DNA of 42,179 nucleotides from a virus: positions 1 through 42,179 of IMG/VR virus record IMGVR_UViG_3300025009_001342; one strand, written 5' to 3'. The position numbers and the translations under genes are program-made. Below the pieces are notes generated by a model, which was given only the letters and a program-made list of their open reading frames with translations, searched no databases and was not told the DNA's origin. Shown here piece by piece: positions 1 through 42,179 of the stretch (within the stretch, counting starts at the first letter, position 1; the number at the start of each line of letters is the position of its first letter).

Positions 1-514
1 TTTTTCCAGAGTACATTTCATTTAGTTGATAACAATTTAATGTTGTGATCCATTTGTAAATAGAACCATTACGATAAACGGGTTGGCAATTTGGTATTGA
101 CCAAAAATATCCATCTTCTTTATTATTGCTTTCTTTCCCAGTCTTAACCTTATTACTTAAACTACCAAACACAGGCATATTGGCATTCCCCATATTTCTT
201 TCTCTCATTTTTTTCTTTAGTTCTTCATCAGATTCTACAACTTTATCAATTTTATCAACTTCAATAATCTTATCACTCCTATCTTCTTCCCATTTTTCAT
301 CCTCATCAATAATTTCATCCAAACTTTCAAATCCTGCTGAAGTTTCACTCATAGTTTTGCTAAATTCTTGTGTCATCGTATTGATTGCCTCTTCCTTAAC
401 TTGATTAACTACATTAGTGTTTGTCTGAGCAAGTCTGTCTCTACTTTTTCTTCCCATGTCTTCTTCTCCTTCCATAGTTTCCTTGACTAATTTATTAACC
501 ATATCAATAATCAT
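1..514 (-). CDS. Hypothetical acidic protein, C-terminus cut off by window edge
   Basis: An open minus-strand frame begins with ATG at 514, preceded by an AAAGGCGG ribosome site, and runs off the left edge with no stop (171 codons visible). The first ~110 residues are charged and helix-prone, beginning MIIDMVNKLVKETMEGEED, with an acidic Asp/Glu patch near residues 65-80. The later part has more aromatic residues (GYFWSIPNCQPVY). I see no transmembrane segment or signal peptide and do not recognise a family. It lies downstream of the conjugation genes in the same direction, so it may belong to the transfer operon, but a terminator-like hairpin at 585-620 separates them. Confidence 0.75.
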   Translation of the reverse strand, partial: MIIDMVNKLVKETMEGEEDMGRKSRDRLAQTNTNVVNQVKEEAINTMTQEFSKTMSETSAGFESLDEIIDEDEKWEEDRSDKIIEVDKIDKVVESDEELKKKMRERNMGNANMPVFGSLSNKVKTGKESNNKEDGYFWSIPNCQPVYRNGSIYKWITTLNCYQLNEMYSGK

Positions 515-584
515 AATAAAACCGCCTTTCTATGACTATATCATATTTATACACAAAAACATAGAGAATAATACCTAAATTTTC

Positions 585-620
585 TTAAAAATAAAGAAAA
601 AGAATGATTTCTCATTCTTT
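585..620 (-). terminator. Rho-independent terminator after the small gene at 621
   Basis: A 9-bp perfect inverted repeat (AAAGAATGA / TCATTCTTT, arms 599-607 and 612-620, 4-nt loop) directly follows the stop codon at 621. In the minus direction it is followed by a T-rich run. The stem is AT-rich, so strength is uncertain. Confidence 0.6.
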
Positions 621-788
621 CTAATCAATAATTATCCCTTTTTCTCTTAGAAAATCCTCTTCTGCAAGTAATATTTCCTCAATAAGATTCTCGTTAACTC
701 CTGTCCTTTGAGCAATTTGTTGAATCATAAGATCAACATCAATCGTCGGTTTGCTAAAACTATTGATGATGTTCCCTAAAATTCCCAT
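621..788 (-). CDS. Small hypothetical protein, 55 aa
   Basis: The ATG at 788 has AAGGAG eight bases upstream, and the frame ends in TAG at 621. The product starts MGILGNIINSFSKPTIDV and continues as an acidic helical segment (QQIAQRTGVNENLIEEILL). That segment resembles a short helix-turn-helix or coiled region, but I cannot assign a family. It is the last gene before a terminator hairpin, immediately downstream of the replication-relaxation gene (13-bp gap), so it is probably co-transcribed with the transfer genes. Confidence 0.7.
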   Translation of the reverse strand: MGILGNIINSFSKPTIDVDLMIQQIAQRTGVNENLIEEILLAEEDFLREKGIIID

Positions 789-801
789 TATAGCCATCTC
801 C

Positions 802-1569
802 TTATTTCATTTTCCATACCGTGATATCTGGAATTATTCTTATCTTTTTCATATTTGGATATTGAGTAAAAATATAAAAATTTTCTCTTAATTCTTCTAT
901 TTGAGCGATGTTAACTTGTTTGCCTAAGTTAGTTAATCTTCTAAACCCTGCTGAATTAGTTAACCAAAACAATTGAGGAAACCCCTTTACCTTCTGAGAT
1001 ACTTTTTCGTAAATATCAATCTTTTCTTTCAGTTGTTTTTTAGATTCTGTCCCTGCGTCAATTTCAAATAACAAGGTGGTGTCTTGTTCATCCTTAGTTA
1101 ACACAATCAATATATCTGATCTAAAAATATATTGCTTACCATTTTCTCTATCCTTGTATTTATAAATGAATTCAGGTTTATATTGCTTAATAAAAATCTT
1201 ATTTAAATTTTGCTCCCGAATCAGCAAAGCATAAATTTCATTAACTAATAGTTGATGAGTATAATCTGAAGGTAGTTTAGATAAATTCACTCCACCAATT
1301 TGGCAAAGTAATTTACCTGCCGTAACTAAGGATTCGCCATTTAATGCCACTGGAGTTCTTTTAATAAATTCTAATCTTTCTATTTTAGCTAGTCTTCGAT
1401 TACAAACAGTTAAACTTTGTTTAGATTGAAAGAACATTATTTGAATCTGAGTTCTGGAAAAAATTTTAAAATCTCTAATACTTCTTATTATCTCTAAATC
1501 TCTCCCCGTTAAATGGGCGTACTTTTGTCCCAAAATCAATTTTTCCAACATCAAATCTTTGCTGATCAT
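802..1569 (-). CDS. Replication-relaxation (Replic_Relax) family protein, conjugation accessory
   Basis: A 255-residue protein. The first ~95 residues look like a winged helix (TGRDLEIIRSIRDFKIFSRT followed by a recognition-helix-like stretch ending LEFIKRT). The second half carries RSDILIVL...LLFEIDAGTE, which resembles the restriction-endonuclease-like D...E-x-D core of the Replic_Relax family found next to conjugation genes in Firmicutes. I chose ATG 1569 because AGAGGTG lies seven bases before it; a TTG two codons upstream (1575) lacks that spacing. It overlaps the coupling-ATPase gene by about 95 bp, implying translational coupling. A role in processing DNA for transfer is inferred from family and context. 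No other relaxase is visible in the window. Confidence 0.7.
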   Translation of the reverse strand: MISKDLMLEKLILGQKYAHLTGRDLEIIRSIRDFKIFSRTQIQIMFFQSKQSLTVCNRRLAKIERLEFIKRTPVALNGESLVTAGKLLCQIGGVNLSKLPSDYTHQLLVNEIYALLIREQNLNKIFIKQYKPEFIYKYKDRENGKQYIFRSDILIVLTKDEQDTTLLFEIDAGTESKKQLKEKIDIYEKVSQKVKGFPQLFWLTNSAGFRRLTNLGKQVNIAQIEELRENFYIFTQYPNMKKIRIIPDITVWKMK

Positions 1570-3178
1570 TGTCAATCACCTCTATATTAAAATCTGGTTC
1601 GGGGATATAATCCGATTCCAAAATTTCTTCCATAATTTCATCAACAGAACGTAAATATTTTTGACTATTTTGATTAATAGCATCTGGTATTTGCTTGCGT
1701 AAAGGTTTGGTTGGAGGATCACATTTAATAATAGATATACTTTTTTCACTTTTGTATAAAAATCTACAGAGTGCATGATATTTAGGAAGATTAAGAATAG
1801 CATATCTGTTAGACATATCTTTTTCTTCATCTCCTGTTTCAAATTCTTTAAACAGTGTTTGTGCTCCTCCTCTACCTATAGCAAAAGATATAATCTGAGG
1901 TTGTACTTCTAACATCATTCTAATAAGTGATTGAATTTGAGTTTGTTCTGGAGACTGGAAGAAAAAATGTAAGCATAGTCGGTATTTTCTTGCTTCTGTT
2001 AAAATTTCTTCAATTCCAGCCTCATTTGACAAATACATTTGGGGTTCGTCAAGAAAAAGCATGAAAATCCTCCTTTTATTTTTATCTGTAATATCAAATC
2101 TTGATAAAGCTGCAATCCAAAACTTAGAAATAATTAGAGGGATCAGTATCTCAATATTAACTTTTCCGACAGCAACTTTTGGGGCTTTAATTAAAAGTAT
2201 TTTTCCTTCATCCATTATCGTCCTGAAGTCAATAGTAGATTTGTTTTGACATATAATTGATTTCAAATAATCATTATTAGTAAGATTTCCTACTTTGTTT
2301 AACAATGGTTTAATCATATCTCTTTTAACTGATGGAGGTTGGGCTTCAAATCTGTCCCAATATCTAACAACAGAAGCGTTCCTTTTGTTTTTTCTTAAAG
2401 ACTTTACTATTTGTTCACGATATTCTACTTCAGTTAACATTTTGATAATTCCTAAAAGAGTTTTAGGATAATCAGTTTGTTTAAGAATCGCGTTCAATGA
2501 ATTTGATAAAAGATCCTCACTTGCAAAACCTATTTGTTCTCCGAATCTTTTTTTGAAAAATGAAATTATCTCTGCATGAATAAAGTGGGGAAACTGTTTC
2601 TCAACTTTTTCATCAAATTCTAAGAGATTAATTCCTGGAAGAAAATCTTTATTGGAAAAGTCTAATAAAACAACATCCTCTAATCTATTTTCTGGGATAG
2701 ACATTAAAATATTGTCAATTAATGCTCCATCTGCTACGTCTATAACACAAAATCCTGCGGTATTGAAATTTTGTAAATTGTTAATTTTAGATATTTGGAT
2801 TGCAATATTTTCAGCCAAATTTGTCTTGCCACTCCCAGGTGAACCCACGTATATAGAATTTTTGCTAAGGTCGTCAAAATGATCTATAGGATAACTAATT
2901 ACATTTTTTGTATTTAAATCTTTGCCCATTACTATACCATTACCTTTGAGTAAAAATTTACTAGGTTTTAACACTACCCTATCTCCTAACGAATTTTTAT
3001 CATCGCCAAACTTCAAATTAGGTAATTTATAATCTGGAATACCTTGACCTAAAATACCATTTGAAATCATTTGAACTGTATAACCAAGACATCCTAACAC
3101 AAATTTACTGCTATATAGAGCAGAATATTTTCCTGATTTAATGGTTAAGTCTTTAATCTTATTAATTTTATCTCCCAC
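1475..3178 (-). CDS. VirD4/TraG-type coupling ATPase
   Basis: About 567 residues. The Walker A loop is GSPGSGKTNL near residue 115 and the Walker B is RIFMLFLDEPQMYL near residue 375. It is followed by EARKYRLCLHFFFQSPEQTQ, the counterpart of the conserved helix and Q-loop that follow Walker B in TraG/TraD/VirD4 proteins. These ATPases bring the DNA-protein substrate to the type IV secretion channel at the membrane. The N-terminus has only a weakly hydrophobic stretch (FVLGCLGYTV), not two clear membrane spans. GTG at 3178 sits nine bases after AAAGGGG; TTG at 3187 is an alternative. The start overlaps the end of the VirB4 gene by 11 bp. Motifs support the superfamily strongly and the exact subfamily less so. 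Confidence 0.8.
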   Translation of the reverse strand: MGDKINKIKDLTIKSGKYSALYSSKFVLGCLGYTVQMISNGILGQGIPDYKLPNLKFGDDKNSLGDRVVLKPSKFLLKGNGIVMGKDLNTKNVISYPIDHFDDLSKNSIYVGSPGSGKTNLAENIAIQISKINNLQNFNTAGFCVIDVADGALIDNILMSIPENRLEDVVLLDFSNKDFLPGINLLEFDEKVEKQFPHFIHAEIISFFKKRFGEQIGFASEDLLSNSLNAILKQTDYPKTLLGIIKMLTEVEYREQIVKSLRKNKRNASVVRYWDRFEAQPPSVKRDMIKPLLNKVGNLTNNDYLKSIICQNKSTIDFRTIMDEGKILLIKAPKVAVGKVNIEILIPLIISKFWIAALSRFDITDKNKRRIFMLFLDEPQMYLSNEAGIEEILTEARKYRLCLHFFFQSPEQTQIQSLIRMMLEVQPQIISFAIGRGGAQTLFKEFETGDEEKDMSNRYAILNLPKYHALCRFLYKSEKSISIIKCDPPTKPLRKQIPDAINQNSQKYLRSVDEIMEEILESDYIPEPDFNIEVIDNDQQRFDVGKIDFGTKVRPFNGERFRDNKKY

Positions 3179-4679
3179 TATACTCAACCCCTTTCATTTC
3201 TTCGTAATTAGTGTTGAATAGAAGATATTCTTTATCATCAAATATTGGTCTAAAAGCATATTGCTTAGTTCCTATAGTCATCCAACCTTGTCCTTTCTCA
3301 ATTCTAGATAAGTAGTCAATAATGTGAGGTGGTATATTCATATAATTACTAATATGTTGCAACTCTAAAGAAGTTAAATGAAGAATTAAAGTATTGGCAC
3401 AATTTTTAATAATTAATTCAATATCATCCTTAGAGCAATCAGTGAGGTTCTGGGTGCAAACAAAAATGCCCACCCCTCTCTTACGATAACCTTTAGCAAT
3501 TGCTACAACTCTCTTAATTACTGCATCCGTTTTTAAAATATTCCATGCTTCATCAATTACAATAAGACAATCTTTAAATTCAGTTTTGAGTAAGAACTTT
3601 TCAAAATCCTTAGATATAATAACAATATTCCTTGAAGTTAATTTAGCATATTCACCAGTGATATCAAGAATATAAATTTTCTTATGTGCAGATATTTTCT
3701 TTATAATTGACTTTACTGCAAAACTCTTGCCACTTCCTGAAATTCCAAAAATGAAAAATGAATTATTAAATGTCTCTGCAAAGTTAATTTTAATTAATTG
3801 ATGGTTTTGATAATCATATCCAATAGTAATACCTTTGCCGGAAACATATCTTACAAATGGATAGAAATTACTAATTGCACTTGTTAAAAATACTTTTAAC
3901 TCCTTTACATGATCAATTTCTTTGTATGCTCTGAAATTCTTGAAACAATTAAAATGTTCACAATTAGCAAACTTAAATCTTATCTGCATACCATCTAAAA
4001 GCATAGATATTTGCTTTGTTTTTGTTTCTAATTGTTCAAGTGTTTGTCCTTTAATTAAGATATATAATCCAACCATGCAAAGTTTTTCTTCATTTCCCAT
4101 AAGATCAACCATTGTTTTTTGTAACTTCTCTACAATTTCATCTTCTACAAAAAACTCTTGATTTGGGTTCTTTGAGGCTTTCCAATTTACATTTGCTTCA
4201 GTAGTATCAATTCTTTTTTTTACGGCCTTTACAGCCTCTTCTTGTGGCAATGGAAAGATAGTAATAGCAATCTCAGTGTCAGGAATCATTAGATTGTTTA
4301 TGAATCCCACAGAAAGCATTTGAGGATATTGGATAACTTTAATTAATTTAGCAAAATATTTTTCATTGTTTTCAGTGACAGAAATATACTTCCTAAATTC
4401 TTTAATTTGGATATTGCTTGAAGTTGAACATTCAGATTGAGCATAGTCCATTCCCGAATTACGCAGGTTTTCACAAATATCAGAATTGGTAATTAGATAA
4501 TAACTTGATTCGTTTATTTGTGTATCTTTGTTTAAATAATTTAAATCAGTTTTACAAATTATCCTTGATGAATCATTTAGAGAATTTAGCAAATATTTAA
4601 ACTTGGATCTGAGTAATATTTGATCTTCTTTTGTTGCTAAAAGATAGTTTGCTTTTGGGTAAAGTTGATATTGAAACAT
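3168..4679 (-). CDS. VirB4-like type IV secretion ATPase
   Basis: A 503-residue protein with Walker A GISGSGKSF near residue 312, Walker B DCLIVIDEAWNIL near residue 367, and RGVGIFVCTQNLTD after it. This is the typical VirB4/TrbE/ConE arrangement, with an N-terminal domain ahead of a C-terminal AAA core. VirB4 energises pilus and channel assembly at the inner face of the membrane. It is somewhat shorter than usual (about 600-800 residues). The ATG at 4679 has an AAAGGA site about 14 bases upstream, so translation probably depends on the overlapping upstream PrgI-like gene (83-bp overlap). Confidence 0.88.
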   Translation of the reverse strand: MFQYQLYPKANYLLATKEDQILLRSKFKYLLNSLNDSSRIICKTDLNYLNKDTQINESSYYLITNSDICENLRNSGMDYAQSECSTSSNIQIKEFRKYISVTENNEKYFAKLIKVIQYPQMLSVGFINNLMIPDTEIAITIFPLPQEEAVKAVKKRIDTTEANVNWKASKNPNQEFFVEDEIVEKLQKTMVDLMGNEEKLCMVGLYILIKGQTLEQLETKTKQISMLLDGMQIRFKFANCEHFNCFKNFRAYKEIDHVKELKVFLTSAISNFYPFVRYVSGKGITIGYDYQNHQLIKINFAETFNNSFFIFGISGSGKSFAVKSIIKKISAHKKIYILDITGEYAKLTSRNIVIISKDFEKFLLKTEFKDCLIVIDEAWNILKTDAVIKRVVAIAKGYRKRGVGIFVCTQNLTDCSKDDIELIIKNCANTLILHLTSLELQHISNYMNIPPHIIDYLSRIEKGQGWMTIGTKQYAFRPIFDDKEYLLFNTNYEEMKGVEYSGR

Positions 4680-4944
4680 TTTGTTTTGTCATTCCTTTCC
4701 ACTTAAATTTAAAGAAAGATACTACTCCTTGGTCTATATCTGTTTTCGTAAGAATTGCTGTAGGAATACCAATATTTGGTAATATAAATAATTTTAAATA
4801 AATAGGTAAAGTTGTATTAAAAACCGATAATCCAAGTATAACCCCACCTATTAAATAAATAGTTTGTTTCCCTGTAAGTCCATAAAATATTTCATCCTTC
4901 ATTTCAATAATTTGATTTGTGTCGAACATTTCAGTATTTAACAT
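4597..4944 (-). CDS. PrgI/VirB3-like conjugation membrane protein
   Basis: A 115-residue protein with two adjacent hydrophobic segments (TIYLIGGVILGLSVF and LPIYLKLFILPNIGIPTAIL) and a basic C-terminal tail. This size and topology directly upstream of a virB4 gene is characteristic of the PrgI/VirB3/TcpE group. ATG at 4944 has AAGGAGG six bases away, overlapping the stop of the preceding gene, so the pair is tightly coupled. Family membership is inferred from topology and gene order more than from a signature motif. Confidence 0.75.
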   Translation of the reverse strand: MLNTEMFDTNQIIEMKDEIFYGLTGKQTIYLIGGVILGLSVFNTTLPIYLKLFILPNIGIPTAILTKTDIDQGVVSFFKFKWKGMTKQNVSISTLPKSKLSFSNKRRSNITQIQV

Positions 4945-4948
4945 TAAA

Positions 4949-5944
4949 TTACCTCCTTCTACTCGCTCCTCTTCTTGAAGACATCATACCTCCCATTCTA
5001 CCAAATCCACTATATCTAATAAGTTTTCTAGGGCTTAATCCATATTTTATCTCTCTAAACATAGCAACTGGATTCGGAGCTTGGTGTCCATAACTAATCC
5101 ATTGTTGAACATATGAAGGTGCTTTTAGCATAAATGATCCTGCCGATATACAAAGCATAATATGATAAAGTCCTCCGTGATTTGATTTTGATATTGAAGA
5201 CTCAAATCCTAACCAAATCACCATAATAATCGCATGGATAATTGGAGCAATTAAGTTATCTAATAATTCATCAATCCATACCTGTCTCATATTTTGATGT
5301 TTGGGAAATAAACATAGATAGAAAAATATAGGTGCTGTAGCAACTAGAAACATAATAGAAATCATTCTCATGAAATAAAACCATATTAAATTGACTAATA
5401 TCATTGCAAAAATTAAAGTGAATATAATTAGACCTAAACCATACTGTGGAGTTAAAGCTCTGACCATTTGTGCTTCTGAACCGCCTAGAGATAGAATAAC
5501 AATGGTAAATTTGTTTGTTGCATCTATTATCATTGGAAGTGCAATTATTGCAATATTTACAATGACCATTGATTGAGCTATCTTCACAATATATTCTGTA
5601 CTCTGATATTTACTACTTTTATTCATAATTTGCATAATTCCAAAATATACAATTCCTGCTATTGAGAATGTCATTATGATCTTTAAGAAGAAATAGTATA
5701 AAGATAATATTGTAGGATTTTCTGCCAATACATTAGGCGTGTGAAGAAATAATTGTGTAAAATTTTGAACTAGAGAATCAGTAATAAAATGTTCTAATCT
5801 TCCATTTACTGTAGAAATATCTTGAGGTGTAGGTGCATTAAATAAAGCATCATTAACATTTTGAACTGTTTCTAGGGATGGAGGTGTGATAAAAAATTTA
5901 ATTATAGCATCTCCTGCTTCTCCAACAGTGAGCAATGGAATCAT
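4949..5944 (-). CDS. VirB6/TrbL-like polytopic membrane protein
   Basis: A 331-residue protein with about six hydrophobic segments between residues 80 and 275 (for example IIMTFSIAGIVYFGIMQIM and LGLIIFTLIFAMILVNLIWF) and a strongly basic C-terminal tail (GMMSSRRGASRRR). Length, topology and position between a pilin-like gene and PrgI/virB4 match the VirB6/TrbL channel component. The ATG at 5944 directly abuts AAGGGG, leaving no spacer. TTG three codons further in (5935) sits at a normal 9-base distance and may be the real start. Confidence 0.78.
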   Translation of the reverse strand: MIPLLTVGEAGDAIIKFFITPPSLETVQNVNDALFNAPTPQDISTVNGRLEHFITDSLVQNFTQLFLHTPNVLAENPTILSLYYFFLKIIMTFSIAGIVYFGIMQIMNKSSKYQSTEYIVKIAQSMVIVNIAIIALPMIIDATNKFTIVILSLGGSEAQMVRALTPQYGLGLIIFTLIFAMILVNLIWFYFMRMISIMFLVATAPIFFYLCLFPKHQNMRQVWIDELLDNLIAPIIHAIIMVIWLGFESSISKSNHGGLYHIMLCISAGSFMLKAPSYVQQWISYGHQAPNPVAMFREIKYGLSPRKLIRYSGFGRMGGMMSSRRGASRRR

Positions 5945-5974
5945 CCCCTTTATGAAGTTATAATAATTTTAATC

Positions 5975-6226
5975 TTAAAATTTTGGCATTGTTGGAAATA
6001 CTCCTTTAAGTATTGTCCAGACAATCTTCACTACCCAAGGCCCAACAATTATAGTTATACATCCACGGATTACCGATTCCTTAAGCTCTTTGGATTGAGC
6101 TTTCCAATTTCCATTTCCAATGACATCCATGACACCAGCCCAGACTATCATGATCATAGCTAAACCAATTCCTAGTCCAGATAATAATAAACAAATTTTT
6201 GTTGACCACTGGTTAAATTCTTCCAT
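5975..6226 (-). CDS. VirB2/TrbC-like small two-helix membrane protein (pilin candidate)
   Basis: An 83-residue protein with two membrane segments (CLLLSGLGIGLAMIMIVWAG and CITIIVGPWVVKIVWTILKG) joined by a charged loop. This is the usual layout of VirB2/TrbC-type pilin subunits and of small TrbC-like proteins in Gram-positive transfer operons. ATG at 6226 has AGGAGG eight bases upstream. It is the first gene of the minus-strand transfer set (VirB2-VirB6-VirB3-VirB4-VirD4 order). No cleavable signal peptide is obvious, so surface-pilin function is an inference. Confidence 0.65.
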   Translation of the reverse strand: MEEFNQWSTKICLLLSGLGIGLAMIMIVWAGVMDVIGNGNWKAQSKELKESVIRGCITIIVGPWVVKIVWTILKGVFPTMPKF

Positions 6227-6458
6227 GATAAAAACCTCCTAGAAATTTTAATTTTTCCATGCCTCTTTACTAAGAAGACCTAGATTTTAAAATCTGAATC
6301 CCTTTATTCATGCGGTCTGTAGGGTTCAGGGTGTATTAATGGCAATATAGGTGGTTAATATAGGGTTCTTGTCTTGATTTTTACAAACATTCATGTATAA
6401 TCGACATTATTTTGGTTAATAATATGGTCAACGAAATAAATTAAGGAGTGTGAATTTA
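6227..6458. promoter_or_regulatory. Divergent control region between transfer genes and the 33-aa gene
   Basis: A 232-bp gap between oppositely oriented genes. It holds a 14-bp perfect palindrome (AGATTTTAAAATCT, 6282-6295), two direct copies of TAGGGTTC about 33 bp apart (in 6329-6367), and the plus-strand promoter listed separately. For the minus-strand transfer operon the best candidate is TTGACC near 6432-6427 with a poor -10 (TAATGT) 16 bases on. I do not consider that minus promoter established. Confidence 0.4.
6374..6401 (+). promoter_or_regulatory. Plus-strand promoter for the 33-aa peptide gene
   Basis: TTGATT at 6374-6379, a 16-bp spacer and a perfect TATAAT at 6396-6401. The next feature downstream is the AAGGAG/ATG of the small plus-strand gene at 6459. 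Confidence 0.65.
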
Positions 6459-6560
6459 ATGTTTTTACTGCCAATGTTTGTTGTAGGAGTAGGTTTGGTG
6501 GGTTATTCAGCATATGAATTAGTTAATACAGTGCAACAATTAAGCAAACTTATTCAATAA
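6459..6560 (+). CDS. 33-aa hydrophobic peptide in a stand-alone transcription unit
   Basis: ATG at 6459 follows TTAAGGAGTGTGAATTTA, a strong ribosome site nine bases away, and the frame ends in TAA at 6560. The peptide begins MFLLPMFVVGVGLVGYSAYE and ends NTVQQLSKLIQ: one membrane-spanning helix with a short amphipathic tail. It has its own promoter (6374-6401) and terminator (6586-6611) and opposes all its neighbours, so it is a complete single-gene unit. Size and topology recall small membrane peptides such as type I toxins or secretion-accessory peptides. No antisense RNA is evident, so no function is assigned. Confidence 0.75.
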   Translation: MFLLPMFVVGVGLVGYSAYELVNTVQQLSKLIQ

Positions 6561-6585
6561 TAAAATTCATATGCTATAATTCAAT

Positions 6586-6611
6586 CCCCTCATTTGAGGG
6601 GTTTATTTTTT
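6586..6611 (+). terminator. Rho-independent terminator of the 33-aa gene
   Basis: CCCCTC / GAGGGG (6586-6591 and 6596-6601, ATTT loop) is followed by TTTATTTTTT on the plus strand. It also lies at the stop codon of the convergent gene at 6603. Confidence 0.85.
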
Positions 6612-6800
6612 AGCAAAATGCTTGATACTTTTGACAATTGATTCTTTAGACCAATATGCTCCAAAACCAAACATTAAAACTCCTAATGCGCCCATTGTCC
6701 ATCCTAAAACCCAGTATGAAGGAGTAAGAAAAATCTCACCAAATTCTAATAGTGAAAAACTTCCAACTAAAAACATAAGAGCTTTTGTATCTTTTTTCAT
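6603..6800 (-). CDS. Small membrane protein, two predicted spans
   Basis: A 65-residue protein: MKKDTKALMFLVGSFSLLEF, then WVLGWTMGALGVLMFGFGAY, then a basic tail (KSIKHFAKK). ATG at 6800 has AAAGGAGG eight bases upstream. It follows the M23 peptidase gene by 16 bp, so they are probably co-transcribed. Family not recognised. A role with the transfer apparatus is only suggested by position. Confidence 0.7.
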   Translation of the reverse strand: MKKDTKALMFLVGSFSLLEFGEIFLTPSYWVLGWTMGALGVLMFGFGAYWSKESIVKSIKHFAKK

Positions 6801-6816
6801 AATAAGTCCTCCTTTT

Positions 6817-7398
6817 CTATTTGCTTTTAGCAGGTAAATAATTAATTGGATTTAATGAATTAGTTCCATTATTAGTACGAATTTCAAAATGTACATGTGG
6901 GCCTCTGGATAGTAATCCGGTATTTCCAGACAAAGCAATTACATCATTTTGATTTACTTTATCTCCAACGTTGACTAATAATTGATTATTATGTGCATAC
7001 ACAGTCTGTTTTCCATCAGAATGATTGATATACACAACATTTCCAATCATTTCATTAAATTCTGCTTTAATTACTATGCCAAAATTAGAGCAATAAACTT
7101 TACTATTTTCCACTACTGCAATATCAATTCCATAATGAAATCCATTTAATGAAGACTCTCTTGGGCCATAAGGACTTGAGATTATTCCATCTACTGGATA
7201 AATATAATTAGAGGAAGAAGAAGTAAGCAATATATAAGTTTTATTAATGACAATGTTTAAGATACTTTTTGCTTCCTCTGTGGTCAACTCTCCTTTAGCT
7301 GAGACAGGATGAGGTATTGACAATAAAGTTAATAATAAAAGTGAAAATAATAGTTTTTTGCTTGGCTTGGGAATTAATTTTCCTTTTGTTTTTCTCAT
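6817..7398 (-). CDS. Secreted M23-family (LytM-like) zinc metallopeptidase
   Basis: A 193-residue protein. Residues 1-35 form a signal peptide (basic start, LLFSLLLLTLLSI core, likely cleavage after PVSA). The M23 domain spans about residues 68-190 with the metal ligands in HYGIDIA (HxxxD) and GPHVHFEI (HxH). M23 enzymes cut peptide cross-links in peptidoglycan outside the membrane. Next to secretion genes, this would open the Gram-positive wall for the transfer channel, the job CwlT/Orf14-type hydrolases do in other systems. The ATG at 7398 has only GAGAGTG upstream, and the preceding gene ends three bases away, so coupling is likely. Confidence 0.88.
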   Translation of the reverse strand: MRKTKGKLIPKPSKKLLFSLLLLTLLSIPHPVSAKGELTTEEAKSILNIVINKTYILLTSSSSNYIYPVDGIISSPYGPRESSLNGFHYGIDIAVVENSKVYCSNFGIVIKAEFNEMIGNVVYINHSDGKQTVYAHNNQLLVNVGDKVNQNDVIALSGNTGLLSRGPHVHFEIRTNNGTNSLNPINYLPAKSK

Positions 7399-7401
7399 AA
7401 T

Positions 7402-7614
7402 TCACTCTCTTATAAAATAAGGAGTCAAAACCAAATTCCCTTTATAACATTGATTTGCACTCATATAAACCTTTCTCCAACCTCTCGTCATTAAATCTTC
7501 ATAAAATTTTCTTTTATAATTCACAAAATCATCAACACTATCAAATTCCAAATGATTAATAATGTCATGGATTCTACGACCTTTATTAACCATTATTGAT
7601 AATTTAATTCTCAT
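7402..7614 (-). CDS. Small hypothetical protein, 70 aa
   Basis: ATG at 7614 with AAGGAGG ten bases upstream; the frame ends in TGA three bases before the peptidase start. The product (MRIKLSIMVNKGRRIHDIIN...) is basic at the start and rich in aromatic residues later (TRGWRKVYMSANQCY). No membrane span or signal peptide. The next gene is in the same frame after the TGA, which shows TGA is read as stop here. Confidence 0.65.
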   Translation of the reverse strand: MRIKLSIMVNKGRRIHDIINHLEFDSVDDFVNYKRKFYEDLMTRGWRKVYMSANQCYKGNLVLTPYFIRE

Positions 7615-7643
7615 TTAATAATACCTCCTTAAATTAAAGTACC

Positions 7644-7946
7644 TTAATCAACTCTTCTCCTCGGATAAATCCTATCTTTATCCTTACCATCCCAATCTGG
7701 AGATTTTAAAGAAACAAAATTCTCTCCTAAATTAACTCTAATGGCAAATCTCTGATCACATGTCGGACAATAATTTAAAACATGAATAAGTTCAGAATCA
7801 GTATCTTTTGTGATAATAGATTTTTCGGTAAATGTAGGATATTTAATTGCACATATTTAACAATTAAAAGTTACAGTTTGAAGTCGTTTTTGTGCTTTCT
7901 TATAGAGAGAATTACTTGGTTTTAGGATTGTATATAGTTTTCTCAT
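7644..7946 (-). pseudogene. Zinc-ribbon protein with an in-frame TAA inside its first CxxC
   Basis: ATG at 7946 follows GGGAGGAATTATTA, a good ribosome site. The frame would encode 100 residues but has TAA at 7859-7857, giving FNC*ICAIKYP. The second cysteine pair is intact downstream (YCPTCDQRF), so TAA stands at an x position of a CxxC...CxxC zinc ribbon. The downstream part stays open to TAA at 7644 and ends DKDRIYPRRRVD. As read, only a 29-residue fragment would be made. Simplest explanation: a recent nonsense mutation. Readthrough or a sequence error cannot be excluded. Confidence 0.75.
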
Positions 7947-7983
7947 TAATAATTCCTCCCTTATAACTATTCTTACCCCCTAC

Positions 7984-8268
7984 TCAATCCAAATCTCTTT
8001 CCTCGCTATTCTCAAGCAAATCCATCACAGCATCAAAATAATCAATAACATCCTCACTTGGCTCAATGTCCCATCCACGATCATAATAAACTTCACAATC
8101 ATTATGATTAAACTGTTCTCCACCAAAAATTGCTAATACACTAACCCTTCCACCATCAATTCCAAGTCTAGATGGGGTGTTGTATAGTTTAGCATTAAAT
8201 TTAAATCTACCAACTTCCCCTTTAACCCAATTAGAATTATTGTCAAATTTAGTAAAATATGCTTGCAT
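7984..8268 (-). CDS. Hypothetical small acidic plasmid/phage protein, 94 aa
   Basis: ATG at 8268 with AAGGAGG seven bases upstream. The product contains WVKGEVGRFKFNAKLYNTPS, a GIDGGRVSVL stretch and YDRGWDIEPSE, followed by an acidic tail. The order 'WVKG...F.AKLY..PS..GIDGGR...YDRGWDIEP' is familiar from small uncharacterised proteins of Firmicute mobile elements (DUF7678-like, from memory). No catalytic motif is visible. Confidence 0.7.
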   Translation of the reverse strand: MQAYFTKFDNNSNWVKGEVGRFKFNAKLYNTPSRLGIDGGRVSVLAIFGGEQFNHNDCEVYYDRGWDIEPSEDVIDYFDAVMDLLENSEERDLD

Positions 8269-8294
8269 TATGATTCCTCCTTAATTACTCACTC

Positions 8295-8537
8295 CTACTC
8301 CCCTCTACCTCCTCCGCACTCATAAACAAAAATAAAATTAACATAATTTAAACTTATCTTTAAAACATTTTCCACAGATTCTTCTAATCCACAAATTTCA
8401 CTGATATAATTTTTAGCAGAATAATCTCTTTTTGCTCTAATTAAACATTTCGCAACTTCATCAGTGATAGTAAAAACAGAATCGAAATCATCATCATTTT
8501 GATTACAAATGATGATACATTCAGGTTTTTGTTTCAA
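8295..8537 (-). CDS. Hypothetical protein, 80 aa, TTG start
   Basis: The start is TTG at 8537, nine bases after AAAGGAG; no ATG is available in the right place. The protein (MKQKPECIIICNQNDDDFDS...) is acidic, with several cysteines and a GGGRGE tail. It overlaps the end of the winged-helix gene upstream by 17 bp, so the pair is likely translated together. Family not recognised. Confidence 0.6.
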   Translation of the reverse strand: MKQKPECIIICNQNDDDFDSVFTITDEVAKCLIRAKRDYSAKNYISEICGLEESVENVLKISLNYVNFIFVYECGGGRGE

Positions 8538-8826
8538 TCATTTCAACTCCTTTGGATGTAATGTAGAATGAATTGGCATTCCTCTCTTTCCACCCTAGTT
8601 TAACCATTCCAAGCATTAAAAGATGATTTAGATTATGTCTGACTCTCAAATGATTGATGTCAATTGCAAGAGATATATTCCTTACAGTTCTGCTGTTCAT
8701 TGGATCAGTAAGATTTTCTGAAAATAAATGATGTAGAATATCTATCTCTAATTTTGATAGCATTTTAATTAGTTCACCTCGCTTTGTTTTAATAATGTGT
8801 GATAATGTATCTGATTGTTCAACCAT
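8521..8826 (-). CDS. Winged helix-turn-helix regulator
   Basis: A 101-residue protein whose residues 22-98 form a compact winged helix: KLEIDILHHLFSENL, a turn, NHLRVRHNLNHLLMLGMVKL as recognition helix and lead into the wing, and NSFYITSKGVEMIE at the end. This is the arrangement of small MarR/ArsR-like DNA-binding proteins. ATG 8826 has GGAG eight bases upstream. ATG 8763 (MLSKLEID...) is an alternative that would give only the folded domain. Likely a local transcription regulator at the head of the 8.8-7.4 kb gene group; target unknown. Confidence 0.65.
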   Translation of the reverse strand: MVEQSDTLSHIIKTKRGELIKMLSKLEIDILHHLFSENLTDPMNSRTVRNISLAIDINHLRVRHNLNHLLMLGMVKLGWKERNANSFYITSKGVEMIETKT

Positions 8827-8984
8827 GCTTCATACTCCATCTTATTGATTGATAATTGTCCATTATGTTAGTCAATTTATGGGAAATCTTTGGACTTAAA
8901 TGAAGTTGATTAATCAGACCTATACAATTACCCAAACATTATTTTATATGCTTTAATTTGATTTATTTTGTAAATTAATTTAAG
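8827..8984. other. Intergenic stretch between regulator gene and partition terminator
   Basis: A very AT-rich gap upstream of the winged-helix gene. A minus-strand TTGACT at 8874-8869 could be a -35, but the matching -10 is poor. I found no gene or clear repeat here. Confidence 0.35.
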
Positions 8985-9019
8985 ATTAATAAAAGAAAAG
9001 CCCTGATTTCTCAGGACTT
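8985..9019 (-). terminator. Rho-independent terminator of the partition operon
   Basis: CCTGA / TCAGG stem, extended by AAG/CTT pairs across one mismatch (8998-9019, 4-nt loop), just after the ParR-like stop codon. In the minus direction it is followed by TTCTTTTATTA. Confidence 0.8.
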
Positions 9020-9024
9020 AATAC

Positions 9025-9279
9025 TTAATCGTCAAACATATTAAAATTGATTTCTTTTACTGGTTTTGTTTTAGATCGCTCTTCCATTCTAATTTCATCT
9101 TTTTTAACAAATACATCTATATAGATTTCCTCTTCATCCTCTAACATTACCTTATCTTCACCTTTAAAAAAATAATCATACAAAGCTCTTCTAATTACTT
9201 TGCTTCTCCTATTCTTAGGGATTGCATCAAGAAATGGTTTTAAGATTCTGTCGTCTCTAAAGTTTCTAATTTCCCCCAT
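9025..9279 (-). CDS. ParR-like partition adaptor (ribbon-helix-helix candidate)
   Basis: An 84-residue protein. The N-terminal half is basic and helix-rich (RSKVIRRALYDYFFKGED), as in the ribbon-helix-helix DNA-binding part of ParR-type proteins. The C-terminal half is acidic and mixed (VKEINFNMFDD at the end), as in tails that contact the actin filament. It overlaps the 3' end of the actin-like gene by 40 bp, the standard order of parMR operons. Its expected role is to bind the centromere and couple plasmid DNA to the filament. Assigned mainly by context; the sequence alone is weak evidence. Confidence 0.65.
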   Translation of the reverse strand: MGEIRNFRDDRILKPFLDAIPKNRRSKVIRRALYDYFFKGEDKVMLEDEEEIYIDVFVKKDEIRMEERSKTKPVKEINFNMFDD

Positions 9280-10130
9280 GATAGATTCTTCACCAACTTT
9301 TCTGCCCCTCTTACATTTGAGAATTGACCTTTATGAAGTATTTTTTGAGGCCAATTAAGAAAATGATATATAGCAGACCCTCCTCCTCCAGTAACGATTA
9401 TCTTGTCAATTTTCTTTAAATCATAAAAGGTTGATACATCTGCCTTGATTAATGTTGCAATGTCTGGGTAAAAATTCGCCAATGAGTCATAACCATCATA
9501 TAAATCTACTTCATATATTTTTCTATCAGCACGTTTATAGATTTGCCACATTCCATTATTTGTAGTTTTGCAAAGTTCTCTAACTATTTCACCTCTGAGT
9601 AAATAAATTAGATTTACAGTACCCATTCCTACATCAACGATTAAAGTAACATTAGGAATTTCTTCTTTAGTTTTGCCCTCATCATCAAGAAAATAATCCA
9701 TTGACGCACAATATCCCTGTGGGAGACTTTTTATAAGTGTCGGTTTAAAGTTATGAATATGCTCAATATCCCCAATTTTATAATTAATATCCATATCATG
9801 AGAAAACATATCAATAATTGATTTTTTTTCACTAAAATAAGATTCAAATGGAAAAAGAAATACTACTTTGTCTTCATTTTTATAGTTACATAAGGTATAT
9901 TTAGTAAGAATTTTGAATGTTGATTGCTCTGTTTTAATTCCTTCAAGTGAATAATCTTGAGCATACCCATGTAAAATTGCATCTTCTCCAATGTAATGAT
10001 TATCAATAACCCACATTTTCTTTTCAGTAAAAGAATCTTGATATTTCCCTATGACAGAAAGAATCTTTAATTCCCTGCCTTTTGAATTTAACGCCTTCAC
10101 ATATGAATTACCACAGTCCAAAAACAGCAT
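9240..10130 (-). CDS. ParM-like plasmid segregation actin
   Basis: A 296-residue protein with the actin-fold nucleotide motifs in order: FLDCGNSYVKALN (phosphate 1, residues 3-15), LIVDVGMGTVNLIYLLRG (phosphate 2) and KIIVTGGGGSAIYHFL (adenosine loop). This matches ParM/StbA/AlfA-type bacterial actins that polymerise to move plasmid copies apart. ATG at 10130 is six bases from AGGAGG. A longer open frame upstream merely reads through the palindrome at 10148-10192 and is not used. It is transcribed with the adaptor gene and ends at a terminator. The promoter lies within the palindrome, so the operon is probably self-repressed. Confidence 0.87.
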   Translation of the reverse strand: MLFLDCGNSYVKALNSKGRELKILSVIGKYQDSFTEKKMWVIDNHYIGEDAILHGYAQDYSLEGIKTEQSTFKILTKYTLCNYKNEDKVVFLFPFESYFSEKKSIIDMFSHDMDINYKIGDIEHIHNFKPTLIKSLPQGYCASMDYFLDDEGKTKEEIPNVTLIVDVGMGTVNLIYLLRGEIVRELCKTTNNGMWQIYKRADRKIYEVDLYDGYDSLANFYPDIATLIKADVSTFYDLKKIDKIIVTGGGGSAIYHFLNWPQKILHKGQFSNVRGAEKLVKNLSWGKLETLETTES

Positions 10131-10147
10131 ATTTACTCCTCCTTTGA

Positions 10148-10192
10148 TTTGTAATACAATTGTAAGACATTGTCTTACAATTGTATTACAAA
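10148..10192. repeat. 45-bp palindrome: probable partition operator/centromere
   Basis: A perfect inverted repeat with 22-bp arms (10148-10169 and 10171-10192) around one central T. Each arm is itself made of two 11-bp units related to TTGTAATACAA (a TTGTAA-x-ACAA pattern). The array therefore offers four binding sites in alternating orientation. It covers the -10 and transcription start of the actin operon and lies directly before its ribosome site, as expected for a ParR-type operator. In RNA the 5' half could also fold into a hairpin. Confidence 0.75.
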
Positions 10193-10208
10193 TTTTATGA
10201 AAATACAA
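10180..10208 (-). promoter_or_regulatory. Promoter of the parM-like operon
   Basis: Minus strand: -35 TTGTAT at 10208-10203, a 17-bp spacer and -10 TACAAT at 10185-10180. The -10 lies inside one arm of the palindrome, so a protein bound there would block transcription. Confidence 0.65.
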
Positions 10209-10214
10209 GAGGTT

Positions 10215-11720
10215 TTATGATTCTAATAAATTATCATAATATTTCCAACCAAGAGGTACTCCTGTTTCGGGATGCAATCCGCAATACTTTGCTTTATTTC
10301 TGCAACATAGAGATATACCTGAATGAAAAATATTATATTTTAATCCAGCCTCTGTTTGAGAATTAAATATTTCTCCAGTAGTAGTGCATATTATTTTACT
10401 AAAAACTCTTTTGCTTTTATATCCACTTTTTCTAGTCTCTTCTTTTGGGTCGTAATCACACCAACCTAGCTCAGTTCCCTGCTTAAGATATTTTATAACC
10501 GTTGATCTACATTTTTTTATTATACTTGATATTTTTAATGTGTTTTTAATATCATTCCACATATTACAAATAGTTTTTACAATGCTTTTACAAGCATATT
10601 CATAACATTTTAACCAGTCTATATCACTTTCTGAAAAATTTAAAAGTTTTGGCAAATCTGATTTCATAATACTGTTTTTAATCCAATTCATATTTGAATA
10701 TCGACAATCTAAGACTATGTAATTATTAATATTATTGTTTCTAGCTAATTGTTCTTTTACTTTGTCATTCTCTTGGACTTCATTTAATCTCATTCTCCAT
10801 GTACTATTAGTTTCTTCATAATGTTGAATTCCTTGACACTCACAAATAATTTCATCAATTTTATTTATGTAAAAGTCATATTTATAATTATCGCACCATT
10901 TGAAAGTTTTTTCAGATAATTGTGTATTAAAATCATTGCCTAATAATTGTTCAAATACATTAAATAAAAATTTCTCAGGAAAACTTATACCGTCCCCACA
11001 ACATTCACATCCAAATCCTTTTTTCCACAATTTATCCAAACTCTTTTGTTTCTCATGTCCACAATCTGGACATTTCATTGGAATTTTTTTATTTGAACCA
11101 ACTGAATATTTATAAGCATCTTCTTTATTAACTAAAAATTTAATAAGTTCTTGATGCGTAACTGAAATTGTATTACACATAATACAATCAAGACTTATGG
11201 TAGATCCTTTTTTTATTGTTGTATAAGTAAAACGAGCAATACTTTTTAATTCGGATTTATGTTCTGGATGATCTAAGCATTTAAACCAGTAGCCCTTATT
11301 ATTAAAACCTACCGAACCATAACTTACATATTTAGGACTTATTATATTGCCATTTTCGTCAATATTTAAACTATAATCCCAACGTGATAATATCCAATCA
11401 GCCAATTCTTTAGAGAGATGGGTATAGCACCACTCATAAAAAGAAATATAATTTTTGTGTCCAGTTTGAGAACATTTATGACAATAATATCTTCCATCTT
11501 CTTTTACATATTTCTTGTAATTAAGCCATTTCATAGGTTTTAAATATTCTTTACATCCATCACATTGAACGTCAACTATAGCACTAGATGCATGTGTTAA
11601 ATCTTCTACTTTTACTTTAAATTCCTCTCCAAGTTTAGTAAAGGCAAATCCTTTATCTATGTACCACTTTTTACTACTAAAATGCCACTTCATTATTACC
11701 TCTTTAGTTATTAATCCCAC
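10215..11720 (-). CDS. Homing-endonuclease-like protein: zinc ribbons, PD-(D/E)XK core, NUMOD-like tail
   Basis: A 501-residue protein. The N-terminal ~250 residues carry several cysteine pairs (CDGC...CHKC, CIMC, CPDC...CECC), suggesting repeated zinc-binding modules. Near residue 290, YDFYINKIDEIICECQGIQH fits the D...E-x-Q core of PD-(D/E)XK/Vsr-like nucleases. Residues from ~430 on (TTTGEIFNSQTEAGLKYNI) look like a NUMOD1-type DNA-binding repeat, common in homing endonucleases. GTG at 11720 has AGGAGG eight bases away; ATG at 11693 is weaker. It has its own strong promoter and lies between the origin and the partition operon. Probably a selfish free-standing endonuclease; its target is unknown. 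Confidence 0.75.
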   Translation of the reverse strand: MGLITKEVIMKWHFSSKKWYIDKGFAFTKLGEEFKVKVEDLTHASSAIVDVQCDGCKEYLKPMKWLNYKKYVKEDGRYYCHKCSQTGHKNYISFYEWCYTHLSKELADWILSRWDYSLNIDENGNIISPKYVSYGSVGFNNKGYWFKCLDHPEHKSELKSIARFTYTTIKKGSTISLDCIMCNTISVTHQELIKFLVNKEDAYKYSVGSNKKIPMKCPDCGHEKQKSLDKLWKKGFGCECCGDGISFPEKFLFNVFEQLLGNDFNTQLSEKTFKWCDNYKYDFYINKIDEIICECQGIQHYEETNSTWRMRLNEVQENDKVKEQLARNNNINNYIVLDCRYSNMNWIKNSIMKSDLPKLLNFSESDIDWLKCYEYACKSIVKTICNMWNDIKNTLKISSIIKKCRSTVIKYLKQGTELGWCDYDPKEETRKSGYKSKRVFSKIICTTTGEIFNSQTEAGLKYNIFHSGISLCCRNKAKYCGLHPETGVPLGWKYYDNLLES

Positions 11721-11769
11721 AATCTAATCCTCCTCTTTCTATAAATTATTATATTTCTCCCTACTTAAT

Positions 11770-11798
11770 ATTATAGCATAAATAGTAAATCATGTCAA
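11770..11798 (-). promoter_or_regulatory. Strong sigma-A promoter of the homing-endonuclease gene
   Basis: TTGACA (11798-11793), a 17-bp spacer and TATAAT (11775-11770), a perfect consensus on the minus strand, about 50 bp before the GTG at 11720. Confidence 0.88.
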
Positions 11799-11957
11799 CA
11801 TATATTTATTTTATAATTTAATAATTTTCTCTATCCCTTTCAGTGTTGTCCGGCCCAAACACTTATCAACATGTGTATAAAATTTTAGAAACTTATACAC
11901 AGCCTTGTCGATTTGTAGTATAATGTATTAACATGTCCAACCCATATTAATGTTAAT
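11796..11957. other. Probable replication origin: AT-rich stretch plus DnaA boxes
   Basis: Positions 11796-11840 are almost pure A/T, a possible unwinding region. Next come three sites close to the DnaA box TTATCCACA: TTATCAACA (11863-11871), the inverted TGTGTATAA (11872-11880) and TTATACACA (11893-11901). Two short inverted repeats follow the same pattern of local symmetry: AGTGTT/AACACT (11842-11847, 11858-11863) and ATTAACAT/ATGTTAAT (11927-11934, 11950-11957). The rep gene follows, and its product ends in a DnaA-domain-I-like segment. Position and motifs support an origin; function is inferred. Confidence 0.65.
11896..11924 (+). promoter_or_regulatory. Probable rep promoter overlapping a DnaA box
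   Basis: Perfect TATAAT at 11919-11924, 17 bp after TACACA (11896-11901, 4 of 6 matches to the -35 consensus). The -35 lies within the third DnaA-like box, so DnaA binding could control rep transcription. The start would be near 11931, giving a leader of about 198 nt. Confidence 0.6.
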
Positions 11958-11977
11958 TTTTAGCAAAAGAATAATAG

Positions 11978-12049
11978 CAAAAACTCCTTGAAGTGCTAGT
12001 TTGGTCGCGAACACTTCAAGGAGCCACAGCAGAGGTTGTTTTCGTTTGT
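11978..12049 (-). ncRNA. Antisense RNA against the rep leader (about 70 nt)
   Basis: A complete minus-strand transcription unit inside the rep leader. The promoter is TAGACA (12084-12079), a 17-bp spacer and TATAAT (12061-12056), predicting a start near 12049. It ends at a hairpin with perfect 12-bp arms (CTCCTTGAAGTG / CACTTCAAGGAG, 11984-11995 and 12012-12023, 16-nt loop) followed by TTTTT. The sense-strand loop contains TTGG, which fits the YUNR U-turn pattern common in kissing loops of copy-number RNAs. The 5' part is complementary to leader segment 12030-12049. By analogy with pT181/pIP501 counter-transcribed RNAs it would lower Rep synthesis. The RNA itself is predicted, not shown. Confidence 0.8.
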
Positions 12050-12125
12050 ATTTTTATTATAACAAAAAGAAAACCTTCTGTCTAGTGTGTTTTTGTTGTT
12101 GGCAAAACATGGAGAGAAGGTTTTT
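12030..12125 (+). promoter_or_regulatory. Attenuator/ribosome-site switch in the rep leader
   Basis: Three leader segments can pair in two ways. Segment I (12030-12043, CAGAGGTTGTTTTC) pairs imperfectly with II (12069-12080, GAAAACCTTCTG). II also pairs perfectly over 10 bp (12070-12079) with III (12115-12124, AGAAGGTTTT). III contains the rep ribosome site and is followed by a short T run. Antisense RNA covering segment I would free II to pair with III, ending transcription or hiding the ribosome site. Without it, I-II pairing leaves rep open. This is pT181-type logic, inferred from complementarity. Confidence 0.65.
12056..12084 (-). promoter_or_regulatory. Promoter of the antisense RNA
   Basis: Minus strand TAGACA (12084-12079), 17-bp spacer, TATAAT (12061-12056): one mismatch from consensus. 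No open frame follows it before the terminator at 11984. Confidence 0.8.
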
Positions 12126-12128
12126 ATT

Positions 12129-13058
12129 ATGAATATGATTAGAGATCCAAAGAAGTTAAGAAGAGTTCCAATCAAAGAAGAATTAGTTGAAATTACAGGT
12201 GATTACATTAAGGCAGTTATTTTGCAACAATTTATTTACTGGTCAGAAAGAACCAAAGATTATGACCAATTTGTTTTAGAAGAAAAGTTTCAGGCCGAAA
12301 GGTGTGGATATGAATACAAGGCAGAATTGAAAAACGGATGGATATTTAAGAGTTCTGAACAACTATCAGAAGAAACTATGCTTAGATTAAAACATACCGC
12401 AATGCGTACACATATTAAGGTATTAGTGGATAAGGGTTTTCTATCTGAGAGAACTAATCCTCTTGATAAACGGGATAGAACCATACAATATCGTGTGAAC
12501 ATTTTAGCAATACAACTTGATCTACTAGAACATAACTATGTCTTAGATGGATATTCTAGTCCAATTAATTTTGAAACTCTTATGGAAGTTATCCACAAGA
12601 AAAAGCAATCTCGGAATGCGGAAATGCAAACATCATTAAATGGAAATGCTTCATCAGAATGTGAGATTGCACAGCCGGAAAACAATAATGGCATAGAATA
12701 TGGGGTTGAAGACATAATTGCATTCTCGGAAAACGGAAATGCATCTCCGCAAATATGCAATGCAACTAGCGAAAACATGCAAGCATTACCAGAGACTACT
12801 TACAGAGATATATATCTTATTGATATTAATCGCGTGTGGGAAGAGGTTGTGGATAACTTGAGAAAGAAATTGTCTCCTGCTTCTCTGTCTGCTTGGATAT
12901 TACCCATCATACCAGAAATACAGGAGACAAAGTTAATACTTAATTGTTCAAGTCAATTTGCTGTGGATTGGATAGAGGGAAAATATCTTAGTATGATTGT
13001 TAATTGTTTGCCTGAAAATAGTGGAATTAAGGATGTTGTTGTATGTGAAAGTTCTTAA
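12129..13058 (+). CDS. Plasmid replication initiator with C-terminal DnaA-domain-I-like segment
   Basis: A 309-residue protein. The N-terminal ~150 residues contain ITGDYIKAVILQQFIYWSER and helix-rich stretches typical of winged-helix initiators of Firmicute plasmids and phages. Residues ~155-225 are a Ser/Asn-rich linker. The last ~75 residues (VWEEVVDNLRKKLSPASLSA ... LILNCSSQFAVDWIEGKYL) closely follow the DnaA N-terminal domain, the region that binds DnaB helicase and other partners. ATG at 12129 has AGAAGG eight bases upstream; the longer open frame starting before it crosses the leader hairpins. Expression is probably limited by the antisense RNA. Confidence 0.8.
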   Translation: MNMIRDPKKLRRVPIKEELVEITGDYIKAVILQQFIYWSERTKDYDQFVLEEKFQAERCGYEYKAELKNGWIFKSSEQLSEETMLRLKHTAMRTHIKVLVDKGFLSERTNPLDKRDRTIQYRVNILAIQLDLLEHNYVLDGYSSPINFETLMEVIHKKKQSRNAEMQTSLNGNASSECEIAQPENNNGIEYGVEDIIAFSENGNASPQICNATSENMQALPETTYRDIYLIDINRVWEEVVDNLRKKLSPASLSAWILPIIPEIQETKLILNCSSQFAVDWIEGKYLSMIVNCLPENSGIKDVVVCESS

Positions 13059-13150
13059 AGGTTTTTCAGGAGAAAATGATTGGTAAATATTTATGGTTTT
13101 ATTTGTATTAATTTAGTAGTATTATGTAGCAAAAAGAAAGTTAGTGCAGA

Positions 13151-13933
13151 ATGTTCGACTATGAACAAGAATCAGAAATTGAGAAAATGCTTAAAGATGA
13201 AATCAGAGAGCAAAAGCGAACTGGCAATGGAATTCATGGTCGAGCATTAAGATTAAGAAAACACGAAACAGTTAGAACCCCTTCAGAATCTTTAGTAGGA
13301 ATAGAAAGATTGAAAATTTATGCACCTTCTGTAATTCACTCAACAACGATTGGAGAAATGAAAATGACTGAACTTCTAGAAAAGATTAAATTAGGTGAAA
13401 TTCCATCTAAGTCAGAATTTGAAGCATTAGATTTTGAGAGTAATCAAAAAGCTTTAGCTGAATTGAGAAGATTACACACTAATCATGAAATTATGAAAAG
13501 TTGGAAATGTTCGTCTACATCTCTTAGTAATTTCTTCGCAGAAATGCAAGTTGCAAAAATTAAAGGTGGAGAAATATTGATTGGAAAGTCTGCTGTTGAT
13601 TTTTTAAATAAAGGAAGAATTACAAGAGGATTGCCTAAAATTGGTGAAGATAGTAATCAGGAGAAAATTAAAAGGCCATATAATAGGGTCGCTCCTATAG
13701 ATAATTCTAAAGAAATTCTGAGTGAAAATATTATTCCCACTCAGAATGTAGATTCAATTTTTATTAATCAAAAAGAAACCATAATTGAGAATAACTATTT
13801 AATCAATGTTAATAGAAAATTTAATACTAGGAACTTGGCTTCTTTTTTGGAAAGGTTAACTCTATTTCTCAGTGAAGAGAATCAGGAATTTTTAGTTGAA
13901 ATTAGAGTTATTGAGGTTGGGAGTAAAAGGTAG
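13151..13933 (+). CDS. Hypothetical protein downstream of rep, 260 aa
   Basis: ATG at 13151 has only a weak purine-rich site upstream. The protein starts MFDYEQESEIEKMLKDEIRE and has a basic region (HGRALRLRKHE), a helical middle and, near its end, NTRNLASFLERLTLFLSEEN. No known catalytic motif or membrane segment is visible. It is in the same direction as rep, about 90 bp downstream, and may share its transcript. A role in replication or copy control is suggested only by position. Confidence 0.65.
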   Translation: MFDYEQESEIEKMLKDEIREQKRTGNGIHGRALRLRKHETVRTPSESLVGIERLKIYAPSVIHSTTIGEMKMTELLEKIKLGEIPSKSEFEALDFESNQKALAELRRLHTNHEIMKSWKCSSTSLSNFFAEMQVAKIKGGEILIGKSAVDFLNKGRITRGLPKIGEDSNQEKIKRPYNRVAPIDNSKEILSENIIPTQNVDSIFINQKETIIENNYLINVNRKFNTRNLASFLERLTLFLSEENQEFLVEIRVIEVGSKR

Positions 13934-13940
13934 GTTATTA

Positions 13941-14429
13941 TCAACCCTTAATTATATCAATAAAGAACTCACCTTTGTCAAATAATCCCTGTTTTCTTCC
14001 AACCAATATATTTTCACCATCTGTTGCTACCATACCACATCCACAATGACAAGTTGGAGCAATATCTTCAAACATTACTAAATCCTCAGCAATAACATTT
14101 GAACAGTTCTTCTTGATAATATTCCAAAATATATCTAATACTTCTGATTTTGCTTCATCAATTGTTGTTACAGCACCTTTAATTACTTTGCATTTAACAT
14201 TTTGATTCTCTTTTACTTTTTTACCTGCATAATATCGAATTATATATGCAGTAATAGGTTCTCTGCTTTCACATATAGGACATCTTTTATTATTTTGTGT
14301 GAAATCATAAGGCGTAGTCATATAAGCAGGATGTGATTTATTTTCTGAACAATTGAGCCATATCAATACATCCTTTGCATCATGAGCTATTTCTTTAGGA
14401 CTTCCACCAATTTGTTTAATCTTTGCCAT
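13941..14429 (-). CDS. Cysteine-rich hypothetical protein, 162 aa (treble-clef-like zinc motif)
   Basis: The start is ATG 14429 (MAKIKQIGGSPKEIAHDAKD), nine bases after GAAGGA. Residues ~25-60 carry LIWLNCSENKSHPAYMTTP and KRCPICE, resembling the treble-clef zinc motif seen in nucleases and restriction-linked proteins. A later CHCGCGM cluster may bind a second metal. The frame ends in TGA, converging with the plus-strand gene that stops at 13933. Function not assigned. Confidence 0.6.
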   Translation of the reverse strand: MAKIKQIGGSPKEIAHDAKDVLIWLNCSENKSHPAYMTTPYDFTQNNKRCPICESREPITAYIIRYYAGKKVKENQNVKCKVIKGAVTTIDEAKSEVLDIFWNIIKKNCSNVIAEDLVMFEDIAPTCHCGCGMVATDGENILVGRKQGLFDKGEFFIDIIKG

Positions 14430-14517
14430 TTTTATAATTCCTTCTTTCAATTGTTTTATTTAATCTAATATTGTAGTCTATTGGGCGTTTAAATTTCATA
14501 TTAATATTTCCCTTTTA

Positions 14518-14793
14518 TCACCCACATTTAGGACAAATCAAAATTTTCTCAATTACAGGTGTTCCAAAGTGTTCATTCCTATTTTCATCCCTTTGTTCTA
14601 ACTCGCTTCTGCAAACCTCGCATAGTCCTTCTAATTCGCAATATTCTTCATTTTTATCTGACATAATTGATAACAAACTTTTAAAATCTATAATATCACT
14701 TGTCATTCTCAATCCATTGCAACATTGAAGAAATTCTGGACTTTCAATTGGAAAATTTAAAATATCTTCTAGATCAATATTTGTGTTTATCAT
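14518..14793 (-). CDS. Small hypothetical protein with cysteine pairs, 91 aa
   Basis: ATG at 14793 with AAGGAG nine bases upstream. The sequence is acidic (INTNIDLEDILNFPIESPE) with CEVC in the middle and ICPKCG at the very end, which could form a zinc ribbon. It lies between the nucleotidase gene and the cysteine-rich 162-aa gene in the same direction. No family recognised. Confidence 0.6.
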   Translation of the reverse strand: MINTNIDLEDILNFPIESPEFLQCCNGLRMTSDIIDFKSLLSIMSDKNEEYCELEGLCEVCRSELEQRDENRNEHFGTPVIEKILICPKCG

Positions 14794-14829
14794 ATGGTTG
14801 TCTCCTTTATCTTATGTTTTGTTTCATAT

Positions 14830-15411
14830 TTACAATAATTTATTTGCTATATCTGTCCAATTCAATGCTCTTTCGCCTTGCCAGTTCTCATTCCAGCTTT
14901 TAATCACACCAAAGCATATTCTACGTTCTACTGTTGTGACAGATTTTAAATTTGATTCAACATCATCTATAAATACATTGCCCTTGCCTACTGCATTTAA
15001 TAGACTCTTATCCATTTTACAATTTTTATTTACAAGAAACATTGCTTCTGTAATAAAAGGAAGATTCGTATCAACCCACATTGTTTTATATTTTATATTA
15101 GAAAACGAACCAATACTTATTAAGATAATTTCATATTTTTTATTTAATTCTCTTAAAACTACATATGTATTATGATTAATAAATTTAAGATTATTAAAGA
15201 AATCTCTTTTGCCAAATATCTCTTCTACTTCTTTAACTCCTTTGAGTAAAGGCAATTCATCTGCAAAATCCCATTTATTCACGTTCTGCCATATTGGAGG
15301 AATATAATCAGGGTGATCTTTATAGATTTCTGAATATGTAGTACAAAATGCTTCAGTAGAAGAGGTTATGGTATTATCTATGTCACAGAATAATCGAGGT
15401 CTACTAATCAT
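14830..15411 (-). CDS. HAD-family 5'(3')-nucleotidase-like protein
   Basis: A 193-residue protein starting MISRPRLFCDIDNTITS, with the HAD motif I DxDxT (FCDIDNTI). Motif II is probably EIILISIGS and motif IV is VFIDDVESN near residue 145. This resembles the NT5C-type deoxynucleotidases found in phages and plasmids, which remove phosphate from (deoxy)nucleoside monophosphates. ATG 15411 has GGAG six bases upstream and overlaps the kinase gene by 8 bp. It fits the nucleotide operon, though other HAD phosphatase roles are possible. Confidence 0.7.
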   Translation of the reverse strand: MISRPRLFCDIDNTITSSTEAFCTTYSEIYKDHPDYIPPIWQNVNKWDFADELPLLKGVKEVEEIFGKRDFFNNLKFINHNTYVVLRELNKKYEIILISIGSFSNIKYKTMWVDTNLPFITEAMFLVNKNCKMDKSLLNAVGKGNVFIDDVESNLKSVTTVERRICFGVIKSWNENWQGERALNWTDIANKLL

Positions 15412-15982
15412 TATTTTCTCCAATCTTTTTTAAAATATATTTCACACATTCATCAAAATCATAATTTTTAACAATATAATCAACTTCTTGATTAACTATA
15501 TCAAATGTAAATTGTTCTTCATCATCTAATTTACGCCTATTCCATTCTATTTGATCAAATCCATCCCTATTAATTGCTCTTTGTTTTCTAGTTGGTTCAT
15601 TTACATCAATGAAAAATGATACAATGTTGTCTTTGAAATGTTTCTTGAGTTCTATTAACCCTAAAATATCTAGAACAACTATGTAATTATGTTTTGATAA
15701 ATTAATGCTTTCGCAATGTAAGCCGTAATACCAAACATCTGGCACATTATTCACAAGTGTATTATATTTTCTACATTCAATAAATTCTTCTTGTGCAATC
15801 ATATCTTCAAATTGTTTTCTTGAAATGAAATGATATGGATTATTTTCTGATTCTAATGGTCGCATGGGGCGTGATGTATGAGATATCACCATTTCATAAT
15901 TGTAATTATCTGATATGTACTTAGATAAACTATCCTTTCCTGAACTGCTGAATCCTGCGAGAACCACTACTTTATTTTTCAA
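15404..15982 (-). CDS. Guanylate-kinase-like nucleotide kinase, TTG start
   Basis: A 192-residue P-loop protein. The Walker A is GFSSSGKDS (residues 10-18). SHTSRPMRPLE (residues 35-45) matches the GMP-binding strand of guanylate kinases, and YHFISRKQFEDMIAQEEFIE follows as in that family. The C-terminal region has the expected arginine-rich lid (RKQRAINRDGF). It likely phosphorylates (d)GMP or a related monophosphate. The start is TTG at 15982, immediately after the ThyX stop, with GAGGTG six bases before it. Confidence 0.82.
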   Translation of the reverse strand: MKNKVVVLAGFSSSGKDSLSKYISDNYNYEMVISHTSRPMRPLESENNPYHFISRKQFEDMIAQEEFIECRKYNTLVNNVPDVWYYGLHCESINLSKHNYIVVLDILGLIELKKHFKDNIVSFFIDVNEPTRKQRAINRDGFDQIEWNRRKLDDEEQFTFDIVNQEVDYIVKNYDFDECVKYILKKIGENND

Positions 15983-16609
15983 TTACTTCACCTCAATATC
16001 ATCAAATATTACTGGTATTTTCCCTTTTAATTCTTCTAATAGCATAATAGCAACTTCACGCATTTGTGGGTGTGCAACTTTAGCAGTTCTTAGTCTAAAG
16101 AAATGCCTTAATTCTCTAAGATTCATAGTAACAACAATTTCAGTTTTTAATGAATTGGGTAATACAGAACGTGCTTCTTGTGGACTTGCGCCTAATGTCA
16201 ATAGTTCAAAATATGTAATCTCTGCTTGTAAACACCCTATTCTCCAAGATTGAAATTGTTTAGACTCTTCATTCCAAAACAAAGGTTTAATTACTGTAAT
16301 TTCCTTACCGAATTTTTCTTGATTATAGTTGCAATATCTGGTTGATTCCTGAGCATAAGAAGCAATTCTATGTCTTACAATTTCGTGTGTAACCCCTCTA
16401 TCACAGATGAACTTAACTGATATATTAAAGTGCTCAATCATAGCTTCATGGCCCCTTTTAATGAGGTCTGCAACGAATTTTTTAGATGAGTCAGGAGTAA
16501 TTTTACTCTCACTTTTGTAACAAGTTCGGCCTACTACTTCTATATGTTTAAGAATTTCATCTCCATTGATTTGATCTAATATCTCTACACTTGCATTAAT
16601 AATTTTCAT
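15983..16609 (-). CDS. thyX: Flavin-dependent thymidylate synthase
   Basis: A 208-residue protein with the ThyX signature RHRIASYAQESTRY (RHRxxSxxxxSxR) and the later LRELRHFFRLRTAKVAHPQ region that helps bind FAD and dUMP. ThyX converts dUMP to dTMP using methylene-tetrahydrofolate and FADH2. ATG 16609 has AAGGA nine bases upstream; the longer frame beginning at 16648 lacks such a site. It lies in a nucleotide-synthesis run with a kinase and nucleotidase directly downstream. Confidence 0.95.
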   Translation of the reverse strand: MKIINASVEILDQINGDEILKHIEVVGRTCYKSESKITPDSSKKFVADLIKRGHEAMIEHFNISVKFICDRGVTHEIVRHRIASYAQESTRYCNYNQEKFGKEITVIKPLFWNEESKQFQSWRIGCLQAEITYFELLTLGASPQEARSVLPNSLKTEIVVTMNLRELRHFFRLRTAKVAHPQMREVAIMLLEELKGKIPVIFDDIEVK

Positions 16610-16640
16610 TTTAATTATTCCTTCTTTCTTTCTTTTATTT

Positions 16641-17135
16641 CTACTCAAATTTTATTTTATCATACTGATATTTCTTATGATATATACATGTTTGCTCATA
16701 GCAACAGTCAGGACAGTTTCTATGATATAGCATTTCCTGATTATTACAGGATAATTTATTACGCATTGGAATTAGACCCTTTTCAAGAATTGCTTTCTCA
16801 ATATCAGAAATCTCTTCTTGATTATCTTCATTTCCATTTTCTTGATTCAGCAACCATTGTTCATATTCCTCAATGGTTTTAAGAAGTCCAACAGTAATAT
16901 CTTTTAGTTCATAATCATCATAAAATTTTATTTTGTAGTAATCAATATCTTTCCTAATATTTCTTTTTACAATGGTACATTCTTGACCTCTATATTTTAC
17001 AATTAAGCCAACAAAAACTACTTTATCTTCTACATTAAATTTAGGTTCTTTTTTGATGTCGCTTAATTCTGAATATTTATCTTCCTTTTTTTGTTTAGGT
17101 GCTCTAGGGGTTAGATTAATTTTACCTTTTGCCAT
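16641..17135 (-). CDS. Hypothetical protein with possible SH3/KOW-like segment and cysteine tail
   Basis: A 164-residue protein from ATG 17135 (AAGGA about ten bases upstream; GTG at 17144 is an alternative). The N-terminus is Lys/Pro-rich (KINLTPRAPKQKKEDKY). Residues ~35-75 form a small beta-like stretch (NVEDKVVFVGLIVKYRGQE) resembling a KOW/SH3 barrel. An acidic linker follows, and the end has CPDCCYEQTC, possibly metal-binding. It is the first gene after a strong promoter at 17.2 kb. Function unknown. Confidence 0.6.
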   Translation of the reverse strand: MAKGKINLTPRAPKQKKEDKYSELSDIKKEPKFNVEDKVVFVGLIVKYRGQECTIVKRNIRKDIDYYKIKFYDDYELKDITVGLLKTIEEYEQWLLNQENGNEDNQEEISDIEKAILEKGLIPMRNKLSCNNQEMLYHRNCPDCCYEQTCIYHKKYQYDKIKFE

Positions 17136-17155
17136 ATTTTTCACATCCTTTCATA

Positions 17156-17207
17156 ACTCTGTACTACAATCCATATAAATTATTATACATTAATCACAAT
17201 ACAGAGT
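17156..17207. repeat. 8-bp inverted repeat flanking a promoter: possible operator
   Basis: ACTCTGTA (17156-17163) and TACAGAGT (17200-17207) are perfect inverted copies. One overlaps the -35 and the other lies downstream of the -10 of the promoter at 17182-17210, as expected for a repressor pair or leader hairpin. Confidence 0.45.
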
Positions 17208-17210
17208 CAA
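17182..17210 (-). promoter_or_regulatory. Sigma-A promoter for the 17.1 kb operon
   Basis: Minus strand TTGACT (17210-17205), 17-bp spacer, TATAAT (17187-17182). It faces the 164-aa gene, thyX, the kinase, the nucleotidase and the small genes down to 13.9 kb. Confidence 0.85.
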
Positions 17211-17241
17211 TATAATTTTATTTATTGCTTTATGTATAAAT

Positions 17242-17454
17242 CTAATACTGCACAAACCCTGTAACCCTATTATCTTTCTCATTCAGCAACTCATAAGCAA
17301 CTTTAATAATTTGCCTCAATATAATATCACATTCATTGAAATCCATTCCCTCAAAATCAGCAGTCAAGAATCCTTTCATTCGATCATAATGTCTTATTTC
17401 TAATTCCTTATTTGAAAGAACTTCCTTATTTGTAATGTTTACATTATTTCTCAT
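17242..17454 (-). CDS. Small hypothetical protein, 70 aa
   Basis: ATG at 17454 with AAGGAG nine bases upstream. The acidic product begins MRNNVNITNKEVLSNKELEI and contains DFNECDIILRQIIKVAYELL, a single amphipathic helix. No recognised family. It precedes the 17.2 kb promoter and is the last gene of the preceding minus-strand run. Confidence 0.6.
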   Translation of the reverse strand: MRNNVNITNKEVLSNKELEIRHYDRMKGFLTADFEGMDFNECDIILRQIIKVAYELLNEKDNRVTGFVQY

Positions 17455-17494
17455 AAATCATTCTCCTTTTATTTTATTTAATTTTATATCTAAT

Positions 17495-17788
17495 CTACTC
17501 CCAAGTATCTTCTTCAGGTAAACTAATTGCAACAACTACTTCACCGCTACGATATAATTCTAAGATATGTCTACACATATATTCTTTGCTAGGTTTTTGC
17601 CAATCAAAACAAATTACAATATTGGCATTATTAATTTTTAATTTAAATCCATTCCAATGTTCCTGTTTTTCTATTTCTGCATCAACAACAGATAATTTAG
17701 TGATAATTCCTAATTCTCCATCTGAATGAACAGATTCTATTTTAATTATCTTATTTAATGTTTTGTTCATAAAATATTCTAAATCCAT
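17495..17788 (-). CDS. Hypothetical protein, 97 aa
   Basis: ATG at 17788 has AGGAGG seven bases upstream and is preferred over a further-upstream in-frame start. The product (MDLEYFMNKTLNKIIKIESV...) alternates short strands (NANIVICFDW) with an acidic end (ISLPEEDTWE). No domain recognised; one of a row of small genes in one direction. Confidence 0.6.
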   Translation of the reverse strand: MDLEYFMNKTLNKIIKIESVHSDGELGIITKLSVVDAEIEKQEHWNGFKLKINNANIVICFDWQKPSKEYMCRHILELYRSGEVVVAISLPEEDTWE

Positions 17789-17851
17789 ATGTATTCCTCC
17801 TAATATTTTATTTTTGATTATGCCTGACTCGATATATTTAGGCATCACTTC

Positions 17852-18238
17852 CTACCAACTCTTATAATCAGTGAAATCAATTACAATGTCACACTTAGGG
17901 CATACGCCTTTATATGTAGAACCTATTCCTGAACCATACTCAAACAATAATAAATGCCTTTTATCTTTATCACATTCAGCATATATTCCTAGCGCATTTA
18001 TCTCGTCAGTTTTGCCAATATAAGTATAACCTTTCCTAATTAATCTCTTCTGTGCTTCTTTGTCATATTGATCAGCTTGGAGTTGAGTAATTTGATTTTG
18101 AATTTCTTTAATGTATGATTTCCGTATGTCTCTTTTAATTTCTAATCCAAGAATTTCTTTTCTGATATTGTCTAACTCTTGATTAGAAGACTCTAATTGT
18201 TCTTGAAGTTTAGCAATTTGAATGTTTGCATCAAGCAT
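17852..18238 (-). CDS. Coiled-coil protein with small C-terminal cysteine pair, 128 aa
   Basis: ATG at 18238 with AAAGGAG nine bases upstream. Residues 1-60 form a heptad-rich coiled coil (IAKLQEQLESSNQELDNIRK). The C-terminal half is compact and contains CPKCD near residue 113 with an earlier single Cys (YAECDKDKR), so one or two more ligands would be needed for zinc. Function unknown. Confidence 0.65.
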   Translation of the reverse strand: MLDANIQIAKLQEQLESSNQELDNIRKEILGLEIKRDIRKSYIKEIQNQITQLQADQYDKEAQKRLIRKGYTYIGKTDEINALGIYAECDKDKRHLLLFEYGSGIGSTYKGVCPKCDIVIDFTDYKSW

Positions 18239-18266
18239 TTTATCCCCACTCCTTTAATGTTTTATT

Positions 18267-18455
18267 TTATGATATAACCACTTTTAATTCTAGTGCTACA
18301 TGTTGCTCTCGATCCATTACTCTATATTTCTCAATATCAACAACTTTATAGTTTTTATTGCTTCCTTTAATTGTTACTTCCTCACCATTTTGATAATTAG
18401 GGTTATTGGAGGTGTATGCTGTTACTATTTCATTTTTGGAATTGTATAATAAAAT
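18267..18455 (-). CDS. Small hypothetical protein with no canonical start codon (ATT or lost start)
   Basis: A strong AAGGAGGAG site is followed by an open frame that has no ATG, GTG or TTG until codon 48. The codon at the best spacing (18461) is TTA. ATT at 18455, 11 bases after the ribosome site, would give 62 residues beginning LLYNSKNEIVTAYTS after the start residue and including YQNGEEVTIKGSNKNYKVVD, a beta-rich fold. The frame is clean to TAA at 18267. Either initiation is on a non-standard codon or the start codon has mutated. Confidence 0.5.
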   Translation of the reverse strand: MLLYNSKNEIVTAYTSNNPNYQNGEEVTIKGSNKNYKVVDIEKYRVMDREQHVALELKVVIS

Positions 18456-18473
18456 ATCTAATTAATCTCCTCC

Positions 18474-18629
18474 TTAAACAACTTCAAATTCATTATGATA
18501 ATAAATTTCTGCTAAATCCCTTCTAGCATCAATTTCAGATAGTTTGTATTCATTCATGAATTCTTCTACTAATTTGTAGTTAAGTTTATCCATTGCTTGT
18601 AGAATGTAGTTTTCTTTGTTTGTGATCAT
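18474..18629 (-). CDS. Small hypothetical protein, 51 aa
   Basis: ATG at 18629 has GGAGG ten bases upstream and the frame ends in TAA at 18474. The product begins MITNKENYILQAMDKLNYKL and ends YYHNEFEVV: a short acidic helical protein. Its stop overlaps the ribosome site of the next small gene, so the two are likely coupled. Confidence 0.65.
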   Translation of the reverse strand: MITNKENYILQAMDKLNYKLVEEFMNEYKLSEIDARRDLAEIYYHNEFEVV

Positions 18630-18671
18630 TTTAATTTGTTCCTCCTTTCACCATTAAATAGAGTTTTGATG

Positions 18672-19103
18672 CTAATTTAATCTCATTCCCCAACATTTAT
18701 ATTCATGATACGGAATTTCTTTTTCTTTTGATGTTACTTTTATAGACCTATCATCTACAACTTCAACAACTAACTCTTCTTTGTGATTATGATAAACAGT
18801 ATCACCTACCTTAAAATCAAAATCCGTTAAATAATAGTTCAAATAATTATATCTCTCACAAAATTTATCTAGTTCATCATATGCAATTATTTCACAACTT
18901 TTATTAAAAGAAGCAAAAGAGAAAGTGATTGTTGTTTGTGAAAGTTCAAATATAAATTTATCTAAATTAACATCATTTTCTTTCTTAATATCTAAAATTT
19001 CTAACTCAAATTTCTTTCTAAAGTTTTCAATGACTGTAAAAATAGAATCTATTGATCTTATAGCATGATAATCATTATTCATTTCTATGGTTCCATTAAA
19101 CAT
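18672..19103 (-). CDS. Hypothetical protein, 143 aa
   Basis: ATG at 19103 with AAGGAAG upstream. The product begins MFNGTIEMNNDYHAIRSIDS and has alternating strands and helices. Its C-terminal third (DFKVGDTVYHNHKEELVVEV) looks like a small beta barrel. No known motif. Confidence 0.6.
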   Translation of the reverse strand: MFNGTIEMNNDYHAIRSIDSIFTVIENFRKKFELEILDIKKENDVNLDKFIFELSQTTITFSFASFNKSCEIIAYDELDKFCERYNYLNYYLTDFDFKVGDTVYHNHKEELVVEVVDDRSIKVTSKEKEIPYHEYKCWGMRLN

Positions 19104-19150
19104 TTATATCTTCCTTTCTTAATAGTGATTAAAATCATTATTTTAAATTA

Positions 19151-19492
19151 TCAATACCACTCGTAATAGTCTTTAAAATTTCTGTCATAATTCCAGTAAT
19201 CATCAATACCATATTCAGGTATAAATTTACAATATACAACATGATCAAGTGCTTCTTGACCAATATCCTTATCTATGTAAGCATATTGCCATCTATAACC
19301 TCTGGCATTATCACTTGCTCTTATTGCTTTATAATAATCTCCATTATTTAATTCAATGGTAAATATTCCAGTGTTAGGAGATGTTTTGATAACTTTATTA
19401 ATATCCTCTTGATTCATACTATCAAGTAATTCTTGTAATTTATTAAATGCCCTTTCCATCGTTGAACCATAAATAATTATATTTTTAGCCAT
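19151..19492 (-). CDS. Hypothetical protein, 113 aa
   Basis: ATG at 19492 is seven bases after GGAGG. The product begins MAKNIIIYGSTMERAFNKLQ and is rich in Tyr/Trp at the end (DDYWNYDRNFKDYYEWY). The mix suggests a compact alpha/beta protein like those of unknown function in Firmicute phages. Its ribosome site directly follows the right boundary of the IS605-type element, so it was the neighbour downstream of the interrupted gene. Confidence 0.6.
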   Translation of the reverse strand: MAKNIIIYGSTMERAFNKLQELLDSMNQEDINKVIKTSPNTGIFTIELNNGDYYKAIRASDNARGYRWQYAYIDKDIGQEALDHVVYCKFIPEYGIDDYWNYDRNFKDYYEWY

Positions 19493-19537
19493 ATTTTAAC
19501 CTCCTATAATAAAATCTCATACGGACTCACTTGAACT

Positions 19538-19631
19538 TCACACGAATTAATTAGTGTGATTCTTAATTCATTGACCAGACTAACGCCCAATCTCCTTAAG
19601 CTAACCCTGTAGTTCCTACAGTTTTTATTAA
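19538..19631 (-). ncRNA. Probable omega/reRNA scaffold of the IS605-type element
   Basis: The 3' region of tnpB elements gives rise to the guide RNA for TnpB. Here the stretch after the tnpB stop has two small hairpins (19607-19621; TCACAC/GTGTGA in 19539-19560) and ends at the element boundary. The guide would be the adjacent flank starting GTGAGTCCGTATGAG. Presence is inferred from family behaviour. Confidence 0.45.
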
Positions 19632-20744
19632 TTATGCTATTAACTTCAATCCTTCATTTCTAATATTAATAGCAGCATTTATGTCTCTATTATGACTACT
19701 GCCACATTCTGGGCATTTCCATTCCCTAACACTTAAATCTAAATCAACATATTTCCATCCACAAACATGACAAAGTTTACTACTAGCAAAATATCTATCC
19801 ACAACAGAAATTTCTCTACCATACCAAATTGCTTTATAATTCAACATTGTAGTAAAACTATACCATGAAGCATCTGATATACTTTTCGCTAATTTATGAT
19901 TCTTCTTCATTCCTTCAATATTAAGATCCTCTAGGCAAATAACTTGATTTTCATTGATAAGTCTAGTTGATAATTTTTGAAGAAAGTCCTTCCTAGTATT
20001 AGTAATTTTCTCATGAAGTCTAGCCACTTTAATTCTTGCCTTGTTTCTATTTTTACTACCCTTTTTCTTCTTAGATAGTTTTCTTTGAAGTTTTACTAAT
20101 TTATCTTCATATTTACGATAATATTTTGGATTATCAATAATTTCACATTCAGATGTAATAGCAAAATCTTTAATTCCCAAATCAATACCAATATTTATTT
20201 CTGATTTAGGTAATTTAATAGGCTCTGGCACTTCGCAAAGAATAGAGATAAAATATTTACCACTAGGAACCTGAGATATTGTTACATTTTTAATTATTCC
20301 AATTACTTCTCTTGATTTAGCAAATTTAACTAAACCAAGTTTAGGAAGTTTAATTCTATTGCTTTCGATTCTAATATTATTATTTGTAAAAGTAGTACGA
20401 TAAGACTTTCTATTATCTTTTTTAGATTTGAATTTTGGAAAACCTTGATTATTATTACCTTTCTTAATTTCTCTAAAGAAATTCTGATAAGCTAAGTCTA
20501 AGTTTTTAAGAGTTTGTTGGAGAGATATACTATCAATTTCTTTAAGTCATTCAAATTCTTTTTTAAGTTGAGGTAGGAGAATAGCACATTGATTATATGT
20601 TAAAGTTTGATGATTTTCTTTATACATCTCGATCCTTTTATCTAGAAAGTAATTATAGATGAATCTATTTGAACCTAAATGTTTATTGATTAAAATTGTT
20701 TGCTCTTTGTTTGGGTATAGTCTGAATTTGAATGTTTTAAGCAA
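19632..20744 (-). pseudogene. tnpB: tnpB (RuvC-like RNA-guided nuclease) with one TGA nonsense codon
   Basis: A continuous 370-codon frame broken only by TGA at 20549-20547, where the family has Trp (KKEFE*LKEIDS). Everything else is kept: the N-terminal helix region (LKTFKFRLYPNKEQTILINK), the RuvC acids in GIDLGIKDFAI, CLEDLNIEGM and HNRDINAAINI, and the zinc finger CHVC...CPEC. TnpB is the RNA-guided nuclease of IS200/IS605 elements. TGG to TGA is one G-to-A change, so the gene was intact recently. A GTG inside the frame (20231) could start only a C-terminal fragment. Confidence 0.85.
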
Positions 20745-20804
20745 TTGATACTCACCTCCAATATTTATTTATTATATCAAATTTTTAACTGATTTGTTAA
20801 CAAT

Positions 20805-21248
20805 TTATCTCATGACTGAAGTCACGGATGTTCTTGTTGTCCACCATAAAACATCAACTTTATAATCAGCATAACTCACAGTTCTCTTCTGAAAATAAAC
20901 TTTCATATCACTATCATCTTTAGGGGTTAACCAATAATATTTAACATTTTCACTATACTTAGGATTATTGAACCTATATTCTTGACCAGATTTAACTTTA
21001 AGATTGGATTTTGATTTATCAAATTCAATAAATGCTCCATAATCACCAATTACAATACGATTATAACCATTTGATATGAGTGTATTATTTAGACTATGTA
21101 TTTTGAAATTAGTATCACCATTAATATTTAATTGTGATGGAAGATTGTCTAGATATTTTTGTCTAACTTCTTCTGATAGAGATGATTTTAGTTTGCGATA
21201 TTTATATTTTGCAGATAATTCTTCTTGGAATTGTAGTAAGTTTTCTAT
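20805..21248 (-). pseudogene. Hypothetical gene truncated by the IS605-type insertion; ATA at start position
   Basis: The frame begins with ATA at 21248, nine bases after AGGAGG that overlaps the end of the upstream 53-aa gene. An earlier TTG (21281) has no ribosome site. The native part (IENLLQFQEELSAKYKYRKL ... YKVDVL) is alpha/beta with a basic N-terminus. From about 20845 the frame runs into IS sequence and ends artificially at 20805. Joining the proposed target site gives ...DVLCESV and a stop. Function not recognised. Confidence 0.6.
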
Positions 21249-21252
21249 GTGG

Positions 21253-21414
21253 TTATTCCTCCTTTTCAATTTTACTCTCAATCTTATTAATGATTTCTAA
21301 AATTTCTATGCAAGCCTTTTTGTACCCTTTAGACCAAATATAAGTGCTTTCATTATAATGATCTTTGGAAAAATTATTAATGTGATTAATTAACCATTGT
21401 TTAAGTTCTTTCAT
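21253..21414 (-). CDS. Small hypothetical protein, 53 aa
   Basis: ATG at 21414 has AAAGGAG nine bases upstream and the frame ends in TAA at 21253. The product begins MKELKQWLINHINNFSKDHY and ends IINKIESKIEKEE: an amphipathic helical protein. Its last codons contain the AGGAGG that serves the next gene, a coupled arrangement. Confidence 0.65.
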   Translation of the reverse strand: MKELKQWLINHINNFSKDHYNESTYIWSKGYKKACIEILEIINKIESKIEKEE

Positions 21415-21503
21415 TTATGGTTTCTCCTTTCTTTAATTTATCACCTCCTTTCTGTGATTTATATTATGATTGTTCAATGTTGATTTTATATTTTATCTTC
21501 CAT

Positions 21504-21686
21504 TTAAAATTCCTCATCCAATGCTAGTTTCCAACATTCAGAGCACATTGTATCATTACTTGCAATACATTTATTATGTTGATTTTCATTTAATCCTACA
21601 GCGTTAGGGCATACGCCAAATAGATTACTAATTTTAGAATTTGATTCTAATTGCAGATATTCTATTAATTTATCTTTTCCTGTCAT
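21504..21686 (-). CDS. Small cysteine-containing protein, 60 aa
   Basis: ATG at 21686 with AAGGAG nine bases upstream. The product begins MTGKDKLIEYLQLESNSKIS and has four cysteines (VCPNAV, NKCIAS, MCSECW), enough to bind one zinc ion. No family recognised. Confidence 0.6.
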   Translation of the reverse strand: MTGKDKLIEYLQLESNSKISNLFGVCPNAVGLNENQHNKCIASNDTMCSECWKLALDEEF

Positions 21687-21692
21687 TTAGAT

Positions 21693-21953
21693 TCACTCCT
21701 TAATAAATTCTAATATATCCATCATGGCATATGTTCTTTGTGCGTCTTTTTCTACATCCCAAACATCGAGTAACCATTGGTTTTCTTTGTGGTAATCAGT
21801 ACTGCCATAGTGGATTTGTTGAGGAATAATTGTTCTGATTGATGTAATACCTTGATAATTTTTATATTTTACTTTGATTGGAGGATTTGCTGGTTTAGTT
21901 TGAATTATGTTTTCTTTTATTGCAACATTCATTACCGAATCATTAACTGCCAT
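21693..21953 (-). CDS. WYL-like small domain protein, 86 aa
   Basis: The start is ATG 21953 (MAVNDSVMNVAIKENIIQTK), with AAAGGA ten bases upstream. The core KVKYKNYQGITSIRTIIPQQ, then YHKENQWLLDVWDVEKDAQR and TYAMMDILEF follow the strand order of WYL-like domains seen in small phage proteins, which often sense ligands or bind nucleic acid. Its start overlaps the end of the kinase-like gene. The assignment rests on pattern similarity only. Confidence 0.6.
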   Translation of the reverse strand: MAVNDSVMNVAIKENIIQTKPANPPIKVKYKNYQGITSIRTIIPQQIHYGSTDYHKENQWLLDVWDVEKDAQRTYAMMDILEFIKE

Positions 21954-21955
21954 TT

Positions 21956-22495
21956 TTAACATCCTTTCACTTTAGCAAGTTCTTTATAAATATCTCCTAT
22001 AATAAAATCTACTACGAGATTAGTTTTATTTAATACAGTATGAGGAAATTCACCATCTTTTAAAATATCTAGAATATGACCACTAATAATTAAAGATTCT
22101 TCTTCAGTTTGCATTCTACCAACAGAGTCATATTCTCCAAGATTATTGATAAAATAATTCATATTATGATAAGTATTATGTGTTTCAACAATTAAACCTT
22201 TAAAATTAGAAGACAAATCTTTTCCATAATATAAAGATAGAAGAAGAGGTGAATCTGTAATAATAACATCCACTTTTCCTTTAACTGTAAACATTTTATG
22301 ATTTTGTTTACCGAAAATATAAATCTGATCTTCTAAGACCTTAAAACTTTCTTCCCAAACTTTACTTTTTGCATATTCAGTAACAAGTTCACAACGAATA
22401 CCTTGTCTTTTTAATTCATAGAATATTCCTGCTGAAGTGGTTGATTTGCCAGCAGATGGGCCTCCAAATATATTTACGACAATAGTTTTATGCAT
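21956..22495 (-). CDS. P-loop AAA/kinase-like ATPase, 179 aa
   Basis: A 179-residue protein with Walker A GGPSAGKST at residues 11-19 and a likely Walker B in DVIITDSPLLLSLY. The layout (early P-loop, then LVTEYAKSKVWEESF, then TDSPL) matches the small AAA_28/NadR-like nucleoside-kinase-type ATPases. The substrate cannot be told from sequence. ATG 22495 is nine bases after AAGGAG, which overlaps the stop of the DUF488 gene. It sits between DUF488 and WYL-like genes. Confidence 0.72.
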   Translation of the reverse strand: MHKTIVVNIFGGPSAGKSTTSAGIFYELKRQGIRCELVTEYAKSKVWEESFKVLEDQIYIFGKQNHKMFTVKGKVDVIITDSPLLLSLYYGKDLSSNFKGLIVETHNTYHNMNYFINNLGEYDSVGRMQTEEESLIISGHILDILKDGEFPHTVLNKTNLVVDFIIGDIYKELAKVKGC

Positions 22496-22504
22496 TGTTT
22501 ATAT

Positions 22505-22849
22505 TCACTCCTTAACATATTCTTTAATTTCAATTCCTAATTTCTCTTCTAACCACTTTGATACTAAAAATCTATGACAGAATCCACTCTTCTCCCAACA
22601 TAATAATACAGCATTTTCACCTAATTCTTCATAGACATGTTGAGGATCTAATTTATCAAGAATTTCTTTTTGATATTGTTCAGTATAGAATTGTTTATCA
22701 CCATCTTCTTTGTATTTCTTAAAGAACCAGTACGATGGGGCTAACTTTTTATATTCTCTACCTTTATACCAAGTTGGACATTTACCTGCAATTGATACAG
22801 CATTATCTCCTTTATATTTTGCGTAGTAGGATGTTTGGATAGTGGGCAC
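22505..22849 (-). CDS. DUF488-family protein
   Basis: A ~114-residue protein with the DUF488 hallmarks: TSYYAKYKGDNAVSIAG at the start, KKLAPSYWFFKKYK, and LLCWEKSGFCHRFLVSKWLE near the end, where the CxExxxxCHR signature lies. The function of the family is unsettled. The start is awkward: GTG at 22849 is only one base after AAGGAG, while ATC at 22840, ten bases away, would give a typical-length protein. It is the first gene after a possible promoter at 22897-22924. Confidence 0.75.
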   Translation of the reverse strand: MPTIQTSYYAKYKGDNAVSIAGKCPTWYKGREYKKLAPSYWFFKKYKEDGDKQFYTEQYQKEILDKLDPQHVYEELGENAVLLCWEKSGFCHRFLVSKWLEEKLGIEIKEYVKE

Positions 22850-22896
22850 ACTCCTTTTATATAAACTTAAAGCTCCATTTATATTAGATTTAGTAT

Positions 22897-22924
22897 ACTA
22901 TATAGTAATTGGATAATTGGTTAA
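22897..22924 (-). promoter_or_regulatory. Possible promoter in the 22.85-22.94 kb gap, with overlapping palindromes
   Basis: Minus strand TTAACC (22924-22919), 16-bp spacer, TATAGT (22902-22897). The -10 lies in two overlapping palindromes, TAGTATACTA (22891-22900) and TACTATATAGTA (22896-22907), which may form an operator. Evidence is moderate at best. Confidence 0.4.
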
Positions 22925-22942
22925 ACACCAGATGTAGTATTG

Positions 22943-23701
22943 TTAAATCCTTTCACATTTACATACTCCATCTTTATAACTTTCACAGGGAATTATTTTT
23001 CCATCACACATCACAACTAATTTTTCTATTCCTGCTGTACATTTCCCATGTGATAAAGGAAGACCTAACTTGACAACATCTTTATATTTAGTATATAAAT
23101 GATCCATTTGCTCCTTTAAGATTCTATCATCTAATATTAAATATTGGTTGTTAACGCATCTCCCTTGATTAACTAGTTTTAATAGATTTATCTTTTTCAC
23201 ACCTAAATTAATCAAATAATCTATTGTTTCTTCTAGTGTATAAATATTAATTGTCATTGGAACTATATGAACTTCGACATTCATATTAGTTTTTAATGAA
23301 TATCTTAAATTAGATAAGACAGTAGAATATAAATCTTTGTTTGCAATAAAGTTAAATATATTGTTTCTATTGCTGTAAAAGGGAAAAACAATTGTATTAA
23401 TATATTTGTCAAATGATAATTTTTTTATATCATTACCCCACCATCCATCTCCAGAGGTATACATTTTTACTTTTACATTTTTAGTTTGTAGATATTCTAA
23501 CAGATTATAAATATCTGGATATAATAATGGTTCTCCTCCGCTAAGATTTACCCATTCTGGATCGTATTTGTCAATAGTTTCTTTTATTATGTTAATATCT
23601 AATTTATCTAGCTCGTCATTATAGTTAGAACTTGCATTAGTAGAGCAATGCAGACAATTATTAAAACATTTATTAGTTAGTTCAAACGTTATCTCTTTTA
23701 T
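22943..23701 (-). CDS. Radical SAM protein with C-terminal cysteine cluster; ATA at start position
   Basis: About 252 residues. ELTNKCFNNCLHCSTN carries the CxxxCxxC that holds the SAM-binding 4Fe-4S cluster, and NLSGGEPLLYPDI is the classic GGE motif. A barrel-like middle follows, and the end has KCTAGIEKLVVMCDGKIIPC and CKCERI, resembling a SPASM-type auxiliary cluster region. The ribosome site AGGAG is nine bases before ATA (23701), which sits exactly where KEITFELTNKC should begin. TTG codons upstream (23731, 23728) lack a site. The substrate is unknown; the neighbours deal with nucleotides, so a nucleotide- or peptide-modifying role is speculative. Confidence 0.8.
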   Translation of the reverse strand: MKEITFELTNKCFNNCLHCSTNASSNYNDELDKLDINIIKETIDKYDPEWVNLSGGEPLLYPDIYNLLEYLQTKNVKVKMYTSGDGWWGNDIKKLSFDKYINTIVFPFYSNRNNIFNFIANKDLYSTVLSNLRYSLKTNMNVEVHIVPMTINIYTLEETIDYLINLGVKKINLLKLVNQGRCVNNQYLILDDRILKEQMDHLYTKYKDVVKLGLPLSHGKCTAGIEKLVVMCDGKIIPCESYKDGVCKCERI

Positions 23702-23735
23702 ATTGATCAACTCCTTTTCAAATGTCAACAAATGT

Positions 23736-24212
23736 TTATTTCGAAGTATTACTTAAAGTAATCTCTATCTTACAATCACTAATTAATTGTCTATATTTTA
23801 CTTCTGCCATATTTAGAATAAATCTAGAAGCAATTGTTTGTTCCATATCCTTATATTTATCACTTAGATATACTACTTCAGATATTCCAGATTGAACAAT
23901 TGTTTTAGAACACTCATTACAAGGAAATAATGTGGAGTAAAGAATACATCCATTTAAATTATTTTTAGCATAAAGTATAGAATTTTGCTCTGCATGAATG
24001 ACATATAGATATTTTCCTTCTAATCCTTCTTTTGATTCCCAAGGCATTTCTGAATCATTGCATTTGTTAGGCATTCCATTGTAACCAGTTGATATGATCC
24101 GATGATTAGTGTCCACTATACATGCTCCTACTTGTGTTCTTGGATCTTTGCTACGCAATGATGATATGTACGCAACGCTCATGAAATAATCATCCCAATT
24201 TATTATTTGCAT
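23736..24212 (-). CDS. dCMP deaminase-like zinc enzyme
   Basis: A 158-residue protein beginning MQIINWDDYFMSVAYISSLR, the usual dCMP-deaminase opening. The zinc motifs are HAEQN (HAE) and PCNEC (PCxxC), with TQVGACIVDTNHRIISTGYN before them. It would convert dCMP to dUMP, feeding ThyX encoded downstream. ATG 24212 has AAAGGA 12 bases upstream; a TTG 16 codons earlier lies in the flank of the IS607-type remnant. The IS directly precedes it. Confidence 0.88.
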   Translation of the reverse strand: MQIINWDDYFMSVAYISSLRSKDPRTQVGACIVDTNHRIISTGYNGMPNKCNDSEMPWESKEGLEGKYLYVIHAEQNSILYAKNNLNGCILYSTLFPCNECSKTIVQSGISEVVYLSDKYKDMEQTIASRFILNMAEVKYRQLISDCKIEITLSNTSK

Positions 24213-24292
24213 TTGGTTTTGTAGTCCTTTCTGTGAGGGGGTAGGAGAGATATATTTCAATCTCTGCTACTAAAAATATAGACAAATATACT

Positions 24293-24316
24293 CAATTATC
24301 TATATCTAGATAATTG
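24293..24316. repeat. Perfect palindrome near the IS607-type right end
   Basis: CAATTATCTA and TAGATAATTG are perfect 10-bp inverted arms around a 4-nt loop. It lies just outside the proposed guide-RNA region of the decayed element and about 80 bp before the dCMP deaminase start. Confidence 0.6.
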
Positions 24317-24319
24317 CTG

Positions 24320-24425
24320 ATTCATAGTGTCTGTTTTTGTATTATTTCTAACACTACTCACATTTGGTGTAACACTCCACAGCCGTAAATTCCCGACTAG
24401 CCATCGGTATTTGATAATATTTGTT
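24320..24425 (-). ncRNA. Probable guide-RNA region of the IS607-type tnpB
   Basis: About 105 bases after the tnpB stop contain short stems (CCGA/TCGG and GTGT/ACAC) in a pattern usual for TnpB omega RNAs. No open frame is present. Assignment is by position. Confidence 0.35.
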
Positions 24426-25605
24426 TTAAGCAACTTTAAATACTTTAGCATTCTTCAAATTTACACTTGCATTTTTATCACGATCAAGAATCATTCCACA
24501 TTCTTTACAAATATATTCTCTATCTGAAAGTTTCAAATCCCTATCTATAGCACCACATTCACTACACATTTTACTTGAAGGAAAATATCTATCAACAATT
24601 CTTAACTCAATATTATTCCATGAACATTTATATGTTAATTGCCTTCTAAACTCATGAAAACTTTGTTCGGCGACTGCTTTAGATAAATGCCTATTCTTCA
24701 TCATCCCCTTGACGTTCAAGTCTTCGATCACTATATACTCTGGTTTGTTTTTCACCAGAATATTTGTGATTTGATGAGCATAATTTAAACGAATATTGGA
24801 TAATTTTTGATAAATAGTTCTGATTTGAGCTTCTAACTTGATAATGTTTTTAGTTTTAATGAACTTCTTGCCATCTTTGTTCATTTCGTATTTTTTAGAG
24901 ACTTGACGTTGAAGTCTTCTTAATTTTCTTTTAAGTTTCTTTACAGCAATAGTCTTATTGATATTTTTGAATGGTTTATCAATATTGCTGATAATTGCCA
25001 AATCCTTAACCCCTAAGTCAATTCCAATTCCTTCATTACTAACATTTGAATAATTATTATTGTCTACAATATCACACAGTACAGAAACATAATACCTTCC
25101 TGCTTTCATTGAAACAGTACCACTTACTACTTTTGCATTGGTTGGAATATATCCTTTTTCTTTCAGTTCGACAAATCCTAAAGTTGGAATTTGTATTTTA
25201 TGACGTTTAACAGTCCAGTCACCCTTCCCATTCTTAGGAAAATAGATATTAACATCTTGATTTTTCTTCTTCTTGAATCTAGGGAATTTAGCTTGCCCCC
25301 TTAAAGAATCTTTTATATGCCATTTCTGCATTTACGATTGCTTTCTTTCTTGCCTTTGACCCACAATTATCAATCCATTTGAATTCATCTAATACTTTTA
25401 CTTCATTATTAATATATTTATCAAAATCATTGGCACTCATAAACGCTTGTTTCTTGTCAATCTTACCTTCTTTGTATAATTTATAAAGTTCTTGATTCTT
25501 AGTTAAATAAGAATTATAGAGGAAGCGACATATGCCAATTGATTGATGAATTTTATTAATATGAATTTCGGTTACTCTGAGTTCAGTTTTAAATCCTTTG
25601 AGCAT
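24426..25605 (-). pseudogene. tnpB: tnpB with a +1 frameshift in a G5 run
   Basis: The N-terminal part (from ATG 25605, LKGFKTELRVTEIHINKIHQ) ends early at TAA 25288 after ...YKRFFKGAS. The rest continues in the next frame (GQAKFPRFKKKK...). Removing one G from the GGGGG run restores KGQAKFPRFKK, a standard TnpB junction. The RuvC acids (GIDLGVKDLAI, VIEDLNVKGM, LDRDKNASVNL) and zinc finger (CSEC...CKEC) are all intact. A recent single-base insertion, or a sequence error in the homopolymer, is likely. Confidence 0.85.
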
Positions 25606-25773
25606 ACTACCTTCCTCCCTTCATTAAATAATTTTAAATGTTCATCTGTATAATAACGTCTGTCAGTAGGTGTTCTAAATTCTTTTAATTTACCTTTCTA
25701 TATCACATCTTTGATGCGTTTTGACTGACACACCTAACATTTCTGCAAAATCATGTGGTTTATAATTGCTCAT
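25572..25773 (-). pseudogene. tnpA: Remnant of IS607 tnpA (MerR-like HTH only)
   Basis: ATG at 25773 has GGGAGG eight bases upstream. MSNYKPHDFAEMLGVSVKTH is the start of the IS607 TnpA HTH, then QRCDIER* where the family has QRWDREGKL. A one-base shift restores KLKEFRTPTDRRYYTDEHLK. The frame then runs into the tnpB start and stops at 25572. The catalytic serine-recombinase domain is absent, so an internal deletion has occurred besides the frameshift. Confidence 0.8.
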
Positions 25774-25797
25774 GCACTCAACCTCCCTGAGTATATC

Positions 25798-25839
25798 TTA
25801 ACACTTATAAACACATTTGTTAATGTTTTTGGCAATCAT
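25798..25839 (-). pseudogene. 13-codon gene fragment left of the IS607-type remnant
   Basis: A very good ribosome site (AAAAGGAGAGTTAGGA) precedes ATG at 25839, but the frame (MIAKNINKCVYKC) ends after 13 codons at the edge of the IS-like sequence. It may be the severed start of a gene into which the element inserted. A continuation cannot be demonstrated. Confidence 0.35.
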
Positions 25840-25865
25840 TCCTAACTCTCCTTTTTGTATTATAA

Positions 25866-26468
25866 TTACTTAATAAAATGTTCTACAGCAATTTTACTCC
25901 AAGATTCTAACTCTCCTTCAAAATTAAGTAAATCATTTTTAGAAATCCAATCACCAACTAAAGTGTCTGTTTCTTTTACACTAATATCTAGTCCTGCAAC
26001 TTCAACAACATACACAAGGCCCAAATGGACTGAATCAACCTCTGTATTATTTGAGCAAATCATACCAATTAGATCAATAGATTTAATACTTGAATTGATA
26101 TTAATTTCTTCATCTAATTCTCTCATCATACCTGACTTGATGTAATCATCATCAGTGCCATCTACACGCTCTAGATGCCCTCCTACGCCTAGAGAATACT
26201 TACCTGTGAGTCTTACATCACCTTCTAATCTACGAGTGATGAAATAGTTATCAGCACATTTTACTAAGCAATAAGGGATTATTTGTCTATGCTCAAAATT
26301 CAATTCTGCATCATAACGAGGAATGAATTTCCCCACTGAGTTAAAAATATCACTATATTTATTGTCTTTGTCTAATTCAACGAATGTATCAAAATCTTTT
26401 GTCAATTCATTGCTTACTACAAATACTTCAACGTCGCCATATTTAGCTTTTAATTGTTCTTTATCCAT
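25866..26468 (-). CDS. NUDIX-family hydrolase
   Basis: A 200-residue protein. The NUDIX-like core spans residues ~95-170: SLGVGGHLERV followed by MMRELDEEI gives the G-x-E ... RExxEE elements, with a longer than usual loop (DGTDDDYIKSG) between them. NUDIX enzymes cleave nucleoside diphosphate-linked compounds; here it may clean nucleotides for the element's DNA synthesis. ATG 26468 is eight bases after GAGGAAAT. It follows the ribonucleotide reductase gene in one run. Confidence 0.72.
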   Translation of the reverse strand: MDKEQLKAKYGDVEVFVVSNELTKDFDTFVELDKDNKYSDIFNSVGKFIPRYDAELNFEHRQIIPYCLVKCADNYFITRRLEGDVRLTGKYSLGVGGHLERVDGTDDDYIKSGMMRELDEEININSSIKSIDLIGMICSNNTEVDSVHLGLVYVVEVAGLDISVKETDTLVGDWISKNDLLNFEGELESWSKIAVEHFIK

Positions 26469-26498
26469 TATTAATTTCCTCTTTTCATTTTATTTATT

Positions 26499-29400
26499 TT
26501 AGCACTTGCTATATCCACAAACACAACTAATACAGCCACTAATATGTTTCAATTTAATACCACAGTCTGGACATTTATCTTTTTCATCAGGTTCCAATTT
26601 TTCTTCATTTGATAATTTAGCAATAGGTTTAATACTTGCACTTAATTCTCCATTGATAAATTTTAGCATTTGTTTTGCTATAGAATCCGCACAACTTTTC
26701 CCGATAGTCTTATCTTTTTTTCTAGCTTCTTTACTCACATCGCAACTTACGCTTTGAAGTTGATCAATTACTTGCAGAGGATCAACATTTGCTCTTAATA
26801 ATAATGATACAGACCTACTCAACCCCTCTGTCATTCCGCGACAGCCTCCGGTACTTCCTGATTGAGAAAATATTTCACATAAATTATTATCATTGTCATA
26901 TACAAGTGTTAACCACATTGATCCACATCCAGTTTTAATTTTTAATCTTACTGAATTGGCAATATCTAATGTTTCATTAATCAAGACATATTTTTTATCT
27001 TCATCAGTTGAAGAAATTTTACCTCCTGAAAGGGTTTGATTTTGTCTTGACCCATCTCTATAGACAGCTAATCCCTTAAGACCTTCTTTCCAAGCATAAA
27101 TGTAAATATCATATATATCTTCTACACTAGCATTACTTGAAAAATTGACTGTTTTAGACAAGGATAAATCTACATGTTTTTGCAAAACTGATACCATGTT
27201 CACATGTTCTTTAGGAGATAAATCATGAGCAGTAACAAAAATATTTCTAATTTCTTTAGGAATTTCTTTTATTCCTTGACATGAACCATGATTATTTTCA
27301 ATCTTACCCATTAGTTCTTCAGAATAAATCCCCAATTCTTTAAGTTTGTTTTCAAAGGTTGGATTATTTATAAAATAAATATTATTATCATATGTCCTAC
27401 GACTGTATGTAAGACCAAATTGTGGTTCGCAACCTCCAGAAACCCCTGCTAGAAATGATATTGTTCCATTGGGGGCAATTGAAAGCAATGAACTATTTCT
27501 AACTTTCAATCCCTGTTGTTGCCATTCACTACCTTCCCAAGCAGGGTAAACTCCTCGTTCTTCTGCTAAATCCATTGTAGCTTTTAAGGCATTGTCTTTC
27601 ATTACTTTAATAATTCTCTCTGCGAAATCATAACCTTTTTGAGAATTATATTTAATTCCTAATACATACAGAGCATCTGCCAAACCCATCATTCCCATTC
27701 CAATGGGACGAATCGCTTCAGTCATTTGTTGAATTTTGGTTAGTGGCAATTTATTAATAGAAATCATATTATCAAACCATCTAATCGCTTTATATGACAA
27801 GATTTTTAATTTATCCCAATTAAATTTACCATCTTTGATACAAGCATATATATTAATACTACCTAAGTTACATGAAGAATTAGGTATATTACTAAACTCA
27901 TTGCAATTATGGACATAAGCTCCATTTGTAATTCCCATATGTAACTCATTTTCTGTAAAATCCCATACTTCTGCTTCATCTAGTTCAGAGATTAATATCA
28001 CTGTTTCAAATTTTTCATCTAGTTTGTTTTGGTATTCTAGATAGCCATTTTTATAGTCTTGAATAAATCCAATTTCATCAAGGAATTTTTTATAGGAATT
28101 TCTACTAATAACAATATGGGCAGATTGTTTACAAGTATAAGTCCCATTGCTAAATTCTATATCATTCTTTTTATTGTGATACCACAATTTGCCTTTAACA
28201 CCAAACATCAATAACATTTGTTGAACCTGTTTCAACATTTCTGTATTAATAGATACTAATTGAATCCTATGATGTTCTTTTAAATTGCATCCATTTGCAC
28301 TAAAAAGTCCAATCAAAAAATCTTTCATTTCATTTTTAGGAAGAGTCATAATCCAATCTGGTATCATACGATCATCAATTTTATCATAAAAAGCATTAGC
28401 GTATACAGTACCATAGGGGATATTTAAGACATGATTTATATCTTGCTTGTTAGAATCTTTTGCGTAAAACTTTTCTCCTAATTCTTTTTCTATTAAAATC
28501 ATTGCTTCTTTATCTTTTTCTGGATTTGCAAAAATATATTTCATTCTATTAGATGCTTTATGGAATGTTGCATCTCCAAATTCAAAACCTAAGACTTTAT
28601 AATTTACATGAGGGTATAGATTATTTCCGATCCATTCTTTTTCTTTAATTTCAAAAGCAATATCTTTTCCAATTAAATCAATTGCTTTACACCAACTACC
28701 ATCTTTAAGCATAAATTTATGATCTTCAGTAGTAGTGTACTCATAACCACTTTTAGTCATAATTTTATATACTTTTTTTATGCCTGTTTGCCATGTTTTC
28801 GTAGTTACATATTTTTCTCCATTCCACATCTTAGATTTAATATTGCTAATTTTCTCTAAACCATTCTCAGTTACCATATAAGTATCTTTGTGTAAACAAG
28901 GATTTGTAAAAATTAATGTACTTAAATGTTTATTGGGATTATCCGCATCCATGCGACTTTGATAATTCGCTCCGGGTTCTCCTGTCTCCCATGAACATCT
29001 TGCAATTTCTTCTAAAATTTCTTTTGCTTTTAATGTCTGATACACAATGGTTGGATAACCTTTATCTTTCCACCACTCTAAATCTCCATTCCATTCTTGA
29101 TTATAAATTTCCTTATTCCATTGATAATCAGGAAACTCTAGATTCCAATCTTCATCATTTTCTACAGCCTTCATAAAATCATCAGTAAGAGAGATAGAAA
29201 TATTCATTCTTTTTAATTCACTTGTATTGTCTTTACTATGTATAAAATCTAATAATTGAGGATGCCAACATTGAAGATTTATTTTTAAAGCGCCTTTTCT
29301 TGATGGATTAAATTTAGTCATATCATCAGCAGTTCTATCATATTTTCCCATAAATGTAGTAACTCCACCAGCATATCCTTTAGATGTATCTACTTTTGCT

Positions 29401-29765
29401 TTTGCAGGTCTTAATACACTAATATCTGTTCCTGCACCACCATTGCGTTGAAAAATCTTACTAAATTCTGCATCTAACAAACATATGTCTTCTATATTAT
29501 CTTTCGTTTGCAAAACAAAGCAAGATGATAATTGGCCTGGATTATCTTTATCTGCGTTTAACAAAACGGGTGTACTAAATATGAATTCCAAATTAGACAT
29601 TGCTTCATAAACTTCTTTTTTAATCTGTTGTTTTTTATCATTAGTTTCTACTTCTGCAATTGCAGTTGAAACCCTTTCACATAAATCTTCCCAAGTTTTT
29701 TCGTTTTCTTTAAAGTATTGTTTTTCTTTAAGTAATTTCAATGCATCTTCTGAAATAGTTGTCAA
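26499..29765 (-). CDS. nrdJ: Class II (B12-dependent) ribonucleotide reductase with intein
   Basis: 1088 codons, of which residues 290-620 are an intein, leaving a 757-residue enzyme. N-terminal SEDALKLLKEKQYFKENE and GQLSSCFVLQTKDNIEDI, the middle RNGGAGTDISVLRP, and NPC|NEFSNIPNSSCNLGSIN are hallmarks of NrdJ-type adenosylcobalamin-dependent reductase. The C-terminus ends with CPDCGIKLKHISGCISCVCG, cysteines that likely pass electrons or bind zinc. It makes deoxynucleotides from ribonucleotides without needing a NrdB partner. The start is TTG 29765, nine bases after GGAGG. It probably shares the nucleotide operon with the NUDIX and deaminase genes. Confidence 0.92.
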   Translation of the reverse strand: MTTISEDALKLLKEKQYFKENEKTWEDLCERVSTAIAEVETNDKKQQIKKEVYEAMSNLEFIFSTPVLLNADKDNPGQLSSCFVLQTKDNIEDICLLDAEFSKIFQRNGGAGTDISVLRPAKAKVDTSKGYAGGVTTFMGKYDRTADDMTKFNPSRKGALKINLQCWHPQLLDFIHSKDNTSELKRMNISISLTDDFMKAVENDEDWNLEFPDYQWNKEIYNQEWNGDLEWWKDKGYPTIVYQTLKAKEILEEIARCSWETGEPGANYQSRMDADNPNKHLSTLIFTNPCLHKDTYMVTENGLEKISNIKSKMWNGEKYVTTKTWQTGIKKVYKIMTKSGYEYTTTEDHKFMLKDGSWCKAIDLIGKDIAFEIKEKEWIGNNLYPHVNYKVLGFEFGDATFHKASNRMKYIFANPEKDKEAMILIEKELGEKFYAKDSNKQDINHVLNIPYGTVYANAFYDKIDDRMIPDWIMTLPKNEMKDFLIGLFSANGCNLKEHHRIQLVSINTEMLKQVQQMLLMFGVKGKLWYHNKKNDIEFSNGTYTCKQSAHIVISRNSYKKFLDEIGFIQDYKNGYLEYQNKLDEKFETVILISELDEAEVWDFTENELHMGITNGAYVHNCNEFSNIPNSSCNLGSINIYACIKDGKFNWDKLKILSYKAIRWFDNMISINKLPLTKIQQMTEAIRPIGMGMMGLADALYVLGIKYNSQKGYDFAERIIKVMKDNALKATMDLAEERGVYPAWEGSEWQQQGLKVRNSSLLSIAPNGTISFLAGVSGGCEPQFGLTYSRRTYDNNIYFINNPTFENKLKELGIYSEELMGKIENNHGSCQGIKEIPKEIRNIFVTAHDLSPKEHVNMVSVLQKHVDLSLSKTVNFSSNASVEDIYDIYIYAWKEGLKGLAVYRDGSRQNQTLSGGKISSTDEDKKYVLINETLDIANSVRLKIKTGCGSMWLTLVYDNDNNLCEIFSQSGSTGGCRGMTEGLSRSVSLLLRANVDPLQVIDQLQSVSCDVSKEARKKDKTIGKSCADSIAKQMLKFINGELSASIKPIAKLSNEEKLEPDEKDKCPDCGIKLKHISGCISCVCGYSKC
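27906..28898 (-). other. Intein in NrdJ at the active-site Cys; LAGLIDADG domain with Asp to Asn change
   Basis: A 331-residue in-frame insertion from CLHKDTYMVTENG (block A, Cys1) to GITNGAYVHN (block G) just before Cys621. Block B is visible as TTTEDHKFM and block F as VWDFTENELHMG. Splicing would join TNP to CNE, restoring the reductase active site, so the intein sits at the most conserved spot. It carries two LAGLIDADG-like blocks: LGFEFGDAT (Asp398 kept) and LIGLFSANG, where the expected Asp is Asn491 (AAT). That change should weaken or abolish the nuclease while leaving splicing intact. Confidence 0.9.
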
Positions 29766-29819
29766 TTTATGTATCCTCCAATAATTTTATTTTAATATTT
29801 ATAAGTTAAAAAGATTATT

Positions 29820-30032
29820 CTATTGCCTTTGAATACGTTCATATTCTTTTTCATATTTCTCCATAATTTTAGTATCATACTGCCAACCTGAAATCTCTGC
29901 ACTTAAATTATTAGAAAGCACCCTCACTTCTTCCATTTCTACCTTATTTAATTCAGAAAATTTATGTAATAGTCTTTTCAATTCTCTAACAATGTCTAAG
30001 ATATCCATATTTCCATAATCCATTGTCATCAT
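29820..30032 (-). CDS. Small helical protein, 70 aa
   Basis: The start is ATG 30032, ten bases after GGGAGG (an in-frame TTG upstream is part of the ribosome-site region). The product begins MMTMDYGNMDILDIVRELKR and is acidic and helical throughout, ending EYERIQRQ. No family recognised; it precedes nrdJ in the operon. Confidence 0.6.
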   Translation of the reverse strand: MMTMDYGNMDILDIVRELKRLLHKFSELNKVEMEEVRVLSNNLSAEISGWQYDTKIMEKYEKEYERIQRQ

Positions 30033-30053
30033 ATTTCTATCACCTCCCTTCAA

Positions 30054-30293
30054 TTACTTCCAGTGATTATTCTTCTTTAGAATATCAACAACCTCATCAG
30101 CATAATCAACATCAACATTAATAACAAGATATTTATTTCCTGTATTCTTATTGAATTTATATCTACTGATTCTAATATTTTTAAGTATTCTAGCTAAATC
30201 TGTCCTATCTTGTTCTGAAGCATGTTTAATCACATCTTCTTGTTTAATGACAATGTATTTATTGAAGTCTGCACCACTTAAATTAACACTCAA
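30054..30293 (-). CDS. Small hypothetical protein, 79 aa, TTG start
   Basis: TTG at 30293 lies 11 bases after AGAAGG; GTG at 30305 abuts the site and is less likely. The product begins SVNLSGADFNKYIVIKQEDV after the start residue and ends with a basic helix (KKNNHWK). An alternating strand pattern (KYLVINVDVDYADEVVDIL) suggests a compact alpha/beta fold. No motif recognised. Confidence 0.6.
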   Translation of the reverse strand: MSVNLSGADFNKYIVIKQEDVIKHASEQDRTDLARILKNIRISRYKFNKNTGNKYLVINVDVDYADEVVDILKKNNHWK

Positions 30294-30312
30294 ATGTTTT
30301 ACCACCTTCTTT

Positions 30313-30477
30313 CTATTTTAAATAACCATTAATTCTTTTATCATAAAGATATTCACCTAATGATGAACTTAATAAGTTTGCAAATATTCTCAATTCCTCT
30401 AATTGTTTAAAATTTAGAACAGGATAATTATTGAGTAACGGTTTCATTTGTTCGACAATATATATTTCTCTGATTAT
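30313..30477 (-). CDS. Small hypothetical protein starting on ATA, 54 aa
   Basis: An open frame from ATA at 30477 to TAG at 30313, begun six bases after AAGG, with its first base overlapping the last base of the ACA codon before the upstream TAA (ACATAA). A standard overlap would read ACATGA, so a G-to-A change would explain both TAA and ATA. The product after the start residue is IREIYIVEQMKPLLNNYPVL and ends KRINGYLK. An internal ATG ten codons in has no ribosome site. Real or lost start cannot be settled here. Confidence 0.5.
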   Translation of the reverse strand: MIREIYIVEQMKPLLNNYPVLNFKQLEELRIFANLLSSSLGEYLYDKRINGYLK

Positions 30478-30677
30478 GTATCACCTTCTTTATCTTCGAT
30501 TAATTCTACCTGAACCATCTTGCTCCTATCTCCATAAAACCATTGCCAATTGTTCTCTTTTGAACAAATGTTTTTAAATTTAATATAAACAAGATTGGAG
30601 GAGTTTTTATATAAGAATCTACTACATACCATTGATTGTATGCAATCGGAGTATTCACATAAGCAGAAATCGAACAC
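30474..30677 (-). CDS. Small cysteine-rich protein, 67 aa, GTG start
   Basis: GTG at 30677 with GGAAG eight bases upstream, right after the stop of the previous gene. The product FDFCLCEYSDCIQSMVCSRF has a cysteine cluster like small zinc-binding phage proteins, followed by FKNICSKENNWQWFYGDRSK and an acidic end. Function unknown. Confidence 0.6.
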   Translation of the reverse strand: MFDFCLCEYSDCIQSMVCSRFLYKNSSNLVYIKFKNICSKENNWQWFYGDRSKMVQVELIEDKEGDT

Positions 30678-30680
30678 TAA

Positions 30681-30878
30681 TTAATCTTCCATCCTTTCAT
30701 TTTTAATTTCTGACATTTCATTATCAAATACTTCAATTGCCACCTTTTTGTAATAATGACCTTTATTAGTGTCTTGATCTACAATGAATGCGTAATTAAC
30801 TTTATCTGTATAGTTTTTCTCATACTCTTCAGAAGTGCACTGAATCCAATCACCATCTCTACCATGTAAAATTTTAAT
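30681..30878 (-). CDS. Small protein starting on ATT; paralogue of the 48-aa protein upstream
   Basis: GAGGTG lies six bases before ATT at 30878, and no ATG/GTG/TTG lies in range. An upstream frame start crosses a large inverted repeat and has no site. The 65-residue product KILHGRDGDWIQCTSEEYEK ... KGHYYKKVAIEVF mirrors the 48-aa gene just upstream (DGKWTTCTSQEYNSQ ... TTYYKKIG). The shared core W..CTS.EY...DK.N...YYKK shows a duplication. Conservation of this core supports a real protein despite the start codon. Confidence 0.6.
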   Translation of the reverse strand: MKILHGRDGDWIQCTSEEYEKNYTDKVNYAFIVDQDTNKGHYYKKVAIEVFDNEMSEIKNERMED

Positions 30879-30897
30879 ATGTATCACCTCTTTTGAT

Positions 30898-30952
30898 TTA
30901 GCAAGAATTTGATTAGTGGTATTAATAAGATATGTGATCAAATTCTTGCTAA
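30898..30952. repeat. 16-bp perfect inverted repeat between two paralogous genes
   Basis: TTAGCAAGAATTTGAT (30898-30913) and ATCAAATTCTTGCTAA (30937-30952), 23-nt loop. It lies just upstream of the ribosome site of the ATT-start gene, so in RNA it forms a strong leader hairpin. No U-run follows on the minus strand, so simple termination is unlikely. Confidence 0.75.
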
Positions 30953-31014
30953 TATTTATTTTATGCTTATGTATGTTAATTATGTCAAGATTATTGAATA
31001 ATAGAATATAGATA

Positions 31015-31161
31015 TTAACCGATTTTCTTATAATAAGTAGTGATATTTGTGTCATTATTTTTGCTGAACATGAAGTTTGCTTTGTCTTGGGAATTGTATT
31101 CTTGAGAAGTGCATGTAGTCCATTTTCCGTCGATGCGATTGATGAGTTTTGTGGGGTTCAT
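31015..31161 (-). CDS. Small protein, 48 aa, first gene of the strong-promoter operon
   Basis: ATG at 31161 is about ten bases after GAGGAGGTG and 31 bp below the -10 of a consensus promoter. The product begins MNPTKLINRIDGKWTTCTSQ and ends TTYYKKIG. It is a paralogue of the following gene (30681-30878). Cysteine use is limited to one residue, and no known motif is seen. As the promoter-proximal gene of a long operon it may be highly expressed. Confidence 0.7.
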   Translation of the reverse strand: MNPTKLINRIDGKWTTCTSQEYNSQDKANFMFSKNNDTNITTYYKKIG

Positions 31162-31191
31162 TTTTGTTTTTCACCTCCTCTCTATGTGAAT

Positions 31192-31220
31192 ATTATAGCA
31201 TGTGGGGAATGTGGTGTCAA
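31192..31220 (-). promoter_or_regulatory. Consensus sigma-A promoter driving the nucleotide operon
   Basis: Minus strand TTGACA (31220-31215), exactly 17 bp, TATAAT (31197-31192). Strongest promoter in the window; the genes from 31161 leftward (small genes, nrdJ, NUDIX and beyond) follow it. Confidence 0.92.
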
Positions 31221-31226
31221 GGAATT

Positions 31227-33488
31227 TTATTTATTGGTTTGAGATAGTAGCAATTCTTTAAGATAAGTTTTTCTATTAAAGTCTGCTTTTTTCTTTATAG
31301 CTCTATTTACCGTTTCTATTTCACCAAAATGGAATACTTTTTGCTTTGCTCTCGTTTGCGAAACATAAATAAGATTGCTATTAAGCATAAAGGTGTGAGC
31401 TTTAGGAGTTATCATAATAACCTTTTCACATTGACCGCCTTGGCTCTTTAATATCGAAATACTATATGAAAGCTTAATATTAATTAAATCACTTTTATTA
31501 TAAATAACCAACTCATCAAATTGAATAATTAATTTACCATTCTTAATTTTTACGATTTTACCTATTTCTCCATTTGCAACAAATGTTTTATCATCTTCGT
31601 CTATATAACTTTCATTATATCTTATCGCACTATAATTATTAACAACTTGAATAACAAGATCATTCTCATAAAATTTTGTATCTCCAAGTTGAACATGTAT
31701 ATTTCCTGATAATACATTAGGATTTGCTATAGGTTGCAAGTGCTTATTTATAGCAACCGTTCCATAATCACCTACATTATACGATGACAATATCATTATA
31801 TCTTCTTTTGATGTTCCAGATGATAATAATTTTTGATATAACGCCACAACATTTTTCATTATATTTTCTTGCAACATAGGTATAAACATATATCCTTTGT
31901 CATTACCAAACATTTGTGGATTTTTAGAATCTGCTAGGAATTTTTCACTATTTCTTGTTTTTGTTGCTACAGTTAATACTCCTCCTTCTCCATATCTAAA
32001 TATTTGAGTAAGAGAAACTATTGGAATTAAATTTGAATTAATTAGATCATAAAAAACATTACCTGCTCCAACAGAAGGAACTTGAGCTGAATCTCCAATC
32101 ATCAATAACTTAGTTTTAGAAAAATCAATTGCTTCTAATAGATGTTTCATTAAGAAAACATCACACATCGAAAATTCATCCACACAAACGATAGAATAAG
32201 GTAATTTACTTTCTTCGTTATATCCCCATATTGGAGGTTTGTATAATAATCCTCTATGTATTGTTGATGCAGGTTCTTTTGCATATTCCGACAATATTTT
32301 TGCAGCCCTTCCTGTGGGAGCAAACAAACAAAATGATTTATTATTATCATTCAACATATCAATCAAAGATTTAGTTGTAGCACTCTTCCCACTCCCGCTA
32401 AACCCATTGAGAATACACACATTAGAATTACACACCATAGGTAAAACTTTATGTTGTTGCTCTGTGAGAGTAATATTCCCATTATTCTTATATTTTTCCG
32501 TATCAATTTCCCATTTATTTTCCACCTTCAATCCTTCTAAAATCCTATTAGCAATATATAATTCTGTTTGATATGTTTCTTCTAATGCAACAGTATTTAA
32601 ACCTTTATCAAAATGAATATCTTTATCATTCTTAATAATATCAACAAAATGTTCAATACATTTCTTTGCTAGTGCTTCAGATTGTTTTCTTAGGACTTTG
32701 ATATCAATTTTAGTATTTCCATCATTCTCATTTTCTTCTAGTAGAAACATAATTGCTGATTTTTGTCTTTGACTAGAAGTTTGTAAATCAAAAGTAAAAT
32801 CAATTGGAGGAATTTCTCCTTTTGCTTTTGTTGTAATACAATCTTTGTTAAATTCAAGTAGTATCTTATCTGCAGTTTTGAATGAAATTCTTGACAATCC
32901 GCATAAACACATGTACGGATTGTCTTGTAGTTTTTCTTTAATCTTATCCACTGAACCATATTTATCATATAATGCCTTTAAGATTTTGAATTCAATAAAT
33001 CCTTTAAATTCTGTAACTAATTCTCCTAATACAAAATTCTCAACAATTTTTCTTTTAATGACCTCAAATCTAACTTCTCCAATATTGTATAATTTCTTTA
33101 AATCAATGTCATCTAAGCGATTATTTATAACTCTATCAATAATATCTGGATATTCACGCATCACTTCATCAACCTGACTATTACTATCTAATATGCTTTG
33201 TAAAAACAATCTAGTTGATGTCTCTGTTTTAGGCATATCCCTTCCTATATTAATTACTTTATACGATATTCCATTTTTCCCTTCTTTTTCTTCTGATTTT
33301 ATACTATACTCTATGCCCGTTTCAAGGTCGGGTAAATTTCCTAGAATGCTGACATTTTGATAAGAGTTTTTAACTATATGAGGATATTTAGTTTCATCAA
33401 CATCTAGTGCATATATTTTATAATCGTCAGTATTATAAGGGTTTGCTACCACAACACCTTTAAATTCATAAATTATTTTATTTTTCAA
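31227..33488 (-). CDS. RecD2-like SF1B DNA helicase
   Basis: A 753-residue protein. The N-terminal ~330 residues contain helix-hairpin-helix-like repeats (LKKLYNIGEVRFEVIKRKIV). The motor has Walker A NGFSGSGKSA (residue ~361), Walker B VCVDEFSMCD, motif III GDSAQVPSVGAGN, and motif VI-like SYSISILKSQGGQCEKVIMI. These are the RecD/RecD2 features of 5'-3' helicases used in repair and replication restart. The start is TTG 33488, five bases after the purine-rich AGGGTAAA. It follows the polymerase gene closely, suggesting a role at the element's fork. Confidence 0.85.
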   Translation of the reverse strand: MKNKIIYEFKGVVVANPYNTDDYKIYALDVDETKYPHIVKNSYQNVSILGNLPDLETGIEYSIKSEEKEGKNGISYKVINIGRDMPKTETSTRLFLQSILDSNSQVDEVMREYPDIIDRVINNRLDDIDLKKLYNIGEVRFEVIKRKIVENFVLGELVTEFKGFIEFKILKALYDKYGSVDKIKEKLQDNPYMCLCGLSRISFKTADKILLEFNKDCITTKAKGEIPPIDFTFDLQTSSQRQKSAIMFLLEENENDGNTKIDIKVLRKQSEALAKKCIEHFVDIIKNDKDIHFDKGLNTVALEETYQTELYIANRILEGLKVENKWEIDTEKYKNNGNITLTEQQHKVLPMVCNSNVCILNGFSGSGKSATTKSLIDMLNDNNKSFCLFAPTGRAAKILSEYAKEPASTIHRGLLYKPPIWGYNEESKLPYSIVCVDEFSMCDVFLMKHLLEAIDFSKTKLLMIGDSAQVPSVGAGNVFYDLINSNLIPIVSLTQIFRYGEGGVLTVATKTRNSEKFLADSKNPQMFGNDKGYMFIPMLQENIMKNVVALYQKLLSSGTSKEDIMILSSYNVGDYGTVAINKHLQPIANPNVLSGNIHVQLGDTKFYENDLVIQVVNNYSAIRYNESYIDEDDKTFVANGEIGKIVKIKNGKLIIQFDELVIYNKSDLINIKLSYSISILKSQGGQCEKVIMITPKAHTFMLNSNLIYVSQTRAKQKVFHFGEIETVNRAIKKKADFNRKTYLKELLLSQTNK

Positions 33489-33504
33489 TTATTTACCCTG
33501 CTTT

Positions 33505-36500
33505 CTAATATACATCATAGTTGATAAGTATCTCTTCGTCCTCATCTGACTTCATCCACTTGCCGCCAACGTTCTTTGTCTTCTTTTGAGTTTTGAATTC
33601 ATTGACTTTTAAGACATCGTACAACTTGAAGGGGTTTTGGGAGAATATCTTGCCATCCTTGATTTTTGTCTTCATTTCTTTGCCATTATTTATTTGGCGT
33701 AATGTGACATATGGTTTAGTTTTATCCTTATATACTTCATACTTAATAATTATATAAAAACTATCTCCTGCTCCTTCATTGATATACTTAACATATTCTA
33801 AATAATCCATTTCAAATTTAACTTGATCTTTAATTGACATTGATTTGTCTTCTATAGTTTGAATAACTTCTCTGACATATCCTATCATATCTAATTCTTT
33901 ATAAAGTGTTTCAGTTGTTTTATTACTATATTTTTTTAATGTATCTTCATTAATATTTAGTTTTGCAATATCTTTGAAATTTATTTGTTTACGACTTGCA
34001 AAAGTATCATATATTTCAATTATTTGAAGAAGTTTTTTATTCTTGCCAAATTTTTTAAAGAAATCTAGTCCAGTTAATATTTTTAGCTGTCTTGAATTAG
34101 TTGAAGTATTTTTTATATCTTGCAATAGAGTTATAAAATTAGTATATTTAGTTTGTTGTGCTAAATTATATAACTCTATTGCCACTTGACCATTGAGAAA
34201 TTTAATTGAAGTTATAGATTTATAAATTGTATTTGTTTTCCTATCAAATGAATATGTATCTATTGAATTTCCAAATTCAATGTCTGATAATTTAATATTA
34301 AAATAAGGTAATTCTTCAAGAATCTTATGAGTTTTTTCTGTATCGGAATCATATTCATTTAATATAACCGTGTAGTATTCTAAGGGATAATTTGCTTTTA
34401 AATAAGCCCCATATAAACTATCCCAAGCTACAGAAAGGCTGTGACTGGCATTAAAAGAATATTTCGAGGCATCATTGACAACTTGCCATACATCCTCAAA
34501 CTTTTCATCATTACCTACGTTTTTTATATATCCTGCAATTAATTCACTTTTAAGTTCTGCAATCTCTTCTTCTTTAAATTTCTTTTTTGCAATCTTTTTG
34601 ATGATGTCGTAAGTATGATCTTCTTTAAGTCCACACCATACAAGAAATGCCATAATAGATTCTTGATAAAGCATGAAATGATATGATGGTTCTAGAATAT
34701 CATCTATTTCTTTAACTCCTGTTGAATATTCATTTCTCTCTAAAAATGTATTAAGTAAACTTGCGAACCCTGGCCTAATGGCAGCTACAAAACCAGAAAT
34801 TTCTGCTACATTAATGGGGCAGTATCTTTTAACAAAAGTCGTACTTAAATCTGTGTCAACTTGATTAAGAGTTGCTGTCAATCCATTTTTATATAAATCC
34901 CAAACCTTATCATTAAGGAGTTTTTTTAGTTCTCGAATATTCGGAATTGGTTTATCAAGTAATTTGAAAGTATCTGATACAATTTTCCAAACTTTTACAG
35001 TAAGAAAATCATTTTTAAGATATTTCCAATTATCGGATGTATACCCATCAATACATGCACAAATTTGATCCCCTACTCTTAGCAATCCTAATTCTTTAGA
35101 TATTGGTTTGTTCAACATAACAAAACTACATGGACTAGGAGATATACTATCTATTACTCCTATAAACTTTTTGGATTCTTCAATTAAATCTTTCCATTGT
35201 GGATCTTTAACGTATTTCTCAACATCTTTACCAACTTCATTGTATTGATCCATTGGCATATCATATGCTCTACATAGGTTTCTAAAAGCAGAAGACTCTT
35301 TCATAGTTCCTATGGCATACATATAGTAAACATTGTCTTCTCCTAAAATATCTTTAGATGCTTTAATTGGAGCTTCTACGTCTGCCCAATTAAAATCTAT
35401 ATCGGGCAAACTTTTAGATTCAAGAATTCTTGAAACAGTCATAAATCTTGAAGGATATAGAGGAACTTCAGATTCAAATCTATCTATTTCTGTGAATCCT
35501 AGAAGTTTATTTACATAGAAGCTAACCGCACTGCCACGTCCCGTTCTAGTAAGAATTCCATCATATACATTAACTGCCCTATCAATAATTCTTTCATTTA
35601 ATAAAAAATAATCTGCCATATCTGTATCTTTAATGGTATTATATTCAAATGCGATTCCGTCTTGATATTCCTTATGTCTTTTTGGATCAATATTTTTCTT
35701 TTCTTCTTCCCATTTTTCTAAAATAATTGATTTAAGTTTTTTATTAGAATCTTCATTGGGATAAATTGTTGGCATTTTAATATCTTTTGTGAAAATTAAA
35801 TCTTCACATTGATCGAATATTAATGTATTATTTAGTGACTGGATAATTTGATTACTTGATAAGACATTTTGATCTTTATATCTTTCAACGATAGTATCAT
35901 AATCAGGATAATCTAAGATAAATCCTTCTTCCTCTTCATATCTTAAACCCTTTCCTCTTAGAAATAAATCTCTATCATGTCTTTGTTCTGGATAGATATA
36001 GTGAGAGTCGTTGGCATGAATAATTGGAATATTAAATTCTCTAGCTAATTTAGTTATTTTTAAATTATGTATAACTTGAATTTGATGAGCATGCGCTTGT
36101 GTTTCTAGATAAAAATTATTACCAAAATGTTTTGCTATAGGTTCTAAAAATATATTTGTAGCATCTTCATCTCTTAATATTCCTGCAACACAAGCAGATG
36201 TAACTATAAAATTGTTTGGATTTAATGAAAGCAATAAGTTTAAATCGATTCTTGACTTATAATAAAATCCTGTCTTATTTGATTCAGACATTATCTCATT
36301 TAATTGATAAAAAGCATCTTGATTTTTACCAATAATAATAATATGGCTATTTCTATTGTCTTTTTCAAATCTATCTTTTACAATATAAAGTTCTGCCCCA
36401 AAAATCATTTTAATATCATTCTTTTGGCATAAATCATACATTTCTAAAAAGTTACCGCCCCACCCATGTTGAGTTGTAAATAGGGTGGTATGATTTAATT

Positions 36501-36597
36501 CTTTTGCTCTGTCTATATAATCTTGTGGTCTTACTATACAATCCAATGTCTTAACATTCGAGTAGTGACAATGTTTATGGTAATTATTATATCTCAT
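33505..36597 (-). CDS. DNA polymerase III alpha-type (DnaE family) polymerase
   Basis: A 1030-residue C-family polymerase. Residues 6-14 (YHKHCHYSN) are the PHP-domain HxH site, with TTQHGWGG next. The palm has GRGSAVSFYVNKLLGF and the catalytic pair in PDIDFNWAD. Near residues 640-760, EPSYHFMLYQESIMAFLVWC and NASHSLSVAWDSLYGAY match the finger and helical segments. It is slightly shorter than typical bacterial DnaE (~1100-1200), so C-terminal parts may be reduced. ATG 36597 is seven bases after AGGAGG. It would copy the element's DNA together with the DnaB-like helicase and primase nearby. Confidence 0.9.
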   Translation of the reverse strand: MRYNNYHKHCHYSNVKTLDCIVRPQDYIDRAKELNHTTLFTTQHGWGGNFLEMYDLCQKNDIKMIFGAELYIVKDRFEKDNRNSHIIIIGKNQDAFYQLNEIMSESNKTGFYYKSRIDLNLLLSLNPNNFIVTSACVAGILRDEDATNIFLEPIAKHFGNNFYLETQAHAHQIQVIHNLKITKLAREFNIPIIHANDSHYIYPEQRHDRDLFLRGKGLRYEEEEGFILDYPDYDTIVERYKDQNVLSSNQIIQSLNNTLIFDQCEDLIFTKDIKMPTIYPNEDSNKKLKSIILEKWEEEKKNIDPKRHKEYQDGIAFEYNTIKDTDMADYFLLNERIIDRAVNVYDGILTRTGRGSAVSFYVNKLLGFTEIDRFESEVPLYPSRFMTVSRILESKSLPDIDFNWADVEAPIKASKDILGEDNVYYMYAIGTMKESSAFRNLCRAYDMPMDQYNEVGKDVEKYVKDPQWKDLIEESKKFIGVIDSISPSPCSFVMLNKPISKELGLLRVGDQICACIDGYTSDNWKYLKNDFLTVKVWKIVSDTFKLLDKPIPNIRELKKLLNDKVWDLYKNGLTATLNQVDTDLSTTFVKRYCPINVAEISGFVAAIRPGFASLLNTFLERNEYSTGVKEIDDILEPSYHFMLYQESIMAFLVWCGLKEDHTYDIIKKIAKKKFKEEEIAELKSELIAGYIKNVGNDEKFEDVWQVVNDASKYSFNASHSLSVAWDSLYGAYLKANYPLEYYTVILNEYDSDTEKTHKILEELPYFNIKLSDIEFGNSIDTYSFDRKTNTIYKSITSIKFLNGQVAIELYNLAQQTKYTNFITLLQDIKNTSTNSRQLKILTGLDFFKKFGKNKKLLQIIEIYDTFASRKQINFKDIAKLNINEDTLKKYSNKTTETLYKELDMIGYVREVIQTIEDKSMSIKDQVKFEMDYLEYVKYINEGAGDSFYIIIKYEVYKDKTKPYVTLRQINNGKEMKTKIKDGKIFSQNPFKLYDVLKVNEFKTQKKTKNVGGKWMKSDEDEEILINYDVY

Positions 36598-36607
36598 ATT
36601 TATCCTC

Positions 36608-37759
36608 CTAATCCATCAAATCCTTCATCCACGACAAATCCTCTTCATCTACTTTACTATCTTTATTATTAAACATCTCTAAAGTATCAAGATATGCCTT
36701 ATATGGTGCGTGAATTTTTGCTGAATAACCATTCAAATTCGCCAAGAAATAACTTTCTGTATCTGTAACATCTTGCCACCATATTTTATTATCCAATGTA
36801 TTTTTATATTCAACTTGCTTAACCTTAATCTCTTCAACTGTCTTTACAATATCATCTAATAATTCTTGAATTGATTCATCATCTAGCGATATTTCAACAT
36901 AACAATCTTTAACTACAAATTTACTCTTTACATCACCAGGTAAACATTCTATTGAATTGTCAACTACCATTTTATTAAGATAATCATCTATTTCTTCTTC
37001 GCTGAATTTACTATCTGATTTCTTTAACCACATCTTAGCATTTGATGATAAACTACTTCCTATAGCATTTCTTTCAACGATTCTACTTTTTAATTTGCCA
37101 TTAGCTTGCATACATTCTACTTCTACATATTTAAGGAACGCCCATCTAGCAATAATTTGATCCATCGGTATGTTTAGTTTTTTGTGGACACCATAACTAT
37201 AAAGTAGAAGTTGACCTTGCTCTTTCTCTATTTTTTTACCTTTATACAAGGAGCTTGTTTTCCAATCTGTGATTACGCAGATATCTTTATCTTCTCTTTT
37301 TTCCATATGTATAGCATCTACATAAGCCTGTATTAGTATATTATTTATCTTTATTGGAACAAAGACTTCAAGTTTCAATTTATGAGGTATTCGTTGATGA
37401 TTTTTAAAGAAGTGTCTCATACATGATTCATATTTATTTCCTATTTTTTTATTTTTGTCTTCATCACTTCTATCATATTTTAGATTGCCAATAGTAAATT
37501 CAAATAGTTTTTCTTCAAATATTTCTATCATATCGGCGTAGGATATTTCTTTATTATAATATTTTTCTAATATATCATGAGAAGCGTTACCAAATACCCC
37601 GTATATTGAATCTTTTCTGTCCTCTGGTATTTTAAGAATATATCGTAAGAAGAAAGTATAAGTGTCTCCTTTGTATTGGTTATATTTTGACCATGAATAT
37701 ATTTCATCACAATCTAATTTATTAGCTATTAATCTAATTTCTTCGCCTGTTTTACGCAT
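36608..37759 (-). CDS. PD-(D/E)XK nuclease, RecB/Cas4-like
   Basis: A 383-residue protein. GNASHDILEKYY gives the early GxxxH motif. The catalytic core reads AYVDAIHMEKREDKDICVIT followed at once by DWKTS, then EQGQLLLYSYGV, that is D...DxK...QxxxY. This is the RecB-type nuclease pattern found in Cas4, AddB and phage exonucleases. It probably trims DNA ends during replication or recombination. No four-cysteine iron-sulfur cluster is apparent. It lies between polymerase and primase genes; ATG 37759 has GAGGAG ten bases upstream. Confidence 0.82.
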   Translation of the reverse strand: MRKTGEEIRLIANKLDCDEIYSWSKYNQYKGDTYTFFLRYILKIPEDRKDSIYGVFGNASHDILEKYYNKEISYADMIEIFEEKLFEFTIGNLKYDRSDEDKNKKIGNKYESCMRHFFKNHQRIPHKLKLEVFVPIKINNILIQAYVDAIHMEKREDKDICVITDWKTSSLYKGKKIEKEQGQLLLYSYGVHKKLNIPMDQIIARWAFLKYVEVECMQANGKLKSRIVERNAIGSSLSSNAKMWLKKSDSKFSEEEIDDYLNKMVVDNSIECLPGDVKSKFVVKDCYVEISLDDESIQELLDDIVKTVEEIKVKQVEYKNTLDNKIWWQDVTDTESYFLANLNGYSAKIHAPYKAYLDTLEMFNNKDSKVDEEDLSWMKDLMD

Positions 37760-38480
37760 TAGTTATAATCTCCTCTTTATCTATATCTTGAAATGTACAT
37801 TGCCTATGAGTTTTTCTTTTACCTGCTAAACACTTATTAACATTAGCTTGTATTAAATCATATTTTTTACATATATCAGTTATTAAACCTATGTCACTTT
37901 CTCCAGAAGGTAAATTTATTTTAATGTATCTGTTACTTCTTTTATTTCTTGAATTTTCACTTCTTGTTACTATTCTAATATTTTCTTCTTCATAATTACC
38001 ATTGTTATCAATTCTGTCTACTTCATATATTTTATGATTTTGTAATAAATCTTCATACTTATCAACATTTTGTAAATAATCAATGAAATATTCAAAGCAC
38101 AGCCAATTTTCTGAAACGAATATTCCTCTCCCTCCATAATCAATATAACTTTTAGTTGATGGATTGTAACATCTCTCTAACATTTGTTTCCAATGGGGAT
38201 ATAATTTATGGCGAGAAGACATATTACCCAAACACCCAACTCCACAAACTGCACCGTAATAATATGGATTTTTCAAAGTTCCGTTTTTTATATTATGATG
38301 TCTAGCCGATAATTGCGTACCATCATCAAATTCTACCAAAAAGGTATGATAATTACGGCGTTTTTCTATCATACCAACAATTCTACATATACCATAATTA
38401 TTTGTTTCCCATAAACTACCGTTATAATATGTAACGGAGGTGTTAGCTATTAATTGAATTTCTTCAAATTGTTTTCTCAA
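37752..38480 (-). CDS. HNH homing endonuclease-like protein (first)
   Basis: A 242-residue protein. The signature YPHWKQMLERCYNPSTKSYI, then YGGRGIFVSENWLCFEYFI, then VDRIDNNGNYEEENIRIVT and SENSRNKRS is the standard phage HNH nuclease (H...N...H). TTG 38480 is nine bases after GAGAGGG; a longer start overlaps the primase more. It sits between the primase and nuclease genes, an unrelated insertion in the replisome operon, as homing endonucleases usually are. Its target is probably a flanking replication gene, but that is inference. Confidence 0.8.
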   Translation of the reverse strand: MRKQFEEIQLIANTSVTYYNGSLWETNNYGICRIVGMIEKRRNYHTFLVEFDDGTQLSARHHNIKNGTLKNPYYYGAVCGVGCLGNMSSRHKLYPHWKQMLERCYNPSTKSYIDYGGRGIFVSENWLCFEYFIDYLQNVDKYEDLLQNHKIYEVDRIDNNGNYEEENIRIVTRSENSRNKRSNRYIKINLPSGESDIGLITDICKKYDLIQANVNKCLAGKRKTHRQCTFQDIDKEEIITNA

Positions 38481-39549
38481 GTCTTTTGTCCCTCTCTTTA
38501 ATATATTTTTTATGTTCTGAGTCATCATATACAACTCTATGTTTTAGTAAATATCTATATACTTTCTCAGGTTTATCTGCTGGCGATTCTTTTTCTTCTA
38601 GTAATCCATATTTATCGAACACATAACTTACGGTACGGATTCCATAGAATTTATCGCACATACTTCTAATATGTTGTAAGGAAACATCTTTGTCCATACA
38701 AATAATTATTTCTGTATTAAGAGAAATCAATATTTTTACTTGTTCCTCAGATATATCATGTGATCCTATAGACACACCAGTTCCATCTTTTCTACTATGT
38801 CTTTTTAATGTTGATTTCTCCGATTCAAACGCAACAACTCTATTTTCTTCTTGAATAGTCTTATAGTTTTCTTGCAATCCGTATAAATGTATTGATTTTG
38901 GAAACTTTTTTAAAGGAAAATATTTAGGAATGTCTAACATTTTATATTCAGGAATTGTGGTTCTCCCAATCACTCCAACAAAATCATTTTCATCACCGCA
39001 CCAATACCTCCAGGGAATTATAATTCTTTTCTTTTCTGCACTATAACCAATTTTAAATACTTCACAGGTAAAAGGAAGAATACCATCTATTCTTATCCAA
39101 TCAATATGAGGTAATGGAATATACTCCTTGATAATCTCATTGTCATACAACTCAATGTCGTCAATGTTTACAATGCATCTTTTTCTTTTAACCTTTTTGA
39201 ATACATTTAATGGATCTTTCTTATCAGGTTTATCTTGTTTATTAGTTTTAAATTTATATTCTAAACCAAATAATTCATGTAAATATTTATTAGCTTTTGA
39301 AAATGAAATATTTTTTATAGTTTGGCAAAGAGTAAATATATCTCCTCTTATTATTTCACCATCAGATTGAAATATTTTAGTAGAAAGTGTTTCTTTGTTT
39401 ATTGCAATATTATTATTTGATGCATGTTCGGGTAAACCAGACCTATATTCTTTTGTATATTCTTTAATACCATGACAATTTAGGGATTTAAGTACTTCTT
39501 GTGTTTTATCATTGTCTAATATGTATTGTTTAAGCTCAATATAATCCAT
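38464..39549 (-). CDS. DnaG-like primase with TOPRIM domain
   Basis: A 361-residue protein. The TOPRIM core has RVVAFESEKSTLKRHSR (the Glu motif) and EIIICMDKDVSLQHIR (the DxD motif), with IGYSAEKKRIIIPWRYWCG before them. The N-terminal ~90 residues have a primase zinc-domain shape (GDIFTLCQTIKNISFSKA) but lack most of the zinc-binding cysteines. It would make RNA primers for the DnaE-type polymerase. ATG 39549 follows AGGTG. Length is short compared with bacterial DnaG (~600), as in phages. Confidence 0.78.
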   Translation of the reverse strand: MDYIELKQYILDNDKTQEVLKSLNCHGIKEYTKEYRSGLPEHASNNNIAINKETLSTKIFQSDGEIIRGDIFTLCQTIKNISFSKANKYLHELFGLEYKFKTNKQDKPDKKDPLNVFKKVKRKRCIVNIDDIELYDNEIIKEYIPLPHIDWIRIDGILPFTCEVFKIGYSAEKKRIIIPWRYWCGDENDFVGVIGRTTIPEYKMLDIPKYFPLKKFPKSIHLYGLQENYKTIQEENRVVAFESEKSTLKRHSRKDGTGVSIGSHDISEEQVKILISLNTEIIICMDKDVSLQHIRSMCDKFYGIRTVSYVFDKYGLLEEKESPADKPEKVYRYLLKHRVVYDDSEHKKYIKERDKRLEKTI

Positions 39550-39569
39550 TCAAGTATATTCACCTACCT

Positions 39570-40319
39570 TTACTTAACTATTTTTGCATCAAATCCATAT
39601 TTTTCATATAAATGACTATTGTTAAAATTTTTTATTTTTATCTCCTCCTTTAATCTTGCTATAATAGCATCATCTAATTCATCAAAATAACCTAAATGTT
39701 TTTTCTTTCCATAAAATATCTGTGAATGCCATTTATTCATCTGTTTGTTAAAATAAACTCCTTGGCAACCACTACTATTATTTATATTTGGGTTCCTATT
39801 AACATTATTTTGTCTGTGATCTGTAGTTCTGAGATTATATTTACGATTATTACTTTTTTGTCTATCGATATGATCAACTTCTATTTCTGGATTATTGACT
39901 CCCATAATAAGCCTATGTATTCTAATTGTTTGTTTTTCATCTTCATCATTTTCTGATATACTAGAAACAATATATCCTCGTTTGTTTTTATGCCAACAAT
40001 ATACTTGTATCTTATCATAGTCTTCTAAATCAAATTCAAAGTAATTATTTCTAAAATCATAACCTATACCATATTCACCAGTTAAATCATATGTATTAGT
40101 TTTGCTACACCTAGCAATATTAACTTCTTTTTGCAAACATCCACAACTTCGAGTATTTCCATTTCTTAAACTAGTGCCATTTACTGTAAATATAGTTTTA
40201 AGAGGACAACTACATTGAACAATCCAATGACACACCCTATGTTTATTAATGTGAGAAAACTCTAAAACTAATAATCTATCAAATGTTTTCCCTTTTAAAT
40301 CAATTATTTTTCCCCATAT
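39570..40319 (-). CDS. HNH-AP2 homing endonuclease (second); ATA start or one-base frameshift
   Basis: A ~249-residue product. The N-terminal part (GKIIDLKGKTFDRLLVLEFS ... NGTSLRNGNTRSCGCLQ) is the zinc-binding leader typical of phage HNH proteins. RIHRLIMGVNNPEIEVDHID and NLRTTDHRQNNVNR form the HNH core, and SGCQGVYFNKQMNKWHSQIF with KKKHLGYFDELDDAIIAR is an AP2 DNA-binding repeat. In frame, only ATA (40319) is near AAGGAG. An ATG at 40317, ideally spaced, is one frame off, and dropping one A from the AAAAA run (40307-40311) would restore MGKIIDLKG. It sits between dnaB- and primase-like genes. Confidence 0.75.
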   Translation of the reverse strand: MWGKIIDLKGKTFDRLLVLEFSHINKHRVCHWIVQCSCPLKTIFTVNGTSLRNGNTRSCGCLQKEVNIARCSKTNTYDLTGEYGIGYDFRNNYFEFDLEDYDKIQVYCWHKNKRGYIVSSISENDEDEKQTIRIHRLIMGVNNPEIEVDHIDRQKSNNRKYNLRTTDHRQNNVNRNPNINNSSGCQGVYFNKQMNKWHSQIFYGKKKHLGYFDELDDAIIARLKEEIKIKNFNNSHLYEKYGFDAKIVK

Positions 40320-40328
40320 ATAATCTCC

Positions 40329-41858
40329 TTACCAATCCATAGGTATATTAACTATACCTAATTCTTTATATACATTTCTCGAATAATCATTTTCGCTGAT
40401 AATCTGAAATTCATCTGTACTTCCAAATCTATTCTTAGTGACAAATATAATAGTATAAGACTTATTTTTGTCAAGTTTAAAGGGTATGCGAGTAAGTTTA
40501 TTTTTACCTTCTAATCTAAAACATTTTAATTCATTTTTACCACCTTCAAATTCATCATCAAATGGTTTTCTTATCATTAAATTTGTTGATGCTACATCTA
40601 CGATATTCTTAGCCAAACCAATATTATCATTTGTAAAATGCCTTTGTTTTGTACTACTTTTTCCTAATTGATATGTAATCCATATATGTACATTTTTCCC
40701 TGCTGGTTTAATACAATCATAAATAGCAACACTATCCTTTGTCATTTCTGTCCATACTTGATCTGTTGAATTAATATCTGCACTAGCCTTCATTGTATCT
40801 AGTATGAACATTGAGCACCCTAATGAATGATATTTTTTGATAGTTTTAATTGCTAAAGACGCATTATATTTAGGAAATGGAATTATAGTAATATTTTTAT
40901 TCTGTTTCTTTTCTTCTATCCAGTCTGCACATTGATGTAATAATTCTTTATCTTCTGGAGAAAATTTACCATCTCGCAATCTATATTTTTGAAAATCTTT
41001 TTTGAATATATTATTAGCCACCCATATAATTAATTCTTTTCTCCATTTTGTCACATCTTCTTCATTTATCATTATGCATAATTTTTCATCATAAGTTATA
41101 ACTTGTGGAAGAATTAATTCAATAGTTGTTGTGGTCTTACCTGCCCCACTTAAAGCTCCTAACATTGTAATATTACCTTCTAAATTACCTCCAATTTCTT
41201 TATTTAGAATAGGGGAATTATACAAAGGCATCCCTACTGCCAATCCTTTATCCATTTCATCTACTAAATCATGAATCTCTTCGCATAAATTATAACTCTT
41301 GACATCTCCTTCTGCATTGATAAATATATGATTTAAGTGAGTTTCATAATATGCATAAATTTGTTCAACATCCATATCCGCAAACTTACTTAATTTATCA
41401 TACACTGGAAATTTTGCTTTCAATAACCCCAACACAGCATTCCATTTATGTAGTTCACTTATATAACCAATTAAGTTTTCTTCCTTGACATACTCTTTAG
41501 CTTTTTCAATAGTATCATAACCACCATATTCTTCATATTTAATCTTCAATTTATTGTGTTTTTCAAGATATAATCCAACAGTTATTTCATCTAATGATTG
41601 TTTTTTCTCTTTAATTACTACATCATGTGCAATTACAAAATAAATCTTCCATATATTATTACTAAACTCTTCTACTTTTAATTTCTCATTTGTATAAATT
41701 AATTCAGGATTCTTAAAAAATATAGAAGTTATATTGGCTTCTGCTGATAATTTAAACTCTTTTACTTTTTTTACAGCATCAATGAGTAATTGTTCATAAG
41801 GACTTATTTCTTTTTTTACAACAGTAGTTTTTGACTTTGTTTTTGTAGCAACAGCCAT
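40329..41858 (-). CDS. DnaB-like replicative helicase
   Basis: A 509-residue protein. The RecA-like motor has Walker A GALSGAGKTTTTIELIL near residue 233, an active-site MINEEDVTKWRKELI, and Walker B CSMFILDTMKASA. The C-terminal part (FTNDNIGLAKNIVDVASTNL and SYTIIFVTKNRFGSTDEFQI) continues as in DnaB. The N-terminal half is longer and less familiar (coiled and Lys-rich). It would open the replication fork. Because Rep carries a DnaA-domain-I-like tail, which binds DnaB in bacteria, the two may interact. ATG 41858 follows GGAGG. Confidence 0.82.
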   Translation of the reverse strand: MAVATKTKSKTTVVKKEISPYEQLLIDAVKKVKEFKLSAEANITSIFFKNPELIYTNEKLKVEEFSNNIWKIYFVIAHDVVIKEKKQSLDEITVGLYLEKHNKLKIKYEEYGGYDTIEKAKEYVKEENLIGYISELHKWNAVLGLLKAKFPVYDKLSKFADMDVEQIYAYYETHLNHIFINAEGDVKSYNLCEEIHDLVDEMDKGLAVGMPLYNSPILNKEIGGNLEGNITMLGALSGAGKTTTTIELILPQVITYDEKLCIMINEEDVTKWRKELIIWVANNIFKKDFQKYRLRDGKFSPEDKELLHQCADWIEEKKQNKNITIIPFPKYNASLAIKTIKKYHSLGCSMFILDTMKASADINSTDQVWTEMTKDSVAIYDCIKPAGKNVHIWITYQLGKSSTKQRHFTNDNIGLAKNIVDVASTNLMIRKPFDDEFEGGKNELKCFRLEGKNKLTRIPFKLDKNKSYTIIFVTKNRFGSTDEFQIISENDYSRNVYKELGIVNIPMDW

Positions 41859-42179
41859 TTACCATAATTCCTCCAATTCCTTATCAATATTTTTATCTTT
41901 TGATTTTGCTGTATATTCAGCTCCTTCATGTATTTGATTTTCTAATTCTATATGTATGGTTTTTTCTTCTGCTTTTTTAGAATTTTTTAATCTTAATACC
42001 ACATTATTTATTTCATTTTCAACAAAACTCATAATAGTATTTATTAAATGCCGTTCATCTTTAATCTTATCTCTACTTGGGCCTAAATATTGAAGAATAC
42101 TATATTTACAAAATTTACAAGTCAATAATATAATTTTATAATCATAATTTGCTTGTGGTTTCTGTTTTTTATTTGCCAT
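41859..42179 (-). CDS. Hypothetical 106-aa protein at window edge
   Basis: The frame begins with ATG at the last base of the window (MANKKQKPQANYDYKIILLT), so the start looks right but cannot be checked for a ribosome site. The protein has a CKFCKYS pair, a hydrophobic stretch and an acidic end (DKNIDKELEELW). It ends just before the DnaB-like gene. Family not recognised. Confidence 0.55.
   Translation of the reverse strand: MANKKQKPQANYDYKIILLTCKFCKYSILQYLGPSRDKIKDERHLINTIMSFVENEINNVVLRLKNSKKAEEKTIHIELENQIHEGAEYTAKSKDKNIDKELEELW

Follow-up and report, generated by a model that had tools for sequence, protein, structure and literature searches.

A family of large phages apparently begins an appreciable fraction of its genes on AUA, AUU or AUC (AUH hereafter) in place of AUG, preceded by good ribosome-binding sites. 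These codons most likely initiate translation, and most of them are probably not recent G-to-A losses, because the aligned starts are conserved or exchanged among relatives and the dN/dS values of the genes starting at 30878 and 21248 are 0.05-0.11. We hold with good confidence, from comparison of the sequences, that translation would begin at near-cognate codons held in place by the Shine-Dalgarno (SD) sequence, attenuating mostly small accessory genes. Since AUH stands in place of AUG, conventional gene callers would overlook these genes or assign them the wrong start, and genes of such phages are likely absent or truncated in databases.

The window, that is, the whole stretch of DNA analysed here (42,179 nt, positions 1 to 42,179 of IMGVR_UViG_3300025009_001342), is contained in a 230-kb tailed-phage record with matches to portal (E=9e-49) and tape measure (E=3e-109) proteins and a weak match to terminase (E=2e-7). 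Megablast of window positions 18000-42179 against named phages and of positions 1-25000 against plasmids returned no nucleotide relatives. All studied genes lie on the minus strand, where the unusual codons reported by the first-pass annotation behind SDs are indeed present at 21248 (ATA), 22840 (ATC), 23701 (ATA), 30477 (ATA) and 30878 (ATT). The features considered, with their putative starts, are the following.

18267..18461, minus strand: 64-aa gene; start site 18461, TTA in the window, SD AAGGAGG
20805..21248, minus strand: 147-aa gene; ATA at 21248, SD AAAGGAGG, aligned spacing 9
22505..22840, minus strand: DUF488 family gene (PF22751, E=7e-9); ATC at 22840, SD AAAGGAG, spacing 9
22943..23701, minus strand: radical SAM gene (PF04055, E=5e-11); ATA at 23701, SD AAAGGAG, spacing 8
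30313..30477, minus strand: 54-aa gene; ATA at 30477 or ATC at 30474, SD AGGTGAT, spacing 6 or 9
30474..30677, minus strand: upstream neighbour ORF of the 54-aa gene; GTG start, TAA overlapping the ATA/ATC start
30681..30878, minus strand: 65-aa gene; ATT at 30878, SD GAGGTGAT, spacing 8
30900..30950, minus strand: conserved inverted repeat in the 65-aa gene's leader, a candidate RNA hairpin; arms 30937-30950 and 30900-30913
39570..40319, minus strand: HNH homing-endonuclease-like gene; frame opens at ATA 40319, with an ATG one frame off

Positions 12946-33701 of the window (20.8 kb) are exactly identical in three other assemblies. Sequencing error as the cause of the unusual codons between 18455 and 30878 was ruled out, because the three other assemblies have identical bases there; at 21248, 22840, 30477 and 30878, they show the same bases and not ATG. 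The four assemblies may derive from related samples.

Conserved ATT and ATA codons at 30878 and 21248

At the aligned position of 30878, the codon is ATT in 11, ATA in 2 and ATG in 1 of the 14 distinct rows, window included. Thus, a non-canonical codon and its SD are conserved among relatives in 13 of the 14 rows, and an additional relative, G005, has ATA at this site. The ATG row (L228), which carries a 4-residue insertion directly after the start, was set manually on its ATG according to the gapped alignment, and L227, with an ATG near the site in a disturbed frame, was left out because indels blur its start column. A search of the 24 codons downstream of the aligned position found NTG in 0 of 17 rows. 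In 8 of the 17 rows shown, a one-base change between the SD and the start creates a stop in frame, 3 codons upstream, and most of these 8 still conserve the protein from the start onward. Searched by tblastn against phages, the 65-aa protein had no match.

All four rows, those of the window and of 3 relatives, have ATA at 21248 behind an SD of their own, and neither L211 nor L212 contains an NTG between the upstream stop and 24 codons past the start; in L212 the frame is lost after 19 codons. The dN/dS ratio is 0.05-0.11 for the 30878 gene (6 comparable pairs), and 0.11 against L210 and 0.075 against L211 (70 codons) for the 21248 gene, indicating purifying selection on both. The dN/dS comparisons excluded L224, L229, L232, L234 and L212, which carry indels or stops, and identical copies (L199, L200, L208, L209, L213, L215, L217, L219, L237 and L238) were left out of the rows.

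AUH codons at start spacing in related phage contigs

For a survey across seven related contigs, a strong SD was defined as an uninterrupted match to 7 or more bases of AAAGGAGGTGAT. AUH without NUG was found in 16/173 strong-SD genes of these contigs versus 5/192 in controls (one of the 5 being infC; p=0.007), and among the 25 strong-SD genes without ATG, GTG or TTG at spacing 3-13, ATA, ATT or ATC made up 20/50 codons at spacing 5-10 versus 13/75 at spacing 14-22 (Fisher p=0.007), both p-values being too small because the 16 rows fall, by our reading, into 12 gene groups. The excess of AUH at start spacing in the seven related contigs is more than chance. When run contig by contig, the seven contigs gave 17 AUH genes of 174, and one AUH was gained in each of G016 and G019; the counts therefore depend slightly on the codon model. 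An earlier version of the survey was discarded, its category of other codons having been inflated by ATG at spacing 11-12 and by SD-like words inside genes. AUH accounted for only 3/75 strong-SD genes in the related Clostridium element and for 4/96 in a Lachnospiraceae contig. Large genes, too, open on AUH, including a replicative polymerase gene of 1035 aa (ATA) and a YonO-like RNA polymerase gene of 573 aa (ATT).

This excess, together with the occurrence of all three of AUA, AUU and AUC, would also be expected if the start-codon rule itself were changed in the host or phage, through an altered IF3, a modified initiator tRNA or an unknown phage factor, making AUH a general start class. In keeping with this, a Clostridium MAG chromosome that carries a relative shows ATT at two genes, infC and that of a penicillin-binding protein; AUU at infC, however, is already documented in bacteria (PMC5472188). 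Furthermore, ATG still dominates (70/87 strong-SD genes in G001). The IF3 domain PF00707 was detected in 0 of 10 elements (control matches in 10/14 named genomes), and no initiator tRNA was found in 28 loci, where the only tRNA was a tRNA-Thr, outside the window; thus, the known contents of the elements give no explanation for the trait. We regard a changed rule as unlikely.

Start-codon exchange versus decay

At several aligned sites the start codon is exchanged among relatives. The first-pass annotation had read an ATT start at 18455; that position did not hold, since the aligned site is 18461, which is TTA in the window, but relatives do have starts at 18461. The 16 relatives carry ATA (8), TTG (3), ATG (3), GTG (1) or ATT (1), so that ATA, TTG, ATG or GTG occurs in 15 of 16 and ATA in 8 of the 17 family members, window counted; L243, the row with ATT, also has a TTG 5 codons before it. 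The window's own TTA falls outside AUH. It could be a G-to-A product of TTG and, with two mismatches to the initiator anticodon, may be a dead start.

At 22840, 5 of 6 relatives (L201-L205) have ATG, and the sixth, L206, has ATA with an ATG one codon earlier. The window's ATC is shared by none of them, and the codon is therefore not conserved; here G seems to have been lost in one lineage, though it was replaced by C. For dN/dS of this gene, the pair with L201 (0.446/0.835, 36 ungapped codons) was set aside and is not relied on. For the radical SAM gene, we found identical copies in three other assemblies and one 40% partial match with the start unaligned, but no orthologue with an alignable N-terminus, and its putative ATA start at 23701 is assigned from its SD.

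Of 25 candidate starts compared with relatives, one of which, near 150318, was misplaced, 6 have NTG at the aligned codon in a relative: 29123, 138293, G005:68461 (ATA, also ATA in G035; ATG in G029 and G001), G026:23155 (ATA; TTG in G029, ATG in G035 and G001), G017:15033 (ATA; ATG in G019) and 53449 (ACG; ATG in G019, by an alignment extrapolated over 10 residues). Candidate G029:45227 was contradicted, as its relatives lack a start codon there and several have an ATG upstream. An ATA in G011 near 25836 aligns with ATA in G008, where ATG comes directly after, and for G027:19337 the comparison gave no clear start. The remaining candidates lack a relative, have an N-terminus that differs or does not align, or are matched only by a near-identical copy.

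It is improbable, in our view, that these codons are products of decay, in which the ATG or TTG of dispensable genes turned into ATA, ATT, ATC or TTA and the genes were silenced or nearly so. The ATC at 22840 and the TTA at 18461, odd ones out among their relatives, would fit such a process, as would the truncated copies (broken in L212, L232, L234, L235 and L253), which suggest that some loci may be decaying, and the two damaged TnpB-like genes in the window, one with a TGA inside its frame and one split across two frames. Decay is, however, difficult to reconcile with AUH as the family state at 30878 and 21248 across dS of 0.5-1.0 with dN/dS of about 0.1 or less, or with AUH at the two polymerase genes. 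Nor is the broader proposal of the first-pass annotation, that many ATG codons were lost by G-to-A change, supported as a general cause, because ATT and ATC cannot be G-to-A products and because the most frequent codon at each of 30878, 21248 and 18461 is ATT or ATA. Its other proposal, that the codons initiate, agrees with the orthologues at 21248, 22840, 30477 and 30878, which begin at the aligned position with either the identical AUH codon or ATG.

Alternative starts at 30477 and 40319

The claimed ATA start at 30477 is present after AGGTGAT, but the adjacent ATC at 30474 may be the start instead, and both are possible. L216 (76% identical) retains ATA ATC, as does the window (2/2 rows), and in both rows an in-frame stop lies 2 codons upstream. 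The upstream neighbour has GTG at the aligned start in G029, G006 and G005; G035 and G026 differ there.

The 40319 gene has an HNH_3 match (E=1.5e-4) below the curated cut-off. Its supposed ATA start was a mis-reading: relative to the G005 orthologue (97%), which has an in-frame ATG GGA AAA, the window carries one extra G (GGGG), as do G002 and G003, which puts the ATG out of frame. The ATA follows AAGGAG at a spacing of 4, outside the normal range, and is weak evidence for an ATA start.

That the true starts generally lie elsewhere, by coupling or re-initiation from an upstream gene, at a codon inside the SD or by frameshifting from an out-of-frame ATG, is suggested by the overlap of 30477 with the neighbour's TAA, by an in-frame GTG within the 30878 SD in L218 and by the slip at 40319, but is very unlikely given the upstream stops at 30878 with the protein still conserved in most of those rows, and given that the 18461 start column is common to NTG starts in relatives.

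Proposed mechanism and relation to known systems

In the SD-held near-cognate reading that we favour, the initiator tRNA (anticodon CAU) would pair with the first two bases of AUA, AUU or AUC, while a strong, well-spaced SD helix would keep the codon in the P site. Ribosomes would thus begin at AUH with methionine as the first residue. Output would probably be below that of AUG and probably sensitive to IF3, in which case the codon would serve as an intrinsic attenuator, chiefly for small accessory genes. IF3 control is plausible.

Such starts have precedents. In Staphylococcus aureus, infC (AUA), ccpN (AUA) and cvfC1 (AUU) start behind extended SDs with ribosome data (PMC13009471). The S. aureus and Bacillus subtilis starts described there share with the phage ones a long, well-spaced SD, conservation among relatives and Firmicute-type ribosome sites, but concern three chromosomal genes studied by ribosome profiling and reporters, whereas the phage contigs hold 12 gene groups (our count), known from sequence, with AUH/NUG exchange in at least 6. 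Escherichia coli infC (AUU) and Streptomyces sigR (GUC) have starts repressed by IF3 (PMC5472188), and E. coli pcnB starts on AUU (cited in PMC13009471). A non-NUG start is common to these and the phage genes; it lowers output there and may do so in the phages. Both infC and sigR respond to IF3, and the phage genes may do so too, although they would not be a case of IF3 autoregulation; the sigR codon is GUC. A survey of start-codon switches in 36 genome triplets, which likewise compares aligned starts in relatives, reports AUU arising from 1 of 61,358 ancestral AUG and 1 of 5,080 ancestral GUG codons (PMC5622118); in contrast to such rarity, AUH/NUG differences recur in at least 6 phage gene groups. 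Very few non-NUG starts are characterised in bacteria, and start prediction presumes ATG, GTG or TTG, according to PMC5472188. Among the matches listed (open-access papers), no report describes AUA and AUU starts in phages as a class of their own. The kind of start is known from infC and from S. aureus ccpN and cvfC1; what looks new is how dense and how conserved such starts are in phages.

A further, tentative possibility, which we think rather doubtful, is that AUA, AUU and AUC form a distinct selected start class, with a block of small genes translated weakly or only under scarce IF3 and the 30878 hairpin joining the control. Scarcity of IF3, for example through titration during infection, would then license these genes. 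The candidate hairpin, aligned for 12 of 19 loci, comprises 15 pairs across 12 sequences, those of the window and of 11 relatives, with an MFE z-score of -4.4; among its pair cells, 9 changed from A-U to G-U, 1 is broken and 0 show two-sided changes.

About a dozen AUH gene groups with at least 6 AUH/NUG exchanges offer a natural series on the purpose of near-cognate starts. The site at 18461, naturally ATG, GTG, TTG, ATA or TTA, bears on what an SD can compensate.

Probable AUH starts conserved in the window and its relatives

The codons named in the first-pass annotation were all read from the (-) strand, namely ATA at 21248, 23701, 30477 and 40319, ATT at 30878 and 18455, and ATC at 22840, each behind a Shine-Dalgarno sequence. 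The whole window, itself a virus record of 42,179 bases, is contained in G001, a virus record of 230 kb (offset 119,832), and shares sequence with G002 (227 kb) and G003 (59 kb). Over positions 12946-33701 none of these three records differs from it, so that the bases in this interval hold up in the other assemblies. Comparison with orthologues indicates that the pattern of AUH (AUA, AUU or AUC) starts is real and conserved at several sites.

For gene 30878, 19 loci were fetched, and removal of two identical copies and of L227 left 16 rows, 14 of them distinct, counting the window. The distinct rows read ATT (11), ATA (2) or ATG (1) at the aligned start, and related record G005 adds one more ATA; the ATG row (L228, from G006) carries four additional residues right after the start. 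A one-base difference located between the Shine-Dalgarno sequence (SD) and the start creates an in-frame stop 3 codons upstream in 8 of the 17 aligned rows, and the 24 codons after the aligned start are free of NTG (ATG, GTG or TTG) in all 17. The full frame is kept in 13/16 rows, L232, L234 and L235 being truncated, and dN/dS is 0.05-0.11 at dS 0.5-1.0 (six comparable relatives, 54 codons). At 21248, ATA is found in all four rows (the window and three relatives) despite differing leaders; the frame is lost after 19 codons in one relative (L212), and dN/dS is 0.11 and 0.075 (70 codons). Both proteins are thus under purifying selection and, therefore, very probably translated, in lineages where an AUH codon is the only plausible start.

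The leader of 30878 contains a 15-pair hairpin directly upstream of the SD (arms 30937-30950 and 30900-30913, (-) strand), with a minimum free energy of -18.1 versus -7.3 in shuffled sequences (z = -4.4). It is kept in all 12 aligned sequences (the window copy and 11 relatives), among which stem variation amounts to 9 cells changed from A-U to G-U on the gene strand and 1 broken cell, with no two-sided changes. One-sided tolerance of G-U speaks more for an RNA hairpin than for a DNA operator, although, without two-sided changes, it is suggestive only.

A start at the same site was also recovered in orthologues of 22840 and 30477. Five of six relatives carry ATG at the 22840 codon, and in the sixth an ATG lies one codon further upstream. 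At 30477, relative L216 (76%) retains ATA ATC, with an in-frame stop 2 codons upstream in both rows. The proposed ATA start of 40319 is weakened by this comparison: G005 (97%) reads ATG GGA AAA at the place where the window has one additional G, an extra base common to G002 and G003. For 23701, the orthologue search gave no informative start alignment. As an aside, the motif that precedes window position 30474, AGGTGATACATA, occurs with a following ATC or ATT ahead of a different gene in G026 near 6930 (-) and G035 near 41956 (+).

The ATT proposed as a start at 18455 is present, but the starts of relatives align at 18461, where the window reads TTA immediately 3' of an in-frame TAA. Sixteen relatives have ATA (8), TTG (3), ATG (3), GTG (1) or ATT (1) at this site. 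In the ATT row (L243) a TTG precedes the site by 5 codons, earlier NTG codons are present in ATG row L254, and two ATA rows are less clean (L247, earlier NTG codons; L253, truncated at 26 codons). The SD contains GGAGG in 8/8 ATA rows and AAAGGAG in 3/3 TTG rows; compensation by the SD is only hinted at, because GGAGG is also found in the GTG row and in two of the three ATG rows. A transposase-like gene (identified by eye) of a Clostridium element (L162 16295-17506 (+); G037:C25 136295-137506) resembles window 18461 in reading TTA, there at spacing 6 from AAAGGAGGTGA.

Frequency of AUH starts relative to controls

Genes were predicted by codon usage. SDs of 7 or more contiguous bases were considered, and the strongest one of each gene was assigned to one of three classes: NTG at spacing 3-13, AUH at spacing 5-10 without NTG, or neither. 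The seven nearest contigs yielded 651 genes, 173 with a strong SD (148 NTG, 16 AUH, 9 neither). Aligned spacing of their NTG starts is mostly 6-10, and 15 of the 16 AUH genes have such a codon at spacing 8 or 9. In the 25 genes without NTG, AUH accounts for 20/50 codons at spacing 5-10 versus 13/75 at 14-22 (p=0.007). The 13 contigs at greater distance (1,162 genes) gave 297 NTG, 7 AUH and 5 other, the AUH cases falling in G011 (3), G017 (2), and G024 and G020 (near-identical copies, one gene). Run contig by contig, G001 had 75 NTG, 8 AUH and 4 other, G016 and G019 one AUH each, and G008, G013, G021 and G022 none. Among binned relatives, AUH was assigned to 3/75 strong-SD genes of the Clostridium element and 4/96 of the Lachnospiraceae contig.

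The controls gave 2/99 (Peptostreptococcus faecalis chromosome), 0/13 (Lachnospiraceae chromosome), 1/35 (Bacillus phage G), 0/12 (phage AR9) and 2/33 (Clostridium MAG chromosome), the last being:

L167 1962-3569 (+), penicillin-binding-protein gene, ATT at start position
L175 12392-12901 (-), infC, ATT at start position

Pooled, control AUH cases, as called by the survey alone, number 5/192 versus 16/173 in the nearest contigs (p=0.007), and G001 alone differs from the controls with 8/87 (p=0.027). By our reading the 16 AUH rows represent 12 gene groups, and the survey p-values are therefore too small.

Candidate AUH starts elsewhere in the related phages

Several AUH codons outside the window align with canonical starts: ATA at G026:23155 with TTG in G029 and ATG in G035 and G001; ATA at G005:68461 with ATA in G035 and ATG in G029 and G001; and ATA at G017:15033 with ATG in G019. 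Against the pattern, ATT at G029:45227 was not supported as a start by relatives, and ATA at G027:19337 is ambiguous. In the polymerase gene of the Lachnospiraceae contig GAGGTGA is followed by ATA, and most other relatives have ATG or TTG at or beside this place. Two G001 genes are of note:

G001 29123-30841 (L042 9123-10841) (+), YonO-like single-chain RNA polymerase gene, opens on ATT
G001 53449-55026 (L043 13449-15026) (+), 526-aa gene, candidate ACG at start position, spacing 8 from an 11-base SD

The former product is 52-53% identical to SPbeta-group YonO. Its ATT lies 5 codons past an in-frame stop; G021 has, by extrapolation, ATG at the aligned codon, and the annotated TTG start of SPbeta yonO lies 5 codons upstream of the ATT position.

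Probable near-cognate initiation

The pattern is ordinary in kind, probably near-cognate initiation, but uncommon in its density and phage setting. The CAU anticodon of initiator tRNA would pair with the AU of AUH, the SD would contribute binding energy, and IF3 would be expected to discriminate against such complexes. In Staphylococcus aureus, initiating ribosomes are found on the AUA of infC and ccpN and on the AUU of cvfC1, all of which have extended SDs; reporters of cvfC1 and ccpN gave strongly different output with AUU/AUA and with AUG, initiation being limited by the non-canonical codon (PMC13009471). Two further sources describe a GUC start of Streptomyces sigR repressed by IF3 (PMC5472188) and a change from ancestral AUG to AUU in only 1 of 61,358 starts across 36 genome triplets (PMC5622118). 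The AUH starts may serve attenuation or IF3 sensing, or may merely be tolerated. No IF3 gene was found in the 10 elements searched (PF00707) and no initiator tRNA in the 28 loci of the element family scanned. The only tRNA in those 28 loci is a tRNA-Thr with anticodon AGT (L049 14653-14727 (-)).

Nature of the phage

The window is, from its gene content, part of a large tailed phage, because G001 has genes for portal, tape measure and helicase proteins as well as a weak match to terminase, and the window itself encodes a polymerase of the Pol III alpha type, helicases resembling RecD and DnaB, ribonucleotide reductase and ThyX. The polymerase search returned 34 viral loci, 3 of them copies of this phage, and 19 loci in binned genomes, 14 with Bacillota names; the closest binned polymerases come from MAGs named Clostridium (75%) and Lachnospiraceae (62%). 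Further window features are:

26499-29765 (-), ribonucleotide reductase with LAGLIDADG-type intein
24314-24383 (-), RAGATH-18 RNA (70.5 bits), adjoining the split TnpB-like gene
24426-25605 (-), TnpB-like gene (named by eye), split over two frames
19632-20768, second TnpB-like gene (named by eye), broken by an in-frame TGA (20547-20549)
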